Below are positions 1-64,000 of a stretch of 64,000 nt of DNA, one piece after another. Positions within the stretch are counted from its first letter, which is position 1. Each line of letters opens with the position of its first letter. A program made the position numbers and the translations under genes. Under the pieces are notes generated by a model. That model was not told the origin of the DNA. It saw nothing but the letters and a program-made list of their open reading frames with translations, and did not search any database. The stretch is from Thermoproteota archaeon (GTDB taxonomy: Archaea; Korarchaeota; JAOZGF01; JAOZFZ01): positions 1 to 64,000 of the forward strand of contig JAOZFT010000032.1 in the NCBI GenBank assembly GCA_027492035.1. Direction: 5' to 3'.

Positions 1-264
1 TGTTTCAGGTTTCTCCCCAGTTACTTTCCCATATCCTTCCAAAATCCTGTTTAACCTTTCAACAATTACAGCGTACTTCTCAACTTCTGCGCTTTCCGCC
101 CTCCTAAACTTAAAAAGTTCTATTTCATCAATGGGGGTAATTTGTAATGAATCTGATTTCTCTATAACCTTTAGTAATTCTTTTTCTATTGATTTAGGTG
201 CTACAATAGTCACCTTCTCCATTGGTTCTTTCTTGTTTTTCTTCAAAGCTTCTTGGATTGACAT
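1..264 (-). CDS. atpI: A-type ATP synthase subunit I, N-terminal part (cut by window edge)
   Basis: The reading frame opens with ATG at 264 on the minus strand and runs without a stop off the left end, giving 88 residues. After a short basic leader, the protein begins EKVTIVAPKSIEKELLKVIE, which is the typical opening of the V/A-type ATPase 116-kDa subunit I (subunit a), where the first beta strand and helix of the cytoplasmic domain lie. The membrane half that carries the proton or sodium half-channel lies outside the window. It is the last visible gene of the ATP synthase cluster, 56 bp after subunit C. The proteolipid (K) subunit is not in the window and probably follows. The identification rests on a short N-terminus plus context. 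Confidence 0.8.
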   Translation of the reverse strand, partial: MSIQEALKKNKKEPMEKVTIVAPKSIEKELLKVIEKSDSLQITPIDEIELFKFRRAESAEVEKYAVIVERLNRILEGYGKVTGEKPET

Positions 265-320
265 TTTTCAACACTTTCTCTGTATAAATTTGTTTTTTTC
301 AGGTAGTCAAGACTTCCTCC

Positions 321-1355
321 TTAAAATATTATCTTTTCTTTAACGCTTAAACCTCTAGCTTTAGAGTTGATGATCTTGACAAGGTTTTGTATCTCTATTT
401 CTTTCAGAATTAAGTAACCGAAAAGGAAACCTATTCCGAAATAGTCCTTTTCCATTAGTTCAATGGCTAAGTTCTCAAGTGCCCTCGTTACTGTGTCTTC
501 AATAAAACCTATCTCCCTTGTTTTTTCATATTCTTCGGCAGCTGTCTCCATCATTTTCCAATACTTAGCCGAGGAAAGGATTTTCAGGCTTTCTTGGGTT
601 GTTTTAGCTTTCAGCACCTTTTTTAACAATTCATCTCCTCGGAAAGGTATGATTAACTCTCTTATTTCTTTCTGTGTATACCCTGCACTTTTAAGTACAA
701 ATATAACCATTAAGTTTTTGAGGATAAAACGTGTTTTATAGTATCTTTCAGTTAGTTCTTTCTCTGTTCCGCTTAATCTAAGGGTTGTTTTGAACATTAC
801 TTCCCTGTAACTTTCTTCTAATGCTTTCTCAAAAAACAAGACCTGTTTTGTTTCTTCGTACTTTTCTAAGGCATTCTTTAAATTTTCACCGTAAATTGTC
901 AATTCTAGGTAATCAATTAACTGTTTAAGGTCTCTAGTTTTCGCTAATGCTTCAAAGTTTATGGTTGCCAGTCTTCTAGGGATTGGGATAAGGTATTGAA
1001 GGTCTTCTTTCCTGAAGGGTTTTCTCTTCGCTTTCCAAAGAATTATTTTCTTCAGGTTCTCAACTTCAAAAACTCTAGCGTAACTGTAAATTAAGTTTCT
1101 TAATTCTCCAACGGTGGCTGTTGAATAAAGCAAGTATACATGGTTTACCCAGTTCTGCATCAGCACTTTTTCAATTCTTGGAACTGTTAATTCCTCTCTC
1201 GGAAGTTTACTTAATTCCTCATCGTAATTTATTTTGATTAAGTAATCAATTACCTCCTCTAAGGTTTTGGTTTGTAGTAGTTTCTGGTAGTCTTCTCTTG
1301 TGAGAAGCCTTGTTTTTAGGCCGTGGGCCCTGTGGTATGTGTATTCTTCAGACAT
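321..1355 (-). CDS. atpC: A-type ATP synthase subunit C (central stalk/rotor adaptor)
   Basis: A 344-residue, mostly helical, charged protein without membrane segments, the usual size of archaeal AtpC (V-ATPase subunit d homologue), which couples the central stalk to the proteolipid ring. It has the expected repetitive three-fold helical texture with REEL- and KYYKTRF-type segments. Its ATG overlaps the TAA stop of atpD (TAATG), so the two are translationally coupled. Order and strand match the rest of the ATP synthase cluster. I see nothing unusual in the sequence. Confidence 0.88.
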   Translation of the reverse strand: MSEEYTYHRAHGLKTRLLTREDYQKLLQTKTLEEVIDYLIKINYDEELSKLPREELTVPRIEKVLMQNWVNHVYLLYSTATVGELRNLIYSYARVFEVENLKKIILWKAKRKPFRKEDLQYLIPIPRRLATINFEALAKTRDLKQLIDYLELTIYGENLKNALEKYEETKQVLFFEKALEESYREVMFKTTLRLSGTEKELTERYYKTRFILKNLMVIFVLKSAGYTQKEIRELIIPFRGDELLKKVLKAKTTQESLKILSSAKYWKMMETAAEEYEKTREIGFIEDTVTRALENLAIELMEKDYFGIGFLFGYLILKEIEIQNLVKIINSKARGLSVKEKIIF

Positions 1356-1987
1356 TACTTAACAGCCTCTTTCCTTTCAATTATTCTCTTCACTTTCTTT
1401 GTCCGGAAAAATTCTTCTAGTTCCTGCTCTTCCAGCTTTTCCGAAATATATTTTATGGCTTTATCGTATTCAGGTATTATTATTTTGTCTATAGCGTTCA
1501 CTTTCCTGTTTACTTCTGATAAACTCACTGCTAACTTCTCAATTTTAGCTTCAAGAACTCCCACTTTTATGCTTTCCTTCAGTGCCTTACTCATTTCTTC
1601 CACAGGTTTTTTCAGTTTAATTGGTGAAAGGGGGTGGGTTATTTCCTCTTTCTCAACCAGTTTTATTTCAGGTATGAAGACCCCCATTAAGTTTTTAGGT
1701 TTAACATTTACTTCTAAAGCTCCTGCATTGGTTTCAGCTATACATTCGATCTCTGTTTCTCCCCAGGTTATGTAGGCGTTAAGTATTGCTGAGTAAGCTT
1801 TTGAAAGAGTTTCTTCAAGTTTTTCACGGTTCTTAGTCATTTCTCCAACCAATTTCCTTAGTTCTTTAGCTAAACTTTCTCTTTTATGTTTTAAAAGTTC
1901 ATTAGCTCCTTTAACGTATTCTCTCCTTTTCTTTAAAGCTAGTAATGCGCCTTTTGTTGGTTTTACTTTGCCGGTGAGTGAACTCAT
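1355..1987 (-). CDS. atpD: A-type ATP synthase subunit D (central stalk)
   Basis: 210 residues, a helical protein with the opening signature of ATP synthase subunit [15 protein letters not shown] followed by a long coiled coil, and a C-terminal basic helix rich in Arg/Lys. Subunit D forms the rotating shaft inside the A3B3 hexamer, equivalent to F-type gamma. Its ATG overlaps the end of atpB by four bases, and its stop overlaps the start of atpC, as expected for a tightly coupled operon. Length and motif match the family, so the call is firm. Confidence 0.93.
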
Positions 1988-3393
1988 CTCTCTTCCTCTA
2001 CTCTAACTTCTCTGGGGTAGTACTTCTCGATGTATTCCTCCTTTATCCTAATTAGTTCAGATTTAGGTATGACTGTAAGTATTTCCCACGCTATTTCAAG
2101 TGTTCTTTCAATTGTTCTGTTTTCATAGAACCCTTGGTTCAGAAATTTCTTTTCGAATTGGTTAGCGAATTCTAGGAAATATCTTTCTCTTTCACTTAAC
2201 CCCTTTTCTCCAATTATTCTTGCCAGGTCCCTTGATTTCACTCCTTCTGAGTAAGCTAAGTAAAGTTGATCTGAAACGTTTTTATGGTCTTCTCTTGTTT
2301 TTCCTTTCCCTATTCCTTTCTGCATTAAACGTGAAAGAGAGTCTAACACATTTATGGGTGGATATATTCCTTTGGCATCCAATTCCCTGCTTAAAACTAT
2401 TTGTCCCTCTGTTATGTACCCGGAAAGGTCAGGGATGGGGTGAGTTATGTCGTCGTCAGGCATTGTAAGTATGGGCATCTGGGTGATTGACCCTTTCTTT
2501 CCTTTCACTCTTCCCGCCCTTTCATAGATAGTTGCCAAGTCTGTGTAAAGGTAACCTGGGTACCCCTTCCTGCTCGGAACTTCTTCTCTGGCTGCACTTA
2601 TTTCTCTTAATGCTTCAGCGTAATTGGTCATGTCAGTGAGAATAACTAATACGTGCATGTTTTGGTCGAAAGCCAAGTATTCAGCTGCTGTTAAAGCTAT
2701 TCTTGGTGTAATTATTCTCTCTATAGTTGGGTCGTTAGCTAAGTTTAAGTAAACAACTGATCTTTCTAATGCTCCTGTGTCTTCGAATTCCTTTATGAAA
2801 AACCTTGCCTCTTCATTTTTTATTCCCATTGCGGCAAAGACTAAAGCAAATTCTTCTTCTTCGCCTAAAACAGTGGCTTGTCTAGCTATTTGAACAGCTA
2901 GTTTATTGTGAGGTAAGCCTGCACCTGAAAAGATGGGGAGTTTCTGCCCTCTTATTAAGGAGTTCATTCCATCTATCGCTGAAATCCCTGTCTGTATAAA
3001 GTCGTTCGGGTACTCTCTGGCTGAGGGGTTTAATGGTGCACCGTTTATGTCTCTTTTATCTTCAAACATTGGTTTAGGTCCGCCGTCAATTGGTTCACCT
3101 AAACCGTTAAACATTCTCCCTAGAAGCTCTATGGAAACAGGTGTTGTCATGGCTGTCCCTGTGAAGCGTACTGAAACTTTTTGAGTGTCTAAGCCTTCTG
3201 TTTCTCCGAATATTTGCACTATAGCGTAGTCTTTTGCTGCTTCAAGCACTCTTCCCGACCTTTTTGATCCGTCAGCCATTACTACTTCAACTACTTCGTC
3301 ATATCCTACACCTGAAACGTTTTCGATAACCATGAGGGAGCCTTTAACTTCCCTTACTCCTATGTAATGTAAACCTGCTGTTTCTAGGGTCAA
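1984..3393 (-). CDS. atpB: A-type ATP synthase subunit B (regulatory nucleotide subunit)
   Basis: 469 residues. It has the non-catalytic B-subunit architecture: an N-terminal beta barrel (GxVxxxxGxxMxxExVxG type), then a RecA-like core in which the P-loop is replaced by [48 protein letters not shown] and [19 protein letters not shown] are hallmark stretches. The most likely start is TTG at 3393, preceded by GGTGA four bases upstream and overlapping the TGA of atpA. It binds nucleotide but is not catalytic; catalysis is in subunit A next door. There is no intein or truncation. Confidence 0.95.
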
Positions 3394-5159
3394 AGTATCA
3401 CCTCAACTTCTTTTTTAGCGAGTTGTTCAAGTTTATCTTTTATTTTTCTCCAAATTTCATCTATTTCTTCAGAAGTTTTCTTTTCTTTCATCCTCACTAA
3501 ACCCATTATTTCCCTTAAGCCTCTAAGGTCGTCTATGGAGACTCCTTTGCTTATTAATTTTTTAGCTTCCCTATAAAACTCCATAATTATACTTAACATT
3601 TTACTTTGTTTCCAGGGGAAACAGTAAGAATCCACTTCGCTGAACGCGTTCTGTGTTAAGAACCCTTCCTTAATAAGGTAAGCAGCTAAGAGAGTTAATT
3701 GCTGATCATCAGGCAATGCACTTTCACCTATAATCTTAGCTATTTCCTCTACTCTTGAAGCTTCTGTAAGTAAGCTAAGCATTTCTTCCCTGTCTCTGTA
3801 CCAGTTTGGGAACTGTTTCACCCACCAATCCTTCAAAATCTCCACGTATTGTGAATAACTTGTTATCCAGTTTATTGCTGGGAAGTGTCTCCTAAAAGCT
3901 AAGTCCTTGTCTAAAGCCCAAAAAACACTTATGAATCTTTTAGTGTGTTGGGTGACAGGTTCAGAAAAGTCTCCTCCAGGAGGGGACACAGCCCCCATAA
4001 TTGTGACAGAGCCTAATCTCTGCTGGCTTCCTAACAAAATAGCCCTTCCAGCTCTTTCATAGAACTCAGCTAACCTGGTTGGCAAATAAGCTGGGTACCC
4101 TCTTTCAGCAGGCATTTCTTCAAGTCTGCCTGAAATCTCCCTCAAGGCTTCAGCCCATCTAGAGGTTGAATCAGCCACTACAGCAACATCATATCCTTGG
4201 TCTCTATAATACTCTCCCAAAGTAACTCCCATGTAAATGCTTGCTTCTCTCGCAGCAACAGGCATGTTGCTAGTGTTAGCTATCAAAATTGTTCTTTTAA
4301 TTAATTTTTCGCCTGTTTTAGGGTCTGTTAATTCAGGGAACTCCTTCAGAACATCAGTCATTTCATTTCCTCTTTCACCGCACCCAATGTAAATAATTAC
4401 TTTTGCATCAGCCCATTTAGCTATTTGGTGAAGCATGACTGTTTTTCCTGTGCCAAATCCTCCAGGTATTGCCGCTGTTCCCCCTTTAGGTATAGGAAAT
4501 ACTGTGTCTATTATTCTTTGCCCTGTCAGTAAAGGTTCAACTAATCTAAGCCTTTCTTTTACTGGTCTAGGTATTCTGACAGGCCACTCTTGTTTCATGT
4601 ACAAATTCTTTCTTCCTTCTTTTGTCTGAATTACACCTATTGGGTCTTTAACAGTGAATTCTCCTTCATTTATTTCCTTTATTTCTCCTTTCATGAAGGG
4701 AGGTAGAAGTATAAAGTGTTGAACCAGGCTTGTTTCCTCTACTACCCCCAGTATATCTCCTCCTAAAACTTTATCTCCCTCCTTAACTGTGGGGGTAAAG
4801 AACCATTTCTTGTCTCTTAGAAGGGCTGGGATTGATACTCCTCTAGTTATTGTATAACCTGTTTTCTCTCTTATAACTTCTAGAGGTCTTTGAATGCCGT
4901 CATAAACCGAACTTATTAACCCCGGCCCTAATTCAGCCCTTAAAGGTTTTTTTGTTCTGTAGACTGGTTCACCTGGTTTTACTCCACTTGTGCTTTCATA
5001 AACCTGTATAACCGCTGTGTCTTTAGCTAACCTAATGATTTCACCTATAAATTTTCCTTCCCCCACATGTACAACTTCTCCTATTTCGGCACCTGCCATT
5101 TTACTTGCCCAAACAACAGGTCCAGAAACTTTATCTATAATCCCTATTTCTTCACTCAT
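3390..5159 (-). CDS. atpA: A-type ATP synthase catalytic subunit A
   Basis: About 589 residues. The preferred start is ATG 5159 (MSEEIGII...), directly behind a very strong Shine-Dalgarno (GGGGGAGGAG). An upstream in-frame start at 5183 would add eight residues read through that SD. It carries the non-homologous insert typical of A/V catalytic subunits (residues about 115-190) and the Walker A GGFGTGKT around residue 235. Further motifs are [28 protein letters not shown] and [19 protein letters not shown]. It hydrolyses or makes ATP in the A3B3 head. Many archaeal A subunits carry inteins in the P-loop; this one is uninterrupted. It overlaps atpE by eight bases. Confidence 0.96.
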
Positions 5160-5865
5160 ACTCCTCCCCCTCCCCAAAAACAATTTTAAGGATGTTGTTT
5201 ATGAGGTCCTCCTTTATTGCTGTTATTTTTGATTCTAAAGTGTTTATGAACCTTTTACTTCCGTTCTTTGAAACAGCTATGAACCCCCCCACTGTTTCTA
5301 TTGGCTTTCCCATTTCTAAAGAGATGCCAGGATCTGTTTCTTTCATTTTTTCCATTACTATCTTTAACCCTTCCTTTCTCATCCACTCAGTGTCTCTTTT
5401 GTTCATTTGAAGTATTATTTCTGTGGTGTCCAGCTTCTTTATTGAATCCTCTACCCATTTAGTTAAAAGATTTATATATGCTTCACGGTCTTGGGTTATT
5501 TTTTCACTTATTTTAGCCAGTGCCCTCTCCAATATCCTTCTTGTTTCTTCTTCTCTTGCGAGTAAATATCTTCTATTTTCCTGCAGCCTTAACCTAGCCA
5601 GTTTAGCGTTTTCTCTTCCGATGAGCTCCTCTACTATTTTTTTCTTCCTTTCTTCCTTTATCTTTTCTGCTTTTTTCTTGGCTTCATTTACTATTTCACT
5701 GTATTTCTTATTTGTTTCTTGGATTACTTTCTCCATTTCTTTAACGGTTCTGTCCCTTATTTCGCTAAGAATTATTTTGGCTCCTTCAGGCAGTTCCTCC
5801 AGTTTTAACTCAGCGTTTAACTTGTTTTCAAACTTGTTTAAATTTAAAGGGAATTTTTCAGGCAT
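5152..5865 (-). CDS. atpE: A-type ATP synthase subunit E (peripheral stalk)
   Basis: 237 residues. The first two thirds are a long charged helix (many KKxxEKIKEE repeats) and the C-terminal third is a globular domain. It contains the SKNGSKRFINTLESKI stretch typical of AtpE/NtpE, which fits the subunit that anchors the peripheral stalk to subunit B. It is about 35 residues longer than many archaeal E subunits because of an N-terminal extension before the coiled coil. It lies between atpH (6 bp upstream) and atpA (8-bp overlap). The assignment comes from size, coiled-coil pattern, C-terminal motif and position. Confidence 0.88.
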   Translation of the reverse strand: MPEKFPLNLNKFENKLNAELKLEELPEGAKIILSEIRDRTVKEMEKVIQETNKKYSEIVNEAKKKAEKIKEERKKKIVEELIGRENAKLARLRLQENRRYLLAREEETRRILERALAKISEKITQDREAYINLLTKWVEDSIKKLDTTEIILQMNKRDTEWMRKEGLKIVMEKMKETDPGISLEMGKPIETVGGFIAVSKNGSKRFINTLESKITAIKEDLINNILKIVFGEGEEYE

Positions 5866-5871
5866 TTCCTT

Positions 5872-6189
5872 TTACTCCCTTAAAACAGTATCTAAAACAT
5901 ATCTTATGGCTTCTTCCTCTTTCTCTTTAAACTTCTTCCTCATTTCCTCTATTTTCTTGTCTGTTTCCCTTTTTATGTTTTCTTCCTCTTCTCTTATTCT
6001 CTTTTCCAGTTCTTTCTTTGCTTCTTCTTCTAAAGAAACTGTTTCAGCTTCCTTTATTATTTCTTCAGATTTTGAAAGGGCTTCGTCAATTGCTTTAGCA
6101 GCTTCTTTCTTTGTTTCCTCTAACATTTTCAAGATTTTCTCTTCATTTAAAACTAACGCATCTATTGCTTCATAACCTTGATTGAACAA
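5872..6189 (-). CDS. atpH: A-type ATP synthase subunit H (peripheral stalk coiled coil)
   Basis: 105 residues, almost entirely a predicted coiled coil with dense Glu/Lys heptads, the expected form of the small stalk subunit H (AhaH/NtpF) that pairs with subunit E. The start is TTG at 6189, with GAGGTGA about nine bases upstream inside the end of atpF. Primary sequence of such coiled coils is not diagnostic on its own, so the call depends on size and on its place directly before atpE. Confidence 0.8.
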   Translation of the reverse strand: MFNQGYEAIDALVLNEEKILKMLEETKKEAAKAIDEALSKSEEIIKEAETVSLEEEAKKELEKRIREEEENIKRETDKKIEEMRKKFKEKEEEAIRYVLDTVLRE

Positions 6190-6190
6190 T

Positions 6191-6511
6191 TTACATTTTC
6201 ACCTCCGCACCTACTCCTATACTTATTAAATCAATTAATTCCCTCCTTCTGTAACCTGGCGCTTCCCCAAATGAAGGAATGACAACTACTAATGGGGTTA
6301 ATCTTTTTTCATCAGCCCTTATCTTTCCTCTCTCTCTTTCAAGTATTTTAGCATGTTTCTCGCAAAGAATAACTATGCTGTACTCCCTTATGTTGACAAT
6401 TTTGTTGAAAGTGTTTTTAAGCTCTTTTTCTGTTCTCACTGGGAAACCAACTGCCCCTGCAACTTCAAAAGCTTTTACCCAATCCTTTTCCCCTATTACA
6501 GCCACTTTCAA
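6191..6511 (-). CDS. atpF: A-type ATP synthase subunit F (central stalk)
   Basis: 106 residues. A Rossmann-like small protein opening MKVAVIGEKDWVKAFEVAGA, with a mid-protein SIVILCEKHAKIL strand and a LVVVIPSFGEAPG segment. This is the canonical pattern of A/V-ATPase subunit F, which regulates the rotor shaft. The start is TTG at 6511 behind GAGGTG. It is the first ATP synthase gene after nuoN, 58 bp downstream of that stop. An AT-rich TTTAAAAATT element about 22-28 bases upstream could be an internal promoter, so the ATP synthase genes may be expressed both with and without complex I. Confidence 0.92.
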   Translation of the reverse strand: MKVAVIGEKDWVKAFEVAGAVGFPVRTEKELKNTFNKIVNIREYSIVILCEKHAKILERERGKIRADEKRLTPLVVVIPSFGEAPGYRRRELIDLISIGVGAEVKM

Positions 6512-6569
6512 ATCCTAAACACCTCAAATTTTTAAACATCTTTTTCTACGGATTCACTACACAAAAGGT

Positions 6570-8045
6570 TCATCCTAAATTGGTTAATGCTGAAGCAGCT
6601 GTTTCGGCTAATTTAACAGGTGTTTCTGGGAATAAACCTATGACTATGCAAAGTATAGTTAAAACAATTATTGGGAGGGTTACAATTATTGAGTTTCTGT
6701 TTTTCACTGTTTTTTCCGGTTTACCGATCATTATTCTTTGGATAAGCCATAAATAATACCCTATGGAGAAAGCACTGTTTAACATGCCTATGGCTGCAAG
6801 TAGAGGTAAACCTGCCTCTATTGCACTTGTGAAAAGCATCCATTTACTCATAAACCCATTTAATGGCGGAACTCCACCTAGGGCAAGTAACGAAATAGAC
6901 AGACTCACCCCTATTAAGGGTGAAACCCTACCTGTTCCACTCAACTGGTTTATGTCCCTTGTATGAAACTGGTGAATAATAACTCCTGCAGCTAAGAAAG
7001 CAAGCCCCTTCATCACTGCATGGTTCAGTATGTGGAACAATGAACTTGTTAACCCGAACAGTGCAGTTTGAGCGTTTTTGCTGTAGACTGCTGCACTAAC
7101 CCCTATCAAGATGAAACCTACTTGTGTCACTGTACTACAGGCTAAAAGTCTTTTTATGTCTTTTTGAAGCAAAGCAGTTAAGTTTCCAATGGTCATTGTT
7201 AAAATAGATAAGACAACCAGTATCATCCCGTAATTGAAAACTTCAGGCTTAAAAACTGTGAAAAAAACCCTTAACAGAGCATAAATACCTGTTTTTATAA
7301 CAACTCCTGACAGAAGAGCACTTATGGGGGAAGGTGCAGCTGGGTGTGCATCAGGTAACCATGTATGGAAGGGAACAATTGAAGCCTTTATTCCAAAAGC
7401 CACGATCATCATGCCTAATGAAAGATAGAAGAGGGGAGGAGGTGAACCTGAAAAAGCAAGTTTTGTAAGATACTGAAGATTTAAAGTCCCTGTTAAACCG
7501 TAAATTAAAGCTATCGAGAAAAGATAAGTTGCTGACCCTGAAGAACTCATCACAAAATACTTTAAAGCTGCCTCAACAGGCTCCATTTCTTCTTTCCTGA
7601 AAGCAACTAAAACATAAGAGGAAATGGACATCATTTCCCAGAAAATAAATAGAGTGAATAGGTCCCCTGAAAAAGTTACACCAACCATTCCAGCAATCAT
7701 GGTTTGAACCAGCGTGTAGTAGGTAGTTAAGCCTGTGTCATGTTCCATGTAACGAATAGAGTAAAAAGTAGCTATCAAACCCATACCTAGAAAGAGAGTT
7801 GAAACATAAATTGTCAACATGTCTGCAAAAAACACTGTGTAAAACTGTTTACCTGTAACTTGCACGATTAAGTAGTCTTTGTAAATAAAGTAAATGGCTG
7901 CGATGAAACCTAAAGTAGCCCATACGCCGCTTAAATACTTAAACTTTATTTTCCTCCCTAAGTAATCAATTAAAGGAGTTAGTAACGCGAAAACTATTAA
8001 GGAAAGGAAAGGGTAAATCAAGTTTATGTTTTGGAAGTTTATCAA
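6570..8045 (-). CDS. nuoN: Complex I-like subunit N (antiporter-like membrane subunit)
   Basis: About 491 residues with roughly 14 membrane helices and the proton-antiporter family core. KASIVPFHTWLPDAHPAAPSP and DIKRLLACSTVTQVGFI carry the conserved Lys and His residues used for proton translocation. The best start is TTG 8045, just past the nuoM stop and nine bases after GGAGGGG; an upstream TTG at 8063 would add six residues inside nuoM. It is the last gene of the nuo run and pumps protons as part of the membrane arm. N versus M/L was chosen by length and by gene order. Confidence 0.92.
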   Translation of the reverse strand: MINFQNINLIYPFLSLIVFALLTPLIDYLGRKIKFKYLSGVWATLGFIAAIYFIYKDYLIVQVTGKQFYTVFFADMLTIYVSTLFLGMGLIATFYSIRYMEHDTGLTTYYTLVQTMIAGMVGVTFSGDLFTLFIFWEMMSISSYVLVAFRKEEMEPVEAALKYFVMSSSGSATYLFSIALIYGLTGTLNLQYLTKLAFSGSPPPLFYLSLGMMIVAFGIKASIVPFHTWLPDAHPAAPSPISALLSGVVIKTGIYALLRVFFTVFKPEVFNYGMILVVLSILTMTIGNLTALLQKDIKRLLACSTVTQVGFILIGVSAAVYSKNAQTALFGLTSSLFHILNHAVMKGLAFLAAGVIIHQFHTRDINQLSGTGRVSPLIGVSLSISLLALGGVPPLNGFMSKWMLFTSAIEAGLPLLAAIGMLNSAFSIGYYLWLIQRIMIGKPEKTVKNRNSIIVTLPIIVLTILCIVIGLFPETPVKLAETAASALTNLG

Positions 8046-8046
8046 T

Positions 8047-9516
8047 TCAAGCCACCCCTCCAATAAGGTTTATAAAGTTGTGGACATAGGGCACTATTAT
8101 CTTTAAAACAGGAGTTGGGTAAACTCCAAGCACCACAGCTAAAACAGTAAGTAAACCCATGGGTATCAGCATGGATAAAGGTGCATCTTTAACATTTGTT
8201 AAGTTTTCGGGTAATGGGCCAAAGTAAACTTTCCTAATCATCCAAAGCATGTAACCAACTGTCAAAGCTGTTGAAACAACCCCTATAATTGTCAAAAACG
8301 GGTGATGAGCCTGGAAACCCCCCTCAAAAATTAACCATTCACTTTGAAAACCATTTGTTGGAGGTGCACCTGCAATACCTAAAGCCCCAACTAAAGCAGC
8401 TGTTGCTGTCACAGGCATTTTGTCAGCTAAGCCGTTCAACTTGTCCATGTTCCTTAAACCTGTTTGGTAAGTAATTGCCCCAACTGTCATAAAGAGAAGC
8501 CCTTTACATATTCCATGGTTTACAATGTGGAAAACTGAACCTGTTAAGCCTTGGATTGAAACCATGCTTAACCCAAAAGTTATGTAACCCATTTGACTTA
8601 TGCTTGAGTAAGCAAGTAGTCTTTTCATGTCATCTTGAACTAAAGCCATGGCTCCACCGTAAATCATTGAAAACAAAGCTATTCCCGCCACTACATAAAC
8701 AAACTCAATCCATGTAGGTGCAAAAACAGTGACAACCATTCTCACCAAGGCGTAAGCCCCTATTTCACTCATCACTCCACTCAACAACACGCTTATAGGT
8801 GTAGGTGCTTCTGCGTAAGCGTCAGGCAGCCATGTATGGAAGGGGAATAAACCCATTTTGAAAGCAAAGCCTAAGAAAAGCAGGGTGGCTATCAAGGTTT
8901 GTGCAGACCTTTGAAGCAGAGAAACCTGGGTAGGTAAATCTGAAATTGTGAAAGTGTGGGTTGGGGTTAAAACATAAATTGAAAGTATGCCGAACAATAT
9001 AGCTATGGCCCCTACATGTGTGAAAAGGAAGTATTTGAAAGCCACTTTCTTGGCTTCCTTGTACCCCCATTCAGCAATTAAGAAATAGGAAGGAACAAGC
9101 ATTAACTCCCAGAACAAATAGAATTGGAGAAGGTTTGTTGATAACACTACACCAAGCATTCCTGCAACGTAAAGGACATATAAAGCAAAATATGAACCGT
9201 ATTCTCCCCCGTAATCAGAGTAATTTATTGAGTAAATTGCTGTAATGGTCCCTAAAAAGGTGATCATTAAAGCTGGAGCAGCGCTTAAACCATCAACTAA
9301 TAACCCGAAATTGAAGAAGTCAGTCCAACGGTATGTTTCAAGAATAGTTCCTCCATAGAAAACCTTAATGGAGGAAAGTACAATGATTGCTGTCGATACA
9401 GCTAATGGAATAAAGGCTAACCAGCTTGTTTTTCTCTTCAGTTTCCCACCTAAGAAGTAAATTATAGGTGATGCTAAAACAGGAAGAATCACTGAAACAA
9501 GTAATAAATTATCCAT
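8047..9516 (-). CDS. nuoM: Complex I-like subunit M (antiporter-like membrane subunit)
   Basis: 489 residues with about 14 membrane helices. It has the antiporter-core motifs FKMGLFPFHTWLPDAYAEAP and DDMKRLLAYSSISQMGYITFG, and the helix-5 glutamate region FYLFWELMLVPSYFLIAEWGY typical of NuoM. It works as one of three proton-pumping modules of the membrane arm. It sits 8 bp after nuoL and is immediately followed by nuoN. Length and motifs are normal for the family. Confidence 0.94.
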   Translation of the reverse strand: MDNLLLVSVILPVLASPIIYFLGGKLKRKTSWLAFIPLAVSTAIIVLSSIKVFYGGTILETYRWTDFFNFGLLVDGLSAAPALMITFLGTITAIYSINYSDYGGEYGSYFALYVLYVAGMLGVVLSTNLLQFYLFWELMLVPSYFLIAEWGYKEAKKVAFKYFLFTHVGAIAILFGILSIYVLTPTHTFTISDLPTQVSLLQRSAQTLIATLLFLGFAFKMGLFPFHTWLPDAYAEAPTPISVLLSGVMSEIGAYALVRMVVTVFAPTWIEFVYVVAGIALFSMIYGGAMALVQDDMKRLLAYSSISQMGYITFGLSMVSIQGLTGSVFHIVNHGICKGLLFMTVGAITYQTGLRNMDKLNGLADKMPVTATAALVGALGIAGAPPTNGFQSEWLIFEGGFQAHHPFLTIIGVVSTALTVGYMLWMIRKVYFGPLPENLTNVKDAPLSMLIPMGLLTVLAVVLGVYPTPVLKIIVPYVHNFINLIGGVA

Positions 9517-9523
9517 TTCATTT

Positions 9524-11536
9524 TCACCCTAAAACCCAGTAAAAAACAATGAAGAGGAACCCTAACAATATAAGGATCATGTTCCAACTTAGAACCCCTG
9601 TCTGAATTCTCCTGAATACGTTTGAAAACCATTTGCCCACGTCAGCTATGAAGTAATTGAATTGATCAATTTCATACTCTAACGTTCTAAAGATTAATCT
9701 AGATAAACCAATTACGCCGTACACAAAGACTTTATAGTAGAAAGAGTTAATGTACCATCTGTTCCAGAGGAAGGTATACAGTCCCTTAAGTATAGTTGAT
9801 TTTTTAATTAGTTCAAGGGGTGAAGCTGTTCTTGAAACGTAGAGGAAGTAAGCCGGCACCCCACCTAAAACAAGAACTATTATAGTGACTATGAAAGTGG
9901 GTGAAGTGAAGGTTTCAGTTGCAAAAGTAGGTAAACTAGTTATCTCCACATGTGGAAGCACAGGTGAGAAGAACCCTTGGAGGAACGGTTGAAAAGCTCC
10001 ACCTATAAGGGTAAAGAAGGCTAACACAATTAGAGGCACCCACATAATGGGTGAGGGGTCACGTATGTGGTGCCCCTCCTTCTCCAGTTCTTTTACATGT
10101 TCACTTTCTTCACCTAGGAAAGTCATCCCTATCATTCTTATGCTGTAAAAGAAGGTGAAGGCAGCTGTAACTGCTGCAACAATTAAAAGCGGAATGTGGT
10201 TGGTTAAGTAACAAGCGTGGAATATTGTTTCTTTGCTCCAAAAACCTGCGAAAGGGGGTATTCCTGAAAGGGATAAAGCACCTATAAGCATTACCGTGAA
10301 AGTGATAGGCATCTTACCTTTTATTCCACCCATTTCATCCATGTAAATTGTTTCAGTGGCGTGAAGTACAGCTCCTGCTCCAAGGAAAAGTAACGCCTTG
10401 AAAATAGCGTGGCTCATTAAATGGAAAACACCTGCTGAGTAACCAGCTACGAACTCTTTTGAAGCCTCAAAAGCCAACCCTCCAACACCCAAGGCAAGCA
10501 TCATATACCCTATCTGCGAAACCGTGGAGTAAGCTAAAACCTTCTTTAATTGACGTGAAACCATGGCTATTGACCCTGCAAGGAAAGCTGTGAAACCACC
10601 AATCCATGCAACTGTTAAAAAGAATGGTTGAATAGCTTCAAAAGCTAAAGCATGAGACACATAAGCTGCATAGAATATTAAACTGACCCTTGCCACAAGG
10701 TAAACTCCAGCTTTCACCATTGTAGCTGCATGAATTAGGGCGCTTACTGTTGTCGGGCCAGCCATAGCTTCAGGCAGCCATACATGTAAAGGAAACTGAG
10801 CTGATTTACCAATAGGTCCTAAAAACAAAAGTAACGTTGTTAAGGTTAGTAACCCTGCGGAAGTTAATTGCCCAAGCCACTGGAAATTCCTTTGTAGTTC
10901 CATGAAGTTAAATGTTCCAGAGTAAAGGTAAATAATAAGCATTGCAGCAAGTAAGCCAACGTCTCCAACTCTTGTTGTAACAAAGGCTTTCATTCCGCAA
11001 TGTGAAGGAGGATATATCCCCAGCCAATGTTTCTTTTCATCGCGGTACCAGAAACCAATTAACGCGTAACTGCATAAGCCTACCCCCTCCCACCCAATAT
11101 ATAACTGCAAGAAATTGTCTGATAAAACCAAGAGAACCATTGAACTTATGAAGAAGTTCATGAAGAACCAGTACCTCATCTTACAAGGGTCTTCCCGCAT
11201 GTACTCAAGGGAGTAAAACATTATCAGGAACCCTATATCCGCAGCAATGTTAGCCATGAACACGCTTAAGGGATCAATTAATACTCCTGCTTTTATGTTT
11301 AAAAGCCAAGGAATTTGCCAATCGAAAGGGATACCGTGCTTTACGCCATTAATAATTACGTTTCCTGACAAGACGTCAGGTATCATTGAAAGAGCTGATG
11401 CAGCAGCTGCAAATGAAAAGAAAACTTCTAAGTAATTCATTACTCTCTCGCTTATTTTATTTAATAAAGGAGAAAGTATGGCTCCTATAGCCGGAACAAA
11501 AATCGCTAACCAAGGAGCATATGGAAGCATCACCAT
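9524..11536 (-). CDS. nuoL: Complex I-like subunit L (distal antiporter-like subunit with lateral helix)
   Basis: 670 residues. It has the antiporter core (QFPLHVWLPEAMAGPTTVSALIHAATM; QLKKVLAYSTVSQIGYMMLA) followed by a long C-terminal region. That region has an amphipathic stretch and a final transmembrane helix (MILILLGFLFIVFYW), consistent with the NuoL lateral helix that spans the membrane arm. The ATG overlaps the TGA of nuoK and lies behind AAGGAGG. It is the longest subunit of the set, as expected, and is followed closely by nuoM. Confidence 0.95.
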   Translation of the reverse strand: MVMLPYAPWLAIFVPAIGAILSPLLNKISERVMNYLEVFFSFAAAASALSMIPDVLSGNVIINGVKHGIPFDWQIPWLLNIKAGVLIDPLSVFMANIAADIGFLIMFYSLEYMREDPCKMRYWFFMNFFISSMVLLVLSDNFLQLYIGWEGVGLCSYALIGFWYRDEKKHWLGIYPPSHCGMKAFVTTRVGDVGLLAAMLIIYLYSGTFNFMELQRNFQWLGQLTSAGLLTLTTLLLFLGPIGKSAQFPLHVWLPEAMAGPTTVSALIHAATMVKAGVYLVARVSLIFYAAYVSHALAFEAIQPFFLTVAWIGGFTAFLAGSIAMVSRQLKKVLAYSTVSQIGYMMLALGVGGLAFEASKEFVAGYSAGVFHLMSHAIFKALLFLGAGAVLHATETIYMDEMGGIKGKMPITFTVMLIGALSLSGIPPFAGFWSKETIFHACYLTNHIPLLIVAAVTAAFTFFYSIRMIGMTFLGEESEHVKELEKEGHHIRDPSPIMWVPLIVLAFFTLIGGAFQPFLQGFFSPVLPHVEITSLPTFATETFTSPTFIVTIIVLVLGGVPAYFLYVSRTASPLELIKKSTILKGLYTFLWNRWYINSFYYKVFVYGVIGLSRLIFRTLEYEIDQFNYFIADVGKWFSNVFRRIQTGVLSWNMILILLGFLFIVFYWVLG

Positions 11537-11844
11537 CTCAACCTCCTTAATTCACGGACATCCAGTGTCTTATATCTCCGATAAGCAATTAAGGCTAAAG
11601 CAATCCCTACACCTAAAATTGCGCCGTCAATTATTATAGCTGTTATTACAAACCCGTGAGCTAACGGATCAATTAAGCCAGAAGCCTGGTTAGCTGAAAA
11701 AGCAATGAAAAGCAGGTTAGGTGCTGCAGACATTATTTCCAAACCAATCAATATCCTTATAATGTTTCTTTTAGTGACTAAGCAATATAGACCTATTGAA
11801 AAAAGAATTGCTGCAACTCCCAAGTAAAAACTTATTTGAATCAT
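11530..11844 (-). CDS. nuoK: Complex I-like subunit K
   Basis: 104 residues with three membrane helices. It has the NuoK pattern LYCLVTKRNIIRILIGLEIMS, which contains the conserved intramembrane Glu, and a second helix ending in DGAILGVGIALALIAYRRYKT (conserved acidic residue, Mrp/MnhC-like fold). It is a small proton-channel subunit between NuoJ and NuoL. It lies 3 bp after the C-terminal NuoJ gene and overlaps nuoL by seven bases. Confidence 0.92.
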   Translation of the reverse strand: MIQISFYLGVAAILFSIGLYCLVTKRNIIRILIGLEIMSAAPNLLFIAFSANQASGLIDPLAHGFVITAIIIDGAILGVGIALALIAYRRYKTLDVRELRRLRW

Positions 11845-11847
11845 TTC

Positions 11848-12126
11848 CTACATTCCCCCCTTAACTTCTCTTCTTAAGAGACATAAAATACATATTGTTG
11901 CTGTGAAAACCACTATCCCCTGAAAAACAGTGTCGTAAAATCTTTTGCTCCAAAGAATTTCAGCGGTTGACCTATATATTCCTTCACTGGCTCTAAGCTC
12001 ATTTCTTCTCTCCTCAGGTACATTTGAAGCAAATTTTTGCGTTGCAACTATGTTTAAGTAAAGAAGTGAAACCAGAACTAAGGCTACAACCACTAAACCA
12101 ACTACGTTTACAGTTTTCACTCCCAT
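11848..12126 (-). CDS. Complex I-like subunit J, C-terminal half encoded separately
   Basis: 92 residues with two membrane helices flanking a polar loop (NVPEERRNELRASEGI). It corresponds to the C-terminal part of NuoJ, encoded as its own gene. The same two-gene NuoJ arrangement is known from the Methanosarcina Fpo operon. The ATG overlaps the stop of the preceding N-terminal-half gene by ten bases in a different frame, so this is a genuine split gene with its own start and not a sequencing frameshift. Sequence similarity at this length is weak; position is the main support. Confidence 0.75.
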   Translation of the reverse strand: MGVKTVNVVGLVVVALVLVSLLYLNIVATQKFASNVPEERRNELRASEGIYRSTAEILWSKRFYDTVFQGIVVFTATICILCLLRREVKGGM

Positions 12127-12377
12127 TTACCCCCTTTCGTCATTATTACAGCTAAAAGAAGGAAAACAGCCGCTGCTCCAGCAAATACCCCTATCTGGAA
12201 AAGTGAAACGTAAGGTGCCCCCAAAGTGTAAAATATAATTCCTAAAACAATGCTCATTAAAACAAAAGAAACAACTGCATAAATGAGGTTTTTTGCTTCA
12301 ACAGCTAAAACTGCAAAGAAAATTAAAAGTAAACCAAGGCATATTTCAATTATCGGAGCTATAGAGGCCCAGTTCAT
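12117..12377 (-). CDS. nuoJ: Complex I-like subunit J, N-terminal half
   Basis: 86 residues with three membrane helices. The segment YAVVSFVLMSIVLGIIFYTLG followed by FQIGVFAGAAAVFLLLAVIM is the conserved NuoJ core that contains the flexible pi-bulge helix (TM3). The protein ends right after this core, and the remaining NuoJ helices are supplied by the overlapping downstream gene. It overlaps the nuoI stop by four bases. Family identity is clear and the split is natural in archaeal Fpo-type complexes. Confidence 0.87.
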   Translation of the reverse strand: MNWASIAPIIEICLGLLLIFFAVLAVEAKNLIYAVVSFVLMSIVLGIIFYTLGAPYVSLFQIGVFAGAAAVFLLLAVIMTKGGKWE

Positions 12378-12877
12378 TTCTTACCCCTCTCCTTCTTTAA
12401 AGGGGCATGTCCAGCTCCCCTCACCTTACTAATCTCTAACTTGACAAGTTTAGGTTTAGGTAAAAGTTTAGGCCTTTCAGGTTGTTTCGAAAGCTTGTAA
12501 GGAGTATAAGTCAACTTGCTTTTTTCGTATTCAGCAAGTTCGACAAGCCAAGTTGACTTTAAAGCTTCAGATGGGCAGTAATCAACGCAGAAGTTACAGA
12601 AACAACATCTGCCGAAATCCAGCTGAGGCTTTTTAAATTTCTTCACTTCACTAAAACCCTCAAGTTCCTTTACTTCAACAAGCTTTATGGCTGCTGTTGG
12701 GCAGACAGATTCGCAAATACCGCATGAAATACATCTTTCTGGAAAGAATTGAATTCTGCCTCTGTAATCATCTTCAATAACAGGTGCTTGGAAAGGGTAC
12801 TTTATAGTGAAGACTCTTCTAAACATATGAGTAAAAGCCAAACATAAAGGCTTCAAAGTTCTAACGACTACAGACAT
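12374..12877 (-). CDS. nuoI: Complex I-like subunit I, 2x[4Fe-4S] ferredoxin-type
   Basis: 167 residues. Two complete CxxCxxCxxxCP motifs, CISCGICESVCP (about residues 50-61) and CCFCNFCVDYCP (about 91-102), bind the two [4Fe-4S] clusters that carry electrons to cluster N2 in NuoB. The N-terminal amphipathic part (LAFTHMFRRVFTIKYP) is typical of NuoI/FpoI. The C-terminus is basic and Pro-rich. Because no input-module genes are present, this subunit is a candidate docking site for ferredoxin or another soluble donor (inference). Confidence 0.95.
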   Translation of the reverse strand: MSVVVRTLKPLCLAFTHMFRRVFTIKYPFQAPVIEDDYRGRIQFFPERCISCGICESVCPTAAIKLVEVKELEGFSEVKKFKKPQLDFGRCCFCNFCVDYCPSEALKSTWLVELAEYEKSKLTYTPYKLSKQPERPKLLPKPKLVKLEISKVRGAGHAPLKKERGKK

Positions 12878-12880
12878 TCA

Positions 12881-13891
12881 TTAACCCCCCAAAATCCATG
12901 GATAAAAGTAAATTAGATCCATCGTGACTAAAACATTTAAAATAGCTAAAGGGATAAGCCATTTCCAACCTATAGACAACAATTGATCTATTCTCAGCCT
13001 CGGGTAAGCTCCACGTATAAGTATCAACAAAAATACAAGAATCCCCATTTTAATCAAGATCCAAGCCATTGGTGGAAGAAAAGAGGGCCCCAAGTATCCC
13101 CCTAAATAAAGCGTAACAAATAAAAGTGTTCCAGCAGCAAAGGTAATGTATTCCCCAAACATTAATAAACCGAAAAGTATTCCGCCATACTCTGTTTTCC
13201 AGCCGAAAACAAGTTCCTGTTCAGCTGTAGGAATGTCAAAAGGCACTCTCTCAATTTCACCTATTAAAGCAATAAAGAAAACTAAAGCTCCTAAAGGTTG
13301 AAGGAAAGCAAACCAAAGGCGTCTTTGGCTTTCAACTATGTTCACTAAGTTAAATGAACCTGAAAGCATAACAACTCCCAAAGCAGAAAGAAGTAACGGT
13401 ATCTCAGCCGCAACATCTTGGAAAATAACCCTTAAACTCCCTATCACAGTATACCTGTTGTTGCAAGCCCAACCTGTAATCATGGCAAGTAAAGGAGATA
13501 AAGCAAAAACAGCGAAAGCAATAAGTAAACCTAAGTCGCTTGGGAAAACAACCCAATCTTTACTAAAAGGAATGGCTGTTAACGCCAGCGTAGGAACTGA
13601 AGCTACAAAAACAGGTGTTAAATAGTAAGCTGCCTTATGAGCCCTTCTAGGGGGAATAAATTCTTTAAAAAGCAATTTTAAAGTGTCAGCTATCGTTTGC
13701 AGTATCCCAGCCACTTTGCCTACATGTAAAGGACCGTATCTCATCATGACCCTGGCTAAAATCTTCCTTTCAGCCCAAACTACAATGACAGTGAATAAAG
13801 CTATGAAAGCTATTCCTGGTATAAAAACTAATTCAAGAAACAATTTACTTTGTAGAATGTCCCAAATTAAACTCCATAAATCTGGAGACAT
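12881..13891 (-). CDS. nuoH: Complex I-like subunit H (quinone-chamber membrane subunit)
   Basis: About 336 residues with eight membrane helices. Hallmarks are WAERKILARVMMRYGPLHVG, LLLSALGVVM, the acidic quinone-channel loop ALIGEIERVPFDIPTAEQEL and VFGWKTEYGGILFGLLMFGEY. It forms the heel of the complex with the quinone-binding chamber. ATG 13891 follows a GGTGA that overlaps the nuoD stop; the in-frame GTG at 13900 is part of that SD and is less likely. The conserved Glu and Arg residues of the quinone tunnel are present. Confidence 0.95.
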   Translation of the reverse strand: MSPDLWSLIWDILQSKLFLELVFIPGIAFIALFTVIVVWAERKILARVMMRYGPLHVGKVAGILQTIADTLKLLFKEFIPPRRAHKAAYYLTPVFVASVPTLALTAIPFSKDWVVFPSDLGLLIAFAVFALSPLLAMITGWACNNRYTVIGSLRVIFQDVAAEIPLLLSALGVVMLSGSFNLVNIVESQRRLWFAFLQPLGALVFFIALIGEIERVPFDIPTAEQELVFGWKTEYGGILFGLLMFGEYITFAAGTLLFVTLYLGGYLGPSFLPPMAWILIKMGILVFLLILIRGAYPRLRIDQLLSIGWKWLIPLAILNVLVTMDLIYFYPWILGG

Positions 13892-13896
13892 ATTTT

Positions 13897-14994
13897 TCAC
13901 CTGTCACTGTCTAAAGGGAATGGATCTAGACTGAATACTAAAATAGGTAGGTCAGCCACTAAACTCCCCTTTGAAATATGTCTTAACAAAGACAAGTTTT
14001 TGAATGAAGGGGTAGCTATTTTAACCCTGTAAGGGTTAGCTCCCCTTTTGCTTACAACATAAAAATTTATTTCTCCCCTTGCAGACTCTACTCTACTAAA
14101 TGCTTCACCAGGGGGAAGAATCCAAGGGGTTTTGACTTTTACTCGTCCAGAAGGTAACATCTCCAAAACTTGCTTCATTATTTTGACGCTCTCCCTCATT
14201 TCTTTGTATCTAACCATACATCGGTCGTAAGCGTCTCCCCTTTCCCCAACTGGAATTTCGAAATCAACTTCTTCATAAGCTGCATATGGTTCATCCTTTC
14301 TAACATCCATTTTAACCCCTGAACCGCGTAAGGTTGGACCTGCAGCACCTAACCTTATAGCATCTTTCTTTTTTAATACTCCAACCCCTTTTGTTCTCAT
14401 TTCAAACAATTTGTTGTTGAAAAACATGTCATACAGAGTTTTTAATCTTCCTTCGAAATAATCAAGGATTTCAAAGGCTTTCTCCTTAAATCCTTCAGGG
14501 ACATCGTATCTGACACCGCCTGGAACAATGTAAATATAACTGACTCTTGTTTTAGAAAGCATTGCCCCCAAATCTAGGAAAAGTTCCCTTTCATTTATAG
14601 CCCACATTAAAACAGTGTAAAAACCAGCTACAGCCCCCATTAAAGAAGTCCAGTAAAGGTGGCTTGTGATTCTGTTAAGTTCACACATGAAAGTCCTAAG
14701 TAGTTTAGCTTTCTCAGGCACCCTTATATTCAAAAGTTCTTCCATGGCTTTTACGAAACCTAAATCAACATTTGAAGCATCTAAAATGCAAATTTTCTCA
14801 ACGGATGGTATAGCCGAAATTATTGTTCTGAATTCGCAAACCTTTTCAATTCCTCTATGTGTGAAGCCAATATCTGGAATTAAATCTAACAGGTTCTCTC
14901 CATCTGTCTGGAAAAGTACCCTCATTTGTCCACTTGCGGGGTGAACAGGACCCCAAGAAATCCATTTCTCTTCTAGTTTTTGTTTTTCACTCAT
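13897..14994 (-). CDS. nuoD: Complex I-like subunit D (49-kDa type, no Ni-binding cysteines)
   Basis: 365 residues from ATG 14994, which overlaps the nuoC stop (ATGAGTGA). The protein opens WISWGPVHPASGQMR, retaining the conserved quinone-pocket His. The two cysteine pairs of [NiFe]-hydrogenase large subunits are absent: the first position reads KVCEFRT, and the C-terminal motif reads FSLDPFPLDSDR where a hydrogenase has DPCxxC. It is therefore a quinone- or phenazine-reducing complex I subunit and not a membrane-bound hydrogenase (Mbh/Ech). The upstream start at 15036 would add 14 residues read inside nuoC. Confidence 0.95.
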   Translation of the reverse strand: MSEKQKLEEKWISWGPVHPASGQMRVLFQTDGENLLDLIPDIGFTHRGIEKVCEFRTIISAIPSVEKICILDASNVDLGFVKAMEELLNIRVPEKAKLLRTFMCELNRITSHLYWTSLMGAVAGFYTVLMWAINERELFLDLGAMLSKTRVSYIYIVPGGVRYDVPEGFKEKAFEILDYFEGRLKTLYDMFFNNKLFEMRTKGVGVLKKKDAIRLGAAGPTLRGSGVKMDVRKDEPYAAYEEVDFEIPVGERGDAYDRCMVRYKEMRESVKIMKQVLEMLPSGRVKVKTPWILPPGEAFSRVESARGEINFYVVSKRGANPYRVKIATPSFKNLSLLRHISKGSLVADLPILVFSLDPFPLDSDR

Positions 14995-15439
14995 CTTCCT
15001 TGACCTCGAAATCTTTTCTGAGGGGAAAGCCTTCATTCCAATCTTCAGGTAAAAGTAGATACGCTAAGTTAGGGTGTCCTTCAAAAACAATGCCTAAAAG
15101 TTCCCATGTTTCTCTTTCATGCCAATTAACTCCTTCCCAAACCTTTATTAACGAGGGAAGGGAGGGGTTATCCCTTTGAACACGGGTTTTGAGGGATAAA
15201 ACAATTCCATCTGCGGTGGAAAGCACATGGTAAACAACAAGGAAATAGCCTTCCTTTATTAAATCAACTCCCGCCACTGACAAGGGATAATCAAAACCTA
15301 GTTTATCCCTAGCAAAAAATGCAGCTTCGATTAATTTCCCTTTAGACACCTCCACAGAAATCCTCTTCTCTCTTTCAATTTTAACTTCAGCCTCAGGGAA
15401 ATGTGCCTTAAACTCTTCCAGAAGTTTAGTTTCTTTCAT
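14987..15439 (-). CDS. nuoC: Complex I-like subunit C (30-kDa type)
   Basis: About 150 residues. It contains the family signature WEGVNWHERETWELLGIVFEGHPN, close to the WxxxxxxEREtyDmfGixfxGHPdLrRil consensus, and ends GFPLRKDFEVKEDE. It is a peripheral-arm structural subunit that contacts NuoD. ATG 15439 is preferred over the in-frame GTG 15448, which is embedded in the GAAGTGA of the nuoB stop. The separate nuoC and nuoD genes differ from the fused NuoCD of enterobacteria, as expected in archaea. Confidence 0.93.
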   Translation of the reverse strand: MKETKLLEEFKAHFPEAEVKIEREKRISVEVSKGKLIEAAFFARDKLGFDYPLSVAGVDLIKEGYFLVVYHVLSTADGIVLSLKTRVQRDNPSLPSLIKVWEGVNWHERETWELLGIVFEGHPNLAYLLLPEDWNEGFPLRKDFEVKEDE

Positions 15440-15444
15440 ATTCT

Positions 15445-16026
15445 TCACTTCTCTTGACTTTTTTTGTTTTTGTTGCTGTGGGTTGATTTCTGGCCAGTTT
15501 TTTCCTCTAAGCTTTCTGAGTTATTCTTTGGAACTATTGCTCCACTCTCTAAATTCTCTTTTCTAATCTTCTCTTGAAGCATTCTTAAGGCATGGATTTG
15601 AGCTTCAGGTCTGGGAGGACAGCCTGGAACAAAAACATCGACTGGAATAACTTTGTCTATCCCCTTAACTATACTATATGATTCCTTAAATAAGGCGCCA
15701 GTGATGGAGCAATTACCAAGGGCGATGACGTATTTGGGGTCGTAAAGCTGGTCATACATGTGTTTAACTCTCTTAGCCATTTTTTTAGAAACAATACCTT
15801 CAATCACCAGTAAATCATTTTGCCTAGGAGAAGAAATAGGAAGTGTTCCAAAGCGTTCCCAGTCGTAACGAGAGCAAGAAACAGCCATGAACTCTACACA
15901 GCAGCAACCTGTTTCAAAATGTACTGACCATAAAGAACTCAGCCTTGCCCAATTGGCGACATATTGAATCAGGTTATTTAAGGTTTTTATTACTTTAGGC
16001 CCTCTCTTCACTTTTCTCAGGGACAT
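15445..16026 (-). CDS. nuoB: Complex I-like subunit B, carries cluster N2
   Basis: 193 residues. The N2 [4Fe-4S] ligands are all visible: tandem cysteines in ETGCCCVEFMA, the Cys in ALGNCSITG and the Cys in VFVPGCPPRPEAQ. NuoB passes electrons from NuoI to the quinone site. The last 35 or so residues are a low-complexity Ser/Lys/Asn/Glu tail (SEKTGQKSTHSNKNKK-like) without a known counterpart in the family core. It overlaps nuoC by a few bases and starts one base after the nuoA stop. Confidence 0.95.
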   Translation of the reverse strand: MSLRKVKRGPKVIKTLNNLIQYVANWARLSSLWSVHFETGCCCVEFMAVSCSRYDWERFGTLPISSPRQNDLLVIEGIVSKKMAKRVKHMYDQLYDPKYVIALGNCSITGALFKESYSIVKGIDKVIPVDVFVPGCPPRPEAQIHALRMLQEKIRKENLESGAIVPKNNSESLEEKTGQKSTHSNKNKKSQEK

Positions 16027-16398
16027 TTACCTTATCAGCTCCTTCCCCTTCATTGAGCTTAGGAAGTAAGTGATTGCAAACACTACCGTAACTAAATAAA
16101 CTAACATAGGAAGAACTATTGTAGTTAATGTTTTAAATATGAGGGAGCCTGCAAACAAAATCCAAGTTAAAGCATCTAACACAAAGAAAATGGCAGCGTA
16201 GGAAAAATACCTTATTCCCCCCTTCATCTCATAATATGTTTCTTCTGGAGGAGTCTGGCCGCACTCAAAAGTCGCTATTTTTTTGGGGTTTGGATTTCTT
16301 TTTACAAGAATATAGGAAATTATTACTGTCGTAGCCATGAAAATTGTCATTTCTGCGAAAAATATCCAAAAAACCAAAGGACCTGGTATATTTATCAC
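16027..16398 (-). CDS. nuoA: Complex I-like subunit A
   Basis: About 123 residues with three membrane helices. FECGQTPPEETYYEMKGGIRYFSYAAIFFVLDALT is split between the Cys-containing loop and TM2, a classic NuoA pattern with the conserved Cys and acidic residues. I chose GTG 16398 because GGAGGGGGAGGAG sits directly upstream. An in-frame TTG at 16449 would add 17 residues that read through this SD. It is the first gene of the nuo operon, with a TATA-like element about 55 bp upstream of the start. Confidence 0.9.
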   Translation of the reverse strand: MINIPGPLVFWIFFAEMTIFMATTVIISYILVKRNPNPKKIATFECGQTPPEETYYEMKGGIRYFSYAAIFFVLDALTWILFAGSLIFKTLTTIVLPMLVYLVTVVFAITYFLSSMKGKELIR

Positions 16399-16450
16399 AT
16401 CCACTCCTCCCCCTCCTAACCTTCGGAATGGTTTAGAAATATTATTCAAT

Positions 16451-16460
16451 TATAAATTTT
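16451..16460 (-). promoter_or_regulatory. TATA-like element of the nuo-atp operon
   Basis: On the minus strand the sequence reads AAAATTTATAATTG. An archaeal initiation site would fall about 25 bases further on, near 16428, leaving a leader of about 30 nt that contains the strong SD of nuoA. It is the only well-placed TATA candidate before the run of complex I genes. Predicted by eye from consensus. Confidence 0.45.
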
Positions 16461-16610
16461 TCTATTTTGAAAAAACCCTATAGTTCTCTGTTAAAAACTT
16501 GTTACAGTTAAAAAAATTTATTTTTTATGTAATATTTCTTTATTTTTTTCAAAACATAATCTTTTTGTGGGACAAGGAGAGCCTACGCCCTTTTCCACAA
16601 GTTCTTATAG

Positions 16611-17576
16611 TTACTTGCCGTTCTTTTCTTTAAAGAGAATGCCCTCCACTTCAAGCAGTCTTTGCATACCCTTTACTTCATAGGGGAAGAGGGGGATTTC
16701 GATTATTTCTTTCTCTCTTCCAAAATCTTTCCTCAACATTTCTATGTACCTATTTTGCATCTTTTTCCTTTTGTCAAGGAAGTCACAACCTGTTTCCGGA
16801 ATTACGTAATTAATTATTATTCTTTCAATGTTTACACCATAGCTTGTGAACTCCTGGATTATTCTTTCTGTTTGATAAACTCCTAACGCTTCAGGTAAAG
16901 TTACAACTATAAACTCTGTTTTTTCTGGGCTTTTTAGGAAGTCAATAACTTTTTCCGCTAACAACCGCCACCCCCTAATTATTTCTAATGGCGACCTTTT
17001 AGCCTTTCTTAACCCAATAGTTGACCTCAATTTTTCTACGTACCCTTGTAGGGAAACATAAACTTTAGCAGCTGCTTCTAAATGGTTCAAGAAAACATAA
17101 GGTAAACTTAACAGCCTCATAGTATGCCCTGAGGGGGCTGTGTCCCAAATAATGACTTCAAATTCCTTGTTTTCAATCAATTCAAGTATGTAGTCGAGCA
17201 TGAATTCCTGGTCAATCCCTGGTGCGCCGGCTATGTAATCAATTATGTTATATTCTACTGGCAGAACTGTTGACAATGCTTCATACACTTCAGGGCCGAA
17301 TTTCTTTTTCCACCTTTTTATGACTTCATCAGCTCCTATTTCCACTCCATAAAGGTTGTTTAATTCCTTTATTTTTGTTTGTTTAGGTCCTATGTTTGTT
17401 TCGAAAATATCTGACAGTGAAGGCATCGCATCTGTAGAAATAATCAAGGTCTTCTTTCCTTTTCTTGCAAAATGAACAGCCGTGACAGCTGCACAAGTAG
17501 TTTTGCCTACTCCTCCTTTTCCCCCAAACATTATTACTTTTCTTCCAGCTTTTTCAAGTTCTGAAAGTGAAGGCAA
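16611..17576 (-). CDS. ArsA/Get3-type anion-transporting-like ATPase
   Basis: About 321 residues from the preferred TTG 17576 (GGTGA five bases upstream). A longer in-frame TTG at 17672 would add 32 residues without homology-like features. The deviant Walker A FGGKGGVGKTT lies near the N-terminus, followed by the switch-type STDAMPSLSDIF and IIWDTAPSGHTMRLL, and TLPEALGVYQTERIIQE. These are signatures of the ArsA/Get3 family. It is a single half-ATPase and would work as a homodimer. No ars genes are nearby, so arsenite efflux is not supported by context. A role in membrane-protein targeting or metallocentre handling is equally possible. It is divergent from the HdrED pair. Confidence 0.85.
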   Translation of the reverse strand: MPSLSELEKAGRKVIMFGGKGGVGKTTCAAVTAVHFARKGKKTLIISTDAMPSLSDIFETNIGPKQTKIKELNNLYGVEIGADEVIKRWKKKFGPEVYEALSTVLPVEYNIIDYIAGAPGIDQEFMLDYILELIENKEFEVIIWDTAPSGHTMRLLSLPYVFLNHLEAAAKVYVSLQGYVEKLRSTIGLRKAKRSPLEIIRGWRLLAEKVIDFLKSPEKTEFIVVTLPEALGVYQTERIIQEFTSYGVNIERIIINYVIPETGCDFLDKRKKMQNRYIEMLRKDFGREKEIIEIPLFPYEVKGMQRLLEVEGILFKEKNGK

Positions 17577-17794
17577 ATTTTTCACCTTTACCCCTTTCCT
17601 GAAAGTTAAACTTTGAGGAAAAATTTTAAAAGGGTATTTATTTCTTATGTGCAAGTTTTTAGTAAGAGCCAAAAAAGGGTTTATGCATACTTATTTCCCT
17701 TCCTTAAGGCTTAAAAAAAGTAAATTAGTAATGTTTTAAAGAAAAAGTAGTTTCTTCTCTTTCAAGAGAAAATGATGAGGGGGAGGTGCATAGT

Positions 17795-18559
17795 TTGAAT
17801 CTTTTAGGTTGGCTTTACTGGTTTACTTTCAATTTTTTCCCGCCAATAATGTTTACAATTGTCATTATAGGTGTTTTGTTTAGAATAGCTTTGTGGTTCA
17901 GGGGCGGGAAAGTTTCTTGGCTGCGTAACAGTATAGGATGGTCGAACGGGAAAGAAAAACTAGTTTTTTTTGGGAAGTTCATTGTTTATTCACTGGAGGG
18001 GTTAATTCTCGACCTGATTTTCTTCCGTAAAATAGCTAAAAGGTCGATTAAATTTTGGGCTGCAGCTTGGCCCATGCACTTTTCTGCAGGGTTGCTGATT
18101 TTAAGCGGCATCCACCATGCAGCCCACACTTACTTCCTTGGTTTCTCTGCGAATAAACCTATAACTCACTTGAGTGATATTTTACCTCTTTCACGGGTTG
18201 CACCTTTCAATCTTCCTTTTCAAATACCTGGTTTACCAATTCCTCAACTGGTGCAAGTAGTACTTGGAATTATTTTTTTTATTGAATTATTTGTTCTCTT
18301 AATGAGGCGTTTATTATTTGAGGCGCCTAAACTCATTTCTGAAACAGACAACTATTTCGATTTGGCTATTATGATAGTAACTGGTTTTGCTGGGTTAATG
18401 AGCGGTTTAGGTGCAGAACCTGTTATTTTTTTCAGAACTCTCCACGGATTATTTGCTCAACTTTACTTCCTGGCCATACCATTCACTTTTTACACTCACA
18501 TTTTCGGTGCACCTATAAACCAACTTGTTTTAGCTGCTTACAAAGCTAAGTTTAGTTGA
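17795..18559 (+). CDS. HdrE/DsrM-like membrane cytochrome b subunit
   Basis: About 255 residues with five or six membrane helices and several helix-embedded His pairs (WPMHFSAGLLILSGIHHAAH; FFRTLHGLFAQLYF; FYTHIFG), fitting the b-heme-binding NarI-like fold of HdrE and DsrM. It probably oxidises or reduces a membrane quinone or phenazine and exchanges electrons with the adjacent HdrD-like subunit. TTG 17795 lies seven bases after GGGGGAGGT; GTG 17786 overlaps that SD. Its stop lies just before the HdrD start. Whether the partner is a heterodisulfide or another disulfide cannot be told from sequence. Confidence 0.8.
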   Translation: MNLLGWLYWFTFNFFPPIMFTIVIIGVLFRIALWFRGGKVSWLRNSIGWSNGKEKLVFFGKFIVYSLEGLILDLIFFRKIAKRSIKFWAAAWPMHFSAGLLILSGIHHAAHTYFLGFSANKPITHLSDILPLSRVAPFNLPFQIPGLPIPQLVQVVLGIIFFIELFVLLMRRLLFEAPKLISETDNYFDLAIMIVTGFAGLMSGLGAEPVIFFRTLHGLFAQLYFLAIPFTFYTHIFGAPINQLVLAAYKAKFS

Positions 18560-18570
18560 GGTCGCCTAGG

Positions 18571-19869
18571 ATGAGTAAAGGGATTTTTATCTCTGTAGAT
18601 AAAGTATCCAAGGCTCAAATGCTTCAACTGGACATATGTTCACGCTGCGCACTCTGTGCAGAGTATTGTCCAACATATAACGAAACAAGGGACAAAGTTT
18701 TAATACCTGGTGAAAGATCTAAACAGATAATGAGTCTTGTGAAAAAACAAAAAGGACTCCTTACTTTTTTCACAGGCCCTAAATCTGTCAGTAAAGAAGA
18801 ATTAAGTGACCTAAATAAAGCAGGGTACCTTTGTACACTCTGCGGCCAATGCACCTACACCTGCCCTACCGGCATCCAAACAACTAATCTTTGGTTAACT
18901 TTAAGAAATATTTTGTTTGAAGCAGGAGTTTCTCCTCAACCCATGAAAGACTTTTCAAAAATTCTCTCTGAGAATTATAATTTTCTGGGTCACTCCAATA
19001 CTGAAAGAGCTGACTGGGTGGATTTCAGGTTGAAATTCAATAAAAGGAAGATTAAGAAACTAGATGAAAAAAGAAGAAGCGAACTAAGATATGTTGAGTT
19101 AAGGAAGGAAGATATATTAAAAAGGGAAGCAGATGTTGTTTATTTTATAGGTTGTAACTCTTCCTTTTTTAAAGGGTTATCTGGTGCAGCTGACGCAATG
19201 GTTCACATCTTGAATGCTGCAGGTGAAAAAGCAACCATTTTGGGTGAAGATGAATGGTGTTGCGGCTACCCCTTCCTCTTAGCTGGTAACATAAAAAAAT
19301 TTGAAGAATTTGTGCGCCATAATTTGGGAGAATTTAAGAAAAGAAAGGCTGATACCGTTGTTTTCACATGTGCTGGATGCTACAAAACATTTAAGCATGA
19401 GGTACCTGAAATTCTCGGTATAGAATCTAACTTAAATTTTCTACACTCCTCCCAATTAATTGAAATATATTTTAAAGAAGGGAAGCTTCCATCTTTGCCC
19501 GAAGAGCAGGAAGAGTTAGTGATTACCTACCACGATCCGTGTGACATTGGGAGATATGGTTTAATCTATGAAGAGCCCCGTGAAATCCTTAGAAAAGTAA
19601 ATGTAACCCTTAAAGAAATGCGGGATACAAAAGAAAAAGCCCTTTGCTGCGGTGGAGGAGGATTAATGAAAGCAGTGAACAAAGAATTAACAAATAAAAT
19701 AGCTGTCAAAAGAGCTCAGCAGGTGGTGGAAACAAAGGCAAGTAGAGTTTGTTCAGGTTGTCCCTCCTGCGAATCAACCCTTAAAGAAGGGTTACAGAAC
19801 CTAGGAGCCAAGGTACGTGTTTTAGACATAACAGAAATAATAGCTGAAAAACTTGGTTTGCTCCCTTAA
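18571..19869 (+). CDS. HdrD/DsrK-like iron-sulfur disulfide reductase subunit
   Basis: About 432 residues. Two [4Fe-4S] motifs lie near the N-terminus (CSRCALCAEYCP and CTLCGQCTYTCP). These are followed by two CCG domains: C..EWCCGYP..CAGC, and DPC..ALCCGGGG..CSGCPSC. The second complete CCG motif is the type that binds the non-cubane cluster which cleaves disulfides in HdrB/HdrD. ATG 18571 has GAGGT eight bases upstream; a TTG at 18556 would add five residues. It is paired with the membrane cytochrome b gene directly upstream, giving a two-subunit membrane disulfide/thiol oxidoreductase of the HdrED or DsrMK class. Confidence 0.88.
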   Translation: MSKGIFISVDKVSKAQMLQLDICSRCALCAEYCPTYNETRDKVLIPGERSKQIMSLVKKQKGLLTFFTGPKSVSKEELSDLNKAGYLCTLCGQCTYTCPTGIQTTNLWLTLRNILFEAGVSPQPMKDFSKILSENYNFLGHSNTERADWVDFRLKFNKRKIKKLDEKRRSELRYVELRKEDILKREADVVYFIGCNSSFFKGLSGAADAMVHILNAAGEKATILGEDEWCCGYPFLLAGNIKKFEEFVRHNLGEFKKRKADTVVFTCAGCYKTFKHEVPEILGIESNLNFLHSSQLIEIYFKEGKLPSLPEEQEELVITYHDPCDIGRYGLIYEEPREILRKVNVTLKEMRDTKEKALCCGGGGLMKAVNKELTNKIAVKRAQQVVETKASRVCSGCPSCESTLKEGLQNLGAKVRVLDITEIIAEKLGLLP

Positions 19870-19878
19870 TTTAATCCT

Positions 19879-19901
19879 CCTTTTTTACTTTTTAAAAAAG
19901 G
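19879..19901. terminator. Bidirectional T-tract terminator between convergent genes
   Basis: The 47 bp between the HdrD-like gene and the H-protein gene contain CCTTTTTTACTTTTT followed by AAAAAAGG. Both strands therefore carry a run of five or six T, matching archaeal oligo-T termination. The two genes end head to head here. Confidence 0.5.
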
Positions 19902-19916
19902 GAAGGGAAGTAATTT

Positions 19917-20345
19917 TTATTTTTTCAGTTTTTCAGTTATTTCTCTTTTAATCCATTGTGTTATCTCGTCTGGTGAGTGGTAAAGATTTTTTAGCTCCTC
20001 CTCTAATTTACTGGGTTTTATTACTGCAATCCATCCCTCTCCATATGGGTCTTTGTTAATTAAGGTGGGATCATCCTCCAATGCCTCATTTGACTCAACA
20101 ACTGTTCCTGAAATAGGTGAAATCAATTTCCCAACCCATTTACCGCTTTCCACAGTACCGATTGGCTGTCCTTGCTCAACTTCATCCCCTTCGAAAGGAG
20201 TATCTATGTAAACTAAATTCCCTGCAGCTTTAGCCCCAAAGTCATTATATCCTATCCTCACCTTATCCCCTTCAACTTTAACCCAACAATGGTCTTTATG
20301 GTAATATAACTCCTCTGGAAACTCATACTCATCTACCTTAACCAT
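19917..20345 (-). CDS. gcvH: Glycine cleavage H-protein-like lipoyl carrier
   Basis: 142 residues. It opens DEYEFPEELYYHKDHCWVKVE, has the GYNDFGAKAAGNLVYIDTP strand pattern, and carries the lipoyl-lysine turn TVESGKWVGKLISPISG, with Lys in the place of the usual ESVKA lysine. ALEDDPTLINKDPYGEGW is another family hallmark. It would carry a lipoyl arm for methylamine transfer in glycine cleavage. No gcvT, gcvP or lipoyl ligase gene is in the window. The nearest neighbour is a disulfide reductase pair, convergent with it, which recalls the lipoate-binding proteins of sHdr-type systems. The link is suggestive only. Confidence 0.9.
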   Translation of the reverse strand: MVKVDEYEFPEELYYHKDHCWVKVEGDKVRIGYNDFGAKAAGNLVYIDTPFEGDEVEQGQPIGTVESGKWVGKLISPISGTVVESNEALEDDPTLINKDPYGEGWIAVIKPSKLEEELKNLYHSPDEITQWIKREITEKLKK

Positions 20346-20891
20346 TTTCTTTAACCTCCAAACCTATAGATTCACAGATATTTGCTTCCTTTCAAAAAGG
20401 AAAGAAGGTAAAGGCTTTTTACACAGGGAAGTAATTTCATTAATTTAAATGTTACTAATTATTCACACCACTTAAATGTATTCACTAGGTTTTCAAACAT
20501 GTTCAGGAAAATGGAAATTTTAAACAGGAAAAGTTTATACTGAGGGAAACATGTCGAAACATCTTTTTTAAATTAAAAATATGAAGAACTATGTTAAAAT
20601 GGAATTTATTACGCGTAAAAAGTATATAAAAGTAAGTGCTTTATTTAAAAACTTTTACCTAACTTCTGCGGTTCCTGTGGATATTACAAAAGTAGTTGGA
20701 GCAATTTCAATTTGAAAATTTATTTCTTCCTTAATCGTTGATTGTCGAATTGAGAAACAGCGAAAACAGTAAAATTTAAATTCCCCAGCCTCATCAAGGG
20801 GACGCAAACAAAAATTCCTTTCTAGAAATAAAAGAAAATTATTAAAAAGGAATTGTTTAAATTGAAAGAAAAGGTTTAGGTGATAAAGGGA
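20346..20891. other. Intergenic region with candidate leader and hairpins
   Basis: This divergent gap of about 545 bp between gcvH and the ECF S component has no credible ORF. It holds the TATA candidate at 20621. It also has a small CCCC/GGGG stem at about 20783-20801 and a perfect 9-bp inverted repeat (AATTCCTTT at 20813-20821 with AAAGGAATT at 20846-20854), about 35 bases before the start codon. I do not recognise a known riboswitch class. Confidence 0.4.
20621..20632 (+). promoter_or_regulatory. TATA-like element upstream of the ECF operon
   Basis: AGTATATAAAAG is a strong archaeal TATA match. Initiation near 20655 would leave a 235-nt leader before the S-component gene, long for an archaeon. 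A weaker alternative, GTTTAAATTG around 20855-20864, would give an almost leaderless message. Confidence 0.45.
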
Positions 20892-21485
20892 ATGACGGCT
20901 GAAACCGTAGAAGTTACGCCTACTGGAGCAAAAATATTAGCTGTGGTAATGATTCCAGCCATTGCTGTTCTGAACTATGTGACAGGGGTTGTTGTGGAAA
21001 TACTTAAACTCCCCGTATGGGGGGACACATGGGCTACAATGTTCGGTACCCTTGTTTCAGGAGTAGTGGTAGGTGCGATTGGTGGTTTCCTCTATAACAT
21101 AGTCATGGCTATGACCTTATGGGGATTACCTGCTTGGGTCTGGGGACTATGCAACATTGCAATTGCTTTGTTCAGCTGGTTATTCATAAAAGTTGGTTGG
21201 GCTGACCTTAAAAAGCCACTAAAACTAATTCCAGCATTCCTCACGCTAGGGTTTATTTATCCAATTCTTTGTACAATAATAGGGATTGTGATGTATGGTC
21301 CAGGGCCTGTTGCAAAACCTCAAGCTGCTGTTTACTATGCAGTGGAAGCAGCTACTAAAAATCTTTATTTAGCCACATATATTCAGAACGTAAGCGTGGA
21401 AATAATTGATAAAAGCATTTCTTGGGTTATTTCCCTAGCTATAGCTTCAGCAGTACCTAAAAAGTTCATTTTGGCCAAGCGATAA
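20892..21485 (+). CDS. ECF transporter substrate-binding (S) component
   Basis: About 197 residues with five or six hydrophobic helices. It has the short polar loops and the WGDTWATMFGTLVSGVVVG stretch characteristic of S components, where the substrate-binding loop is followed by a Gly/Ala-rich helix that contacts EcfT. ATG 20892 sits eight bases after GGTGA; GTG 20880 overlaps the SD. It is followed by ecfT, a nucleoside hydrolase and two ecfA genes in one direction, which suggests a nucleoside or a nucleoside-like vitamin precursor as substrate. The S-component subfamily cannot be fixed by eye. Confidence 0.75.
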   Translation: MTAETVEVTPTGAKILAVVMIPAIAVLNYVTGVVVEILKLPVWGDTWATMFGTLVSGVVVGAIGGFLYNIVMAMTLWGLPAWVWGLCNIAIALFSWLFIKVGWADLKKPLKLIPAFLTLGFIYPILCTIIGIVMYGPGPVAKPQAAVYYAVEAATKNLYLATYIQNVSVEIIDKSISWVISLAIASAVPKKFILAKR

Positions 21486-21563
21486 ATTTATATAATTTCT
21501 TTTTCTCCTTTTTTTCTTTTAAAAATAAGCCACAATAGTTTTTGGTGTAGGGGGAGGATTTTT

Positions 21564-22430
21564 TTGAGTTCTCTTGGTTCAACCATTTTGCGTAAAAGTT
21601 ACACGGTTGGAAACACTTTTTTCCATAGAGCTGATGGGAGAACTAAATTTATTTTCTTTTTCTGGATCTCTATTTTGGCTTATATTTTCCATGATTTAAT
21701 AATTAACACTTTTTTCATCGTTACATGTTTAGTTTTTGTTGCGATTGCTAAGTTAAAGAAACAAATTTATTTGACTGCTGCAGTTGTTGTTATACCTCTT
21801 ATGATTCTTTATTCCTTTGCTTGGGGTTTGCCCCAGCTTGGTTTCAATAAAACAGTTCTTTTTACATTTAATTTCTTCGGACGACATGTAACTTTTTATT
21901 TTGAAGGGTTAGCGGCAGCTTACATTTTCCCTTCAAGGATAGGTACAACTATAATGGCAGCCATGCTTTTTTACCTCACAACTAAACCTTCTGAAATGGT
22001 TTCTATGCTTATGAAATTCAGGTTCCCCTACAAATTTGTTTATGGAGTGGCTGCTACTTTTCAACTCATCCCGATAACTGTTGATGAGGTATCAACGATT
22101 TTTCAGGCTCAGACTTCGAGAGGAATGAATGTAGAAGTAGGTTTACTTGCGAAGTTTAAGAATTTCTTGGCTGTTATTGTGCCGCTTACTCTCGGTACAA
22201 TAAATAAGGTCCAAACAAGGGCTATAACCTTGGAGTCTAGGGGTTTTAGTGCTCCAGTGAAGAAAACAATACTCTATGAGATTAAGTTTAAGAAAGAGGA
22301 TTATCTATTGTTTGTTGGAATGTTTATTGCCTCTGCTATTCTGTTTTACCTTTATTTTGTTTATGCTCCCTCAGTTGGTCACTATATGCATTCACCATTC
22401 TCAAATCTTCAGTACTTCATTGGAAGTTGA
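21564..22430 (+). CDS. ecfT: ECF transporter transmembrane component EcfT
   Basis: 288 residues. It has an N-terminal HRADGRTKFIFFFW (the DPRxKl-type motif that opens EcfT/CbiQ proteins), four or five membrane helices, and two cytoplasmic coupling-helix motifs, QTSRGMN and LESRGFS. These match the conserved Ala-Arg-Gly signatures that dock on the two ATPases. The start is TTG 21564 behind GGGGGAGGA. The 78 bp upstream contain TTTATATAAT and a T-rich stretch, so an internal promoter or a partial terminator after the S gene is possible. It couples the S component to EcfA1/A2. Confidence 0.88.
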   Translation: MSSLGSTILRKSYTVGNTFFHRADGRTKFIFFFWISILAYIFHDLIINTFFIVTCLVFVAIAKLKKQIYLTAAVVVIPLMILYSFAWGLPQLGFNKTVLFTFNFFGRHVTFYFEGLAAAYIFPSRIGTTIMAAMLFYLTTKPSEMVSMLMKFRFPYKFVYGVAATFQLIPITVDEVSTIFQAQTSRGMNVEVGLLAKFKNFLAVIVPLTLGTINKVQTRAITLESRGFSAPVKKTILYEIKFKKEDYLLFVGMFIASAILFYLYFVYAPSVGHYMHSPFSNLQYFIGS

Positions 22431-22444
22431 AAACGTGAAAGAGG

Positions 22445-23464
22445 ATGGCTAAAGAGCCTAAGAAAGTTATTTTGGATGTTGATACAGGAATAGATGACGC
22501 TGTAGCCATTACCTTAGCTGTTAGATCTCCTGAAATAAATGTTATAGGGATAACTACTGTAGCCGGTAATGCAACTGTTAATAATACAACAAGAAACACT
22601 TTAAGAATGCTTGAGTTCCTAGATAAAACAGGTATTCCTGTTGCTAAAGGAATGCCGAGACCTATTCTAGGTGAACTTAAAGTTGCTGAAATGGTTCATG
22701 GGAAAGATGGTTTAGGAGATGTTGATTTGCCTGACCCTAAAATTAAACCTATTAATAAACATGCTATGGATTTCTTAATTGATAAGGTTTATAGTTACAG
22801 AAAGGGGGAAGTTAACATTGTAGCCACCGGGCCTTTAACCAATATTGCAATGGCTTTTTTGAAAGATCCTGACTTGCCTGGTAAAATAGGGCAAATTGTT
22901 TCAATGGGTGGGGCTTTCGGTGTCACAGTGTATGGTTACGGTAACGACACTCCTGTGGCTGAATTTAATATTTACACCGACCCTGTAGCAGCTAAAATTG
23001 TTTATAATTCTGGTGTAAATTTAACTTCTTTTGGTTTAGATGTTACAATGACTCCTGAGGCAGGTTTCACCCGTGAAATGTATAATAACTTAGCCAGAAT
23101 CAATACGAAAACAGCTAATTTGTTTCATGAAATGTTTAGGGGTTTGATAGAGTTTTCAGACCCTATAGCTATGCATGACCCCATGGCTGTTTCTTACTTA
23201 ATCGATTCTTCAATTTTCAAGGTTGAGAAGTACCATGTTGACGTGGAAATTTTTGGTGAATTAACTAGGGGGCAAACTGTGGCTGACAGGAGGTTTTGGT
23301 TTAAAGAAACTGTTGAAAAGTTTTTAAAGAAACCTTTACCCGAAGAATTGAAGAACACATTAAGAAACATGGTTAAAGAACCAAACGTTAATGTTTGTGT
23401 AGATTTAGACTCTAAAAAATTTCTCGATTTACTTCTCAAAAGAACAATTTATGAAAAAGTTTGA
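22445..23464 (+). CDS. Nucleoside hydrolase (IUNH family)
   Basis: 339 residues. The calcium-binding DVDTGIDDA motif lies at residues 11-19, followed by HGKDGLGDVDLP, FNIYTDPVAAKIV and the C-terminal MHDPMAV motif with the catalytic-site His. It hydrolyses the N-glycosidic bond of ribonucleosides to free base plus ribose. It lies inside the ECF operon between ecfT (14 bp upstream) and ecfA1, so it probably acts on the imported substrate in the cytoplasm. There is no signal peptide. Purine versus pyrimidine preference cannot be read from sequence; the purine-type island further right makes purines attractive (inference). Confidence 0.92.
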   Translation: MAKEPKKVILDVDTGIDDAVAITLAVRSPEINVIGITTVAGNATVNNTTRNTLRMLEFLDKTGIPVAKGMPRPILGELKVAEMVHGKDGLGDVDLPDPKIKPINKHAMDFLIDKVYSYRKGEVNIVATGPLTNIAMAFLKDPDLPGKIGQIVSMGGAFGVTVYGYGNDTPVAEFNIYTDPVAAKIVYNSGVNLTSFGLDVTMTPEAGFTREMYNNLARINTKTANLFHEMFRGLIEFSDPIAMHDPMAVSYLIDSSIFKVEKYHVDVEIFGELTRGQTVADRRFWFKETVEKFLKKPLPEELKNTLRNMVKEPNVNVCVDLDSKKFLDLLLKRTIYEKV

Positions 23465-23479
23465 AAGGTGTTTTTTGTT

Positions 23480-24364
23480 ATGGGTAATGAAACAAAAAAA
23501 GCCGGTGAAGAAAATGTTGTAGTGGTTGAGAACTACTCCTATTCATACCCTACCAAGAAAAACGTTATCCAAAACATTTCATTCACTGTGAAAAAGGGGG
23601 AAGTGTTGGGTATTATAGGACCCAATGGTGCAGGTAAATCAACCCTCTGTAAAACATTAAACGGTTTGGTTCCTCACTTTTATGGAGGATTTTTTGGAGG
23701 AAACGTTACAGTTGCAGGGATGGAAGTCCTTAAACATACAACTGCTGAACTCTCCACCAAAGTTGGTTTAGTTTTTCAGGATCCTGAAAGCCAAATTTCA
23801 GGAATGATGATGACGGTTTGGGAAGAGGTGGGGTTTGGTTTATCCATGCTTGGTTTCCCAAGAGAGGAAGTAGATGAGAGAGTGAATGACGCAATAAAGA
23901 AGGTCGGCTTAGAAGGGTTAGAGAAAAGATCCCCCTTTGAGTTATCTGGCGGCCAACAACAGAGGCTTGCTATAGCTACAGTTTTAGCTATCAAACCTGA
24001 AATAATGGTTTTGGATGAACCTACTGCTCAACTGGATCCCATTGGCAAATACGAAGTTTTTAAAGTAATTGAAGACCTTACACTGGAAGGATTAACAACT
24101 ATTGTGGTTGAACATGAAATAGAGGAGCTTGCGCATTTTGCAGATAATATTATCCTTCTACATGAAGGAAAAATACTTTCTTATGGAAAAGCCAAAAAGG
24201 TTTTAACAGAAGTTGAAAAATTAAAAGCAATAGGTGAGGACCCCCCTTCAGTTACGGAACTAACTTACTTATTGGATAAAGAACTTGATTTAAGTCTCGT
24301 CAACTACCCAATAACTCTAGATGAAGCAATAAAAATTTACAAAGAGTTAATGGTGAGTTCATGA
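23480..24364 (+). CDS. ECF transporter ATPase EcfA1
   Basis: About 294 residues with complete ABC motifs: Walker A GPNGAGKST, Q-loop VFQDPESQ, signature LSGGQQQRLAIA, Walker B MVLDEPTAQLDP and the H-loop VEHE. NGLVPHFYGGFFGGNV is a stretch typical of Ecf ATPases. ATG 23480 lies nine bases after GGTG; the GTG at 23468 is the SD itself. Its end overlaps ecfA2 by four bases. Together with EcfA2 it energises uptake by the S/T membrane pair. Confidence 0.92.
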   Translation: MGNETKKAGEENVVVVENYSYSYPTKKNVIQNISFTVKKGEVLGIIGPNGAGKSTLCKTLNGLVPHFYGGFFGGNVTVAGMEVLKHTTAELSTKVGLVFQDPESQISGMMMTVWEEVGFGLSMLGFPREEVDERVNDAIKKVGLEGLEKRSPFELSGGQQQRLAIATVLAIKPEIMVLDEPTAQLDPIGKYEVFKVIEDLTLEGLTTIVVEHEIEELAHFADNIILLHEGKILSYGKAKKVLTEVEKLKAIGEDPPSVTELTYLLDKELDLSLVNYPITLDEAIKIYKELMVSS

Positions 24365-25188
24365 AAGAAAAAATAATAGAAACCAAGAACCTTTGGTTCT
24401 CTTACAGCCCAGAAGTCACAGCTTTAAGGAACATAAACTTGGAAATTTATAAGGGTGAATTAATAGCTTTAATTGGTCAAAACGGAGGTGGAAAAACGAC
24501 CCTGGCTAAACATTTCAATGGTTTATTGAAGCCAACGAAAGGCGATGTATACGTTAAGGGCCAAAACACTAAAGATGTCCCTGCAAACAGGTTAGCCTTA
24601 ACTGTGGGCTACGTTTTTCAAAACCCAGCTCACCAGATTTTTACAAGCAAAGTCTATGATGAGGTAGCTTATGGTGCAAGAAATGAAGGTTTGAATGAAG
24701 AAGAAGTTAAAGAAAGGGTGGAATATGCCTTAGAGGAAGTAGGGTTAATAGGTTATGAAGATTGGCACCCTTACGACTTAGACTATGGAAAAATGAAGCT
24801 TTTAACTGTTGCCTCCATCATTTCAATGAAACCTGAGGTTTATGTTTTAGATGAACCCACAACTGGACAAGATCATAAAGGAAGAAGAGTCCTAGCTGAC
24901 TTAGTAATTAAATTAAACAAGGAAGGAAACACTGTGATAGTAATTACACATGATATGAAGTTTGTTGCTAGAACGGCTAAAAGAACGATACTGCTTGCAA
25001 ACGGTGAAGTAATAAAGGATGGAGCTACAAATGAAGTATTGCATGATCTTGAAACACTTAAGAAGGCAATGATTAAACCTCCTCAAGTAGTGCAACTAGC
25101 CTACTCTCTAAAATCATACGGGGTCCCCACAAACATTTTAACGATAGATGATGCCTTTAATTCTTTTAAGAAATTAATAAATAGGTAG
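24361..25188 (+). CDS. ECF transporter ATPase EcfA2 with degenerate signature motif
   Basis: 275 residues. Walker A GQNGGGKTT, Q-loop VFQNPAHQ, Walker B YVLDEPTTGQD and the ITHD switch histidine are intact. The ABC signature is not: where LSGGQ is expected the protein reads LDYGKMKLLTVASI. An ATP site is built from the Walker motifs of one ATPase and the signature of the other, so only one of the two composite sites would be canonical. The ATG overlaps the stop of ecfA1. Downstream is a 280-bp gap without an ORF. Confidence 0.9.
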   Translation: MKEKIIETKNLWFSYSPEVTALRNINLEIYKGELIALIGQNGGGKTTLAKHFNGLLKPTKGDVYVKGQNTKDVPANRLALTVGYVFQNPAHQIFTSKVYDEVAYGARNEGLNEEEVKERVEYALEEVGLIGYEDWHPYDLDYGKMKLLTVASIISMKPEVYVLDEPTTGQDHKGRRVLADLVIKLNKEGNTVIVITHDMKFVARTAKRTILLANGEVIKDGATNEVLHDLETLKKAMIKPPQVVQLAYSLKSYGVPTNILTIDDAFNSFKKLINR

Positions 25189-25468
25189 GAAGACAAATTT
25201 TTTAGGATGTGCTGTTTCTTAAATGAAGTCTTTTTTCATGTTTTTTGATTTTAGTGAAACAGAGAATGGGAATGAATGTTTCTTCGGTTTCTTAGCTTTA
25301 ACGGTCTATGCTTTGTTTTTTCAGTAAATTTTACATTTTCTTATCCTTTGATTTTTTTAAAAGGGTAAATTTTAAATTTCTCTTTCAATTCACTCGTATC
25401 GGAGAAAATCAAATTTAATCGCTTATCTCTCCTCACCTTTAAAAGCCTAATGGTACATTTACTAGAAC

Positions 25469-25888
25469 ATGGGGTTGTTTATGATGGCTGAAAAGATAAG
25501 GGTTTTATTGGCTAAACCTGGACTTGACGGGCATGATAGGGGAATAAAAGTTGTAGCTAGGGCTTTAAGGGACAGCGGAATGGAAGTAATTTATCTAGGA
25601 ATAAGGAACACACCTGAACAAATAGTTGAAACAGCCATTCAAGAAGATGTGGATGTAATAGGTTTAAGCATTCTTTCCGGTTCTCACATGTACCATTTCC
25701 CAAGAATTTTACAGCTTCTTAAAGAAAGGAAAGCTGAAGACATAGTGGTGATAGGTGGAGGGATAATACCTCAGGAAGACAAGGAAAAACTAGAAAAAAT
25801 GGGAGTTAAAGCAATTTTTGGACCTGGAACCTCAACTCAAGAAATAATAAAGAAAATTAAGGAACTAATAGGGAATAAGAAAAACTAA
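25469..25888 (+). CDS. Methylmalonyl-CoA/acyl-CoA mutase small subunit (B12-binding)
   Basis: 139 residues. It contains the base-off B12 motif DGHDRG (residues about 20-25), with [12 protein letters not shown] and VIGGGIIP completing the cobalamin Rossmann domain. It is a stand-alone B12 subunit, and the large subunits are separate genes as usual in archaea. It is the only B12-binding subunit in the window, yet two large subunits are present. A TTTTAAAAG element about 27 bases upstream of ATG 25469 would fit a leaderless start; ATG 25481 or 25484 are alternatives. Confidence 0.93.
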
Positions 25889-25909
25889 AGGGATACTTAA
25901 GGTGTCATA

Positions 25910-26851
25910 ATGGGTTTGGTTGAAGACATGCTTAAAGGAGATAAGAGAGCCCTCTCTAGAGTCATTACTTTAGTGGAAAACAACTCTCAAAATTGTGAAG
26001 AGATACTCTCCAAACTTTACCCTCACACAGGTAACTCCCAAATCATAGGGGTTACCGGTCCACCTGGAAGTGGTAAATCTACTTTAATTAATCACTTAGT
26101 AAGAGAATTTGTGAGGAAGGGATATAAAGTAGGAGTTCTTGCAATTGATCCTTCAAGTGAATTCACGGGAGGGGCCTTGCTTGGTGACAGAATAAGGATG
26201 CTGGAAGTTTCTTTAGACAGTAACGTGTTTATTAGGAGTATGGGTACTAGAGGTACTCTTGGAGGTATTTCAAGAAAAACAAAGGAGGTTGTGAGGGTTT
26301 TAGAAGCATTTGGGAAAGATAAAATAATAATTGAAACCATAGGTGCTGGCCAAAGCGACATTGAAATAACTAGAACAGCCCACACGGTTATAGTTGTCTT
26401 AACCCCTGAAACTGGGGATGATGTCCAAGTTTTAAAGGCAGGAATAATGGAGATTGGAGACATATACGTGGTAAACAAGGCCGACATAGGGAATGCTGAG
26501 TTTATGGTTGAAGAAATAAAGGCTTTAATTGCCAGTAAATCCAGTAACGTAAGTAAAGAATGGACTGCCCCAGTTATTAAAGCTTCAGCTAAAAAGAAGG
26601 AAGGAATAAGAGAATTAGTTGAGCAGGTAGAGAAACATTGGAATTACCTTAAAGTTTCAGGTGAAATTAATAAACTAGAGGAAAGAAGAGTTAAAAATGA
26701 AGTAGTAGATACTTTAAACAGGAAAATCTCAAATTACCTACTTTCTAAACTGGAATCTGAATTCGGTAAAGAAATTTTTGATGAGATTTTAAAACGGAAA
26801 GAATCCCCTTACTCTGTAGTTAATCGTTTAATAAAGAAATTTCTTTGTTAA
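25910..26851 (+). CDS. meaB: MeaB/ArgK-type GTPase, acyl-CoA mutase chaperone
   Basis: 313 residues. P-loop GVTGPPGSGKSTLINHL, LAIDPSSEFTGGALLGDRIRM, the Mg/Asp motif, IIETIGAGQSDIEI, TPETGDDVQVLKAGIMEI and VNKAD for guanine recognition are all hallmarks of MeaB. It gates loading and repair of adenosylcobalamin on MCM or ICM. It lies 21 bp after the B12 subunit gene and directly before the first mutase gene. In bacterial IcmF the same domain is fused to isobutyryl-CoA mutase; here it is free. Confidence 0.94.
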   Translation: MGLVEDMLKGDKRALSRVITLVENNSQNCEEILSKLYPHTGNSQIIGVTGPPGSGKSTLINHLVREFVRKGYKVGVLAIDPSSEFTGGALLGDRIRMLEVSLDSNVFIRSMGTRGTLGGISRKTKEVVRVLEAFGKDKIIIETIGAGQSDIEITRTAHTVIVVLTPETGDDVQVLKAGIMEIGDIYVVNKADIGNAEFMVEEIKALIASKSSNVSKEWTAPVIKASAKKKEGIRELVEQVEKHWNYLKVSGEINKLEERRVKNEVVDTLNRKISNYLLSKLESEFGKEIFDEILKRKESPYSVVNRLIKKFLC

Positions 26852-26893
26852 ATTTTAGACAATTAATAAGTTAAATTTGCCTTTTTTCTCAAA

Positions 26894-28591
26894 ATGTGTA
26901 GGGGAATAAACTTGTTTAATTCCAAAAAAATTGATGAAATGAAAAAGAGCATAGACAAGTGGGAAAAAACTACTTTAGAAGAATCCTTGAAGCTTAAAAG
27001 TGAGAGGAAAAAGGAATTCTTCACTTCTTCAAACATAGTGGTTAAAAGGGTTTATACTCCCCTAGATATTGCAAACAAAGACTATCTAAAGGAAATAGGT
27101 TTACCTGGAGAATACCCTTTCACAAGAGGGATTCATGCCACCATGTACAGGGCCAGAATATGGACAATGAGGCAGTTTGCAGGTTTTGGAACAGCCGAAC
27201 AAACGAATAAAAGATTTAAATACCTACTTCAACATGGAGAGACAGGTTTAAGTGTAGCTTTTGATTTTCCAACTTTGTGCGGGTACGATTCAGATGATTT
27301 AATGTCTAAGGGGGAAGTTGGAGCTTGTGGAGTAGCAGTTGACACTTTGAAAGACATGGAAATACTGTTTGAAGGGATTCCCTTAAATAAAGTAACTACA
27401 AGTATGACTATTAACGGCCCTGCAGCAACTATTTGGTCCATGTACATAGTTACTGCTGAAAAACAAGGTGCAAAAAAGGAAGAACTCGGCGGCACAATCC
27501 AAAATGATATCTTAAAGGAGTATATGGCACAAAAGTCATTTATCTTTCCTCCTGAGCCCTCGCTTAAACTGGTGGTTGACACAATAGAGTATGCTTCAAA
27601 ATACCTACCTAAATGGAACCCTATAAGTATTAGCGGCTACCATATAAGGGAAGCTGGAGCTAACGCTGTTCAAGAATTAGCTTTCACTTTAGCTGATGGA
27701 TTAACATATGTTGAAGCCACTTTGGAGAGAGGTTTAAAAGTTGATGACTTCGCTCCACGCTTATCTTTCTTTTTCGCTTGCCACAATAACTTCTTTGAAG
27801 AAATAGCTAAGTTCAGGGCTGCAAGAAGGATATGGGCTAGAGAAATGAAGGAAAGATTTCAAGCCAAGAAGAAAAGAAGTTTATGGTTAAGGTTTCATAC
27901 CCAAACCTCAGGTTGCACATTAACAGCCCAACAACCTTACAACAACATAGTAAGGGTTGCTATTCAAGCTTTGGCTGCTGTGCTTGGGGGTACTCAAAGT
28001 TTACACACTAACAGCATGGATGAAGCATTAAGTTTACCTACTGAATTCGCTGTAAGAATAGCTTTGAGAACGCAGCAAATAATAGCCCATGAATCAGGCG
28101 TAACTGATACAATAGATCCGTTAGGGGGGTCATATTATGTTGAATGGTTAACTGATAAAATGGAGGAGGAATGTTACAAATACTTTGACAAAATAGATAA
28201 GCTAGGAGGGGTTGTGGAGGGAATAAAAAGAGGGTTTTTCCAAAAAGAAATTGCTAATTCAGCTCATAAGTATCAAGAAGGTATAGATAAAGGGGAGATA
28301 ATAGTGGTTGGTGTTAACGGCTACGCAACTGAAGAATTAATGCCTGTTCCCATTTTCAGAATTGAGCCAGAAGTTGAAAAGAAACAAATTGAAAGGTTAA
28401 AAAGGGTTAAAATGGAAAGAAATAGTAAGAAGGTTGAGGAAGCTATTGATCAACTTAAAAAAGCCGCTGAAAAAGAAGAAAACCTTATGCCTTACATAAT
28501 AAATGCAGTGAAAGAGTATGCAACCTTGGGAGAAATCACTAAAGCTTTAAAAGAAATTTATGGAGAATATCATGAACTACTAATTTACTGA
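26894..28591 (+). CDS. Acyl-CoA mutase large subunit, isobutyryl-CoA mutase type
   Basis: 565 residues with the TIM-barrel substrate domain only. It carries the family landmarks ([60 protein letters not shown]). Known specificity positions, in Propionibacterium MutB numbering, are Tyr89 and Arg207 for methylmalonyl-CoA. Here they read Phe (RQF) and Gln (MAQK), the pair known for isobutyryl-CoA mutase. The Tyr75 position (GPYATMY in MCM) is His (GIHATMY). The catalytic His of SGYH is kept. It should interconvert n-butyryl-CoA and isobutyryl-CoA or a related unbranched/branched pair (inference). A TTG at 26912 behind AGGGGA is an alternative start. Confidence 0.88.
   Translation: MCRGINLFNSKKIDEMKKSIDKWEKTTLEESLKLKSERKKEFFTSSNIVVKRVYTPLDIANKDYLKEIGLPGEYPFTRGIHATMYRARIWTMRQFAGFGTAEQTNKRFKYLLQHGETGLSVAFDFPTLCGYDSDDLMSKGEVGACGVAVDTLKDMEILFEGIPLNKVTTSMTINGPAATIWSMYIVTAEKQGAKKEELGGTIQNDILKEYMAQKSFIFPPEPSLKLVVDTIEYASKYLPKWNPISISGYHIREAGANAVQELAFTLADGLTYVEATLERGLKVDDFAPRLSFFFACHNNFFEEIAKFRAARRIWAREMKERFQAKKKRSLWLRFHTQTSGCTLTAQQPYNNIVRVAIQALAAVLGGTQSLHTNSMDEALSLPTEFAVRIALRTQQIIAHESGVTDTIDPLGGSYYVEWLTDKMEEECYKYFDKIDKLGGVVEGIKRGFFQKEIANSAHKYQEGIDKGEIIVVGVNGYATEELMPVPIFRIEPEVEKKQIERLKRVKMERNSKKVEEAIDQLKKAAEKEENLMPYIINAVKEYATLGEITKALKEIYGEYHELLIY
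27964..28026 (+). repeat. 63-nt perfect repeat shared with the second mutase gene, copy 1
   Basis: This stretch is identical, base for base including third codon positions, to 32418-32480 in the paralogous mutase gene. It encodes the [21 protein letters not shown] region. A second tract (27767-27829 against 32221-32283) differs at one base only. The flanking sequence is much more diverged. Confidence 0.9.
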
Positions 28592-28998
28592 ATTAGGAAT
28601 TCTGCACTCTAATAAACTAATTTTTTAGGCCATGTTCCGCATACTGCATAACTTCACTGTTTTTTGGTTCAGTTTTTCTTTATAATTCCCTCTGCAGCAG
28701 ATAAATTTATAGTGAAGCGTCATAGAACTTGTATTTAGGTTTCAGGTTTTCTTTAAGCCCTTTTTTCTGGCGTTATTAACATCTTCATATTTAGCCAATT
28801 CATAACTTAGAACCTTCAGTCTTGACCAGCTTCTTCAAAATAAATACTACATTTTTGGGAAACTTCCACAACTTTAAATCTACTTCTCTTGCTTTATTTG
28901 ACCCGGTGTAGGAAAATTGTTTTAAGGAGAGTTTTAACTGGTAGGAACTTATCTTGGAATATAAAAACGTTCATTTATAATATCTTTAAGTTTTTTAA
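28592..28998. other. Intergenic region without a recognisable gene
   Basis: 407 bp between the first mutase gene and the cobalamin adenosyltransferase gene. No ORF, tRNA or known cobalamin-riboswitch core was recognised. Near the right end TTTATAA (28974-28980) lies about 22 bases before ATG 28999 and may be the TATA box of a leaderless transcript. Confidence 0.4.
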
Positions 28999-29580
28999 AT
29001 GAACAAAATGGAATTGATCAACATAAAGATTTTTTGCGGGTGTAGTGGAGTGAAGAAACTTAAGAAGGGCCTTGTCCAAGTTTATACAGGTAACGGTAAA
29101 GGTAAAACAACCGCTGCTTTAGGTTTGGCTTTAAGGGCTTTAGGTCACGGTTACAGGGTTTGTATGGTTCAATTTATGAAAGGTGGGATAAGGTACGGTG
29201 AAATAGAGATTGCTAAAAAACTTGACAATTTTGAGGTTAAGAGTTTTGGGAGGCCTGAATTTGTAGATAAAAACAATCCAGAAGAAATAGATATAAAATT
29301 AGCCCATGAAGCTTTAAACTACGCCTCTGAAATAATTAAATCTAGGAAATGTGACATAGTGATCCTAGATGAAATTAATGTCGCCCTCGAGTGGAAACTC
29401 ATAAAGCTAGGTGATGTCCTAGATATATTAAAAAGTAAACCTGAAGATGTAGAAATTATTTTGACAGGTAGATACGCCCCTAAAGAAATAATTAACTTAG
29501 CTGATTTAGTTACTGAAATGAAAGAAATTAAACATCCTTACCAAAAGGGTGTAAAGGCTAGGGAAGGGATAGAGTTTTAG
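28999..29580 (+). CDS. cobA: Cob(I)alamin adenosyltransferase, CobA/BtuR type
   Basis: 193 residues. It has LVQVYTGNGKGKTTAALGLALRALGHG (P-loop form of the CobA family), VCMVQFMKGG, IVILDEINVAL and TGRYAPKEIINLADLVTEM, all diagnostic. It makes adenosylcobalamin, the cofactor of the flanking mutases, and so serves this island directly. The first 19 residues (with Cys-Gly-Cys) precede the usual N-terminus. A GTG at 29050 would give a family-length protein, while the TATA spacing favours ATG 28999 as a leaderless start. Confidence 0.93.
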   Translation: MNKMELINIKIFCGCSGVKKLKKGLVQVYTGNGKGKTTAALGLALRALGHGYRVCMVQFMKGGIRYGEIEIAKKLDNFEVKSFGRPEFVDKNNPEEIDIKLAHEALNYASEIIKSRKCDIVILDEINVALEWKLIKLGDVLDILKSKPEDVEIILTGRYAPKEIINLADLVTEMKEIKHPYQKGVKAREGIEF

Positions 29581-29625
29581 AGGGAGAAAGAAGCTTTCTT
29601 TAACCTCTTCAATCCATTTTCTTTG

Positions 29626-29976
29626 TCAAGTTGCTGGTTTGAATTTGAAACCATAAACTTCTTTACTGTCTATTTTTCTCAGAAAACCCCATACTGGCTT
29701 CATCTTCATTCCTATTTCGACATTTTCTGAAGTTAATTGCCCAGTTGCTCTAACCCCGTTTTCAAATTCAACAATGCCTAAAATTAAGGGTTTCTCTTCA
29801 ACTCCTTTAGGTGTAGCGTAAAGTTTGGTATAAGTTATTAGTTTGCATTTGTCACCTAGTTCGACTTTTTCGAATTCTCGAGAGTCACAGTTCATACACA
29901 CAGCATGTTTAGGGTAATATATCCTTCCGCAACGCTTACACCTGTATCCAATCATCCTCTTTTCTGTTTCATTCAT
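29626..29976 (-). CDS. DUF35 zinc-ribbon/OB-fold protein (thiolase partner)
   Basis: 116 residues. A four-Cys zinc ribbon (CKRC and CMNC, spaced 13 residues) is followed by an OB fold (TYTKLYATPKG; LILGIVEFENGVRATGQL). This is the DUF35 architecture that forms tight complexes with SCP2-type thiolases, for example in the archaeal thiolase/HMG-CoA synthase complex and in steroid-degrading Ltp2-ChsH2 aldolase. It starts 3 bp after the thiolase-like gene, so the two are co-translated. It convergently faces cobA. Confidence 0.9.
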   Translation of the reverse strand: MNETEKRMIGYRCKRCGRIYYPKHAVCMNCDSREFEKVELGDKCKLITYTKLYATPKGVEEKPLILGIVEFENGVRATGQLTSENVEIGMKMKPVWGFLRKIDSKEVYGFKFKPAT

Positions 29977-29979
29977 TTC

Positions 29980-31164
29980 TTAATCCCCTCTTTTTAAAAC
30001 GAAAGCTACAACGTTACTTCCGAAACTGAAAAAGTTACAGGAGAAACCTATTTCAGCGTTTTCAACCTGCCTTTCCCCAGCTTCGTTTCTAAGCTGCCAG
30101 ACTAACTCCACTATTTGTGCAGCCCCTGTAGCTCCTACAGGATGGCCTCGTGCTTTCAATCCACCCGAGGGGTTAATTGGTATTTTTCCACCTATTTCTG
30201 TTAACCCTTCTTCTAAGGCCTTATGTCCTTCTCCCTTTTTAAAGAAACCAGCTTCTTCGCTTTCAGCTATTTCAAGTATGGTGAATGCGTCATGCAGCTC
30301 AGCTACATCTACATCTTTAGGTTCAACCTTAGCTATTTCAAATGCTTTCTTAGCTGCTATTCTTAAAGATTTAATTTCTGTCGGATCCTCTCTTTCGTGG
30401 ACAGCTTGAACCTCTGTAGCCTGGCCAAAACCTATTATTTCAACAGGTGTGTCAATGTATTTCTTTGCTTCCTCTAATGGGCATAGAATAACTGAGGCTG
30501 CGCCGTCACTTACGGGGCAGCAATCATAAAGTCTTAGGGGGTCAGCTATAACTGGGTTTTTTATTCCGGATTTTTCAGGGTATAGTATGTCGTCAACAGT
30601 TACTGCTTTATGTATGTGTGCATAAGGGTTTTTTAAAGCATTTTTATGGTTTTTTGCTGCAACCATTGCTAAATGTTTCCTTTCTACACCGTATTTATGC
30701 ATGTAAAGCCTGGTAAACATTCCAGCTAAAGAAGGTAATGTTACTCCTTGTGCATATTCAGCTTCAGGATGAGTCATGGTAGCTATGAAATCAGTGATTT
30801 CATTTCCAGTTGTAACCCTCATTTTTTCACCTGCAGCCACTAATACTTTGTCAAAATAACCTGAAGCCACTGCCAAAAAACCATTTTTTATGGCTGAAGA
30901 ACCTGAAGCAGTTCCGTTCTGTACGGTGTCAACAGCTGCTGGTAAAAGGTTTAAGTTGGCTGTTAAAGCTGTAGCTAAACCTGTTTGGTGATTAAGCAAT
31001 AAACTACCCATGTTTCCCACATAAACAGCATCTATTTGTTTATTGTCTAAGTTTGAGTCATCTAAAGCTTTTAAAGAAGCTTCAGTTAAAAGATCCATCA
31101 AGGTTGCATTTTCGTGTTTACCGAATTTAGTCATGCCGCACCCAATTATTGCCACTTTCCTCAT
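29980..31164 (-). CDS. SCP2-type thiolase-like enzyme with Thr at the nucleophile position
   Basis: About 394 residues from ATG 31164 (GAGGT eight bases upstream). The in-frame start at 31215 would add 17 residues. It has the thiolase frame: KVAIIGCGMTKFG, AELHDAFTILE (conserved His), NPSGGLKARGHPVGATGAAQ (conserved His). The nucleophile site, normally ACASG, reads NGTASG, and the DNA confirms Thr. The last active-site segment (usually HNxGG) reads SCNFFSFGSN. Without Cys it is unlikely to be a normal thiolase. Cys-independent relatives with DUF35 partners act as retro-aldol lyases. The product is therefore left open. It neighbours the B12 mutases. Confidence 0.85.
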   Translation of the reverse strand: MRKVAIIGCGMTKFGKHENATLMDLLTEASLKALDDSNLDNKQIDAVYVGNMGSLLLNHQTGLATALTANLNLLPAAVDTVQNGTASGSSAIKNGFLAVASGYFDKVLVAAGEKMRVTTGNEITDFIATMTHPEAEYAQGVTLPSLAGMFTRLYMHKYGVERKHLAMVAAKNHKNALKNPYAHIHKAVTVDDILYPEKSGIKNPVIADPLRLYDCCPVSDGAASVILCPLEEAKKYIDTPVEIIGFGQATEVQAVHEREDPTEIKSLRIAAKKAFEIAKVEPKDVDVAELHDAFTILEIAESEEAGFFKKGEGHKALEEGLTEIGGKIPINPSGGLKARGHPVGATGAAQIVELVWQLRNEAGERQVENAEIGFSCNFFSFGSNVVAFVLKRGD

Positions 31165-31368
31165 TTTCTTTCTTACCTCCCAGGGAAATGGATAAGAATG
31201 GTCACTTACCTTCACTTTTTAAATTTTCCCTTTAATTCCTCCCTGTTTTGTTGGAATAGAAAACTTTTTTAAGTGAAGGGAAGAGAATTTCTTTGTTCAC
31301 TTATTTAACGCTCTGTTGTCACATTTTTTTCAATGAAGGTTTTTGGAGGCTTATAAAGGGTATAAATA

Positions 31369-33054
31369 ATGAATAGGAGCAATTTAGAAAAAATAAGTAA
31401 GGGCAAAAAGGAATGGGAGGAAAAACAATTGAAGAACCTTTTGAAGAAAGCACCTGAAAGAAAGAGTGTTTTCAAAAATTCCTCAGGAATAGAAGTGGGA
31501 AGGGTCTACACCCCCCTTGAGATCCAAGGTTTTGATTACTTAACCAAGTTAGGCTTCCCCGGCAGTTACCCTTACACTAGAGGCCCCTATGCAACAATGT
31601 ATAGAGGCAGGTTATGGACCATGAGGCAATACGCCGGCTTCGGAACAGCTGAAGAAACAAATAAACACTTCAAATACTTGCTGAGTCAGGGTCAGACAGG
31701 TTTAAGTGTAGCTTTCGACTTGCCTACACAGATAGGCTACGACTCTGATCACCCCTTAGCTAGAGGGGAAGTAGGGAGGGTGGGTGTAGCTGTTGATTCA
31801 TTAAAAGACATGGAAATACTATTTCAGGGGATTCCTCTGGACAAAGTAAGCACCTCAATGACAATTAATGCACCCGCCAATGTGTTATTGGCGATGTACT
31901 TAACCCTAGGGGAAATGCAAGGTATAAATAGATCTCTTTTAAGAGGAACTGTTCAGAACGACATATTGAAGGAATACATTGCTAGGGGAACCTACATCTT
32001 TCCTCCAACACCCTCACTGAAAATAGCTGTAGATGTTTTTGAATTTTGTTCGAAAGAAATGCCTAAATGGAACTTCATAAGCGTAAGTGGCTACCATATG
32101 AGAGAAGCTGGGGCTAATGCTGTTCAAGAATTAGCTTTCACTTTAGCTGATGGGTTAGCTTACATAAATGCTGCTTTAGAAAGAGGTTTAAAAATTGATG
32201 ACTTTGCTCCCAGGATCTCCTTCTTTTTCGCTTGCCACAATAACTTCTTCGAAGAAATAGCTAAGTTCAGGGCTGCAAGAAGGTTGTGGGCTGAAATTTT
32301 AAAGGAAAAGTATTCTCCAAAGAAAGAAAGATCCTTACTTATGAGGTTCCACACTCAAACCTCAGGTTGTACATTAACTGCTCAGCAGCCTATGAACAAT
32401 ATAATACGTGTAGCTTATCAAGCTTTGGCTGCTGTGCTTGGGGGTACTCAAAGTTTACACACTAACAGCATGGATGAAGCCCTATGTTTACCCAGTAAAC
32501 AATCAGTTAAGATTGCTTTAAGAACTCAACAAATCCTAGCTTATGAAACAGGCGTCTCTGACACTATAGACCCCTTAGGTGGATCCTATTACCTTGAATG
32601 GTTAACTGATGAATTAGAAGAAAAAGCTAGGAAGTATATTGATGAAATAGAGGAAATGGGGGGAATGGCGAAAGCTATTGAGAAAGGATTTATCCAGAAG
32701 GAAATACTTGAAACAGCTTATCACTACCAGAAAGAAATAGAGAAAGGAGAAACTGTAGTTGTGGGAGTGAATAAATTCAAGGAAGAAAGGGAAGAAATAA
32801 AAATTGAAATTTTCAACGTTTCAAAACTTGAAGAAACAGCTAAAATGCAAATTAAAAAACTTCAAATAGTTAAAAGAGAAAGGAATAAGTCTAAGGTTGA
32901 AGAGGCATTGTGTAAACTAGGTAAAGCGGCTGAAAAGAATGAAAACCTTGTACCTCCAATAATTGAGGCAGTTAAAGCTTATGCCACTTTAGGAGAAATA
33001 TGTGGTGTGTTAAGAAACATTTATGGGGAGTATAGAGCCCCAAATATTCTTTAA
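31369..33054 (+). CDS. Methylmalonyl-CoA mutase large subunit
   Basis: 561 residues, collinear with the first mutase. The specificity positions here are those of true methylmalonyl-CoA mutase: Tyr in RQYAGFG (MutB Tyr89) and Arg in YIARGTY (MutB Arg207), with GPYATMY retaining Tyr75. The [10 protein letters not shown] His is present. It interconverts methylmalonyl-CoA and succinyl-CoA with the separate B12 subunit encoded at 25.5 kb. The epimerase gene follows after 16 bp, so they form an operon. A propionyl-CoA carboxylase or methylmalonyl-CoA decarboxylase gene is not in the window. Confidence 0.93.
32418..32480 (+). repeat. 63-nt perfect repeat shared with the first mutase gene, copy 2
   Basis: Partner of 27964-28026. 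Both copies are in frame and in the same orientation, about 4.4 kb apart. Confidence 0.9.
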
Positions 33055-33070
33055 AAAAGGGTGAAAGATA

Positions 33071-33469
33071 ATGTTTAAGAAGATAGACCATATTGGAATA
33101 GCTGTCAAAGACCTTGAAGAAACCATGAAAAAATTTAAGGATGTTTACGGTTTAGAACTGCATAAAGTAAGGGAAGTGAAGGATCAAAAAGTGAAAATTG
33201 CAGTTTTTAAAATAGGTGAAACCAAAATAGAACTTCTTGAACCAACCGAAGAAGAAAGTGCAGTTGGAAGATTTATTCGAAAAAGAGGGGAAGGTTTCCA
33301 TCACATAGCTTTTCAAGTTGAAGATTTAGGATCTACATTGGAAAAAATTGAGGGGGCAGGCATAAAAACAGTGACTGATAAGCCGACTTTAGGCTACGAA
33401 AACCACAAAATCATTTTCTTGCATCCAAAAACAACTAACGGCGTATTAATAGAACTTGTGGAAAAGTAA
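33071..33469 (+). CDS. mce: Methylmalonyl-CoA epimerase
   Basis: 132 residues. It has a two-repeat glyoxalase-fold (VOC) protein pattern: KIDHIGIAVKDLEETMKKF, EGFHHIAFQVED and a final VLIELVEK, with the metal-binding His and Glu residues in place. It converts (S)- to (R)-methylmalonyl-CoA so that the mutase can use it. It is translationally close to the mutase gene upstream and is followed by a 140-bp gap before the DUF1116 gene. Confidence 0.94.
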   Translation: MFKKIDHIGIAVKDLEETMKKFKDVYGLELHKVREVKDQKVKIAVFKIGETKIELLEPTEEESAVGRFIRKRGEGFHHIAFQVEDLGSTLEKIEGAGIKTVTDKPTLGYENHKIIFLHPKTTNGVLIELVEK

Positions 33470-33609
33470 AAAACTAAGTATTCTTCCTAAATTCTTTTCC
33501 TTACCTTTTAAAGTGGGTTTTTCCTTTAATTCAATATTAAGAAAAACTTTTAAAAAAGAAGATATGAAAACAGGTTATTCATTTAACTAGGAAAAAAAGG
33601 TGATCTGTA

Positions 33610-34884
33610 TTGGCTTCTTCAAGCATTAAGGAAGAGATAGAAAAGGCAAATCAGGAATCTGTTACAAGAATGATGGAGTCAGATCCACTGTGGGTCGATA
33701 TAGGATTTGCTAAGAAAGTAATTCCGGGAATGAAGGATTATAAACTGATACATGCAGGTCCCCCAATTGAATGGGAAAGAATGAGCGGACCCATGAGAGG
33801 GGCAATAATAGGTGCTATACTCTACGAAAAGTGGGCTGAAACACCTAAAGAAGCTGAGGAATTAGCTAAGTCAGGTAAAGTTAGTTTCGAACCTAACCAT
33901 CACTATAACGCAGTAGGTCCCATGAGCGGGGTTATTTCCCCAACTATGCCAGCAATTGTTCTGAAAGATAAAAAGTATGGGAACCAAACCTATTCTCTCC
34001 TTAATGAAGGAATAGGGAAAGTGCTCCGTTACGGCGGCTACGACAAGGAAGTAATAGATAGGTTAAACTGGATAAGAGACGTCTTAGGCCCAGTTTTAGA
34101 AGCTACAATAAAGGAAGTAAAGAAGGAGAAGGAAGGTGTAGCTTTAAAACCAATTATGTCGCAGGCTCTCCACATGGGTGACGAATGCCATAACAGACAT
34201 GTAGCTGCTACTTCTCTCTTCCTGAGGGAAATAATTCCTTACATGATGCAGACAAGGTTAGACAAGAAAGACCTAATTGATGCATACAACTTCATGAACA
34301 AAAATAACTTCACTTTCCTAGGGTTCGCTATGGCTGCAGCTAAGGCAATGACTTTAGCAGCTCACAATATTAAGTACAGTACAATAGTGACTGTCATGAG
34401 TAGGAACGGTACAGACATAGGTATTTGGGTTAGTGGTTTAGGTAATGAATGGTTCACTGCACCAGCTCCTGTACCTAAGGGTGTTTGGTTCCCAGGGTTC
34501 AGTGAGAAAGATGCTAACCCTGATCTAGGAGACAGCGCCATAATGGAAACAGCTGGTATAGGAGGATTTGCTATGGCGGCAGCACCCGCGATTGTAGCCT
34601 GGGTTGGAGGATCTGTTTCCTTCGCTGTTGAAAACACTAAAAAGATGCAAGAAATCTGTTACACCAAACATAAATACTTCACCATACCCTATCTTGAATT
34701 TGAAGGAACCCCTACAGGCGTAGATATAAGAAAGGTTGTGAAGACAGGGATAACTCCAACTATAAACACAGGCATTGCTCACAAGGAAGCAGGAATAGGT
34801 CAAGTGGGGGCAGGAATTGTGAAATTCCCAATGAAGATGTTTAAAGATGCGTTAAAAGCCTTTGCAGAAAAATATGGGTTATAA
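33610..34884 (+). CDS. allG: DUF1116 protein, AllG/YlbE-like oxamate carbamoyltransferase subunit
   Basis: 424 residues. The start is TTG 33610 behind GGTGA. It opens with ANQESVTRMMESDPLWVDI and VIPGMKDYKLIHAGPPIEW, then has LHMGDECHNRHVAAT, VTVMSRNGTDIGIWVSG and FTAPAPVPKG, the conserved stretches of the DUF1116 family. In E. coli the homologue works with FdrA (AllF) and YlbF (AllH) as oxamate carbamoyltransferase: oxalurate plus phosphate gives oxamate plus carbamoyl phosphate. All partner genes are within 9 kb here. The gene is followed after 54 bp by the DUF2877 partner. Confidence 0.9.
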   Translation: MASSSIKEEIEKANQESVTRMMESDPLWVDIGFAKKVIPGMKDYKLIHAGPPIEWERMSGPMRGAIIGAILYEKWAETPKEAEELAKSGKVSFEPNHHYNAVGPMSGVISPTMPAIVLKDKKYGNQTYSLLNEGIGKVLRYGGYDKEVIDRLNWIRDVLGPVLEATIKEVKKEKEGVALKPIMSQALHMGDECHNRHVAATSLFLREIIPYMMQTRLDKKDLIDAYNFMNKNNFTFLGFAMAAAKAMTLAAHNIKYSTIVTVMSRNGTDIGIWVSGLGNEWFTAPAPVPKGVWFPGFSEKDANPDLGDSAIMETAGIGGFAMAAAPAIVAWVGGSVSFAVENTKKMQEICYTKHKYFTIPYLEFEGTPTGVDIRKVVKTGITPTINTGIAHKEAGIGQVGAGIVKFPMKMFKDALKAFAEKYGL

Positions 34885-34938
34885 AACCCATCCCTTATTC
34901 TTTTTTGCCTACAAAAATATGCGAAAGACCGATTTTTG

Positions 34939-35898
34939 ATGCATTTAGAAAGTATTGGCGAAATAGCTTTAAATGAAATAACCAAGTCAGAAGGGGAAAG
35001 TAAATTAGGGACAGTGTTGAACGTTTTCAAATCCACAGCCTACATAAAAACAATAAGTAATGAATTAATTATATTAACCACCCTCCCCTTAAAATCCCCT
35101 ATAACCATGAACTTAAACTATAGAGGTAACCTTAAATCTGTTTTAAAACCTTTAGCAAAAATTAAAGTAAGGGACGGTAAACTTCAAACAAATGGTTTCA
35201 CAGCATCTTTAGTTGAAGCCAAAAAATATGTTGTTCAAAAACAATGCCTTAACGCTGATGTATTGTTTTCTATTCTGGAAAAAGATTTCCGAAACATCCT
35301 TTCTCTCTTAAACCTTGAACTTTATAATGCATCAATTACTTGGTTAAAAACTTATCAAGTAGTTACCGAAAAGTTTATGGAGTGTCTTAACGAAACTAAA
35401 AAATTGAAAAATAATTTACAGAACTCAATTTTAAATTTTTTAACTAAAATTATAGGGTTAGGGCCTGGTTTCACCCCTTCAGGGGATGACTTTGCGGCAG
35501 GTTTTCTTTTCATATTCAACACCTTTTCTCCCTTACTCAAACTTAAAAAAATAAAAATAAGCAATAGTATCCTCTTCTCCCACACAAATTGGGTTAGTGG
35601 AAAAATAGTAGATTATATACAGCGAGGTATTGCTGATGAAGTGCTTTACAAGGTTCTTTGCTGCTTAAAGAACCTTCAAAGGAATTCTTTAACAGATTCC
35701 TTCCTAGACCTGATTTCAAGGGGTCATACCACCGGAGTAGATCTTGCGATGGGGTTTCTTGCAGCTATTTCCTTTCTACAAGATACTGCCTATAACTCAA
35801 GTTTAACTTCTAAACTGATCCTTTTCTTGCTTGAAAATACAAAGCAAGTTTTGTTTGTTGGGGGAGATGGGAACCTAAGGAAATTACCTAAGAACTAA
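34939..35898 (+). CDS. allH: DUF2877 protein, AllH/YlbF-like oxamate carbamoyltransferase subunit
   Basis: 319 residues. The two family signatures are clear: GLGPGFTPSGDDFAAGFLF (about residues 174-192) and the C-terminal SRGHTTGVDLAMGFLA. DUF2877 proteins co-occur with FdrA and DUF1116 and form part of the oxamate carbamoyltransferase. ATG 34939 has no good SD. An AAAAATA element about 23 bases upstream could direct a leaderless transcript, although readthrough from allG is as likely. The N-terminal third is more diverged than the rest. Confidence 0.87.
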   Translation: MHLESIGEIALNEITKSEGESKLGTVLNVFKSTAYIKTISNELIILTTLPLKSPITMNLNYRGNLKSVLKPLAKIKVRDGKLQTNGFTASLVEAKKYVVQKQCLNADVLFSILEKDFRNILSLLNLELYNASITWLKTYQVVTEKFMECLNETKKLKNNLQNSILNFLTKIIGLGPGFTPSGDDFAAGFLFIFNTFSPLLKLKKIKISNSILFSHTNWVSGKIVDYIQRGIADEVLYKVLCCLKNLQRNSLTDSFLDLISRGHTTGVDLAMGFLAAISFLQDTAYNSSLTSKLILFLLENTKQVLFVGGDGNLRKLPKN

Positions 35899-36074
35899 AA
35901 CATTTATCTTTTTTCAGGGAGGAAAAGTAAACATTTAAAAATGAAGCCTTTCCTGTGAAAGGGTATTACCCATACTCCCCTACAATTCCTTTAATGAATG
36001 TCTCAGGGGGAAAACATGTTAAAGAACTGTTTTTCTTATTCTGAAAAGGGTGAAGTAATGCAGGTGAAATTTAT

Positions 36075-38459
36075 TTGAGGCAGAAATATATAGGTAAAGC
36101 TTTACCTCAGCTTGATTCATTTCATAAAGTTACCGGTATAGCCAAATACACACACGACATCTCCCTTCCCGGTATGCTCCACGTTAAACTCGTAACTAGT
36201 ACGGAGCCACATGCAGAAATAATCAACATTGATGCAAGTGAAGCTTTAAAAATTCCTGGAGTGGTGGCAGTTCTTACAGGGAAAGATTTTCCTTACAGGC
36301 TTGGGATTTATGTAGGAGATAGAGATGTTTTGGCAATTGACAAAGTTAACTGGGTAGGTCATCCTGTAGCCGCTGTAGTTGCCGAAACAATGGAGGCAGC
36401 TGAGAAAGCCATTGACTTGGTTGAAGTAGATTATAAGCCTTTGAAACCTGTCTTCGACCCCTTTGAAGCTTTAAAGGAAGAAGCGCCGATTATCCACCCA
36501 AAACTTGGTGAATATAGACGTGCACCTGCTTTTACGCCGGTTCCAGGAACAAATATAGCTAATAAATTCACTTTAAGGAAGGGAGATGTGGAGAAAGGGT
36601 TTAAAGAAGCAGATGTGGTGGTTGAAAACAGATTTTACATGCCCTTCGTAAGTCACTGTTACATGGAGACACAATCCGTGGTTGCACATTACCACAAAGA
36701 CGGGACAATTGAAATATGGACGAGTGCACAGTCTCCATTCGCTGTAAGGAACCTAATGGGTTTGTCACTAGGTATCCCTATCGGTAAAATAATTATTTAT
36801 CAGCCCTTTGTGGGAGGAGGTTTCGGAGGTAAAGCAGGGTTACATTGGGAACCATTGGCAGCCTTAATTTCTAAAAAGGTAGGTTACAAACCTGTTAAGC
36901 TTAAACTTTCAAGGAAGGAACAGTTTACTTCAGCACCTGTAAGGGAAGGGTTCCATGCAGAAGTTAAAGTAGGGGCTAAAAGAAACGGTAAATTAACAGC
37001 TTTAAAAGCAAAATTCATTCTTGACAGTGGAGCATTCGCAGATTACACAGTAAATGTTTCTAGAGCTGCAGGTTACTCTGTGGGGGAAGTATATGACATT
37101 CCTAATGTGTACTGTGACTCCTTAGCTGTTTACACAAACAAAGTACCTACTACAGCTATGAGAGGTTTTGGTCACCCGGAAAGTGCGTGGGCTGTTGAAA
37201 GATCCATTGAAATGTTAGCTAACGAATTAAAAATGGATCCCCTAAAACTAAGGTTAATGAATGTTGTTAAAGCAGGCATATCAACAACCGTAACAGGTGA
37301 AAGACTTAGGGAAGATGCAGGTAATCCAGTCCAGTGTTTGGAGGCTGTAGCTAAAGCAATTAACTGGGGTAAAACCGAAGAAAAACCCAAGGAACCTTGG
37401 AAATTTATAGGTAAAGGGTTAGCTGTTTTCTCCAAGGGTCCAGCTCAACCTCCTAATGCTGCTTCTGCAGCTATTATAAAAATAAATGAGGATGTAACTG
37501 TCGATTTAATGGTTGGGACTGGAAACTTCGGACAAGGCACCCTAACAAGTCTGGCGCAAATTGTCGCTGATGAATTGGGGGTACCTGTAGAAAAAGTAAG
37601 AATAAGAACTATGCGTAGTACAGACACTGTAGCCTATACTTGGCAAACAGTAGGTAGTAGAGGCCTTTTCACTGATGGAAACGCTGTGCTTGAAGCACTA
37701 AAGGATGCTAAAAAACAAATAAAGGAAGTAGCTTCACAGGTCCTTAGAGTTAAGCCTGCAGATTTGGAAATAAAAGACGGAAAAGTTATGGTAAAGGGCA
37801 GACCCTGGGAAAATGTCCCTTTGAGTGACATAGTCATGGGATATACTTACCCCAATGGCAACTCTATAGGAGGCCCAATAATAGGTAGAGGTAAATACAT
37901 CTCCCCAATAAATACTTATTTAGATCCTGAAACAGGTCAAGGAATACCCACTATCTTCTACACCTTTGGTGCTGCTGCATGCAAAGTTGAAGTTGACGTC
38001 CTTACAGGTAAAGTGAAAGTGCTGGAAGCTGCCCAGGCTTTCGATCTAGGAAAAGCCATAAACCCATTACTTGTCCGTCAACAAGTTGAAGGGGGCTTTA
38101 TAATGGGTCTAAGTGTAGCGTTATTTGAAGAGATACAATTTGATGAAAGAGGGTGGGTTCTTAACCCTAACTTCTCAACTTACTGGGTTGCCAGGGCTGC
38201 AGATATTCCTTCAAAAATAGACACTATACCAGTGGAGAATCCTCAGAAAGATGCACCTTACGGCGCAAGAGGGATAGGGGAAGTAGTAATGTTAGGTGTC
38301 CCCCCTACAATAGCCAACGCTGTACAGAATGCAATAGGGGTAAACATCAATAATTTGCCTTTAACGCCTGAAAACGTTTGGAAAGCTATAAAGAAGCAGA
38401 GGCCTGAATTGGTAGAAGAAATAAAGAAGAAATTGGTTTCATGGAAATGGAAAGTTTAG
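36075..38459 (+). CDS. Xanthine dehydrogenase-type molybdopterin large subunit
   Basis: 794 residues, the normal size of a separate Mo-pterin subunit. The start is TTG 36075, seven bases after AGGTGA. It has QPFVGGGFGGKAGLHWEP and TTAMRGFGHPESAW for pterin binding, and a C-terminal GARGIGEVVMLGVPP with the catalytic Glu. The AYRCSFR loop of aerobic CO dehydrogenase is absent (RGFGHPES in its place), so it is not CoxL. It hydroxylates a heterocycle or aldehyde; purine is favoured by the neighbouring ureide genes. It is first of three genes in the standard large-FAD-[2Fe-2S] order. Confidence 0.88.
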   Translation: MRQKYIGKALPQLDSFHKVTGIAKYTHDISLPGMLHVKLVTSTEPHAEIINIDASEALKIPGVVAVLTGKDFPYRLGIYVGDRDVLAIDKVNWVGHPVAAVVAETMEAAEKAIDLVEVDYKPLKPVFDPFEALKEEAPIIHPKLGEYRRAPAFTPVPGTNIANKFTLRKGDVEKGFKEADVVVENRFYMPFVSHCYMETQSVVAHYHKDGTIEIWTSAQSPFAVRNLMGLSLGIPIGKIIIYQPFVGGGFGGKAGLHWEPLAALISKKVGYKPVKLKLSRKEQFTSAPVREGFHAEVKVGAKRNGKLTALKAKFILDSGAFADYTVNVSRAAGYSVGEVYDIPNVYCDSLAVYTNKVPTTAMRGFGHPESAWAVERSIEMLANELKMDPLKLRLMNVVKAGISTTVTGERLREDAGNPVQCLEAVAKAINWGKTEEKPKEPWKFIGKGLAVFSKGPAQPPNAASAAIIKINEDVTVDLMVGTGNFGQGTLTSLAQIVADELGVPVEKVRIRTMRSTDTVAYTWQTVGSRGLFTDGNAVLEALKDAKKQIKEVASQVLRVKPADLEIKDGKVMVKGRPWENVPLSDIVMGYTYPNGNSIGGPIIGRGKYISPINTYLDPETGQGIPTIFYTFGAAACKVEVDVLTGKVKVLEAAQAFDLGKAINPLLVRQQVEGGFIMGLSVALFEEIQFDERGWVLNPNFSTYWVARAADIPSKIDTIPVENPQKDAPYGARGIGEVVMLGVPPTIANAVQNAIGVNINNLPLTPENVWKAIKKQRPELVEEIKKKLVSWKWKV

Positions 38460-38471
38460 AGGTGAAGAAAA

Positions 38472-39353
38472 ATGTCTTTTGGTGCACCCTATATTTCAAT
38501 ACCTGAATTCCAGTATCTTAAACCTAAAACTTTGAAAGAAGCGCTTGAAACACTTTCAAAATATGAAGATGAAGCTAAAGTGTTAGCTGGGGGTGTAGGC
38601 CTTTTAAATCTCATGAAAGAAAGACTAGTGGAGCCTGAATATGTAGTTGATATTAAAGGGATTCCTGAACTTAGGAAGGTAACATATGAAGAGGGGAAAG
38701 GGTTGACTATAGGGGCAACAGTGACTTTAAGTGAACTGGAAAACAATGAAATAGTGGAGAGGAAGTACACAGCCTTACATGAAGCAATAAAGGTTTTAAG
38801 TGACCCAGTTTTAAGAAATAGGTCAACATTGGTTGGAAATGTCTGTGAAGCCTTTGCTTGGATGGATAGTCTATCTCCTCTACTTGTTTTCGACGCTGAA
38901 TTAAAAGCTTTAAGCGTAAACGGTGAAAGAATGATAAAAGCCAAAGATTTTATTATCGGCCTAGCTGAAACAGCCTTGGAACCAAATGAACTGGTTGCAT
39001 CCATTTTTCTGCCAGAACCACCTAAAAACTCGGCAAGTAAATTTATTAAATTCAGGTCCAGAAGCGAATTCAGTGTGATCAACGTGGCTTCTCTCTTGGC
39101 AAACAGGGACAATCCTCCAGAAAGAATCTTGAGATTAGCTTATGGAGGAGCTACGCCTTCTCCCGTTAGGGTATTTGCAGTAGAAAAAGTTTTTAAGCAA
39201 CAGAAACCCTTAAATGAATTACTTAAGGAAGCTTTAGATGTTGTTTTCAAAGAAGTTTCCCCAATGGAAGACATGCATGCTTCTAAGGAATACAGGGAAC
39301 ATTTAATGGAAACTTTAACCATTAAAATTATTAGGGAACTCTGGGGTGAATGA
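38472..39353 (+). CDS. Xanthine dehydrogenase-type FAD subunit
   Basis: 293 residues. The FAD diphosphate motif reads VLAGGVGLLNLMK (family AGGTDLL), the second motif STLVGNVCEAFAWMDSLSPLL (family TxGGNxxxAxPxxD), and a C-terminal AYGGATPSPVR completes the CODH-flavoprotein-C type domain. It passes electrons from the [2Fe-2S] clusters to the final acceptor. Departures from consensus in the second motif (Val for Gly, Phe-Ala-Trp for the usual Ala-x-Pro) suggest a particular acceptor or subfamily. It is 12 bp after the large subunit gene, with AGGTGA in the gap. Confidence 0.9.
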   Translation: MSFGAPYISIPEFQYLKPKTLKEALETLSKYEDEAKVLAGGVGLLNLMKERLVEPEYVVDIKGIPELRKVTYEEGKGLTIGATVTLSELENNEIVERKYTALHEAIKVLSDPVLRNRSTLVGNVCEAFAWMDSLSPLLVFDAELKALSVNGERMIKAKDFIIGLAETALEPNELVASIFLPEPPKNSASKFIKFRSRSEFSVINVASLLANRDNPPERILRLAYGGATPSPVRVFAVEKVFKQQKPLNELLKEALDVVFKEVSPMEDMHASKEYREHLMETLTIKIIRELWGE

Positions 39354-39355
39354 AA

Positions 39356-39826
39356 ATGCCAAGAAAAATCACCTTCACCGTGAATGGTGTGAAAAAACAG
39401 GTGGAGGTTAAGGATAATGAGTTGTTGGCTGATGTTTTAAGAGATAAGCTTCAACTTACAGGTGTAAAGCAGGCATGTTGGAGAGGGGAATGTGGACTTT
39501 GCACAGTACTCCTTAACGGTAAACCTGTTAAATCATGCCTTATCTTAGCTGTTGAAGCAAACGGGGCTGAAATAGTTACCAGTGAAGGATTAATGGAGGG
39601 TGACAAACTATCCCATCTACAAAAGTCATTTGTTGAAAACGGAGCTCTTCAATGTGGTTTCTGCACACCAGCTTTCACATTGGTAACTCATTATTTACTG
39701 ACTCAAAAACCTGACGCGTCAGAAGAAGAAATAAGGGAATATATTAGTGGCTTAATTTGTAGGTGTGGAACCTATAATGAAATAGTGAAAGCTGTGAAAC
39801 AGGCTTCTCAATACTACAAAAAATAA
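39356..39826 (+). CDS. Xanthine dehydrogenase-type [2Fe-2S] subunit
   Basis: About 156 residues. The plant-type [2Fe-2S] ligands lie in CWRGECGLCTVLLNGKPVKSC and the second cluster ligands in CGFCTPAF plus CRCGTY, the canonical small subunit of molybdenum hydroxylases. ATG 39356 is six bases after GGTGA; ATG 39350 overlaps the FAD subunit stop and is an alternative. It ends 32 bp before the end of the convergent FdrA-domain gene. That gap is T-rich on the plus strand and probably terminates this operon. Confidence 0.94.
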   Translation: MPRKITFTVNGVKKQVEVKDNELLADVLRDKLQLTGVKQACWRGECGLCTVLLNGKPVKSCLILAVEANGAEIVTSEGLMEGDKLSHLQKSFVENGALQCGFCTPAFTLVTHYLLTQKPDASEEEIREYISGLICRCGTYNEIVKAVKQASQYYKK

Positions 39827-39858
39827 GGAAATGAATTTCTTTTCCTCTTTTTCTTTCT

Positions 39859-40032
39859 TTAAAGGATTTTTGAAAGGATGTCCTTGTATTCTTTTTCTAG
39901 TTTAGGGGGCGGCTGCCAAGTGACGTGTACAGCCTTTATTTCTTGGTCAAGCAAGGCATTATAAAATATTTCTATGCCTATGTTTATTACTTTTAATTCA
40001 GATTTAAATAACTCCATCACTTTCTCACTCAT
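39859..40032 (-). CDS. Small FdrA-domain protein (57 aa)
   Basis: 57 residues from ATG 40032, nine bases behind GAGGTGA and 12 bases after the fdrA stop. The GTG at 40044 overlaps that SD. The core LKVINIGIEIFYNALLDQ followed by KAVHVTWQPP resembles the VINxGLxxFxxxLxxQGxxVVxVDWRPPA segment found in FdrA-associated proteins. That segment is sometimes annotated as an FdrA domain protein. The Asp of VDW is Thr here. It probably is a small extra subunit or the detached C-terminal piece of FdrA. Function is unknown. Confidence 0.7.
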   Translation of the reverse strand: MSEKVMELFKSELKVINIGIEIFYNALLDQEIKAVHVTWQPPPKLEKEYKDILSKIL

Positions 40033-40046
40033 TCCTTTTTTCACCT

Positions 40047-41660
40047 CTATTGTGGAAACAGGAAAGATTCATATGTTCTTTCTAATGTATCCTCTTTCAT
40101 TCTCCCCTTCGATGCCACTGCTGAAGCTAATATAGCCATTAAAGCATTAGTTGGAAGAACTGTAACACCTAAACTTTCCAGTTTCTTTGTTTGGAGCGAA
40201 AGGTTTTGGGGGTCTCTATCCGTCCCGCATACATGGGCTAAAATAGCTAAGTACCTTCCGTTTTTTTCAGCTGTTTCTTTTGCTTTCCTTATAGCTTCTG
40301 TATGGGCTTCAGCTGGGTCTGAATGTGAACCGTAACCTAGAACGAAATCAAGGAGTATAACAGCAACTTCTGGGTCCTTTGCCTCTTCTATCAACCTTAA
40401 ATTCCTAATCGTCGGGTCAATCATCGGATGAGCTCTGCCTATGGTGAACTCTTCCTCCCCTAAATCAACTACTGTGTGTTGAAAACTTTTGTAAGGGTTT
40501 TTTAATCCAAGCCTAGGTTCTAGGGGTGCATTGGAGTAAACGTCTCCCAAAGTTTCTTTTAAGATAATAAGTGACTCATACGTTAATGTTCCCCCTGTAA
40601 AAAGTCCCCTTATGTATTTCTGTTTTTCTTCAAATTGAGAATAAAGCTTTTCACTTTTCCTTAACAACTCCTCTGCAGGTATTGAAATCTTCTTTTCTGC
40701 CTCTTTGAAAAGTTTTTCGTCAAGGAGTCTTACCGACTCTAAAGCTGCTGCATGTAACGTTCTTGTTTGGACAAGTCTTTCCTTAAGTTGATTGGGTACT
40801 TCAAAAACTTTCCCGCCCATGAAACAGGTAACATATTTCTTTTTTGTGTTGTATGTTATATAATCAAGTATTTTTTTCTGAACTTCGGGATCTGGTGGTT
40901 TAGCCACTAGAGTTACTACTTTTGTTTCGGTATCTTTCTCTAAAGCCTTTATTGACTCTAAAGCCATTATTCCCCCCACTTTCTTTTTAACATCTCCTCC
41001 ACCTATTCCTATTCCCTGTGAAACACCTGAACCGGCTACAGTTATTAAAACACTTACCTCCTGTAAACCTGTTCCAGCTGCTGCAACTATGCCTATTGGT
41101 CCCTTATTTACTACGTTAGCGAAAGCTATTGCTTTGTTATTTATTATTGAGGTGCCTGCAGCAGCCCCCATTACAAGGAGACCCCTCTCCTTTGCGTATT
41201 CCTTTATTTCAAGTTCATCCTCAATGGGTACATGGTCACTGAATAAGTGCACGTGAATTCCTCTATCTAAAAGTTTCAGCGTTATTTCTTTAGCGTATTC
41301 CCCTGGGACGGAAACGATTGCTAAATTAGCATCAGGTAATGCCTCTAATGCAGTTTCTAAGCTGTAAAAGTATTGTCCAGCTTTTGGAGGCTTAGTTAGC
41401 ATTTTTTCAATTGTTTCAACAGCCTTATTTATTATTTCTTCAGTTGATGCGGAAACAGCTATTACCATGTCGCTTTCTCCAGCTATTTTCCCTTCCTCAA
41501 CCAATAAACCTAGTTTTTCCAGTATTTCCTTGTTTGTTTTTGTACCCATAACTACAGCTGCATCCATTACTCCCTCTATTTTTTTAGCTTGTTCTGACAA
41601 ATGGAGGAGCTGTAAAGAGTCCCTATAAAAATTCTTCTTCACCACATTTTTTACAGGCAA
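40047..41660 (-). CDS. fdrA: FdrA (AllF), acyl-CoA synthetase-like subunit of oxamate carbamoyltransferase
   Basis: About 537 residues. TTG 41660 follows GGTGA and gives VKNVVKKNFYRDSLQLLHL, the usual FdrA opening; GTG 41669 overlaps the SD. It has a succinyl-CoA-synthetase-like fold: IVSVPGEYAKEITLKLLDRG, GPIGIVAAAGTGLQEVSVLI, GSGVSQGIGIGGGD and a C-terminal LLDFVLGYGSHSDPA. In E. coli the homologue is an essential subunit of oxamate carbamoyltransferase. It lies in one operon with carbamate kinase (56 bp upstream) and the small FdrA-domain gene. Confidence 0.92.
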   Translation of the reverse strand: MPVKNVVKKNFYRDSLQLLHLSEQAKKIEGVMDAAVVMGTKTNKEILEKLGLLVEEGKIAGESDMVIAVSASTEEIINKAVETIEKMLTKPPKAGQYFYSLETALEALPDANLAIVSVPGEYAKEITLKLLDRGIHVHLFSDHVPIEDELEIKEYAKERGLLVMGAAAGTSIINNKAIAFANVVNKGPIGIVAAAGTGLQEVSVLITVAGSGVSQGIGIGGGDVKKKVGGIMALESIKALEKDTETKVVTLVAKPPDPEVQKKILDYITYNTKKKYVTCFMGGKVFEVPNQLKERLVQTRTLHAAALESVRLLDEKLFKEAEKKISIPAEELLRKSEKLYSQFEEKQKYIRGLFTGGTLTYESLIILKETLGDVYSNAPLEPRLGLKNPYKSFQHTVVDLGEEEFTIGRAHPMIDPTIRNLRLIEEAKDPEVAVILLDFVLGYGSHSDPAEAHTEAIRKAKETAEKNGRYLAILAHVCGTDRDPQNLSLQTKKLESLGVTVLPTNALMAILASAVASKGRMKEDTLERTYESFLFPQ

Positions 41661-41715
41661 ATTTATCACCTAAATTTTTAATTCTATTTCTCCTTCTTTG
41701 TTTCCAAGAGTTTAC

Positions 41716-42675
41716 TCATTTATTTTTGTATATTAAGGTCCCTGTTTTTCCATCTAAAGCGTCAACCGCTTTATTTAACGAGGTAATTATCGCCTTTTTC
41801 CCCCCAAACTCCAGAAACCTTATGCAAGCCTTTACTTTCGGCCCCATACTTCCAGCCAAGAAATGGCCCTCCTCTAAATATTTTTTGGCTTCTTCAATAG
41901 ACATTGTGTCAATGTCTTTCTCGTTTGGTTTTCCATAGTTCAATTTAGCTTTTTCTACATCCGTCAAGATAAGGAAAATGTCGGGTTTCACCACTTCAGC
42001 TAGTCTCTCCCCTGCTAAATCTTTATCTATCACTGCTTCAACTCCCTTTAATGAGCCATCCTTCTGCGAAACAACAGGTATTCCTCCGCCTCCTGAGGCT
42101 ATAACTATTACCCCTGCATTAACTAGCCTCTTTATTGCTTCCCCCTCTATTGGACGTATAGGGTCAGGTGAAGGAACAACTCTCCGGTACACTCGTTCAC
42201 CAGCAGGTTTCACTTTTCTAATGAAGTAATTTCTTTCTTTCTTCAATTCTTCAGCCTCTTCTAAAGTGTAAAACGGTCCAACGGGTTTATGTGGATCTTG
42301 GAAATCCGGATCGTCCTCTCTAACCAACACTTGTGTCACAATAGTTGCTACAGGAATGTTTATACCCTCTCTTTGTAAATAGTTTATTAATGTCTGTTGT
42401 AACATGTAACCTATTTGTCCTTGTGTCATAGCACCTAAGACATCTAAGGGTTGTGCAGGAACTTTACTTACTCCCTCTTCCTGTTGGATAAGTAAGTTAC
42501 CCACCTGAGGACCGTTTCCATGAGTAATAACTAAACCGTAGCCTCTTTTCACTATTTCAAGCAAGTGTTTACATGTTTCTCTAACGTTTCTAAACTGTTC
42601 TTCAGCTGTTCCTTTTTCATCGGCTTGTTTTATTGCGTTTCCTCCCAATGCAATAAGAATAACTTCTTTTTTCAT
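41716..42675 (-). CDS. arcC: Carbamate kinase
   Basis: 319 residues with all family motifs: LIALGGNAIKQ, VITHGNGPQVGNLL, VIASGGGGIPV, AVIDKDLAGERLAE, LTDVEKAKLNYG and AGSMGPKVKAC. It converts carbamoyl phosphate plus ADP to ATP plus carbamate, giving one ATP per turn. In this setting it would consume the carbamoyl phosphate made by the FdrA/DUF1116/DUF2877 enzyme (AllK role). The start ATG 42675 lacks a good SD. A TATA-like GATAAAAC about 25 bases upstream fits a leaderless message. Confidence 0.95.
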   Translation of the reverse strand: MKKEVILIALGGNAIKQADEKGTAEEQFRNVRETCKHLLEIVKRGYGLVITHGNGPQVGNLLIQQEEGVSKVPAQPLDVLGAMTQGQIGYMLQQTLINYLQREGINIPVATIVTQVLVREDDPDFQDPHKPVGPFYTLEEAEELKKERNYFIRKVKPAGERVYRRVVPSPDPIRPIEGEAIKRLVNAGVIVIASGGGGIPVVSQKDGSLKGVEAVIDKDLAGERLAEVVKPDIFLILTDVEKAKLNYGKPNEKDIDTMSIEEAKKYLEEGHFLAGSMGPKVKACIRFLEFGGKKAIITSLNKAVDALDGKTGTLIYKNK

Positions 42676-42696
42676 GTTATCAACCTTTGCAAAAGC

Positions 42697-42704
42697 GTTT
42701 TATC
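42697..42704 (-). promoter_or_regulatory. TATA-like element of arcC-fdrA operon
   Basis: Minus strand AAATAAGGATAAAAC, centred about 25 bases before the arcC ATG, so transcription would start at or near the start codon. The same AAATAARGATAAAAC sequence stands before the CoA-transferase operon (44628-44635). Confidence 0.45.
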
Positions 42705-42807
42705 CTTATTTAGAAAGGATGTGAAATAAAGAATAAGGGAAAGCAGTAGTGCTTTTAAAAAATTTTTGCTTAATTTACCATTTTTCCAGCGTAGAATGTA
42801 AAATTCT

Positions 42808-43590
42808 TTATTTTCTTTTAAGAACAATCCCCGCTGGATCTATTTCTTCCCTCAAAACTTTTAATTCCTTTTCAGTTGGAGAAGGAGTTTGAGGTATCTT
42901 TTCCGGGATTATCAGTTCAAAGCTTGTATTTTCAACCACTTCCTTAACAGTTACTCCCGGGTGTAGTGAAAGTAATTTCATCCTTTTAGTTTCTTCATCG
43001 AAACCCATAACCCCTAACTGTGTAATTACTCTGTAAGGACCTGTATCTTCCGGTAAACCAGCTTTTTCCCTTTCACCTGGCCCTGTTAAATAACCTGGCG
43101 TAGTTATGAAATCTACCTTCTTCACGAATCTTTTCTTGTCCTGCCTCATAATAATGATGGTTTTCCATGCAAGGGAGCCTGCGTCATTAGCCCCACCACT
43201 ACCAGGCAACCTAACCTTTGGTTTATCAATATCCCCTATCACTGTTGTGTTTATGTTCCCATACATATCTATTTGAGCGGCACCCAGGAAACCATAGTCA
43301 GCGTAACCAGCTTGTAAAAAGGACATTACATAATTCATTGAAGTAGCCATCACTGCCTTGTAGAAAGTTCTGGAGTCACCAACTGAAATAGGCAGGGTGG
43401 GAAGCTGAGGCCCTACTCCTCCTGCTTCAAAAATAATTAAGAGATGGGGTGCATGGGTTTTTTGGGCAAGTGAAGCTGCTATTATAGGTAAACCAGTGCC
43501 CACTAAAACTGATCTGTTATCTTTAAGCATTTTAGAAGCTGCGCAAGCCATTAATTCAATAGTAGAAAATCCTCCTTTATCCCTTTCCAC
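42808..43590 (-). CDS. CoA-transferase subunit B (glutaconate CoA-transferase/IpdB family)
   Basis: About 260 residues. Segments SVLVGTGLPIIAASLAQKTHAPHL, IIFEAGGVG and GSGGANDAGSLA are typical of GctB-like subunits. The Glu in FEAGG (residue 58 of the longer form) is placed like the catalytic Glu54 of glutaconate CoA-transferase, which suggests real CoA-transfer chemistry rather than the hydrolase activity of Glu-less IpdB relatives. GTG 43590 has GGTGA five bases upstream; GTG 43599 is the alternative start. It overlaps or abuts the subunit A stop. The acid substrate is not known. Confidence 0.82.
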   Translation of the reverse strand: MERDKGGFSTIELMACAASKMLKDNRSVLVGTGLPIIAASLAQKTHAPHLLIIFEAGGVGPQLPTLPISVGDSRTFYKAVMATSMNYVMSFLQAGYADYGFLGAAQIDMYGNINTTVIGDIDKPKVRLPGSGGANDAGSLAWKTIIIMRQDKKRFVKKVDFITTPGYLTGPGEREKAGLPEDTGPYRVITQLGVMGFDEETKRMKLLSLHPGVTVKEVVENTSFELIIPEKIPQTPSPTEKELKVLREEIDPAGIVLKRK

Positions 43591-43595
43591 AACTC

Positions 43596-44609
43596 TCACC
43601 TCTCCATCCAGGGAGCTTCCAACCTTACTTGAAGTTTCTCAAGTTTCTTCAAGTAGTTAAGCTTCTTCACTCCCCCTACTAAGTTTAAATATTCCACGAA
43701 GTCTTTAACACCGTAAACGTATTTGTCTAAATATTGCTCAACCCCTTCATCTGTTTTAGAAAGTTTGAGCCATTCACCAATATGTTCCTCATCAAAATAG
43801 TAAAGATACGGCATGTGACAGGGGTGGCTGCCGTAAGGCACCTCCACAACAGCATCTACGAGGAAGAAAGGAATAACTGTTCTGTCAGGCCTCTTCCTAA
43901 TTTCTTCTTCCTCAACTATCTCCTCAGTTGTAACAATTAACCTTCTAGCAGCCCTAGCTAATTCGAAATCCATAACCAATATTCCGTCAATTTGGGAGTT
44001 TCCGTAAATATCACATCTGTGTACATGCAGTATTGCAACATCTGGATAGCATGCAGGAACAAGGCATATTCTTTTCCCAGAGAAGGGGTCTTTCACAACC
44101 TTTGATGAACTTCTTTTAAAAGTGTCTGTTCCAAGCAAAACCCTTACAGGCATAAAAGGTAAACCTAAAGCCGCAGCTTCTAACCTCCATTGGAAAGCAG
44201 CGTTGCTCCATTCACTGGCTACTTTCACCTTGCCTTTTTCAACTGCTCTTCTTGAAGCTGGAGACAACCCCCTTAATTCATGTCCAAAACAGTAAGCAAC
44301 CTCTACCTTGCTTGCACAACCCGAAGCCATGAGCAAATCTGTGTCATGAACCCCTGTTTTCCCTCCAACAATCAAATCCTTCTTTTTCTGCCTAATTATT
44401 TCATAAACAGCAGCCATTGGAACTCTTACATGACCAAAGCCGCCGAAAGCAATGTAGCAGCCATTTTTGACGTATCTTTTCACCGCTTCCCTTAGATCCA
44501 TCCTTTTATCCTTTAATGTCCTAAACTTGTTCCTTTCCACCCATTTCCTATGCTCATCAGGATCATGCCAAGCTAGAAGTTCACCCTCACCTTCCTCGAC
44601 CACTTCCAT
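43596..44609 (-). CDS. CoA-transferase subunit A (glutaconate CoA-transferase/IpdA family)
   Basis: 337 residues. It has KRYVKNGCYIAFGGFGHVRVPMA-type glycine-rich N-terminal motif, LIVGGKTGVHDTDLLMASGC, ASEWSNAAFQWRLEAAALGLPFMPVR and AILHVHRCDIYGNSQIDG. These are conserved in GctA-like class I CoA-transferase alpha subunits. It forms an alpha/beta pair with the overlapping downstream gene. It shares a near-identical promoter with the arcC-fdrA operon, so it may be co-regulated. A short charged N-terminal extension (about 20 residues) precedes the family core. Confidence 0.83.
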   Translation of the reverse strand: MEVVEEGEGELLAWHDPDEHRKWVERNKFRTLKDKRMDLREAVKRYVKNGCYIAFGGFGHVRVPMAAVYEIIRQKKKDLIVGGKTGVHDTDLLMASGCASKVEVAYCFGHELRGLSPASRRAVEKGKVKVASEWSNAAFQWRLEAAALGLPFMPVRVLLGTDTFKRSSSKVVKDPFSGKRICLVPACYPDVAILHVHRCDIYGNSQIDGILVMDFELARAARRLIVTTEEIVEEEEIRKRPDRTVIPFFLVDAVVEVPYGSHPCHMPYLYYFDEEHIGEWLKLSKTDEGVEQYLDKYVYGVKDFVEYLNLVGGVKKLNYLKKLEKLQVRLEAPWMER

Positions 44610-44627
44610 TCCTAAACCCCAGTAAAA

Positions 44628-44635
44628 GTTTTATC
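44628..44635 (-). promoter_or_regulatory. TATA-like element of CoA-transferase operon
   Basis: Minus strand AAATAAAGATAAAAC about 23 bases before ATG 44609. It matches the arcC promoter at 14 of 15 positions. A near-leaderless transcript is expected. Confidence 0.45.
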
Positions 44636-44892
44636 TTTATTTGAGGAAGGTAAGGTGTCCCCTCTAAAATAAATATTTTACTACTTTCCTTTTGGTTCAA
44701 TTGACGATTAAGCCTAACCTATTCAGTTGGAAGTAATTATTAAAAAAATAAGACTATTCTTTGAACTTTTCAGCTTTAAGGTTATGTGTAAATATTTAAA
44801 AGAAATTAAGTTAGGAAAAAGAGAATCTGTTTTTAAAACGTTAAAATAAACAAGGAATTAACCAGTAAAGATAGAAAGAAAAAGAAGGGGAA

Positions 44893-45624
44893 TTAAATTT
44901 CTACTTTTTCCGAAATTGTAAAGTTCTTGGCCTTTTTCAACATGTCTTCAGGGACAGGTCTCTCCCCTATAAAGTAGGGGAACCTCTTTTTTATGAAACT
45001 GTCCCAGTCTTCTTTGGTTATATAAAAGACTCTTGCTCCTCCGAGTTCATGCTGATATTCAGGCCATGGCTTTTGTTTTTTACCCCATTTTAGTGCAAAT
45101 ACACGTATCCCTATGTAAGACTCGAAAGTCGCCCACCACTCCTTCACTCCAAGGTAGTCGAAAGCGTATTCAACTTTTGCAGCATATAGTGACGGACCTA
45201 ATCCTACTCCCCTTACAAATGACATTGTATGTAAACTATATGCTATGTCGTTGCTATATAACCTAGCATTCACTATTCCTGCTAATTTCCCGTCTATTGT
45301 CCCCAATAGTAAGTAATGATCTTTTATTCTGTACCTGTACCATGCAAGGATCTCTGCGTAAGTTCTCACTGCGACTATGTCGTAGAAATCTTTCTCTACA
45401 TCGAAATAGGGCCTTATTGCCTTTAAAACTTTTGGTACATCTTCTCTAGTTGCTTGGTGGACAACCATTTTTGTTCCATCTCTCAAAGTAAGTACTTTCG
45501 GTGGGTAAGGAGTGTTTTGCAGTACTGGTGACTCCGGAGGCCTTAAGTTTGGTTCTAAATCCTCAACTTTAACAGTATATTCAGTTGCTGAAACAGGACA
45601 AGGCGGTTTTAAAGCCACGTTCAT
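44893..45624 (-). CDS. GNAT-family acetyltransferase-like protein
   Basis: About 243 residues. The middle and C-terminal part has the acetyl-CoA-binding motif A in the form VRGVGLGPSLYAAKVEYAF (R/QxxGxG/A type). It is followed by LGVKEWWATFESYIGIRVFALKWG, where the last lines of a GNAT fold are expected. The first 45 residues are Pro-rich and not part of the fold. The substrate is unknown. It stands alone between the CoA-transferase and coxG-like genes on the same strand. The start is ATG 45624, with GGAGAG immediately upstream, or an inner GTG at 45618. Confidence 0.6.
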   Translation of the reverse strand: MNVALKPPCPVSATEYTVKVEDLEPNLRPPESPVLQNTPYPPKVLTLRDGTKMVVHQATREDVPKVLKAIRPYFDVEKDFYDIVAVRTYAEILAWYRYRIKDHYLLLGTIDGKLAGIVNARLYSNDIAYSLHTMSFVRGVGLGPSLYAAKVEYAFDYLGVKEWWATFESYIGIRVFALKWGKKQKPWPEYQHELGGARVFYITKEDWDSFIKKRFPYFIGERPVPEDMLKKAKNFTISEKVEI

Positions 45625-45764
45625 CACTCTCCTTTTTATTTTATTTAAAAAGCTTAAAGCTTACTTTTCTAACCTATTAGGAAATAAGTATGCATAAGTT
45701 TGTGGGTTCAAATTTAAATATTTCTAATTTTTCATTTATCTTTCGATTCTTCCTTTATGTTTTT

Positions 45765-46211
45765 TTAAGTTGCTTCTAATGATTCCTTCACGCATTCAAA
45801 CATTTTCTTAATCACTTTATCCATGGCTCCTTGGATCATTCCCTTTGCTAATCCCCCAAGTAAGCCACTTGTTTCTGCAGTTGCTTTCCAAGCAAAGGTT
45901 GTAGTGTTTGGTGATTCCTCCTCCAATTTTATCTCTACCTCTGAATTAAATGAACTGTTCACTCCTTTACCTTTTAAAGCAAGTCTTGCGAAGTAGTCAT
46001 CGGGTTTTTCCTCCAAAATTGCCACGTTTATATTGAAGGTTCCCTTAATAAACCCAACTCCAGCCTTGACTTTAGCTGTGAAAGATCTTTCTCCTGTCTT
46101 TTCGTATTCTTTTAAGCCTGGAACACATTTAACTATTTCATCTGTATTGGAAACAAACTCCCAAACTTTGTTCCGAGGCGCATTTATTAAGAACTTACCT
46201 TCAAACTCCAT
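45765..46211 (-). CDS. CoxG-like SRPBCC protein
   Basis: 148 residues from ATG 46211 (AGGGTGA eight bases upstream). The longer start at 46241 adds ten residues. It opens MEFEGKFLINAPRNKVWEFVSN, then IVKCVPGLKEYEKTGERSF, and ends with the amphipathic GLLGGLAKGMIQGAMDKVIKKMF, the layout of CoxG (carbon monoxide dehydrogenase subunit G). CoxG proteins bind a hydrophobic ligand and link molybdenum hydroxylases to the membrane and quinone pool. Here the partner would be the xanthine-dehydrogenase-type enzyme 6 kb away. Confidence 0.83.
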   Translation of the reverse strand: MEFEGKFLINAPRNKVWEFVSNTDEIVKCVPGLKEYEKTGERSFTAKVKAGVGFIKGTFNINVAILEEKPDDYFARLALKGKGVNSSFNSEVEIKLEEESPNTTTFAWKATAETSGLLGGLAKGMIQGAMDKVIKKMFECVKESLEAT

Positions 46212-46241
46212 ACGAAAGTCACCCTCTACAGGAAAATTCAA

Positions 46242-46643
46242 ATAGTAAAAGGTTACTTTCGCTTGCTCTTTTTAAATGTATCCTTCATTTTCTTGCTCTG
46301 AAAACTTTCTTAAGGCTTTTTCTAAGTTTTTCTCATGTTTTATATCAAATATAAAATTTAATGAGCCTACGTAGGCTGCAAATTAATGCTTATCCCTGTC
46401 TCTTCTTGAACAAAAGCCAATTCCCTTTGAAATTTATTCAAGTTTATTTATTGGGTTCTTAATAAAATAGGAAACACATCGGCTGAAAAAAGATAAAGTG
46501 AGGTTCTGAAACATTAAAATTTAAATATAAAGTGAAGGATAAGTATGAGTTATTCCCTTACGGAGGCATTTCCCGTCCAAAAAAGGGAAAAAATCTATGG
46601 AATCACTTAAGAATTTGTTTTTTAAAAATACGAGGGGTAAAAT
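46242..46643. other. Divergent regulatory region between coxG-like gene and nucleoside importer
   Basis: About 400 bp without an ORF. It holds a perfect 14-bp palindrome (46364-46377), an AT-rich TTTAAATATAAAG at about 46520-46532 that could be the TATA box of the rightward operon, and a small TTTCCC/GGGAAA stem (46569-46590) in the predicted leader. Confidence 0.4.
46364..46377. promoter_or_regulatory. Perfect 14-bp palindrome, candidate operator
   Basis: AGCCTACGTAGGCT is its own reverse complement and lies in an otherwise AT-rich divergent region. Its GC content and symmetry stand out, and it fits a binding site for a dimeric regulator of the purine/ureide genes. No regulator gene was seen nearby. 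Confidence 0.4.
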
Positions 46644-47786
46644 GTGATTGAGAATAAAATAAAGGTTGGATCTGCAGTCTTTATCTTTGTATTGGCAATA
46701 GTTCTAGCTGGATGCGTTGGTCAACCACCATCTCCAACTCCTACACCTACACCAACAGCAACTCCTACACCTACACCAACTGTTTCACCAACAGCAACTC
46801 CGACTCCTAAACATCCAGAAATAAAAATTGCTCTCATCTTACCGGGTTCAATAACTGACAGAGGATGGGATCAAGATCCTTACGAGGGTTTCATGCAAGC
46901 TAAGAAAGATTTCGGAATTACTGCTGAATACACTGAAGGGACAGACATCACAGGTACCGCTGAAGACTACCCAAGGATAATAAGAGATTATTGTAGAAGA
47001 GGGTTCCAATTAATCATTGCACATGGATTCCAGTACAGAGACGCTGTAAAAGAAGCTGCTAAGGATTATCCGAATGTTTGGTTCACTTTCGATGGTTCAG
47101 CTGAAGACATAACTAGCAATACTGCTCCGTGGATATCCCTAGGCCATGAACCAGCTTATTTAGCGGGCATATTAGCTGCAAAAATGACAAAATCAAAAAT
47201 TGTAGGCGTCTATAATGGAATGCCTGTACCTATTGAAGTCCCATGCATGGAGGCTTTCAAGGCAGGTGTACACTCAGTTGACCCTAATATAAAAATATTG
47301 TCAACTTACATAGGTGTTTGGCATGACGTACAGAAGGGGTATGACACTGCTTCCTCAATGATTGATGCAGGAGCGGATGTAATCTATGGTATCGGAGACG
47401 GAATCAATGTCGGAGGCCAGCAGGCATGTAAAGAGAAAGGAGTTTGGTTCATTGGAGGAACAGGTGGTATACATCAAGTAGAAGGAGCCCCTGATATAAC
47501 CTTGGCCTCTGTCTCATGGGGACTCGACAGAGTAATTTATCACTTAGTTAAGATCTTTGTTGAAAACGGTAAATTAGAACCTAAATTCTACCAATACTCA
47601 ATGCACACTACTATAACCGAGAAAGGCAAACGCGTAGGACCATACTTTGTCTGGAACATGGATTTAGTAAATAAAGGAGTTATTCCCAAAGACGTCTACA
47701 ACCTCATAGAATCAACTAAAGAAGATATAATGAAAGGATTAGTCCAAGTTCCACTTGTCTTCACAGCCCCTGAGGCGCAGGGCTAA
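46644..47786 (+). CDS. BMP-family nucleoside-binding lipoprotein (ABC importer)
   Basis: 380 residues. The start is GTG 46644 behind GAGGGG. It has a signal peptide with lipobox VLAGC (cleavage before Cys about 24), a Pro/Thr-rich linker of about 30 residues that serves as a spacer on the archaeal cell surface, then a BMP/PnrA-like periplasmic-binding domain (ILPGSITDRGWDQDPYEG; GHEPAYLAGILAAKM; DAGADVIYGIGDG). BMP proteins with this permease pair bind purine nucleosides. It is the first gene of a four-gene ABC operon. Confidence 0.92.
   Translation: MIENKIKVGSAVFIFVLAIVLAGCVGQPPSPTPTPTPTATPTPTPTVSPTATPTPKHPEIKIALILPGSITDRGWDQDPYEGFMQAKKDFGITAEYTEGTDITGTAEDYPRIIRDYCRRGFQLIIAHGFQYRDAVKEAAKDYPNVWFTFDGSAEDITSNTAPWISLGHEPAYLAGILAAKMTKSKIVGVYNGMPVPIEVPCMEAFKAGVHSVDPNIKILSTYIGVWHDVQKGYDTASSMIDAGADVIYGIGDGINVGGQQACKEKGVWFIGGTGGIHQVEGAPDITLASVSWGLDRVIYHLVKIFVENGKLEPKFYQYSMHTTITEKGKRVGPYFVWNMDLVNKGVIPKDVYNLIESTKEDIMKGLVQVPLVFTAPEAQG
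46735..46780 (+). repeat. 22-nt tandem-like direct repeat encoding a Pro/Thr linker
   Basis: CAACTCCTACACCTACACCAAC occurs at 46735-46756 and again at 46759-46780, in frame, inside the lipoprotein gene. It codes for Thr-Pro repeats of the surface spacer and so may vary in copy number between strains. Confidence 0.85.
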
Positions 47787-47841
47787 CCCCTTCCCCTTTT
47801 TTCTTTATTTTTTAAATATAACGCAATGGAGGTCTTTTGCT

Positions 47842-48900
47842 GTGTACTTGGGAGGTGGACAGCGTTACATACTCTGGAGAGTTATTTCGGTCATAATTTC
47901 ACTTGCCATAGCTTTAGGTATAGCTTCCATTTTTATTGTAGCAGTGGGTGCTAACCCTTTAGTTGCTTTTTATGCTATATATGATGGCTCATTAAGCAAT
48001 CCAGAAGGTATTTCTGAAACCTTAATTAAAGCAACTCCTTTAATTTTTACTTCTTTAGCTTGTGCGGTGGCTTTTAAGTCTAACATGTTGAACATAGGTG
48101 CTGAAGGACAAATGTATATAGGACAAGCAGTAGCTGCAGTTGCAGCCTTAACAATGCCTTTAAATTTACCTATTTACCTTTTTATTCCCTATCTTATAGC
48201 AGTAAGTTTTATTGGCGGCGCAGCATGGGCAGCTATACCAGGATATTTAAAGTTGAAATTTGGGATAAGTGAAGTAGTAACTACTATGTTAATGAACTGG
48301 ATCCCTATTTATTTAGTGGATTACTTGGTTTTTGGCCCGTTTTATGAAACAGAGCATATTCATCCTCAAACAAATCCTATCCCTGAGGCAGCTAGGCTTC
48401 CGAGGCTTTTTCCAAGGTACAGAGTTCACGCAGGCATTTTCATAGCTGTAGCTACGGCTGTTATTCTTTATTTCTTTTTGTGGAAGACTCATAAAGGGTT
48501 TGAGTTTAGAGCTACTGGAGCTAGTGTAACTGGGGCCAGGGCCATGGGTATTAACGTGAATAAGAGGCTGATGCAAGCTATGATAATAAGTGGGGGAATT
48601 GCTGGTTTAGCAGGTTTCTCAATTGTTTCAGGCACTTACCATAAGCTCAAACTTGGAACTACAGCCATCCTCGGACATGGTTATGCAGGTATACTAGTAG
48701 CCTTAGTAGCCAATAATCACCCCTTAGGAACCGCTGTTGCAGCGTTTATTTTTGCAGTCCTAATCATTGGCTCTGAAACCATGCAACGTGCAGCAGGAGT
48801 TCCTTTCCCGGTAATAAACATAGTAGAAGCGTTGCTAGTTTTAGCTGTTTTGTTAAGTGGGAGAATGTTTGAGTACTTGTCAAAGAAGGTGAAACTTTGA
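47842..48900 (+). CDS. Nucleoside-type ABC importer permease 1 (YufP/BPD_transp_2 family)
   Basis: About 352 residues with roughly ten membrane helices. LIKATPLIFTSLACAVAFKSNMLNIGAEGQMYIG is the family hallmark and KFGISEVVTTMLMNWIPIYLVDY is also conserved. GTG 47842 is eight bases after GGAGGT. The longer TTG start at 47755 would overlap the end of the lipoprotein gene and add 29 unlikely residues. It pairs with the next permease to form the channel. Confidence 0.9.
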   Translation: MYLGGGQRYILWRVISVIISLAIALGIASIFIVAVGANPLVAFYAIYDGSLSNPEGISETLIKATPLIFTSLACAVAFKSNMLNIGAEGQMYIGQAVAAVAALTMPLNLPIYLFIPYLIAVSFIGGAAWAAIPGYLKLKFGISEVVTTMLMNWIPIYLVDYLVFGPFYETEHIHPQTNPIPEAARLPRLFPRYRVHAGIFIAVATAVILYFFLWKTHKGFEFRATGASVTGARAMGINVNKRLMQAMIISGGIAGLAGFSIVSGTYHKLKLGTTAILGHGYAGILVALVANNHPLGTAVAAFIFAVLIIGSETMQRAAGVPFPVINIVEALLVLAVLLSGRMFEYLSKKVKL

Positions 48901-48901
48901 A

Positions 48902-49864
48902 ATGTTTCCATTAAGTGAAACAATTGCTAGTATAGTTGGGAGAGGAATAATGTTCGGTGCAGCTTTACTGCTAGCTTCCCTGGGAGAAATATTTGCCCAA
49001 AAATCAGGTTTCATGAATTTAGCCATGGAAGGATTAATGACGCTTGCAGCCTCCGTCTCTTACCAAGTTATGTTTTTAACAGGTAATCCAGCTTTAGCTC
49101 TTGCAGCAGCAATGGCTAGCAGTATGGCCGTCTCGTTCATAAGTGTTTATCTCAACCAAAGATTTTACCTTGACCAAGTAGTTGCAGGCATGGCACTCTA
49201 CATCTTCTCTTTCGGCCTAGGTGTTTATATCCATAGGGTTGTTTCTGGAGGAGTTACAGGCGTAAAATTTATTGAAGTACTTAAACCTATAAATATACCC
49301 TTACTATCTAATATTCCAATCCTAGGACCTATTCTTTTCAAACAAAACGTACTAGTCTACACGGCAATTATTTTGTCTTTTATTGCTTACATAGTTTTAT
49401 TCAGGACCAGTTGGGGCTTAACAGTTAGGGCGGTTGGGGAGAACCCTAAGGCTGCTGACAATGCCGGTATAAACGTTTATAGGACAAGGTACTTAGCGAC
49501 TCTACTTAGCGGGGCTGGTGCAGGTTTAGGTGGGGCATACATTGTCTTAGCAGTGCTAGGCAATTTCCAAGAACTTGTAGTTAGCGGAAGAGGATGGATA
49601 ACCATTGCAATGGTTATTTTTTCGCAATGGAACCCCCTTTACGCAATAATAGGTTCCTTCTTTTTTGGTACCATGGAGTCGGTGGCGAAATTCATGGAAA
49701 TAACTAGAGAAATATCTATTACCGGAGGTATACCCTACCAGTTTTTCTGGATGATACCTTACATAGCCAGTATTTTAGCTTTAGTGGTAGCCTTTAAGAA
49801 AGCAGCTCTACCCTCTGCTTTGTTTAAAGTTTATAAAAGAGAAGAAGCTATAAGTGAAGTATAG
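48902..49864 (+). CDS. Nucleoside-type ABC importer permease 2 (YufQ/BPD_transp_2 family)
   Basis: 320 residues with eight to ten membrane helices. ASLGEIFAQKSGFMNLAMEGLM is the conserved opening (the family reads GEvfaerSGvlNlGiEGmM), with WGLTVRAVGENPKAADNAGINVYRTRYLA as the ATPase-coupling segment. It starts one base after the stop of permease 1, so they are co-translated. It is followed by 133 bp before the best ATPase start. Confidence 0.92.
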   Translation: MFPLSETIASIVGRGIMFGAALLLASLGEIFAQKSGFMNLAMEGLMTLAASVSYQVMFLTGNPALALAAAMASSMAVSFISVYLNQRFYLDQVVAGMALYIFSFGLGVYIHRVVSGGVTGVKFIEVLKPINIPLLSNIPILGPILFKQNVLVYTAIILSFIAYIVLFRTSWGLTVRAVGENPKAADNAGINVYRTRYLATLLSGAGAGLGGAYIVLAVLGNFQELVVSGRGWITIAMVIFSQWNPLYAIIGSFFFGTMESVAKFMEITREISITGGIPYQFFWMIPYIASILALVVAFKKAALPSALFKVYKREEAISEV

Positions 49865-49997
49865 GATCCTCAGAGAGGCGATATTGAAATGGTTCCTTTT
49901 TTCTTCGGTACCTTTATTAATTGGAAAAAGGTTAAGTGTATTTTTGGTTTTTCGAAAATTTCAATATGTAAAAAATTTTTTGATGGGGGAGCCATTA

Positions 49998-51587
49998 ATG
50001 GGAAAACAATACACAAAGGGAGAAATCAGGGAAAAATTGACTAAATTAGAGATAGGAACCACCGTTCTGGAAATGAAAAACATAACTAAAACATTTCCAG
50101 GTGTTGTAGCGGATGACCATGTTAATTTCGAATTGAAGAAAGGTGAAATTCATGGCTTACTTGGGGAAAATGGAGCAGGTAAAACAGTTCTTATGAGTGT
50201 TTTATATGGTCTCTACAAGCCTGATGAAGGCGAGATATGGTTAGCCGGTGAAAAAGTTGACATAAAATCCCCTAAAGACGCTATAGAGCTGGGTATTTCA
50301 ATGGTTCATCAAAGGTTTGCGTTAGTTAAAAACATTACTGCTTTAGAGAACATAATTCTTGGAACTCAATCCTCCAAGAAATTCTTTCTTGATGAGAAAG
50401 AGGCCGAGGAAAAAGTAAAGAAACTTTCAGAAAAATTCGGGTTGGAAGTGAAACTAAACTCTTTAGTAATGGATTTATCAATGGGTGAAAGGCAGAAAGT
50501 TGAAATTTTAAAAGCTCTCTACCGTGGCTCAAACATTTTAATACTTGATGAACCCACAACCATGATTACCCCTCAAGAAATCGATTCATTATTTGAAACA
50601 TTAAGGAAAATGGTTAAGGAAGGGCTATCCATCGTGTTTATCTCCCACAAAATACCTGTTGTCCTAAGAGTAACTGACAGAATAACTATTTTAAGAAACG
50701 GGAGAGTGATAACTACTGTAAAAACAAGTGAAACAAATGAAAGGGACCTAGCAGTGAAAATGGTTGGGAGGGAAGTTCTTTACAGGCTTCCAAAAGTTAA
50801 AAGAGAAAGAGGTGAAAGAATTTTGCACATAGAAAATCTTTGGGCCCCTGGCGAAGAGGAAGGAGTTCCTGTTCTAAAAAGCATTTCCTTCTCCGTCCAT
50901 AAAGGTGAAATTCTAGGAATAGCGGGAGTAGCAGGTAACGGGCAGAAAGAACTGGTTGAGTGTATCTTGGGGCTTAGGAAAGTAAGTAAAGGGAAAATTT
51001 TCCTAAACGGGAAAGATTACACTAACAAATTTACAAGAGAAATATATGAAGCAGGAGTTGCTTGGATACCTGACGAAAAAGACAGGGGAGCAATTCTTGG
51101 TTTATCAGTTGCTGAAAATTTAGTTATGAAAAAATTCTATAAACCACCCTTCTCTAAAGGATTAATGTATAATGAAAAGGAATCCTTAAGCTTCGCTGAA
51201 AAAATTGTAAAGGAGTACGGTGTCAAAACAGCGGGAGTTAAGGCTCCAGTTAGAACACTTTCAGGGGGGAACATCCAAAGATTAATTCTAGCACGTGAAT
51301 TTTCAGCAAACCCTAAACTATTGATAGCTTTCAACCCAACCCAAGGCTTAGATGTCAACGCTACGGAATTCACTAGAAGAAAAATACTTGAATTGAGGGA
51401 AAAGGGATCAGGGGTGCTTCTTGTTTCAATGGACCTGGACGAAGTTATGATGTTAAGTGACAGAATAGCGGTAATGTATAAGGGGGAGATAGTAGGTATA
51501 ATTGATGCAGCTAAAGCTGAAAGATACGAATTAGGTTTAATGATGGCTGGATCCAAACGTTTAGAATCAAGCAACTGGGCCAGCTAA
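49998..51587 (+). CDS. Nucleoside-type ABC importer ATPase (two ABC domains)
   Basis: About 529 residues from ATG 49998 (GGGGGAG seven bases upstream). An in-frame start at 49854 overlaps permease 2 and adds 48 atypical residues. Domain 1 has Walker A GENGAGKT, signature LSMGERQK and Walker B LILDEPTT. Domain 2 has a degenerate P-loop (GVAGNGQKEL), an intact signature LSGGNIQR and NPTQGLD in place of Walker B DEP. The degenerate second half is normal for nucleoside and sugar importers of this family. It ends the four-gene importer operon. Confidence 0.93.
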   Translation: MGKQYTKGEIREKLTKLEIGTTVLEMKNITKTFPGVVADDHVNFELKKGEIHGLLGENGAGKTVLMSVLYGLYKPDEGEIWLAGEKVDIKSPKDAIELGISMVHQRFALVKNITALENIILGTQSSKKFFLDEKEAEEKVKKLSEKFGLEVKLNSLVMDLSMGERQKVEILKALYRGSNILILDEPTTMITPQEIDSLFETLRKMVKEGLSIVFISHKIPVVLRVTDRITILRNGRVITTVKTSETNERDLAVKMVGREVLYRLPKVKRERGERILHIENLWAPGEEEGVPVLKSISFSVHKGEILGIAGVAGNGQKELVECILGLRKVSKGKIFLNGKDYTNKFTREIYEAGVAWIPDEKDRGAILGLSVAENLVMKKFYKPPFSKGLMYNEKESLSFAEKIVKEYGVKTAGVKAPVRTLSGGNIQRLILAREFSANPKLLIAFNPTQGLDVNATEFTRRKILELREKGSGVLLVSMDLDEVMMLSDRIAVMYKGEIVGIIDAAKAERYELGLMMAGSKRLESSNWAS

Positions 51588-51709
51588 TTAAAACAACCAA
51601 GTCTTTCACAGCTTCAAAAGAAGTTTAACATAAGCCCCCTTTAAATAACTCATTTTAAAAAGTTTAATTTGTCGTAGAGATAGTTTAGGAAGGTTACAGC
51701 TGGTGGAAA

Positions 51710-53410
51710 ATGAAATATTCCCTAGTTTTAACAATTTACTTGCCTTTACTCTTGATTTTTCTGTTTTCTTTCACTTCTAACATCCGCTGCTTAAACTCCT
51801 ATGACCTTAACCCTCAGAACCCTTTAGAAGCTAAGAGTGACAAATGTTTCTCTTTAACTCTCCCACTTCAAGGTTCACGGTTTCAGAAGGGGACAAGTCT
51901 AAACCATAACCTATCAAGTAACTTAACTCCCCAAATCCAGTTAGAAGTTTTACCTCATTACCAAACAGCCAGATTTAAGAGTTTTGTGTCTTATCTCCTC
52001 CTTATTAAAGTAATTAATGTGACCAAAAATGTAACTATACATCTTAAAGTAAGTGGTTTACCTTTTGAAATGAATCCCACCTTTGGAGAAACACGTTACT
52101 TGTCAAAGAATTCTGCAACTGTTGAATTGTTGCTCTACTCAGGTAAAAAGGAAGGAGTTTACTCCTTCAACGTTACGGCTTCAGCTCCTAACACAAGTAA
52201 GGGCTTCTGTAATGTTCAATTGCGGGTAGTTAATATAGAAAAAGACTTTTCTCTTCCCCTAAATAGATACAATGCTAAGGTAGTGCCTGGAGGCAATCTC
52301 ATCTTTTCAGTTTATATAAATCCTATAAATGGATATAATAGACTTGTCGCTTTAAGCTGTCCAAATTTACCTGAAGGGTTTAAAATAAAATTCACGCCTT
52401 CAAAGGCGTATCCGTCTTACAATGTCCAAATTAATTTATCAATACCCGAAAATGTTAAGCCTCAGGAAAAGATTTTTGTTATAGAGGGTGAAGACAACCA
52501 AGGGTTGCATCATGCCTCAATTTTCAGGTTAGGAATTCTTGAACCTGGTTCAATAGATTTCAAACTGAAAATCAAACCAGAGAAAGGAAGTGTTCTCCAA
52601 GGTGGGAAAATATATTTTAAAGTCGAAGTAATCAATTTGACACAGGAAAAAGATAAAGTTTTTCTTTTTGTTAAAGGCATCCCAAACGACACCTTGTACG
52701 GGTTTGGGGAAGATGAACTTGAACCTCCGGGTGAATCAGATCTTGTTATTCAAGCAGGAAACATAACAGGTACTTACCTTTTCACAGTCTATGGTGTGGG
52801 GGGAGGTTTAAAAAGAATAACTCATGCAACCCTTACAATCAAAAAGAAAGAATGCTTTATAGCTACAGCCACTTTTAATTCAGAAGTTTCAGATGAAGTC
52901 AATACTTTAAGAAAATTCAGAGACAGCCTGATACTTAAAACCTACACTGGAACCCTGTTTTACAAAGTGTTTGATGAAATTTATTACGCATTCAGTCCAC
53001 AAATAGCTGAACAGGAGAAGGTTAATCCCTCTCTCCAACTCTTTTTCAAATTCACACTTTATCCATTAATCTACACCCTGAAACTAGCAACTTTTGTCTC
53101 TGAACCACTTTCTTACATAAACTTGGAAGCAGCCGCCTTAACAGCGGGGGCAATAGCCTCTTTTTTGCTAGGCTTCATTTATATAAGCCCCCTTATCTTC
53201 ATCGTTTCTAAAATGGTTGGGGGAAAAGTTAAGTTCTGGGAAGAAATAAAAGTCTTTTTACTCCTTTTCTTAATCTCTTCTATGTCAATAATGGTAGGGG
53301 TTATCTTTAGGGAAAACAATTTAACAACATTCTTCATCTTCAGTTACATCATGTCCTTCCTTTACTTAGGTACCGTATCTGCTCTAAACTTTCTAAATAA
53401 GTTCTTTTAA
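51710..53410 (+). CDS. Cell-surface protein with Ig-like/NEW3 domains and C-terminal CFIATAT module
   Basis: 566 residues. It has an N-terminal hydrophobic signal or anchor (LTIYLPLLLIFLFSF) and about 350 residues of beta-rich Ig-like repeats with many N-glycosylation sequons. Then comes CFIATATFNSEVSDEVNTLRKF followed by a YYAFSP segment and three or four membrane helices at the C-terminus. The same C-terminal module occurs in the 1061-residue protein at 59.3-62.5 kb. The protein should sit in the membrane with the repeats outside. The function of the CFIATAT module is not established, and its conserved Cys may carry a modification. It is a single gene with its own leader. Confidence 0.7.
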   Translation: MKYSLVLTIYLPLLLIFLFSFTSNIRCLNSYDLNPQNPLEAKSDKCFSLTLPLQGSRFQKGTSLNHNLSSNLTPQIQLEVLPHYQTARFKSFVSYLLLIKVINVTKNVTIHLKVSGLPFEMNPTFGETRYLSKNSATVELLLYSGKKEGVYSFNVTASAPNTSKGFCNVQLRVVNIEKDFSLPLNRYNAKVVPGGNLIFSVYINPINGYNRLVALSCPNLPEGFKIKFTPSKAYPSYNVQINLSIPENVKPQEKIFVIEGEDNQGLHHASIFRLGILEPGSIDFKLKIKPEKGSVLQGGKIYFKVEVINLTQEKDKVFLFVKGIPNDTLYGFGEDELEPPGESDLVIQAGNITGTYLFTVYGVGGGLKRITHATLTIKKKECFIATATFNSEVSDEVNTLRKFRDSLILKTYTGTLFYKVFDEIYYAFSPQIAEQEKVNPSLQLFFKFTLYPLIYTLKLATFVSEPLSYINLEAAALTAGAIASFLLGFIYISPLIFIVSKMVGGKVKFWEEIKVFLLLFLISSMSIMVGVIFRENNLTTFFIFSYIMSFLYLGTVSALNFLNKFF

Positions 53411-53486
53411 CTAGCCATTTTAAAATAAAGGTTCTCTTAATGGTTAAAAGGAAATTATGCAAGAAGTTAAATAGGAGGGCCTAAGA

Positions 53487-54413
53487 TTGATTCACTCTCT
53501 CAGAAATGGAACGTTGAAACTTATTGAATTAAGGCCAGAAATCCCTGGCTTCAAAAAATTTATAGGTTCATGGGTTTGGACTGAGGAAAAGGAAAAGTTT
53601 TTAGTGGATGTAGGGCCCAGTTCAACAGTTCCTCTCCTTCTTGAGTCATTAAAGAAATTAAAAATTAACAAACTGGATTATGTTTTTCTCACCCACATTC
53701 ATATAGATCATGCTGGAGGCTTGGGAGAATTTGTTAAACACTTCCCTGAAACAAAAATCTTCTGTTATGAAAAAGCAGTTAAACACTTACTGAAACCTTC
53801 AAAGCTATGGGAGGCCAGCAAAAAAGTTTTGGGGGATTTAGCAATCAAATACGGGGAAATACTCCCTGTTCCTAAAGAAAACTTTATTAAAAGGGAAGAA
53901 ATTGAAATAGAAGGGTTCAAAGTAATTAATACACCAGGCCACTCTTCCCATCATGTAAGTTTCCTTTACAAAAATTATCTTTTTGTTGGAGAGGCAGCTG
54001 GAGTTTTTCAATCACTAAACAATGAATTTTACCTAAGACCTGTTACACCTCCGAAATTCTTTTTCGAAACATACCTGAACAGTTTAGAAAAACTTTTAAA
54101 CTTAGTAAGTACAGAAAAAATCTGTTATGGTCATTTCGGAATCTATGTAAATGCGAAAAAAATGCTAAGAACCCATAAAAAACAACTTCTACTTTGGGGA
54201 AAGGTTATAAAAGAAGAAATTGAAACCGCTACTGAAACGAATTCAGAAGATGTAATAGATAAATGCCTCAGAATCTTGCTGGAAAAAGATCAACTGTTGA
54301 AACTGGATAAATTAGAAAAAGATATCCAGCAAAGAGAAAAAGAATTCCTTAGAAACAGTATAAAAGGATATTTAAGGTATTTCAAGCAAAGAAAAAGACT
54401 AACAAACCTGTAA
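53487..54413 (+). CDS. Metallo-beta-lactamase fold hydrolase
   Basis: 308 residues. The start is TTG 53487, seven bases after GGAGGG. The zinc motif THIHIDHAGGLGEF (HxHxDH), then a downstream GHSSHHVSFLY and GEAAGVFQ supply the remaining metal ligands, and YGHFG near residue 215 the last His. The C-terminal 80 residues are a charged helical tail not part of the MBL core. It could be a glyoxalase II-type or a thioesterase/lactonase enzyme; the substrate is not clear. It convergently faces moaD. Confidence 0.85.
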   Translation: MIHSLRNGTLKLIELRPEIPGFKKFIGSWVWTEEKEKFLVDVGPSSTVPLLLESLKKLKINKLDYVFLTHIHIDHAGGLGEFVKHFPETKIFCYEKAVKHLLKPSKLWEASKKVLGDLAIKYGEILPVPKENFIKREEIEIEGFKVINTPGHSSHHVSFLYKNYLFVGEAAGVFQSLNNEFYLRPVTPPKFFFETYLNSLEKLLNLVSTEKICYGHFGIYVNAKKMLRTHKKQLLLWGKVIKEEIETATETNSEDVIDKCLRILLEKDQLLKLDKLEKDIQQREKEFLRNSIKGYLRYFKQRKRLTNL

Positions 54414-54478
54414 CTCTCTTCCCTGTACCCTTTCACTCTCAACAATCCCTACTGAAAAACTTCTCCAAAGATTTTTGT

Positions 54479-54778
54479 TCAACCACCACCTACAGTCTCC
54501 ATTATAGTTATCATGTCTCCTGTCACCAAATCCCCCTCTGCCAATGGAGTATCCAAACCCTTAAGTAATTTAACGCTGTGCCCATTAACTAATATTATAA
54601 GTTGGCTTCTCACTGTGGGAGAATCTTGCTCCTTCACTAAGTCAGCAAACTTTGGCCCCAGCTTCTGGTTTAAAACATTCAATAATTCACGTACCGTTTT
54701 AGGTGGAGGATCGATCTCTAACTCCGAAACCCCTGCAGCTTCCCTTAATGTAGAGTAAAACTTAACTTTCACACCCAC
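54479..54778 (-). CDS. moaD: MoaD/ThiS-type ubiquitin-like sulfur carrier
   Basis: 99 residues. A beta-grasp protein opening VKVKFYSTLREAAGVSELEI with RELLNVLNQKLG, QLIILVNGHSV and a C-terminus METVGGG. The final Gly-Gly is the site of thiocarboxylation (here three Gly). MoaD supplies sulfur for the molybdopterin dithiolene, which the three-subunit Mo-hydroxylase in this window would need. Archaeal homologues (SAMPs) can also modify proteins. The start is GTG 54778 or 54772. Confidence 0.87.
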   Translation of the reverse strand: MGVKVKFYSTLREAAGVSELEIDPPPKTVRELLNVLNQKLGPKFADLVKEQDSPTVRSQLIILVNGHSVKLLKGLDTPLAEGDLVTGDMITIMETVGGG

Positions 54779-54895
54779 AAATCAACCCCTCAAAAACTTT
54801 CCCTTAAGTTTCCTGAAAGTATTGTGTTCTAAGTTTAATTCAAAAACCATTATGTTGAAAAATTAAAACCCTCTTTTCCAACTTGGGAAAAACAA

Positions 54896-54908
54896 AATAT
54901 ATAAAAAT
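54896..54908 (+). promoter_or_regulatory. TATA-like element upstream of acyl-CoA dehydrogenase
   Basis: AATATATAAAAAT is a strong archaeal TATA match. Initiation is expected near 54930, about 55 bases before the ATG. Confidence 0.5.
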
Positions 54909-54986
54909 TTTGGCGAGAATTCATTCTTTTCATAGATACCTCTCCTCTATGGCCTTTTTCTGTAGAAAGCTGTAAAGGGGTTTAAA

Positions 54987-56141
54987 ATGGAGTTTAAGTT
55001 AAAACCTGAACATGAATTAATGAAGAAAATGCTTCGAGAATTTGTAGATAATGAAGTTATTCCCGTAGCTGGAGAAATAGATGAAAAAGAGAAGTTTCCC
55101 TGGGAGCTAATTAAAAAAATGAGTAAATTAGGCTTAATGGGTTTAACAATACCCGAAAAATATGGGGGAGCAAACCTGGACTCCATAGGAGTCGTTATTG
55201 TGGCGGAAGAAATAGCCAGAGGATCAGGTTCACTAGCTTTAATTTTAGACGCCCATGATTGTTTAGCCTTGGAACACATTTACAAATTCGCAAACGAAAA
55301 ACAAATTGAAAAATATGTACCTCCCTTGACTAAAGGCGAAAAAATAGGTGCATGGGCTTTAACAGAGCCTGGTGCAGGTTCAGACGTTAAATCCATGCAA
55401 ACATTCGCTAAACAAGAAAATGGTAAATGGGTTCTCAACGGAACAAAAATCTTTATCACTAACGGCCCTGTGGCAGACGTTATAGTTACAATGGCTAAGA
55501 CAAAAGATGAAAAAGGGAAAATCGGGATAAGTGCCTTCATTGTTGAGAAAAACTTTAAAGGATTTAAGGTGGGGCAGAAATTCAGGAAACTAGGTCTAAA
55601 AGCTTCTCCAATAGGTGAACTCGTCTTTGAAAACTGTGAAGTGCCAAAAGAAAATTTGATAGGCAATGTAAATGAGGGCTTTAACCAACTACTTCACGTC
55701 TTAAACAACGGAAGAATCTACATCTCGGGGATGGCTATAGGATTAGCAGTTGCAGCTTTTGAAGAAGCAATGAAGTATTCACTTGAAAGGAAGCAGTTCA
55801 ATAAATTAATTTCAGAGTTTCAGGGGATTCAGTTCCCCTTAGCGGAAATATATACAGAAATAGAGGCAGCTAGGCTGCTGGCCTATAAAGCAGCTTGCTT
55901 AAAAGATAAAGGGGAAAAGTATGTTAAAGAGGCTGCAATGGCCAAATTATTCTCTTCACAAGTGGCTATGAAGGCAACGGTAAAAGCTGTTCAAATTCAT
56001 GGAGGATATGGTTACACAAAGGATTATCCGGTAGAAAGATTCCTCAGAGACGCTAAACTAACAGAAATAGGGGAAGGGACAAGTGAAATTCAAAAAATAG
56101 TCATATTTAAACAGCTTCTGAAGGAATATGGGAAAGCATAG
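54987..56141 (+). CDS. Acyl-CoA dehydrogenase
   Basis: 384 residues, the normal size. WALTEPGAGSD, NGTKIFITNGPVAD, QIHGGYGYTKDYPVERFLRDA and the final IGEGTSEIQK with the catalytic-base Glu in the short/medium-chain position are all present. It oxidises an acyl-CoA to the 2-enoyl-CoA, passing electrons normally to ETF. No etfAB is in the window. Given the mutase island, butyryl- or isobutyryl-CoA would be a fitting substrate (inference). It ends only 7 bp from the convergent ogt gene. Confidence 0.94.
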   Translation: MEFKLKPEHELMKKMLREFVDNEVIPVAGEIDEKEKFPWELIKKMSKLGLMGLTIPEKYGGANLDSIGVVIVAEEIARGSGSLALILDAHDCLALEHIYKFANEKQIEKYVPPLTKGEKIGAWALTEPGAGSDVKSMQTFAKQENGKWVLNGTKIFITNGPVADVIVTMAKTKDEKGKIGISAFIVEKNFKGFKVGQKFRKLGLKASPIGELVFENCEVPKENLIGNVNEGFNQLLHVLNNGRIYISGMAIGLAVAAFEEAMKYSLERKQFNKLISEFQGIQFPLAEIYTEIEAARLLAYKAACLKDKGEKYVKEAAMAKLFSSQVAMKATVKAVQIHGGYGYTKDYPVERFLRDAKLTEIGEGTSEIQKIVIFKQLLKEYGKA

Positions 56142-56148
56142 TCACAGG

Positions 56149-56667
56149 TCAAAACAGCACCCTTCCTTCCTTTATCCTCACCCCCTCAAGTTTAAGAAGC
56201 TCCTTTTTTATTTCTATTCCACTCCCGAATCCACCTACTTCACCATTGCTCTTAATTACTCGATGGCAAGGTATTATTATGAGGATAGGATTCTTGTCTA
56301 AAGCATTGCCAACTGCCCTGTATGCTTTAGGCTTTCCTATCCTTTCAGCTACCCATTTATATGTTTTTACTTCACCATATTCAATTTTCCTTGTTGTTTC
56401 CCAAACCATCCTCTCAAATTTTGAACCTGTAAGAAAACAGGTTTCTGTGTTTCTAAAAACTGTTTTTGTTTTCTTGAAGTATTTGTCAAGTTCTCCTACT
56501 ACCTCCTCACCTCCCCTTTTCTGATAAATCTCTATTTCCCCCTGTAACTTTTTGATTTGGTTTAAAAAGGAGCTTTCCTCCAGAACTAAGCCGCAAACCC
56601 TTTTTCTGTAGAAGAATATTGTCAACGAACCTATTGGTGAATCATACCCTTTTTTATAAATCTTCAT
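56149..56667 (-). CDS. ogt: Methylated-DNA-protein cysteine methyltransferase (Ogt)
   Basis: 172 residues from ATG 56667, which follows AAGGGGGGATT. The longer start at 56730 adds 21 residues. The active-site IIPCHRVI is present with GGFGSGIEIKKELLKLEGV after it and the TTRKIEYGEVKTYKWVAERIG DNA-binding wing before it. It removes O6-alkyl groups from guanine by transfer to its own Cys. It stands alone. The call is firm. Confidence 0.95.
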   Translation of the reverse strand: MKIYKKGYDSPIGSLTIFFYRKRVCGLVLEESSFLNQIKKLQGEIEIYQKRGGEEVVGELDKYFKKTKTVFRNTETCFLTGSKFERMVWETTRKIEYGEVKTYKWVAERIGKPKAYRAVGNALDKNPILIIIPCHRVIKSNGEVGGFGSGIEIKKELLKLEGVRIKEGRVLF

Positions 56668-56776
56668 AATCCCCCCCTTTTTTAAAAAGGGTTTTATTCC
56701 TTTAATTCCTCCCAATTTCTCTAAAGTCAAAATTTCATTAAAGGTTTCCCCCTAAAATTTTTTTAGGTGTGTCTGT

Positions 56777-57478
56777 TTGAAATTTTTTTTTGGAGGGATT
56801 AAGAGGAAAGAGCTTCTTGAAAGCCTAATCATTATTTTATTCCTTGTAATTGTTAGTTTCCTTTTTCTGATTTATTATTCACAAATAAAGTGGTTACTGC
56901 TTAATCTACCTCCTAACTTAATATGGCTCAGTTCTTTCCTTCTCGGCTTCATTGGAGCAGCGAGCATAATCATTCCAATTCCCTACACTGCACTCTTTCT
57001 TCTCCTTTCAGCTAACTTCCCTGAACTTGACATTTTAAGCCTATCTATCTTCAGCGGCATCGGTTCAGGATTCGGAGAATTAACAGGTTGGATTCTCGGT
57101 TACTACTTAACCAATCCTTTAACAGGCAAATACAAAAAAAGAATTGAAACTTTTGAAAAGTTTCTGGAGAACACTAGTGAGTGGCTTCTCTTAACATTCG
57201 TTTTTCTTTTCGCCTTCACGCCTCTTCCGGATGACTTGATTTTTATAGCTTTGGGGATGCTTAGGTATAGTTTATGGAAGGCTGTTCTCAGCTGTACAAC
57301 CGGAAAAATCCTCATGTTTCTTACAATAGGGTGGTTTGGAAAACTTTTAGGCTTAAGTGTAGGAAAGGTCTCTGAACAGTTAGTAATGGCGGTAACTCTT
57401 GTTCTTGTCATTCTTCTTTTTTTAATTCTTGTAGTTATTGATTGGGAAAGAATTTTAAGCGAGAAACTGGAAAAATAA
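56777..57478 (+). CDS. VTT/DedA-like membrane protein
   Basis: 233 residues with five or six membrane helices. The IIPIPYTALFLLLSANFP re-entrant loop, SGIGSGFGELTGWILGYYL and FAFTPLPDDLIFIALGMLRY correspond to the VTT (SNARE-associated/DedA) family pattern with its Pro-containing half-helices and the Asp pair. DedA relatives move lipid carriers across the membrane. The start is TTG 56777, seven bases after AGGTG. It has no obvious functional link with its neighbours. Confidence 0.75.
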   Translation: MKFFFGGIKRKELLESLIIILFLVIVSFLFLIYYSQIKWLLLNLPPNLIWLSSFLLGFIGAASIIIPIPYTALFLLLSANFPELDILSLSIFSGIGSGFGELTGWILGYYLTNPLTGKYKKRIETFEKFLENTSEWLLLTFVFLFAFTPLPDDLIFIALGMLRYSLWKAVLSCTTGKILMFLTIGWFGKLLGLSVGKVSEQLVMAVTLVLVILLFLILVVIDWERILSEKLEK

Positions 57479-57589
57479 ATCCAATGTTTTTAGAACTTTC
57501 GTTTAAAGGGAGGGAAATTTATTATTTGCTTGTTAAGGGAGTTTCTCTTCCTAAAGAGAGAGGTAAGGATCCAAAAAATAATTGAGAAA

Positions 57590-57682
57590 ATGGGGAAAGG
57601 AAAAGTTAAATACGTTAAACTTGTCTTTACGGACATAAACAGCTTAGTTAAGGGTGTACTTGCTCCCTTCAGCTACTCTTAG
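57590..57682 (+). pseudogene. Probable glutamine synthetase N-terminal remnant
   Basis: A 30-codon frame reads KVKYVKLVFTDINSLVKGV, very close to the N-terminal beta-grasp strand of type I glutamine synthetases (VkFVrlqFTDixGxlKgV). The reading frame can be followed upstream a little (IQKIIEKM) but without a start codon. A stop follows after SYS, and nothing beyond 57682 continues the enzyme. A true glnA is about 440 codons long, so this is either a decayed copy or a chance match. I favour a remnant because the motif spacing is exact. Confidence 0.45.
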
Positions 57683-58110
57683 TCAGGCTTTAACTTTTTT
57701 GGAATACATCTGAAAAAGGCTTTTTCCTTACTTTTTCAAGTAATTTCTTCCCGGTGCCTCTGAAAGAGTTCAGGCTTTTTCTTTTCCTTAAATAATTGAT
57801 CGTACCTCAATTTATGCCTAATTGAACTGCAAATGTAGACTTCTGGGTTAATTCTCTATTTCTCAGCTCCCCGTTATCTATATCCCTTAATGTAACCCAA
57901 CCTTTACTTGTGAGGAGCTTTTAAAAAAAGGAGGTAGTGGGAATCTTCTCCTCCCATAGATTTCTAGTAACATATACTTTTCATGCTTAGTTTGAAGGGA
58001 GGGATAACTTAACATAAAACACATTTTTCCTGGTTAGAGAGGCGTTGCACCCCAAAGAATTCAGACTCTTTATTTTTTGGTATTTCTGCAACTGAAAGGG
58101 ATCCTTGGTG
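57683..58110. other. Gene-poor stretch
   Basis: About 430 bp with no convincing ORF on either strand. A 34-codon open stretch on the minus strand (ending near 57812) is not recognisable. A GGAGGT...CTCCTCC inverted repeat lies around 57930-57956. The stretch may be decaying sequence that once belonged with the adjoining glutamine-synthetase-like remnant. Confidence 0.3.
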
Positions 58111-59082
58111 TTAATGGATGTATTGTTGAAGTGTTCTAAGTCTTTTCACTATGTTGGGATGCGTAGAAAACATTTCTGACACTTTATCCAGCCAAGTCAA
58201 TTTCCTACTGGCTATCTCTTCCACTGCTCCCCATTCTCTCCTCAAGTTTGAAGCTTTAATATATGCTGAATCCTTTATTGATGTGTCAGGGTCCGTTATG
58301 AACAGAGTTTTAAATGCATGCACTCCTCCTTTGTTTCTTGAGTAACTTTTCAAATTGCTCGTTGTGTTAACTATTTTAGCTAAGGCTGTTGAAAGCTTCT
58401 CTGCTCCATTATGAACTACCTGTACACTGTGACGGTCTGCATAGTATTCCCTCAACCTGCTGAAGTAAAGGACAAACAACGTAAGTATCCAATAGAAAAC
58501 GTAGGAGACTGCACCTATAGCCATTGTTAACGCTCCTGCCTCTTCCCCCTCTCTTGAATCCGAAAACATGCTTGAATAAAGCAGGGTCATACCTATATAA
58601 TAGAATATGGAGGGCAGGACTGAAACAAACATCATAGTTTGTGCATCTCTATGGGTCAAATGCCCAATTTCATGGCCTAGGACAGCTTCTACCTCGTCCA
58701 TGTTGAGGGTTTGTAGGAGCCCTCTCGTTACAGCCACTCTATAACCCGTTAGTGGTGAGCCATAAGCGAAAGCATTTGGGATATTTGTTTCAGCTATCAT
58801 TAGTTTGGGAGTTTTTATTCCGCTTTTATGACTTAGGTCTTTCACTACTTCATGAAGTTCAGGGGCTTCGTTGTAACTTAATGGTTTAACGCGGTAAACT
58901 AAATCTACTATATAGGGAGCTATTAACCACTGGATGAAGTTGAAAATTATTACGAACCCGAGTAGGAAGTAGAGATTTGTTACCCCAAGTAAATTCATCA
59001 GGAACACTCCGAAAAGTGTTGATAACCCAATTATTAAGGCCAATGTCGTAAACATTGAAATTTTCAGTTTCCATATCTTCAT
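58111..59082 (-). CDS. htpX: HtpX-like M48 zinc metalloprotease
   Basis: 323 residues. It has two N-terminal membrane helices, the zinc site VLGHEIGHLTHRD (HExxH) and two more helices. REYYADRHSV supplies the third zinc ligand (Glu), and the STHPNIVKRLRTLQ C-terminus is typical of HtpX. It is a membrane protein quality-control protease with its active site in the cytoplasm. GGTGG precedes the ATG by a few bases. Length and motif order match the family. Confidence 0.95.
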   Translation of the reverse strand: MKIWKLKISMFTTLALIIGLSTLFGVFLMNLLGVTNLYFLLGFVIIFNFIQWLIAPYIVDLVYRVKPLSYNEAPELHEVVKDLSHKSGIKTPKLMIAETNIPNAFAYGSPLTGYRVAVTRGLLQTLNMDEVEAVLGHEIGHLTHRDAQTMMFVSVLPSIFYYIGMTLLYSSMFSDSREGEEAGALTMAIGAVSYVFYWILTLFVLYFSRLREYYADRHSVQVVHNGAEKLSTALAKIVNTTSNLKSYSRNKGGVHAFKTLFITDPDTSIKDSAYIKASNLRREWGAVEEIASRKLTWLDKVSEMFSTHPNIVKRLRTLQQYIH

Positions 59083-59268
59083 TTTACCACCTTCCTAACC
59101 TTCTCTCACTTACCTTTAAAGTGAACTTAAAGTGAAAAATAGGTTTTAAATTTTTCCCTTATTTTCTTTCTTCCTTACCTCCTCCCATAACCTCTTTTCC
59201 TCCTTTAAAACCGCCCCTTTGTTTTGAATTTCTTTGGGAAGAAACTGGAAAAGTGCGTAGGTCAGTGT

Positions 59269-62200
59269 TTAAGCCTTCTCCTCCACTGGAAAAACTGTTT
59301 TGTTGGGGCCTTGCCTAAGAAATAACTTTAGAATATGAGGTGTAGTTAAAGCTGTGAAAGCGATGAAAGAAATAATTAGGAGAGTGGCTGAGATCATTGC
59401 TAGGGTGCTGTTATGCAAAATCTCGCTCATTGTTAAAAGTAACAATGGAGTTACTGTAAGCAAAGTTTTATTTAAGAGTTTCTTTTTATTTTTTAATTGA
59501 ATTTTCTCTCTTTCGCTTCTACATTCCTCAGCTCCTTTCCTTTCCTTCCATTCCTTATGAATACTCAGTGGTAAACCTAAGTAGGTGAAACCTAGTAACA
59601 TACTTACAATTAATCCTGCCGTTATGGACCCAATTTCTTTGTTTATTTTGAAGATTGGAAGTGTCAGGGTTGCTGCTGCATGTAGGGAGCCTATTAATGG
59701 GTAGAGGATTGTTTTAAATATTGGTTTGGTTTGTGGGTGTTTGTAAATGAAATCTGCAACGTACGGACTGAATGAATAATAGAAAAGGTTAAACGCTCTA
59801 TAGAAATTCTTTCCAATGAAGGAAGAAAGAATGAAACGGTTCCTGAATTTCCTTAGGAAAATAACTTCTGGAGATAATTCTGAACCGTAAGTGGCTGTTG
59901 CTATGAAACATTTCCTTTTTTCGACCATTAACTTGATTGTTTTCTTATGTGTAACACCTCCTCCTGAAGCTTTAATACTCACCAAGAAATATCCTGTAGT
60001 GGTTCCTGTTTTGATTGTTAGGTTAGCTGTTTCTCCTGTTTTTAAGTTCTTAGGTATCAATTTATAACTAGCATCTTCAGGTAAACCTGTAATCTCCAGT
60101 TTTATCGTTTGAGGCTGCCCCTTAACAAGAGAAACTTTAACTGTTATGTATGTTTTCTCTCCCTCCTCGATTTTCACTTCCTCAGGTTCAACTCTTAATT
60201 TAAAGTCAAAACCTGTGGAAGGGTGCTTCTTTTTTTCAGTGACATGTAAAGTCAAGGTGCAGCTGTGTATTTTGTTATCTGTCCCTGTTGCCTTCACCAT
60301 TAACTTGTAAGTTCCCGACGGACATGAATCGGACACTGTAATTTTCATTTCGGAGTTGAAATTAGGCTTAGCCTGGGAAGGGTTAAACTTTACCCCTATA
60401 TTCACTGGCGGAGTTGAACAACTCAATGTCACGTTATTGCTGTAACCTGATGTAGAAGTAACTGAAACAGCTAATGTTAATGATTCCCCTGGCACTATTT
60501 CGATGTCTTTTTTATTTAACGCTATATTGAAGTCTCTAACTGGTTTTTCCTGAATTATTAACACGGCAGGTGCGCTGCGGATTAAATCTCCACTTGAAAC
60601 ATTAATTGTTAATTCGTAGTTTCCAACAGTGTTCCCTGCTTGAATGTTTACTTTAATTTTTTTGCTTCCACCTGTACCGTTTTCAGGCGGAGATACTTGG
60701 TAATAGGTGTCTGAAGGCAGGTTTAGGACAGTGACTGCTACTGTTTGGATTGTGAACGAACCTGTAGGAGTTAAGGTTAGGGTGTAGCTTGTGTTTCCGC
60801 CTTGGTAAACTACTCTCGTTGGAGGATTAATCAATAACTGGAAACCTGGTGCTTCTCCCCTTATTACTAATGTTTCATTTACAGGATTTGACCATGCTCC
60901 TTTGTTATCTTTCACTTTAAAGGTTATTGTGTGGTTGCCTGGTGATAAGTTAGAAATAGAAAAAATAGCTTGGTTGCTTAGGTGCCCGTCTATGTTTGAG
61001 TCCCAACTGTAGCCTGTAATTGCCCCATCTGGGTCTGAACCATGTCCTGTAAAGGTTACAGTATCACTTACATTTGCTGGGTTAGGGGTTATTGAGTCAA
61101 TAAATGCAACAGGTGGTTGATTAGCTGTACTTACTACTTGAACTGGAACCACAACATATTCAGACCATGCTCCTTCATTATCTTGAACCCTTAAAGTTAT
61201 GTTAAACGTGGCAGGGAGTGAATAAGTATGATTAATTGTTTTTGAAATGTTGTTCCCGATTAAATTGCCTGTAACAAGTGGGGAGCCATCTCCCCAAGCT
61301 ATTTCATATTTTGTGACGTTTCCATCTGGGTCAAACCCTGCGAAACTGAATACGATTTCCTCACTTACATTTACGGGTGCAGTTGGATGCTCTAGAACTA
61401 AGGTGATAGGTGGTTTATTTCCTGAAATTCTTTGGTTGTAAGTATTGCTTGACCAAATCCAGTAATACATTTTTTCGGTGTTAGAGGAGAAATTTAGGTA
61501 GTAAAGTTTGTTGGGGTCACCTGAATCTGTTATTTCTCCAATAGAGGGTACTTCAACAAGTGAATCCTTTACAAAATCAAATAGGTTAGCAACAGTTGCA
61601 GTTGTTAAGGTGGTGTAAAATAAGAAATTGTTTTTTTCGCAAGCGAAAATCCACCCTATTCTCCCTATGGAGGGATTAGCTACTGCTAGCATGAAAGGTT
61701 CTCCCGGTGGAAAAATAATAGAGTTGCTGTTTGGAGCCTTTACACTACCTTGACTGTAAGAGTTACGTGACCAAATAGCGAAGTCAATATTTCCTTGGAG
61801 TGAGTGAATAAAAAGTGTATAAGGGTTTGTGCTGCTTCCTGAATCCTTAACTTCAGCTAGGCTAGTAAGATTTATTAAGATGTCTTGGTTACTGTCGCCA
61901 ATGTTTACAAATTGGGGGGACTCTTTACTTGAAGAAACAAGAATGTTACCGTGTTTAAAACAGAAAATCCATCCAGATTTATTTGAGGAGGGGTTTATAA
62001 GAGTTACAACGAAAAATTTTGAATCAGGGAAGGGCACTTGCACAAAACTTCCAGCTGAAACCGACCCTGAGAAATAAGAACCATAAAACCATACAAAGTA
62101 GTAAAGTGTCGAATTAAAAGCATATATCTCTAAAATAAGGGGCTGTGCCGGATTGCCTGAATCCCTAACTCCACCTAAACCTGAAACATTTATTAAAACC

Positions 62201-62454
62201 TGTTTTGAAGTATCATTTAAGTAAGCGACATTAGTTGCTGTTAAAGGTGACGAAACTAAAATGTAATCCCTCTCTTTACTAAAAACTAGCCCTAGGCCTT
62301 CACCAGCTGAAAATCCTCCAATAAAAAACTTATTGCTTGGAAACTCGATTCCGCCAGTTAAAGCCTGAGAGAAAACAGGAGAAACATGTAATGACAAATC
62401 AGGAATCAAAATAAGTGAAAGGAGAAAAAGAATATTGTAAAATCTTTTCAACAT
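59269..62454 (-). CDS. Large cell-surface protein with PKD domains and C-terminal CFIATAT module
   Basis: 1061 residues with a signal peptide. About 300 residues contain three or four similar beta-rich repeats, each with an IWSxNxYxQGxVxA-type motif. Two PKD domains follow (EIAWGDGSPLVTGN with RVQDNEGAWSEY; SDPDGAITGYSWD with KVKDNKGAWSNP), then three Ig-like/NEW3 domains. At the C-terminus CFIATATYGSELSPEVIFLRKF is followed by YYSFSP and several membrane helices. It is probably displayed on the surface and anchored at the C-terminus; adhesion or S-layer association is a guess. It shares its C-terminal third with the 566-residue protein at 51.7 kb. Confidence 0.75.
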   Translation of the reverse strand: MLKRFYNILFLLSLILIPDLSLHVSPVFSQALTGGIEFPSNKFFIGGFSAGEGLGLVFSKERDYILVSSPLTATNVAYLNDTSKQVLINVSGLGGVRDSGNPAQPLILEIYAFNSTLYYFVWFYGSYFSGSVSAGSFVQVPFPDSKFFVVTLINPSSNKSGWIFCFKHGNILVSSSKESPQFVNIGDSNQDILINLTSLAEVKDSGSSTNPYTLFIHSLQGNIDFAIWSRNSYSQGSVKAPNSNSIIFPPGEPFMLAVANPSIGRIGWIFACEKNNFLFYTTLTTATVANLFDFVKDSLVEVPSIGEITDSGDPNKLYYLNFSSNTEKMYYWIWSSNTYNQRISGNKPPITLVLEHPTAPVNVSEEIVFSFAGFDPDGNVTKYEIAWGDGSPLVTGNLIGNNISKTINHTYSLPATFNITLRVQDNEGAWSEYVVVPVQVVSTANQPPVAFIDSITPNPANVSDTVTFTGHGSDPDGAITGYSWDSNIDGHLSNQAIFSISNLSPGNHTITFKVKDNKGAWSNPVNETLVIRGEAPGFQLLINPPTRVVYQGGNTSYTLTLTPTGSFTIQTVAVTVLNLPSDTYYQVSPPENGTGGSKKIKVNIQAGNTVGNYELTINVSSGDLIRSAPAVLIIQEKPVRDFNIALNKKDIEIVPGESLTLAVSVTSTSGYSNNVTLSCSTPPVNIGVKFNPSQAKPNFNSEMKITVSDSCPSGTYKLMVKATGTDNKIHSCTLTLHVTEKKKHPSTGFDFKLRVEPEEVKIEEGEKTYITVKVSLVKGQPQTIKLEITGLPEDASYKLIPKNLKTGETANLTIKTGTTTGYFLVSIKASGGGVTHKKTIKLMVEKRKCFIATATYGSELSPEVIFLRKFRNRFILSSFIGKNFYRAFNLFYYSFSPYVADFIYKHPQTKPIFKTILYPLIGSLHAAATLTLPIFKINKEIGSITAGLIVSMLLGFTYLGLPLSIHKEWKERKGAEECRSEREKIQLKNKKKLLNKTLLTVTPLLLLTMSEILHNSTLAMISATLLIISFIAFTALTTPHILKLFLRQGPNKTVFPVEEKA

Positions 62455-62746
62455 TCAATTAAGCCCTCCTACCTTCCATTTCATTTTTGAAAGCTTATTT
62501 CCTTTCTAAACTATTAAATTTAGGTTTATAATTAAGATCTACGAAAATTAAGAAAACCACTTCCAGAGTTTTTATTTAAACTTTGTTCTTAAAAAACAAT
62601 CATACCTTACTTCCCTAAAAATGGAAATTTTTATTTTTTTAAGGTTTCCATCTTGGATGAACCGTAAAGTTTATAAGTTTCCTTCGTAAGAAATCCTCAT
62701 TACATATTACGTTGCAAAGTTTGATGTGGAAGAGGAATTTTCCTGA

Positions 62747-63289
62747 ATGGCTCACGAAGTCTGTTTGAACGTGGTTGTAACAGGTAAAGTTCAGAATTTC
62801 GGTTTCAGAGAATTCACTGTCAATTTAGCGAACATACTTGGTTTGAAGGGGTATGTTTTTAATGATGTGGATGGCACCGTCAAAATGGTTGTTGCTGGAA
62901 ATAAAGAAGAAATCCTTGGCTTTTTAAATGAACTAAAAAGTAAATCCGGTAAAACAGGGGCTGTGATTGAAGAAATTAATTTTTCAGAAATTGGAGCTAC
63001 AGTTTTTCTTCCTCCTAAATTTGTTAAGCTCGAAACTGAAGAAGTTATGGATTTAGCAAGAAAATTTGATAAAGGAATTGAAATTTTAAGAGAAATAAAA
63101 AATAATACAGAAGCTATTCCGAGGGTTGAAAGTGCCATCCAGGAAATGAATGTGAAGCTTGGTAAGTTGGACAATGTGGAAAAGGGTATTAATGAATTGA
63201 ATACTTCCATTAAATCTAACACTGAGTACTTAAGAAAGTTGGGGGAAGCTATCTTGGAGATCCTAAAGAAAAAGAGCATGGAAGAGTGA
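62747..63289 (+). CDS. Acylphosphatase domain fused to a C-terminal coiled coil
   Basis: 180 residues. The first 90 or so form an acylphosphatase: VTGKVQNFGFREFTVNLA carries the phosphate-binding loop with catalytic Arg, and GYVFNDVDGTVKMVVAG the catalytic Asn. The remaining 90 residues are a heptad-rich helix (ILREIKNNTEAIPRVESAIQ and on). Stand-alone acylphosphatases are about 90-100 residues, so the tail doubles the size and suggests oligomerisation or a binding partner. It could act on carbamoyl phosphate or another acyl phosphate, but the sequence does not tell. A TATA-like GTTTATAAGTTT lies at 62669-62680. Confidence 0.82.
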   Translation: MAHEVCLNVVVTGKVQNFGFREFTVNLANILGLKGYVFNDVDGTVKMVVAGNKEEILGFLNELKSKSGKTGAVIEEINFSEIGATVFLPPKFVKLETEEVMDLARKFDKGIEILREIKNNTEAIPRVESAIQEMNVKLGKLDNVEKGINELNTSIKSNTEYLRKLGEAILEILKKKSMEE

Positions 63290-63292
63290 AAA

Positions 63293-64000
63293 TCAGGTCT
63301 GTTTTTCTAGTTCTTTCTTAAGGAAACTTAAAATTATTTCTTCATTGTTCTCGGTTCCCACAAAAATTGGTATGTTTTTTCTTTTTGTTGCGGTATGGGA
63401 AATAAAAATCCACTCCCCTGGCTCCAGCTGAGAAGTTTTTTCAAGTATTTCTGGGCTAACTCCAGCTGCTTCTGCTACAACATGCCTATCATAGCTCCTA
63501 GGTAATGTTCCGGTAAAGTATGAATGAATCTGTTGGATAGCGTTTACGTTTAAATGGGCTACTCTTTGTGTAGCAACCCAGCAGTGTAAACGATACTTTC
63601 TTCCTTGCCTTAACAGTCTTTCCACTGCCTCATTTGATTGCCAAGTATAATCCTCCCTCCTCACCCTGTCAGGTATGAATTCCTGGGCTTCATCTATGAC
63701 AACCAGTACTCTAGATCCTCTGCTAGTGTATTTTCTCAGCTTGAAAAGATTGCTTATTAACTTCTCAGTTAAAATTCTTGTTTTTAAAGGGTCAGGAGTA
63801 TAAAGTATAAACAGTCTGCACTTTTCTTCCTCTACAGTTTTTATAGCTTCTAAAGCTATTTTTTCAGGGGTGTATTCTACTTCCTTAACTTTAGCAGATT
63901 CTGACGAGGTTGAATCTATAACCCTTACTACTTCTTCAATTACGTTAATTACTTTGTAAACTCTTTTCTTCTCTAGATCCGCTGCTTCTTCCTTAAGTAC
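63293..64000 (-). CDS. HerA/FtsK-like ATPase, C-terminal part (cut by window edge)
   Basis: The frame is open from the right edge to the TGA at 63293, about 235 residues. The upstream part was read directly from the complementary strand. Walker B is VLVVIDEAQEF, followed by AVERLLRQGRKYRLHCWVATQRVAHLN (arginine-finger and sensor region of HerA-type ATPases) and YFTGTLPRSYDRHVVAEAAG. The P-loop lies outside the window. HerA-like ATPases act in DNA processing with NurA or in mobile-element and defence contexts; the missing half is needed to decide. It ends three bases from the convergent acylphosphatase gene. Confidence 0.8.
   Translation of the reverse strand, partial: VLKEEAADLEKKRVYKVINVIEEVVRVIDSTSSESAKVKEVEYTPEKIALEAIKTVEEEKCRLFILYTPDPLKTRILTEKLISNLFKLRKYTSRGSRVLVVIDEAQEFIPDRVRREDYTWQSNEAVERLLRQGRKYRLHCWVATQRVAHLNVNAIQQIHSYFTGTLPRSYDRHVVAEAAGVSPEILEKTSQLEPGEWIFISHTATKRKNIPIFVGTENNEEIILSFLKKELEKQT

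Follow-up and report, generated by a model that had tools for sequence, protein, structure and literature searches.

The question raised by the locus

The window, by which we mean the whole 64-kb stretch of archaeal DNA analysed here, carries the genes of two acyl-CoA mutase large subunits together with that of one B12-binding small subunit, and it raises the question of which substrates the two enzymes act on and whether the small subunit serves them both. The gene of the small subunit (139 amino acids, TIGR00640, single copy found genome-wide; positions 25469-25888, plus strand) is followed on the same strand by those of a MeaB-type G-protein chaperone (25910-26851; TIGR00750 above cut-off), of a large subunit of 565 amino acids (26894-28591) and of a CobA-type cobalamin adenosyltransferase (28999-29580; TIGR00708 above cut-off). 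This large subunit, hereafter F/Q, is a predicted isobutyryl-CoA mutase on the grounds of Phe95 and Gln213, the alignment with solved chains and the tree described below. Two minus-strand genes encode a DUF35/OB-fold acyl-CoA-binding partner of thiolase (29626-29976; a distant BbsA match) and a thiolase-domain protein (29980-31215; NF004720 above cut-off), which we infer to be a candidate for the final step of butyryl-CoA oxidation. The plus strand then carries the second large subunit of 561 amino acids (31369-33054), hereafter Y/R, which by Tyr88 and Arg206, the same alignment and the tree is a predicted methylmalonyl-CoA mutase (MCM), and, 16 bases 3' of it, methylmalonyl-CoA epimerase (33071-33469; TIGR03081 above cut-off). 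Both large subunits are full-length with intact frames and are 64% identical to one another. Of the two large-subunit genes only F/Q adjoins the gene of the small subunit, from which Y/R is 5.5 kb distant, and within the 64-kb window one MeaB and one adenosyltransferase gene were counted, as in the original prediction. No cobalamin riboswitch was found near the operon by Rfam match.

Some further genes of the window may be mentioned here. Positions 33610-44609 encode AllG and AllH (oxamate carbamoyltransferase subunits), xanthine-dehydrogenase-like subunits, an FdrA-like CoA-ligase-domain protein and a carbamate-kinase-like protein, with nucleoside hydrolase and ABC transporter genes close by, and look like a region for anaerobic purine or allantoin breakdown; an AllG-like gene (L214) is located 3' of the Y/R mutase in genome G002, too. 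A PF01144 two-subunit CoA-transferase pair is found at 42808-44609. Finally, a membrane protein, a CCG-domain iron-sulfur protein and an isolated glycine cleavage H-like protein beside a Nuo/Fpo-type cluster (17786-20345) could take up the electrons released by acyl-CoA oxidation.

Specificity residues and phylogeny of the large subunits

Both large subunits were aligned with solved chains of MCM and 2-hydroxyisobutyryl-CoA mutase, relatives which are about 50% identical to them and fix their fold, with Tyr89 and Arg207 of the Propionibacterium shermanii MCM as reference positions. In these columns the open reading frame at 26894-28591 has Phe95 and Gln213 and the one at 31369-33054 has Tyr88 and Arg206, so that the assignment of a Phe/Gln pair to the first and of a Tyr/Arg pair to the second enzyme, previously read from the sequence, is borne out. 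That specificity is set by two sites is credited to Jost et al. 2015 in a passage of PMC7238569. Among 104 typed relatives (33 F/Q and 71 Y/R) every Phe is paired with Gln and every Tyr with Arg, and in a tree of 104 large subunits the two types lie on opposite sides of one branch (SH-aLRT 99). The strict pairing and the split by a single branch argue that the pattern is not due to chance. Only five columns divide the 33 F/Q from the 71 Y/R sequences at a consensus of at least 80%/75%, namely 95 (F/Y), 128 (L/Q; His in MCM), 213 (Q/R), 214 (K/G) and 262 (L/V).

The original prediction had called for alignment with biochemically typed enzymes, and this was run for MCM, IcmF and 2-hydroxyisobutyryl-CoA mutase. 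At columns 95, 122, 128, 213, 214 and 262 the F/Q enzyme of the window reads F, A, L, Q, K, L. The IcmF equivalogs have F, A, L, Q, N, L there, and the residues of 2-hydroxyisobutyryl-CoA mutase are I, D, L, Q, K, A; the F/Q enzyme hence fits IcmF at the key columns. The closest PDB match of both large subunits is 2-hydroxyisobutyryl-CoA mutase (4R3U), but the Ile and Asp at its hydroxyl-substrate positions are present neither in the F/Q enzyme (Phe, Ala) nor in the Y/R enzyme (Tyr, Ala), and despite the top PDB match their lack rules out that the F/Q enzyme is a 2-hydroxyisobutyryl-CoA mutase. That both enzymes are MCMs is likewise ruled out, by the Phe/Gln pair and the separate clade of the first. 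In the tree the F/Q enzyme clusters with the F/Q subunits of G001 (a genome of the same family), Aciduliprofundum and Conexivisphaerales MAGs, apart from its own paralogue, and its closest named relatives are archaeal. When the tree was extended with IcmF, but without the type enzyme, Streptomyces IcmA, a single clade of IcmF and the F/Q sequences was not rejected (p-AU 0.65), the grouping being weak and the branches long. A large subunit with neither residue pair was seen as well: L292 (G147:C1:1337577-1339103) has Phe/Tyr, and its genome, G147, encodes three large subunits, whereas a search at E 1e-18 gave no small subunit.

Metabolic context of the two enzymes

The residues, the clades, the composition of the operon and the gene neighbours in the genome of the same family together support the earlier typing of the two enzymes as a predicted isobutyryl-CoA mutase and a predicted MCM. 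The F/Q operon, consisting of small subunit, MeaB, large subunit and adenosyltransferase, has the same make-up in Syntrophaceae, Aciduliprofundum and others, and these four components also form the isobutyryl-CoA mutase cluster Slip_0757-0760 of the isobutyrate degrader Syntrophothermus lipocalidus (PMC5017805). In G001 a short-chain acyl-CoA dehydrogenase directly follows the F/Q operon, and the contig that carries the Y/R gene and epimerase also encodes biotin ligase, a methylmalonyl/propionyl-CoA carboxyltransferase and biotin carboxylase. The Y/R enzyme of the window has the epimerase next to it and a propionyl-CoA carboxylase-type operon elsewhere in the same genome, a cluster of carboxyltransferase, biotin carboxylase and biotin ligase of which the latter two are named by position and N-terminal sequence only. 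The genome further contains seven acyl-CoA dehydrogenases as well as a cluster of 3-hydroxybutyryl-CoA dehydrogenase, short-chain enoyl-CoA hydratase (crotonase), acyl-CoA dehydrogenase and ETF. With these acyl-CoA oxidation and carboxylase clusters, downstream routes exist for both mutases. Valine is a plausible source of isobutyryl-CoA; there are five OFOR alpha subunits in the genome, and none of the four that were scanned exceeds the valine-specific cut-off. A pyruvate oxidoreductase subunit scores best with an archaeal model, yet under that model's cut-off; together with the archaeal relatives of the F/Q subunit, this makes an archaeal origin of the genome probable. In G001 and G002 a distant predicted mutase of the Y/R type, absent from the genome of the window, is encoded beside an acyl-CoA dehydrogenase (L212:3-2726 and L215:18-3018).

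Might the F/Q enzyme act on another non-carboxylated branched acyl-CoA, such as pivalyl- or isovaleryl-CoA or the thioester of a longer 2-methyl acid? The Phe/Gln pair counts against a second carboxylate but leaves the chain length unfixed, and few assayed enzymes stand behind the residue code. Against this, the key columns fit IcmF and the operon has the same gene content as in an isobutyrate degrader. Kitanishi and colleagues are said to have found in 2015 that a change of the IcmF Phe to a smaller residue shifts the enzyme towards pivalyl-CoA, and the Phe of the F/Q enzyme therefore speaks against this substrate. We regard a substrate other than isobutyryl-CoA as unlikely.

One small subunit in the genome

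The original prediction held that only one B12-binding subunit is present and that this may serve both enzymes, and it named a second small subunit elsewhere as the result that would speak against it. The assembly (1.87 Mb in 42 contigs, 93.3% complete, 1.7% contaminated) was searched for such a protein and none was found: at 93% completeness it encodes only two PF01642 proteins and a single TIGR00640 small subunit above cut-off (171 bits; cut-off 57.45). One small subunit each is likewise present in G001 (94% complete) and in G002, which belongs to the same order. The combination of F/Q, Y/R and one small subunit recurs in 18 of the 79 genomes sampled from the phylum that contains the Thorarchaeota (G044, G045, G047, G075, G084, G090, G093, G095, G099, G102, G104, G107, G110, G113, G116, G128, G134 and G136), for which 90% completeness was asked for and the completeness field is blank. 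G104 carries the three genes on a single contig of 1.55 Mb, and the arrangement is seen in unrelated bacteria also.

The main alternative is that each large subunit has a small subunit of its own and that the one belonging to the MCM is encoded in the 7% missing from the assembly. At 93% completeness a second small subunit could indeed be missing, and genomes in which both enzymes have their own are found in many bacteria, including deltaproteobacteria, and in some archaea; G080 and G088, of the Thorarchaeota-containing phylum, have a small subunit per large subunit. Sharing is therefore not a rule of the family. However, the same-family and same-order genomes also have only one, and a gap rate of 5-10% would be expected to produce one or two such cases among the 79 genomes of the other archaeal phylum rather than 18, which argues that the two-to-one count is not just an assembly gap. 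We consider a missed second small subunit improbable.

The location and descent of the small subunit bear on its use by both large subunits. The gene of the lone small subunit is beside the F/Q gene in G000, G001 and G093, and beside the Y/R gene in the other two-to-one genomes sampled from the Thorarchaeota-containing phylum. A tree built from 88 small subunits requires at least seven switches of the neighbouring partner, three of them forced by supported branches, whereas the large subunits require one change; a division of the small subunits into F/Q and Y/R types, which was considered, is not seen in these 88 sequences. The recurrence of the two-to-one count, the adjacency to either partner and the unsorted small-subunit tree make it likely that the single small subunit is physically shared by both large subunits, and in this indirect way they support the original prediction. 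That the Y/R subunit instead uses one of the five methyltransferase-type corrinoid proteins of 220-242 amino acids, of which two come close to the small-subunit cut-off of 57.45 without reaching it (51.5 and 49.3 bits, the others lower), is hardly credible, as these are about 100 residues longer than the true small subunit, remain below the mutase-model cut-off yet score well against the general B12-binding model, and as relatives with the Y/R gene beside a true small subunit indicate the normal pairing.

Codon identity between the large-subunit genes

The two large-subunit genes share more codons than expected over residues 246-400 of the F/Q protein (positions 27629-28093, plus strand). In this region 86 of 123 same-residue positions have the same codon as compared to 57.9 in codon shuffles, none of 10,000 of which reached the observed count. 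Identical codons run for 20 in a row (shuffle mean 6.7), 63 bases match exactly, and there is no such excess before or after the region. In G001, where the two genes lie on different contigs, the same region has 69 of 124 same codons versus 48.4 in shuffles (0 of 10,000 as high) and a run of 11 (p 0.006). Orthologues of the two genomes mostly do not share codons in the region. At residues 281-320, a bin chosen post hoc among 15, ten sites unite the paralogues of each genome and none the orthologues, as opposed to 44:137 elsewhere (Fisher 1.7e-6). These patterns point to recent sequence exchange between the two genes across residues 250-400 or so, which would have occurred independently in the two genomes. 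The idea that gene conversion generally marks a shared small subunit was rejected: none of 20 other two-to-one genomes shows a signal of this strength, so that the tract belongs to this lineage. G093 has excess codon identity (p 0.002) without a long identical run.

But why would exchange be confined to this part of the genes? The tract lies downstream of the specificity residues 95, 128 and 213. We tentatively suggest, as one possibility among others, that conversion keeps the region from about residue 250 to 400, which is expected to include the B12-facing loops, alike in both proteins and the specificity residues apart, the small subunit being a radical-generating cassette that can dock on any of several barrels, which differ in substrate and can replace one another. 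Conversion may also merely follow the high similarity of this region, without any role of a docking face.

Proposed mechanism and comparison with known systems

Taken together, genes, residues, counts, tree and neighbours are established, as is the gene conversion, and the first five make it quite probable that the operon at 25469-29580 encodes an isobutyryl-CoA mutase and the genes at 31369-33469 an MCM large subunit with its epimerase, with one small subunit for both. The isobutyryl-CoA mutase would have its barrel and its B12-binding small subunit as separate chains, encoded together with the chaperone and the adenosyltransferase, and the small subunit would bring adenosylcobalamin to both barrels. 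The barrel alone would then set the substrate, by Phe/Leu/Gln or by Tyr/Gln(His)/Arg around the acyl group. Isobutyryl-CoA, for instance from valine, would be converted to butyryl-CoA and oxidised to acetyl-CoA, and propionyl-CoA would be carboxylated to methylmalonyl-CoA and rearranged to succinyl-CoA, if flux runs in the directions presumed here.

To our knowledge, acyl-CoA mutases are usually described each with a B12 domain of its own. The enzymes discussed here are of known kinds; their two-to-one arrangement is under-described, and it is this arrangement that deserves notice, along with its recurrence and the tract of conversion. If the proposed sharing is true, the choice of substrate, the loading of the cofactor and quality control by MeaB are decoupled, the two pathways are in competition for a single carrier of loaded cofactor, and the barrels could be swapped for engineering. 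It would also place a route from valine or isobutyrate to butyrate in archaea; a review of 2010 knew isobutyryl-CoA mutase from bacteria only (PMC2847961).

The system most like the F/Q operon is the Syntrophothermus lipocalidus cluster (Slip_0757-0760; PMC5017805), which likewise comprises large subunit, small subunit, adenosyltransferase and a MeaB-like protein. That cluster is reported to be self-contained, however, whereas the small subunit of the window is the only one of its genome, which encodes a Y/R mutase as well. IcmF (NF045497; PDB 4XC6) has the same Phe, Ala, Leu and Gln at the substrate columns as the F/Q enzyme but combines B12 domain, G-protein and barrel in one chain, where the window has separate chains. 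2-Hydroxyisobutyryl-CoA mutase (PDB 4R3U) has a separate large subunit too and has Leu, Gln and Lys in common with the F/Q enzyme, yet it carries Ile and Asp at the hydroxyl-substrate positions instead of Phe and Ala. Finally, the Y/R enzyme has the Tyr/Arg pair of MCM (P. shermanii 1REQ; human 2XIQ) and differs from it in its separate B12 subunit and in the replacement of His122 and Asn208 by Gln and Gly.

Follow-up and report, generated by a model that had tools for sequence, protein, structure and literature searches.

The question raised by this locus is which ureide feeds its carbamoyltransferase and carbamate kinase genes (AllF, AllG, AllH and AllK), and whether the molybdenum hydroxylase and importer encoded beside them belong to the same route. 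The window (the whole stretch of DNA analysed, 64,000 nucleotides) comes from a genome that is 93% complete. In an ORF check of the window, all ORFs were found at their coordinates and at full length. AllF-G-H-K lie within 33610-42675 (9.1 kb) in two convergent gene runs, with the families over curated cut-offs, as the preliminary description had claimed (about 9 kb, two convergent operons); its three-subunit molybdenum hydroxylase in one operon (MoCoBD_1/2, FAD_binding_5 and Fer2_2 matches), CoxG-like protein, CoA-transferase pair and BMP-type importer were likewise borne out at the claimed places by Pfam matches. The features are as follows.

29626-29976, minus strand: DUF35-like Zn-ribbon protein, thiolase partner (directly downstream of the thiolase; the pair recurs in relatives' clusters)
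29980-31215, minus strand: SCP2-type thiolase, probably belonging to the set (PF22691 and PF00108; 56-64% identity to relatives' thiolases)
31369-33054, plus strand: methylmalonyl-CoA mutase large subunit, which may belong to the set (TIGR00641, 844 bits)
33071-33469, plus strand: glyoxalase-fold protein, probable methylmalonyl-CoA epimerase, a role suggested by context (PF13669, 83 bits)
33610-34884, plus strand: AllG-type carbamoyltransferase subunit, DUF1116 (PF06545, 296 bits, cut-off 27)
34936-35898, plus strand: AllH-type subunit, DUF2877 (PF11392, 66 bits, cut-off 25)
36075-38459, plus strand: Mo-hydroxylase Mo-binding large subunit (PF02738 and PF20256, MoCoBD_1/2)
38472-39353, plus strand: Mo-hydroxylase FAD subunit (PF00941, FAD_binding_5, 155 bits)
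39350-39826, plus strand: Mo-hydroxylase [2Fe-2S] subunit (PF01799, Fer2_2, 90 bits)
40047-41669, minus strand: AllF/FdrA-type subunit, succinyl-CoA-synthetase-like (NF004760, 447 bits, cut-off 433)
41716-42675, minus strand: AllK-type carbamate kinase (TIGR00746, 419 bits, cut-off 358)
42808-43599, minus strand: CoA-transferase subunit B (PF01144, CoA_trans, 123 bits)
43596-44609, minus strand: CoA-transferase subunit A, glutaconate-CoA-transferase-like (PF01144, 131 bits; 1poi)
44893-45627, minus strand: GNAT-fold protein, new conserved family of AllFG-CYC clusters (conservation and predicted fold)
45765-46241, minus strand: CoxG-like protein, putative Mo-hydroxylase helper (PF06240, 94 bits)
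46644-47786, plus strand: BMP/PnrA-type substrate-binding lipoprotein (PF02608, Bmp, 159 bits)
47755-48900, plus strand: importer permease 1 (PF02653, BPD_transp_2)
48902-49864, plus strand: importer permease 2 (PF02653, BPD_transp_2)
49854-51587, plus strand: importer double ATPase (PF00005, ABC_tran, two stretches)

The window AllF kept 37/37 residues invariant in 63 other AllF-family sequences, a comparison set that takes in E. coli AllF and YahF; it matched the E. coli FdrA structure 3dmy and was 41% identical to YahF and 35% to E. coli AllF. Window AllG was 45% identical to E. coli AllG and 44% to YahG, while identity between AllH and its E. coli counterpart was low (26% over 137 aa). The AllF invariants, together with an AllK over the carbamate-kinase cut-off, support the earlier proposal of ATP gain from a ureide: the FdrA/DUF1116/DUF2877 complex and carbamate kinase should, by their families, give carbamoyl phosphate and then ATP. 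In the AllG tree, the window sequence fell in an archaeal clade in which 13 of 17 rows are linked to CYC, a PF04199 hydrolase and relative of isatin hydrolase; E. coli AllG formed a very long separate branch far from this clade, and orthology of window AllG to the demonstrated E. coli oxalurate enzyme was not recovered. That the carbamoyl donor is possibly another ureide is the part of the earlier interpretation that stands.

Only 3 genomes came from a class-wide search and 29 from a phylum-wide one, so the survey of relatives was built on 80 named AllG loci, which are archaeal or belong to Chloroflexi or Firmicutes, with neighbourhoods determined by tblastn. CYC was present in 39/80 loci. XdhA was found at 28/39 CYC loci vs 2/41 CYC-less loci (Fisher p 2e-10), and ring openers of the AtzD/barbiturase/cyanuric-acid-hydrolase type at 0/39 vs 12/41 (Fisher p 2e-4), where the Fisher tests ignore shared descent and the AllG tree needs at least 4 changes of CYC label; restricting the count to loci of 14 kb or more (55 loci) left the pattern intact. 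CYC and AtzD-type openers replace each other across loci, and the hydroxylase is regular only at CYC loci, which supports the previously claimed link between Mo-hydroxylase and carbamoyltransferase genes. AllK was near only 4/39 CYC loci, so ATP yield is not a common feature of the local clusters. Other CYC loci contained either CoA-transferase III together with an amidase or subunits of a Na+-pump decarboxylase, as would suit a product of the malonate type. Some protein clusters, e.g. 'k4', had no Pfam match. Cytosine deaminase was dropped as pyrimidine evidence: the deaminase-like protein of CYC loci is 53% identical to one in the window genome, and this shared subfamily lacks CodA His215 (metal) and Glu218 (catalytic).

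Isatin hydrolase is a cyclic-amide ring opener. CYC keeps the metal motif HxGTHxD in the alignment, and its model matched isatin hydrolase over the full length (TM 0.73; Foldseek matches 5nna, 4m8d and 4j0n). The window genome encodes a single PF04199 protein, on another contig, 41-52% identical to the AllG-linked CYCs; judged by this resemblance, it is a member of the set, one that the preliminary description had missed. Within the phylum, CYC was present in 2/3 genomes with AllG vs 0/26 others; it was not found in G001, a 94% complete genome with AllFGH.

The large subunit of the window's Mo-hydroxylase scored below every NCBIfam equivalog cut-off, the best matches being XdhA models (522 of 780 bits for NF043082, then 521 of 916 for NF007426). 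It represents a distinct subfamily with the motif GGGFGGKAG; GGGFG[GCS]KAG is common to the linked hydroxylases and absent from E. coli XdhA. The linked enzymes have Ala at the position of the purine-binding Glu of XDH. Xanthine dehydrogenase proper was rejected, all curated XDH cut-offs being missed and the Mo-site motif being different. CoxG again adjoins a Mo-hydroxylase in another surveyed locus (L008).

The preliminary description had proposed searching the genome for allantoin and pyrimidine enzymes, and among the proteins scanned none reached its cut-off. Among nine Amidohydro_1 matches, scanned apart from the weakest, none exceeded the allantoinase cut-off; L103 (346 vs 357.85) was over the dihydroorotase model and lies in a pyr gene group. 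No AllD (ureidoglycolate dehydrogenase) was over cut-off (Ldh_2 match, 202 bits vs 496). Four of the five M20 proteins were scanned and gave no allantoate amidohydrolase match, fitting instead DapE/ArgE or YgeY models, with one YgeY-family hydrolase over its cut-off. The reductive pyrimidine route was rejected, as no dihydropyrimidinase was over cut-off and the closest protein lies in a pyr gene group and matches the dihydroorotase model. A genome search for PF09663 (AtzD-fold barbiturase) gave no match, and its control likewise matched nowhere.

BMP importers often carry purine nucleosides. The PDB relatives of the window's BMP lipoprotein are of mixed specificity and do not reveal its ligand. 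No NCS2 permease was found in the window. At three bacterial CYC loci, uracil permeases were over the cut-off of 477 (639, 701 and 703 bits), an indirect pointer to what the hydroxylase acts on, whereas AtzD loci had xanthine-type permeases (over the xanthine cut-off in 6/9 loci tested), so that transporter and locus class vary together. In archaea, the NCS2 permeases of CYC loci L005, L006, L009 and L017 scored higher with the xanthine than with the uracil model, all below cut-off, as did the bacterial L025 permease. Because the archaeal permeases lean weakly towards xanthine, the pyrimidine identity of the substrate, though likely, is unproven. The purine label given to the locus was nevertheless not supported, in view of the lack of allantoinase or AllD over cut-off, the distance of AllG from that of E. 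coli, and the uracil permeases of the bacterial relatives.

The protein encoded at 44893-45627 had no Pfam or NCBIfam match. Its gene is part of the AllF/AllK run and accompanies these genes in other phyla as well; it was found at 19/39 CYC loci vs 1/41 others, with 29 invariant columns. Its AF2 model (pLDDT 88.6) gave Foldseek matches to GNAT; PDB matches suggesting an aldehyde-dehydrogenase relative, at E about 0.5, were attributed to chance. This unnamed GNAT-fold protein, missed in the preliminary description, is a new conserved member of the set. For CoA-transferase subunit A, the best solved relative was glutaconate CoA-transferase (1poi, E 1e-45). The thiolase and DUF35 genes (29626-31215) and the methylmalonyl-CoA mutase (MCM) and epimerase genes (31369-33469), just upstream and likewise missed before, are probably linked to the set: AllFG-CYC clusters of Chloroflexi and Clostridium contain thiolases with 56-64% identity to the window's, and mutase and epimerase again flank AllGH in L104, whose genome is from the same order. 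Another MCM set and further acyl-CoA genes are present in the window too.

Ureidomalonate is an N-acylurea one carbon longer than oxalurate. An allantoin/oxalurate route was not kept as the best reading, neither allantoinase nor AllD being over cut-off and the AllG sequences of the window and E. coli lying apart in the tree. With about an even chance of being right, the cluster encodes a nucleobase-degrading, ATP-yielding pathway, with uracil or thymine the likeliest substrate, via barbiturate and ureidomalonate. The general scheme (hydroxylase, ring opening, N-acylurea to AllFGH and then AllK) is probable and well supported by comparative genomics; that the substrate is a pyrimidine is likely, though in an evenly poised way. 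Given the families, conservation and linkage observed, the reactions in this archaeon would run as follows. The BMP importer would bring in a nucleoside, from which a nucleoside hydrolase or phosphorylase would free the base. The Mo-hydroxylase would then oxygenate the ring, most likely converting uracil to barbiturate or thymine to 5-methylbarbiturate, and CYC, the metallohydrolase encoded elsewhere in the genome, would open it to ureidomalonate, these two steps being derived from comparative genomics. By analogy to the E. coli enzymes (PMC11326118, PMC9843812), AllF-AllG-AllH would phosphorolyse ureidomalonate to malonamate and carbamoyl phosphate, and AllK would give ATP, CO2 and NH3. In the weakest step, the malonate-type product would become a CoA ester through the glutaconate-type CoA-transferase, the GNAT-fold protein and thiolase/DUF35; in the thymine branch, the product would be taken by methylmalonyl-CoA mutase.

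The same enzyme logic could act on a purine-derived substrate: the hydroxylase would work on a purine or a ring of the hydantoin type, and CYC would open a cyclic ureide with five ring members, giving an N-acylurea that resembles oxalurate. In favour of this are the xanthine lean of the archaeal permeases, the purine nucleosides often carried by BMP importers, and the YgeY-family hydrolase; that family also occurs in the reductive urate cluster of E. coli. We consider it unlikely, given the genome searches for allantoinase, AllD and (among the M20 proteins scanned) allantoate amidohydrolase, the Ala in the linked hydroxylases and the sub-cut-off xanthine dehydrogenase scores of the window's enzyme; CoA-transferase, decarboxylase and MCM genes also suit a C3/C4 acid better than oxamate.

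An ordinary oxamate carbamoyltransferase, cleaving oxalurate taken up or made as in E. coli beside an unrelated Mo-hydroxylase, would account for the complete AllFGHK of the window, AllFGH of E. coli being a demonstrated oxamic transcarbamylase (PMC11326118). It is improbable in view of the strong hydroxylase link, the clade of the window AllG against the very long E. coli branch, an AllF nearer YahF than E. coli AllF, and a genome with no AllD or AllB equivalent over cut-off. Finally, the neighbourhood could be mixed, with AllFGHK and the hydroxylase alone forming one system and the CoA, mutase and thiolase genes serving fatty or amino acid catabolism. The second MCM set and further acyl-CoA genes show that CoA genes are common in the window, but the same thiolase subfamily with DUF35 lies inside CYC clusters of Chloroflexi and Clostridium, the GNAT protein is almost wholly confined to CYC loci, and AllGH is flanked by MCM and epimerase in a second genome, which makes this reading very improbable.

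The proposed pyrimidine pathway was compared to known systems. With E. coli allFGHK (PMC11326118, PMC9843812), the window shares the four families, the AllF invariants and the expected carbamoyl phosphate and ATP, but it lacks allBCD partners over cut-off, has an AllG of another clade, and has a Mo-hydroxylase as its linked partner, joined in relatives by CYC. The E. coli yahEFGIJ genes (function unknown) are also an AllH/F/G/K-like set, with YahF nearer the window than AllF is and YahG about as near as AllG; unlike the window, they include an amidohydrolase, YahJ, with no Mo-hydroxylase nearby. The reductive uric acid pathway of E. coli (YgeW and YqeA; PMC12507026) likewise draws energy from a ureido group via carbamoyl phosphate and carbamate kinase, but its carbamoyltransferase family is unrelated, the route is reductive and E. 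coli XdhA is without the KAG motif. The oxidative pyrimidine pathway of a few bacteria (uracil dehydrogenase, barbiturase and ureidomalonase; barbiturate to malonate and urea; PMC3758960) has the same oxidation followed by ring opening to ureidomalonate; in the proposal, CYC stands in for the AtzD-fold barbiturase, and ATP is gained by phosphorolysis where the known route hydrolyses to urea. Archaeal and comammox allFGHK with bmpA-nupABC are described in the available part of PMC12625717, so their presence in archaea is not new; there they are read as oxalurate degradation beside biuret hydrolase, and neither a Mo-hydroxylase nor a PF04199 hydrolase nor a CoA-transferase is among the genes that this part lists near allFGHK. 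New here are the AllG-CYC-hydroxylase association from 80 relatives and the archaeal clade of the window AllG.

More broadly, and tentatively, at somewhat less than an even chance, FdrA-DUF1116-DUF2877 complexes may be a broad N-acylurea phosphorolase family. Members found across several archaeal lineages, Chloroflexota and anaerobic Firmicutes would run an energy-conserving oxidative pyrimidine pathway, undescribed so far, together with a Mo-hydroxylase dedicated to it, a ring opener of PF04199 and in many cases the new GNAT-fold protein; uracil or thymine would yield carbamoyl phosphate and malonyl- or methylmalonyl-CoA. The oxidative route has so far been described as rare, hydrolytic and urea-ending; the proposal, if true, would be a new energy-saving version of it. 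It names a conserved uncharacterised protein (GNAT-fold) and, if right, would supply candidate genes for a widespread oxidative form of pyrimidine degradation in which the urea carbon of the ring yields ATP, and would suggest that other ureides are the substrates of many proteins now carrying the oxamate carbamoyltransferase annotation.

Both the positions and the family assignments of the open reading frames (ORFs) in the preliminary description were confirmed by ORF and profile checks, and AllF, AllG, AllH and AllK (carbamate kinase) exceeded curated cut-offs. The genes were arranged as follows.

321-16449 and 17786-19869: A-type ATP synthase, complex-I-like genes and an HdrDE-like pair (ORF translations)
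20880-25188: ECF-type transporter genes around an inosine-uridine nucleoside hydrolase (22445-23464)
25469-28591: B12-binding subunit, MeaB-like GTPase and methylmalonyl-CoA mutase large subunit (ORF translations)
31369-33054: second methylmalonyl-CoA mutase large subunit in the window
33610-34884, + strand: AllG
34936-35898, + strand: AllH
36075-39826, + strand: Mo-hydroxylase large, FAD and Fe-S subunits
46241 downwards, - strand: CoxG, GNAT-fold protein (44893-45627, 244 aa), CoA-transferase A and B, AllK and AllF
46644-51587, + strand: BMP-type importer

The - strand run converges with the + strand AllG, AllH and Mo-hydroxylase genes, and its CoA-transferase genes overlap by 4 bp. The nucleoside hydrolase scored on the RihC, uridine-preferring and RihA models, below cut-off on all. 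From their sequences, the ATP synthase, complex-I-like and HdrDE-like genes might serve the Mo-hydroxylase as electron and energy partners. A CFIATAT motif marks the C-terminal membrane region common to two surface proteins (51710-53410 and 59269-62454), and a homologue of the first lies within the importer operon of a related AllFGH-containing genome (L110:2397-4190).

A survey of eighty AllG loci, taken with as much as 10 kb of flanking sequence on either side and annotated by tblastn using window and cluster representatives, gave three classes. Class A combines AllFG(H), a PF04199 hydrolase related to isatin hydrolase (CYC, the candidate ring opener) and a Mo-hydroxylase, often with the GNAT-fold protein, and additionally thiolase/DUF35, a Na+-pump decarboxylase, or CoA-transferase III with a nitrilase-fold amidase. 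In Class B, AllFGHK is accompanied by PucR, a xanthine-type permease and a ring opener of the AtzD/barbiturase family. Class C contains AllFGHK and an isochorismatase that adjoins 'k4', a ~513-aa protein lacking a Pfam match, or lies between two copies of it (loci L020, L023, L054, L055, L060, L061, L065 and L082). Mo-hydroxylase was present in 28/39 loci with CYC versus 2/41 without (p 2e-10) and the GNAT-fold protein in 19/39 versus 1/41 (p 9e-7), while AtzD and CYC were mutually exclusive (0/39 versus 12/41, p 2e-4); these p values take no account of shared descent, but the AllG tree requires at least four changes of CYC label. All three associations persisted when only loci of at least 14 kb (55) were counted.

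The window belongs to Class A. It contains AllFGH, a hydroxylase with the Class A motif GGGFGGKAG, the GNAT-fold protein, CoxG and, upstream of AllG, DUF35 and thiolase of the Class A subfamily. The host CYC, the only PF04199 protein of the genome, lies on another contig, is 41-52% identical to AllG-linked CYCs and retains the metal motif HxGTHxD in alignment. Its predicted structure (pLDDT 85.9) matched isatin hydrolases over the full length, and also kynurenine formamidases; cyclic-amide opening, as by isatin hydrolase, would fit the exclusion of AtzD. Among the 29 genomes searched from the phylum, one further PF04199 protein was found (92% identical), in another AllG genome. In the same set AllG itself occurred in 3/3 genomes of the host class and 0/26 others of the phylum, the nearest relative (85%) being on Thermoproteota MAG Flange_M5_B4. 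The host assembly, with the window as contig 31, is 1.87 Mb and 93% complete. It contains two more Mo-hydroxylase gene sets, L097:5882-9587, whose large subunit lacks the KAG motif, and L098:3-1750, cut by a contig end. At L118:1438-4008 of this genome, an Ldh_2-family dehydrogenase directly precedes a hydantoinase-A/caprolactamase-like gene, possibly a separate cyclic-amide route.

No Pfam or NCBIfam match was obtained for the GNAT-fold protein. Its alignment has 29 invariant columns in 19 sequences, and its model (pLDDT 88.6) adopts a GNAT fold, for which the structural relatives, at modest TM-scores, include many CoA binders. Within CYC loci, the nitrilase-fold amidase accompanied it in 0/19 cases and occurred without it in 7/20 (p 0.008), an exclusion not significant across all loci or across long loci. 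As a guess, the protein may perform the amide or CoA step done elsewhere by the amidase.

The purine reading of the preliminary description was not supported, nor was an allantoin route: none of the Amidohydro_1 or Ldh_2 proteins scanned exceeded the allantoinase or AllD cut-off. Eight of the nine Amidohydro_1 proteins were scanned against family models; four resemble SAH/MTA-deaminase or SsnA-type aminohydrolases, and the others comprise an adenine deaminase, a cytosine-deaminase-like protein, one without assignment and one scoring on the allantoinase model. This last reached 346 against a cut-off of 357.85 yet exceeded the dihydroorotase cut-off, and it adjoins genes read as aspartate carbamoyltransferase subunits. 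The M20 proteins scanned (4/5) fit DapE/ArgE or YgeY models, and the single Ldh_2 protein is closer to sulfolactate dehydrogenase than to AllD. In the AllG tree, the window falls inside an archaeal clade (17 rows, support 98/90) with CYC at 13 of its loci, while E. coli AllG forms a very long branch. The cytosine-deaminase-like subfamily (L105:6794-8026, L009:15183-16445, L075:11353-12651 and L081:3355-4563; 51-53% identical) replaces the CodA metal ligand His215 with Leu and catalytic Glu218 with Asp; in other phyla its genes accompany CYC clusters, but the host genome carries its copy unlinked.

A uracil/thymine route via barbiturate and ureidomalonate is preferred here. Permeases of three bacterial Class A loci exceeded the curated uracil cut-off of 477 (L030, 701; L056, 639; L071, 703), and those of L034, L041, L043, L053 and L075 favoured the uracil model over the xanthine model, below cut-off. 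The permease of bacterial Class A locus L025 leans to xanthine, as do archaeal Class A permeases weakly, below every cut-off. Class B permeases are xanthine-type, with 6/9 loci tested above the xanthine cut-off (L026, L046, L048, L058, L063 and L070). Archaeal allFGHK with bmpA-nupABC has been published and read as oxalurate use (PMC12625717). A literature search found no paper connecting PF04199 or the oxidative pyrimidine route with FdrA/DUF1116, though subscription literature was poorly covered and such absence is weak evidence.

The known oxidative route converts pyrimidine to barbiturate, ureidomalonate, and then malonate and urea (PMC3758960). The glutaconate-type CoA-transferase in the window, CoA-transferase III with amidase and Na+-pump decarboxylases at other Class A loci, and methylmalonyl-CoA mutase adjoining AllGH in two genomes, as putative downstream steps, point to a malonate-like product. 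The E. coli AllFGH substrate is oxalurate (PMC11326118), which ureidomalonate resembles, both being N-acylureas; carbamoyl transfer to phosphate would therefore be chemically parallel, and by this analogy AllFGH may transfer the carbamoyl group of ureidomalonate to phosphate.
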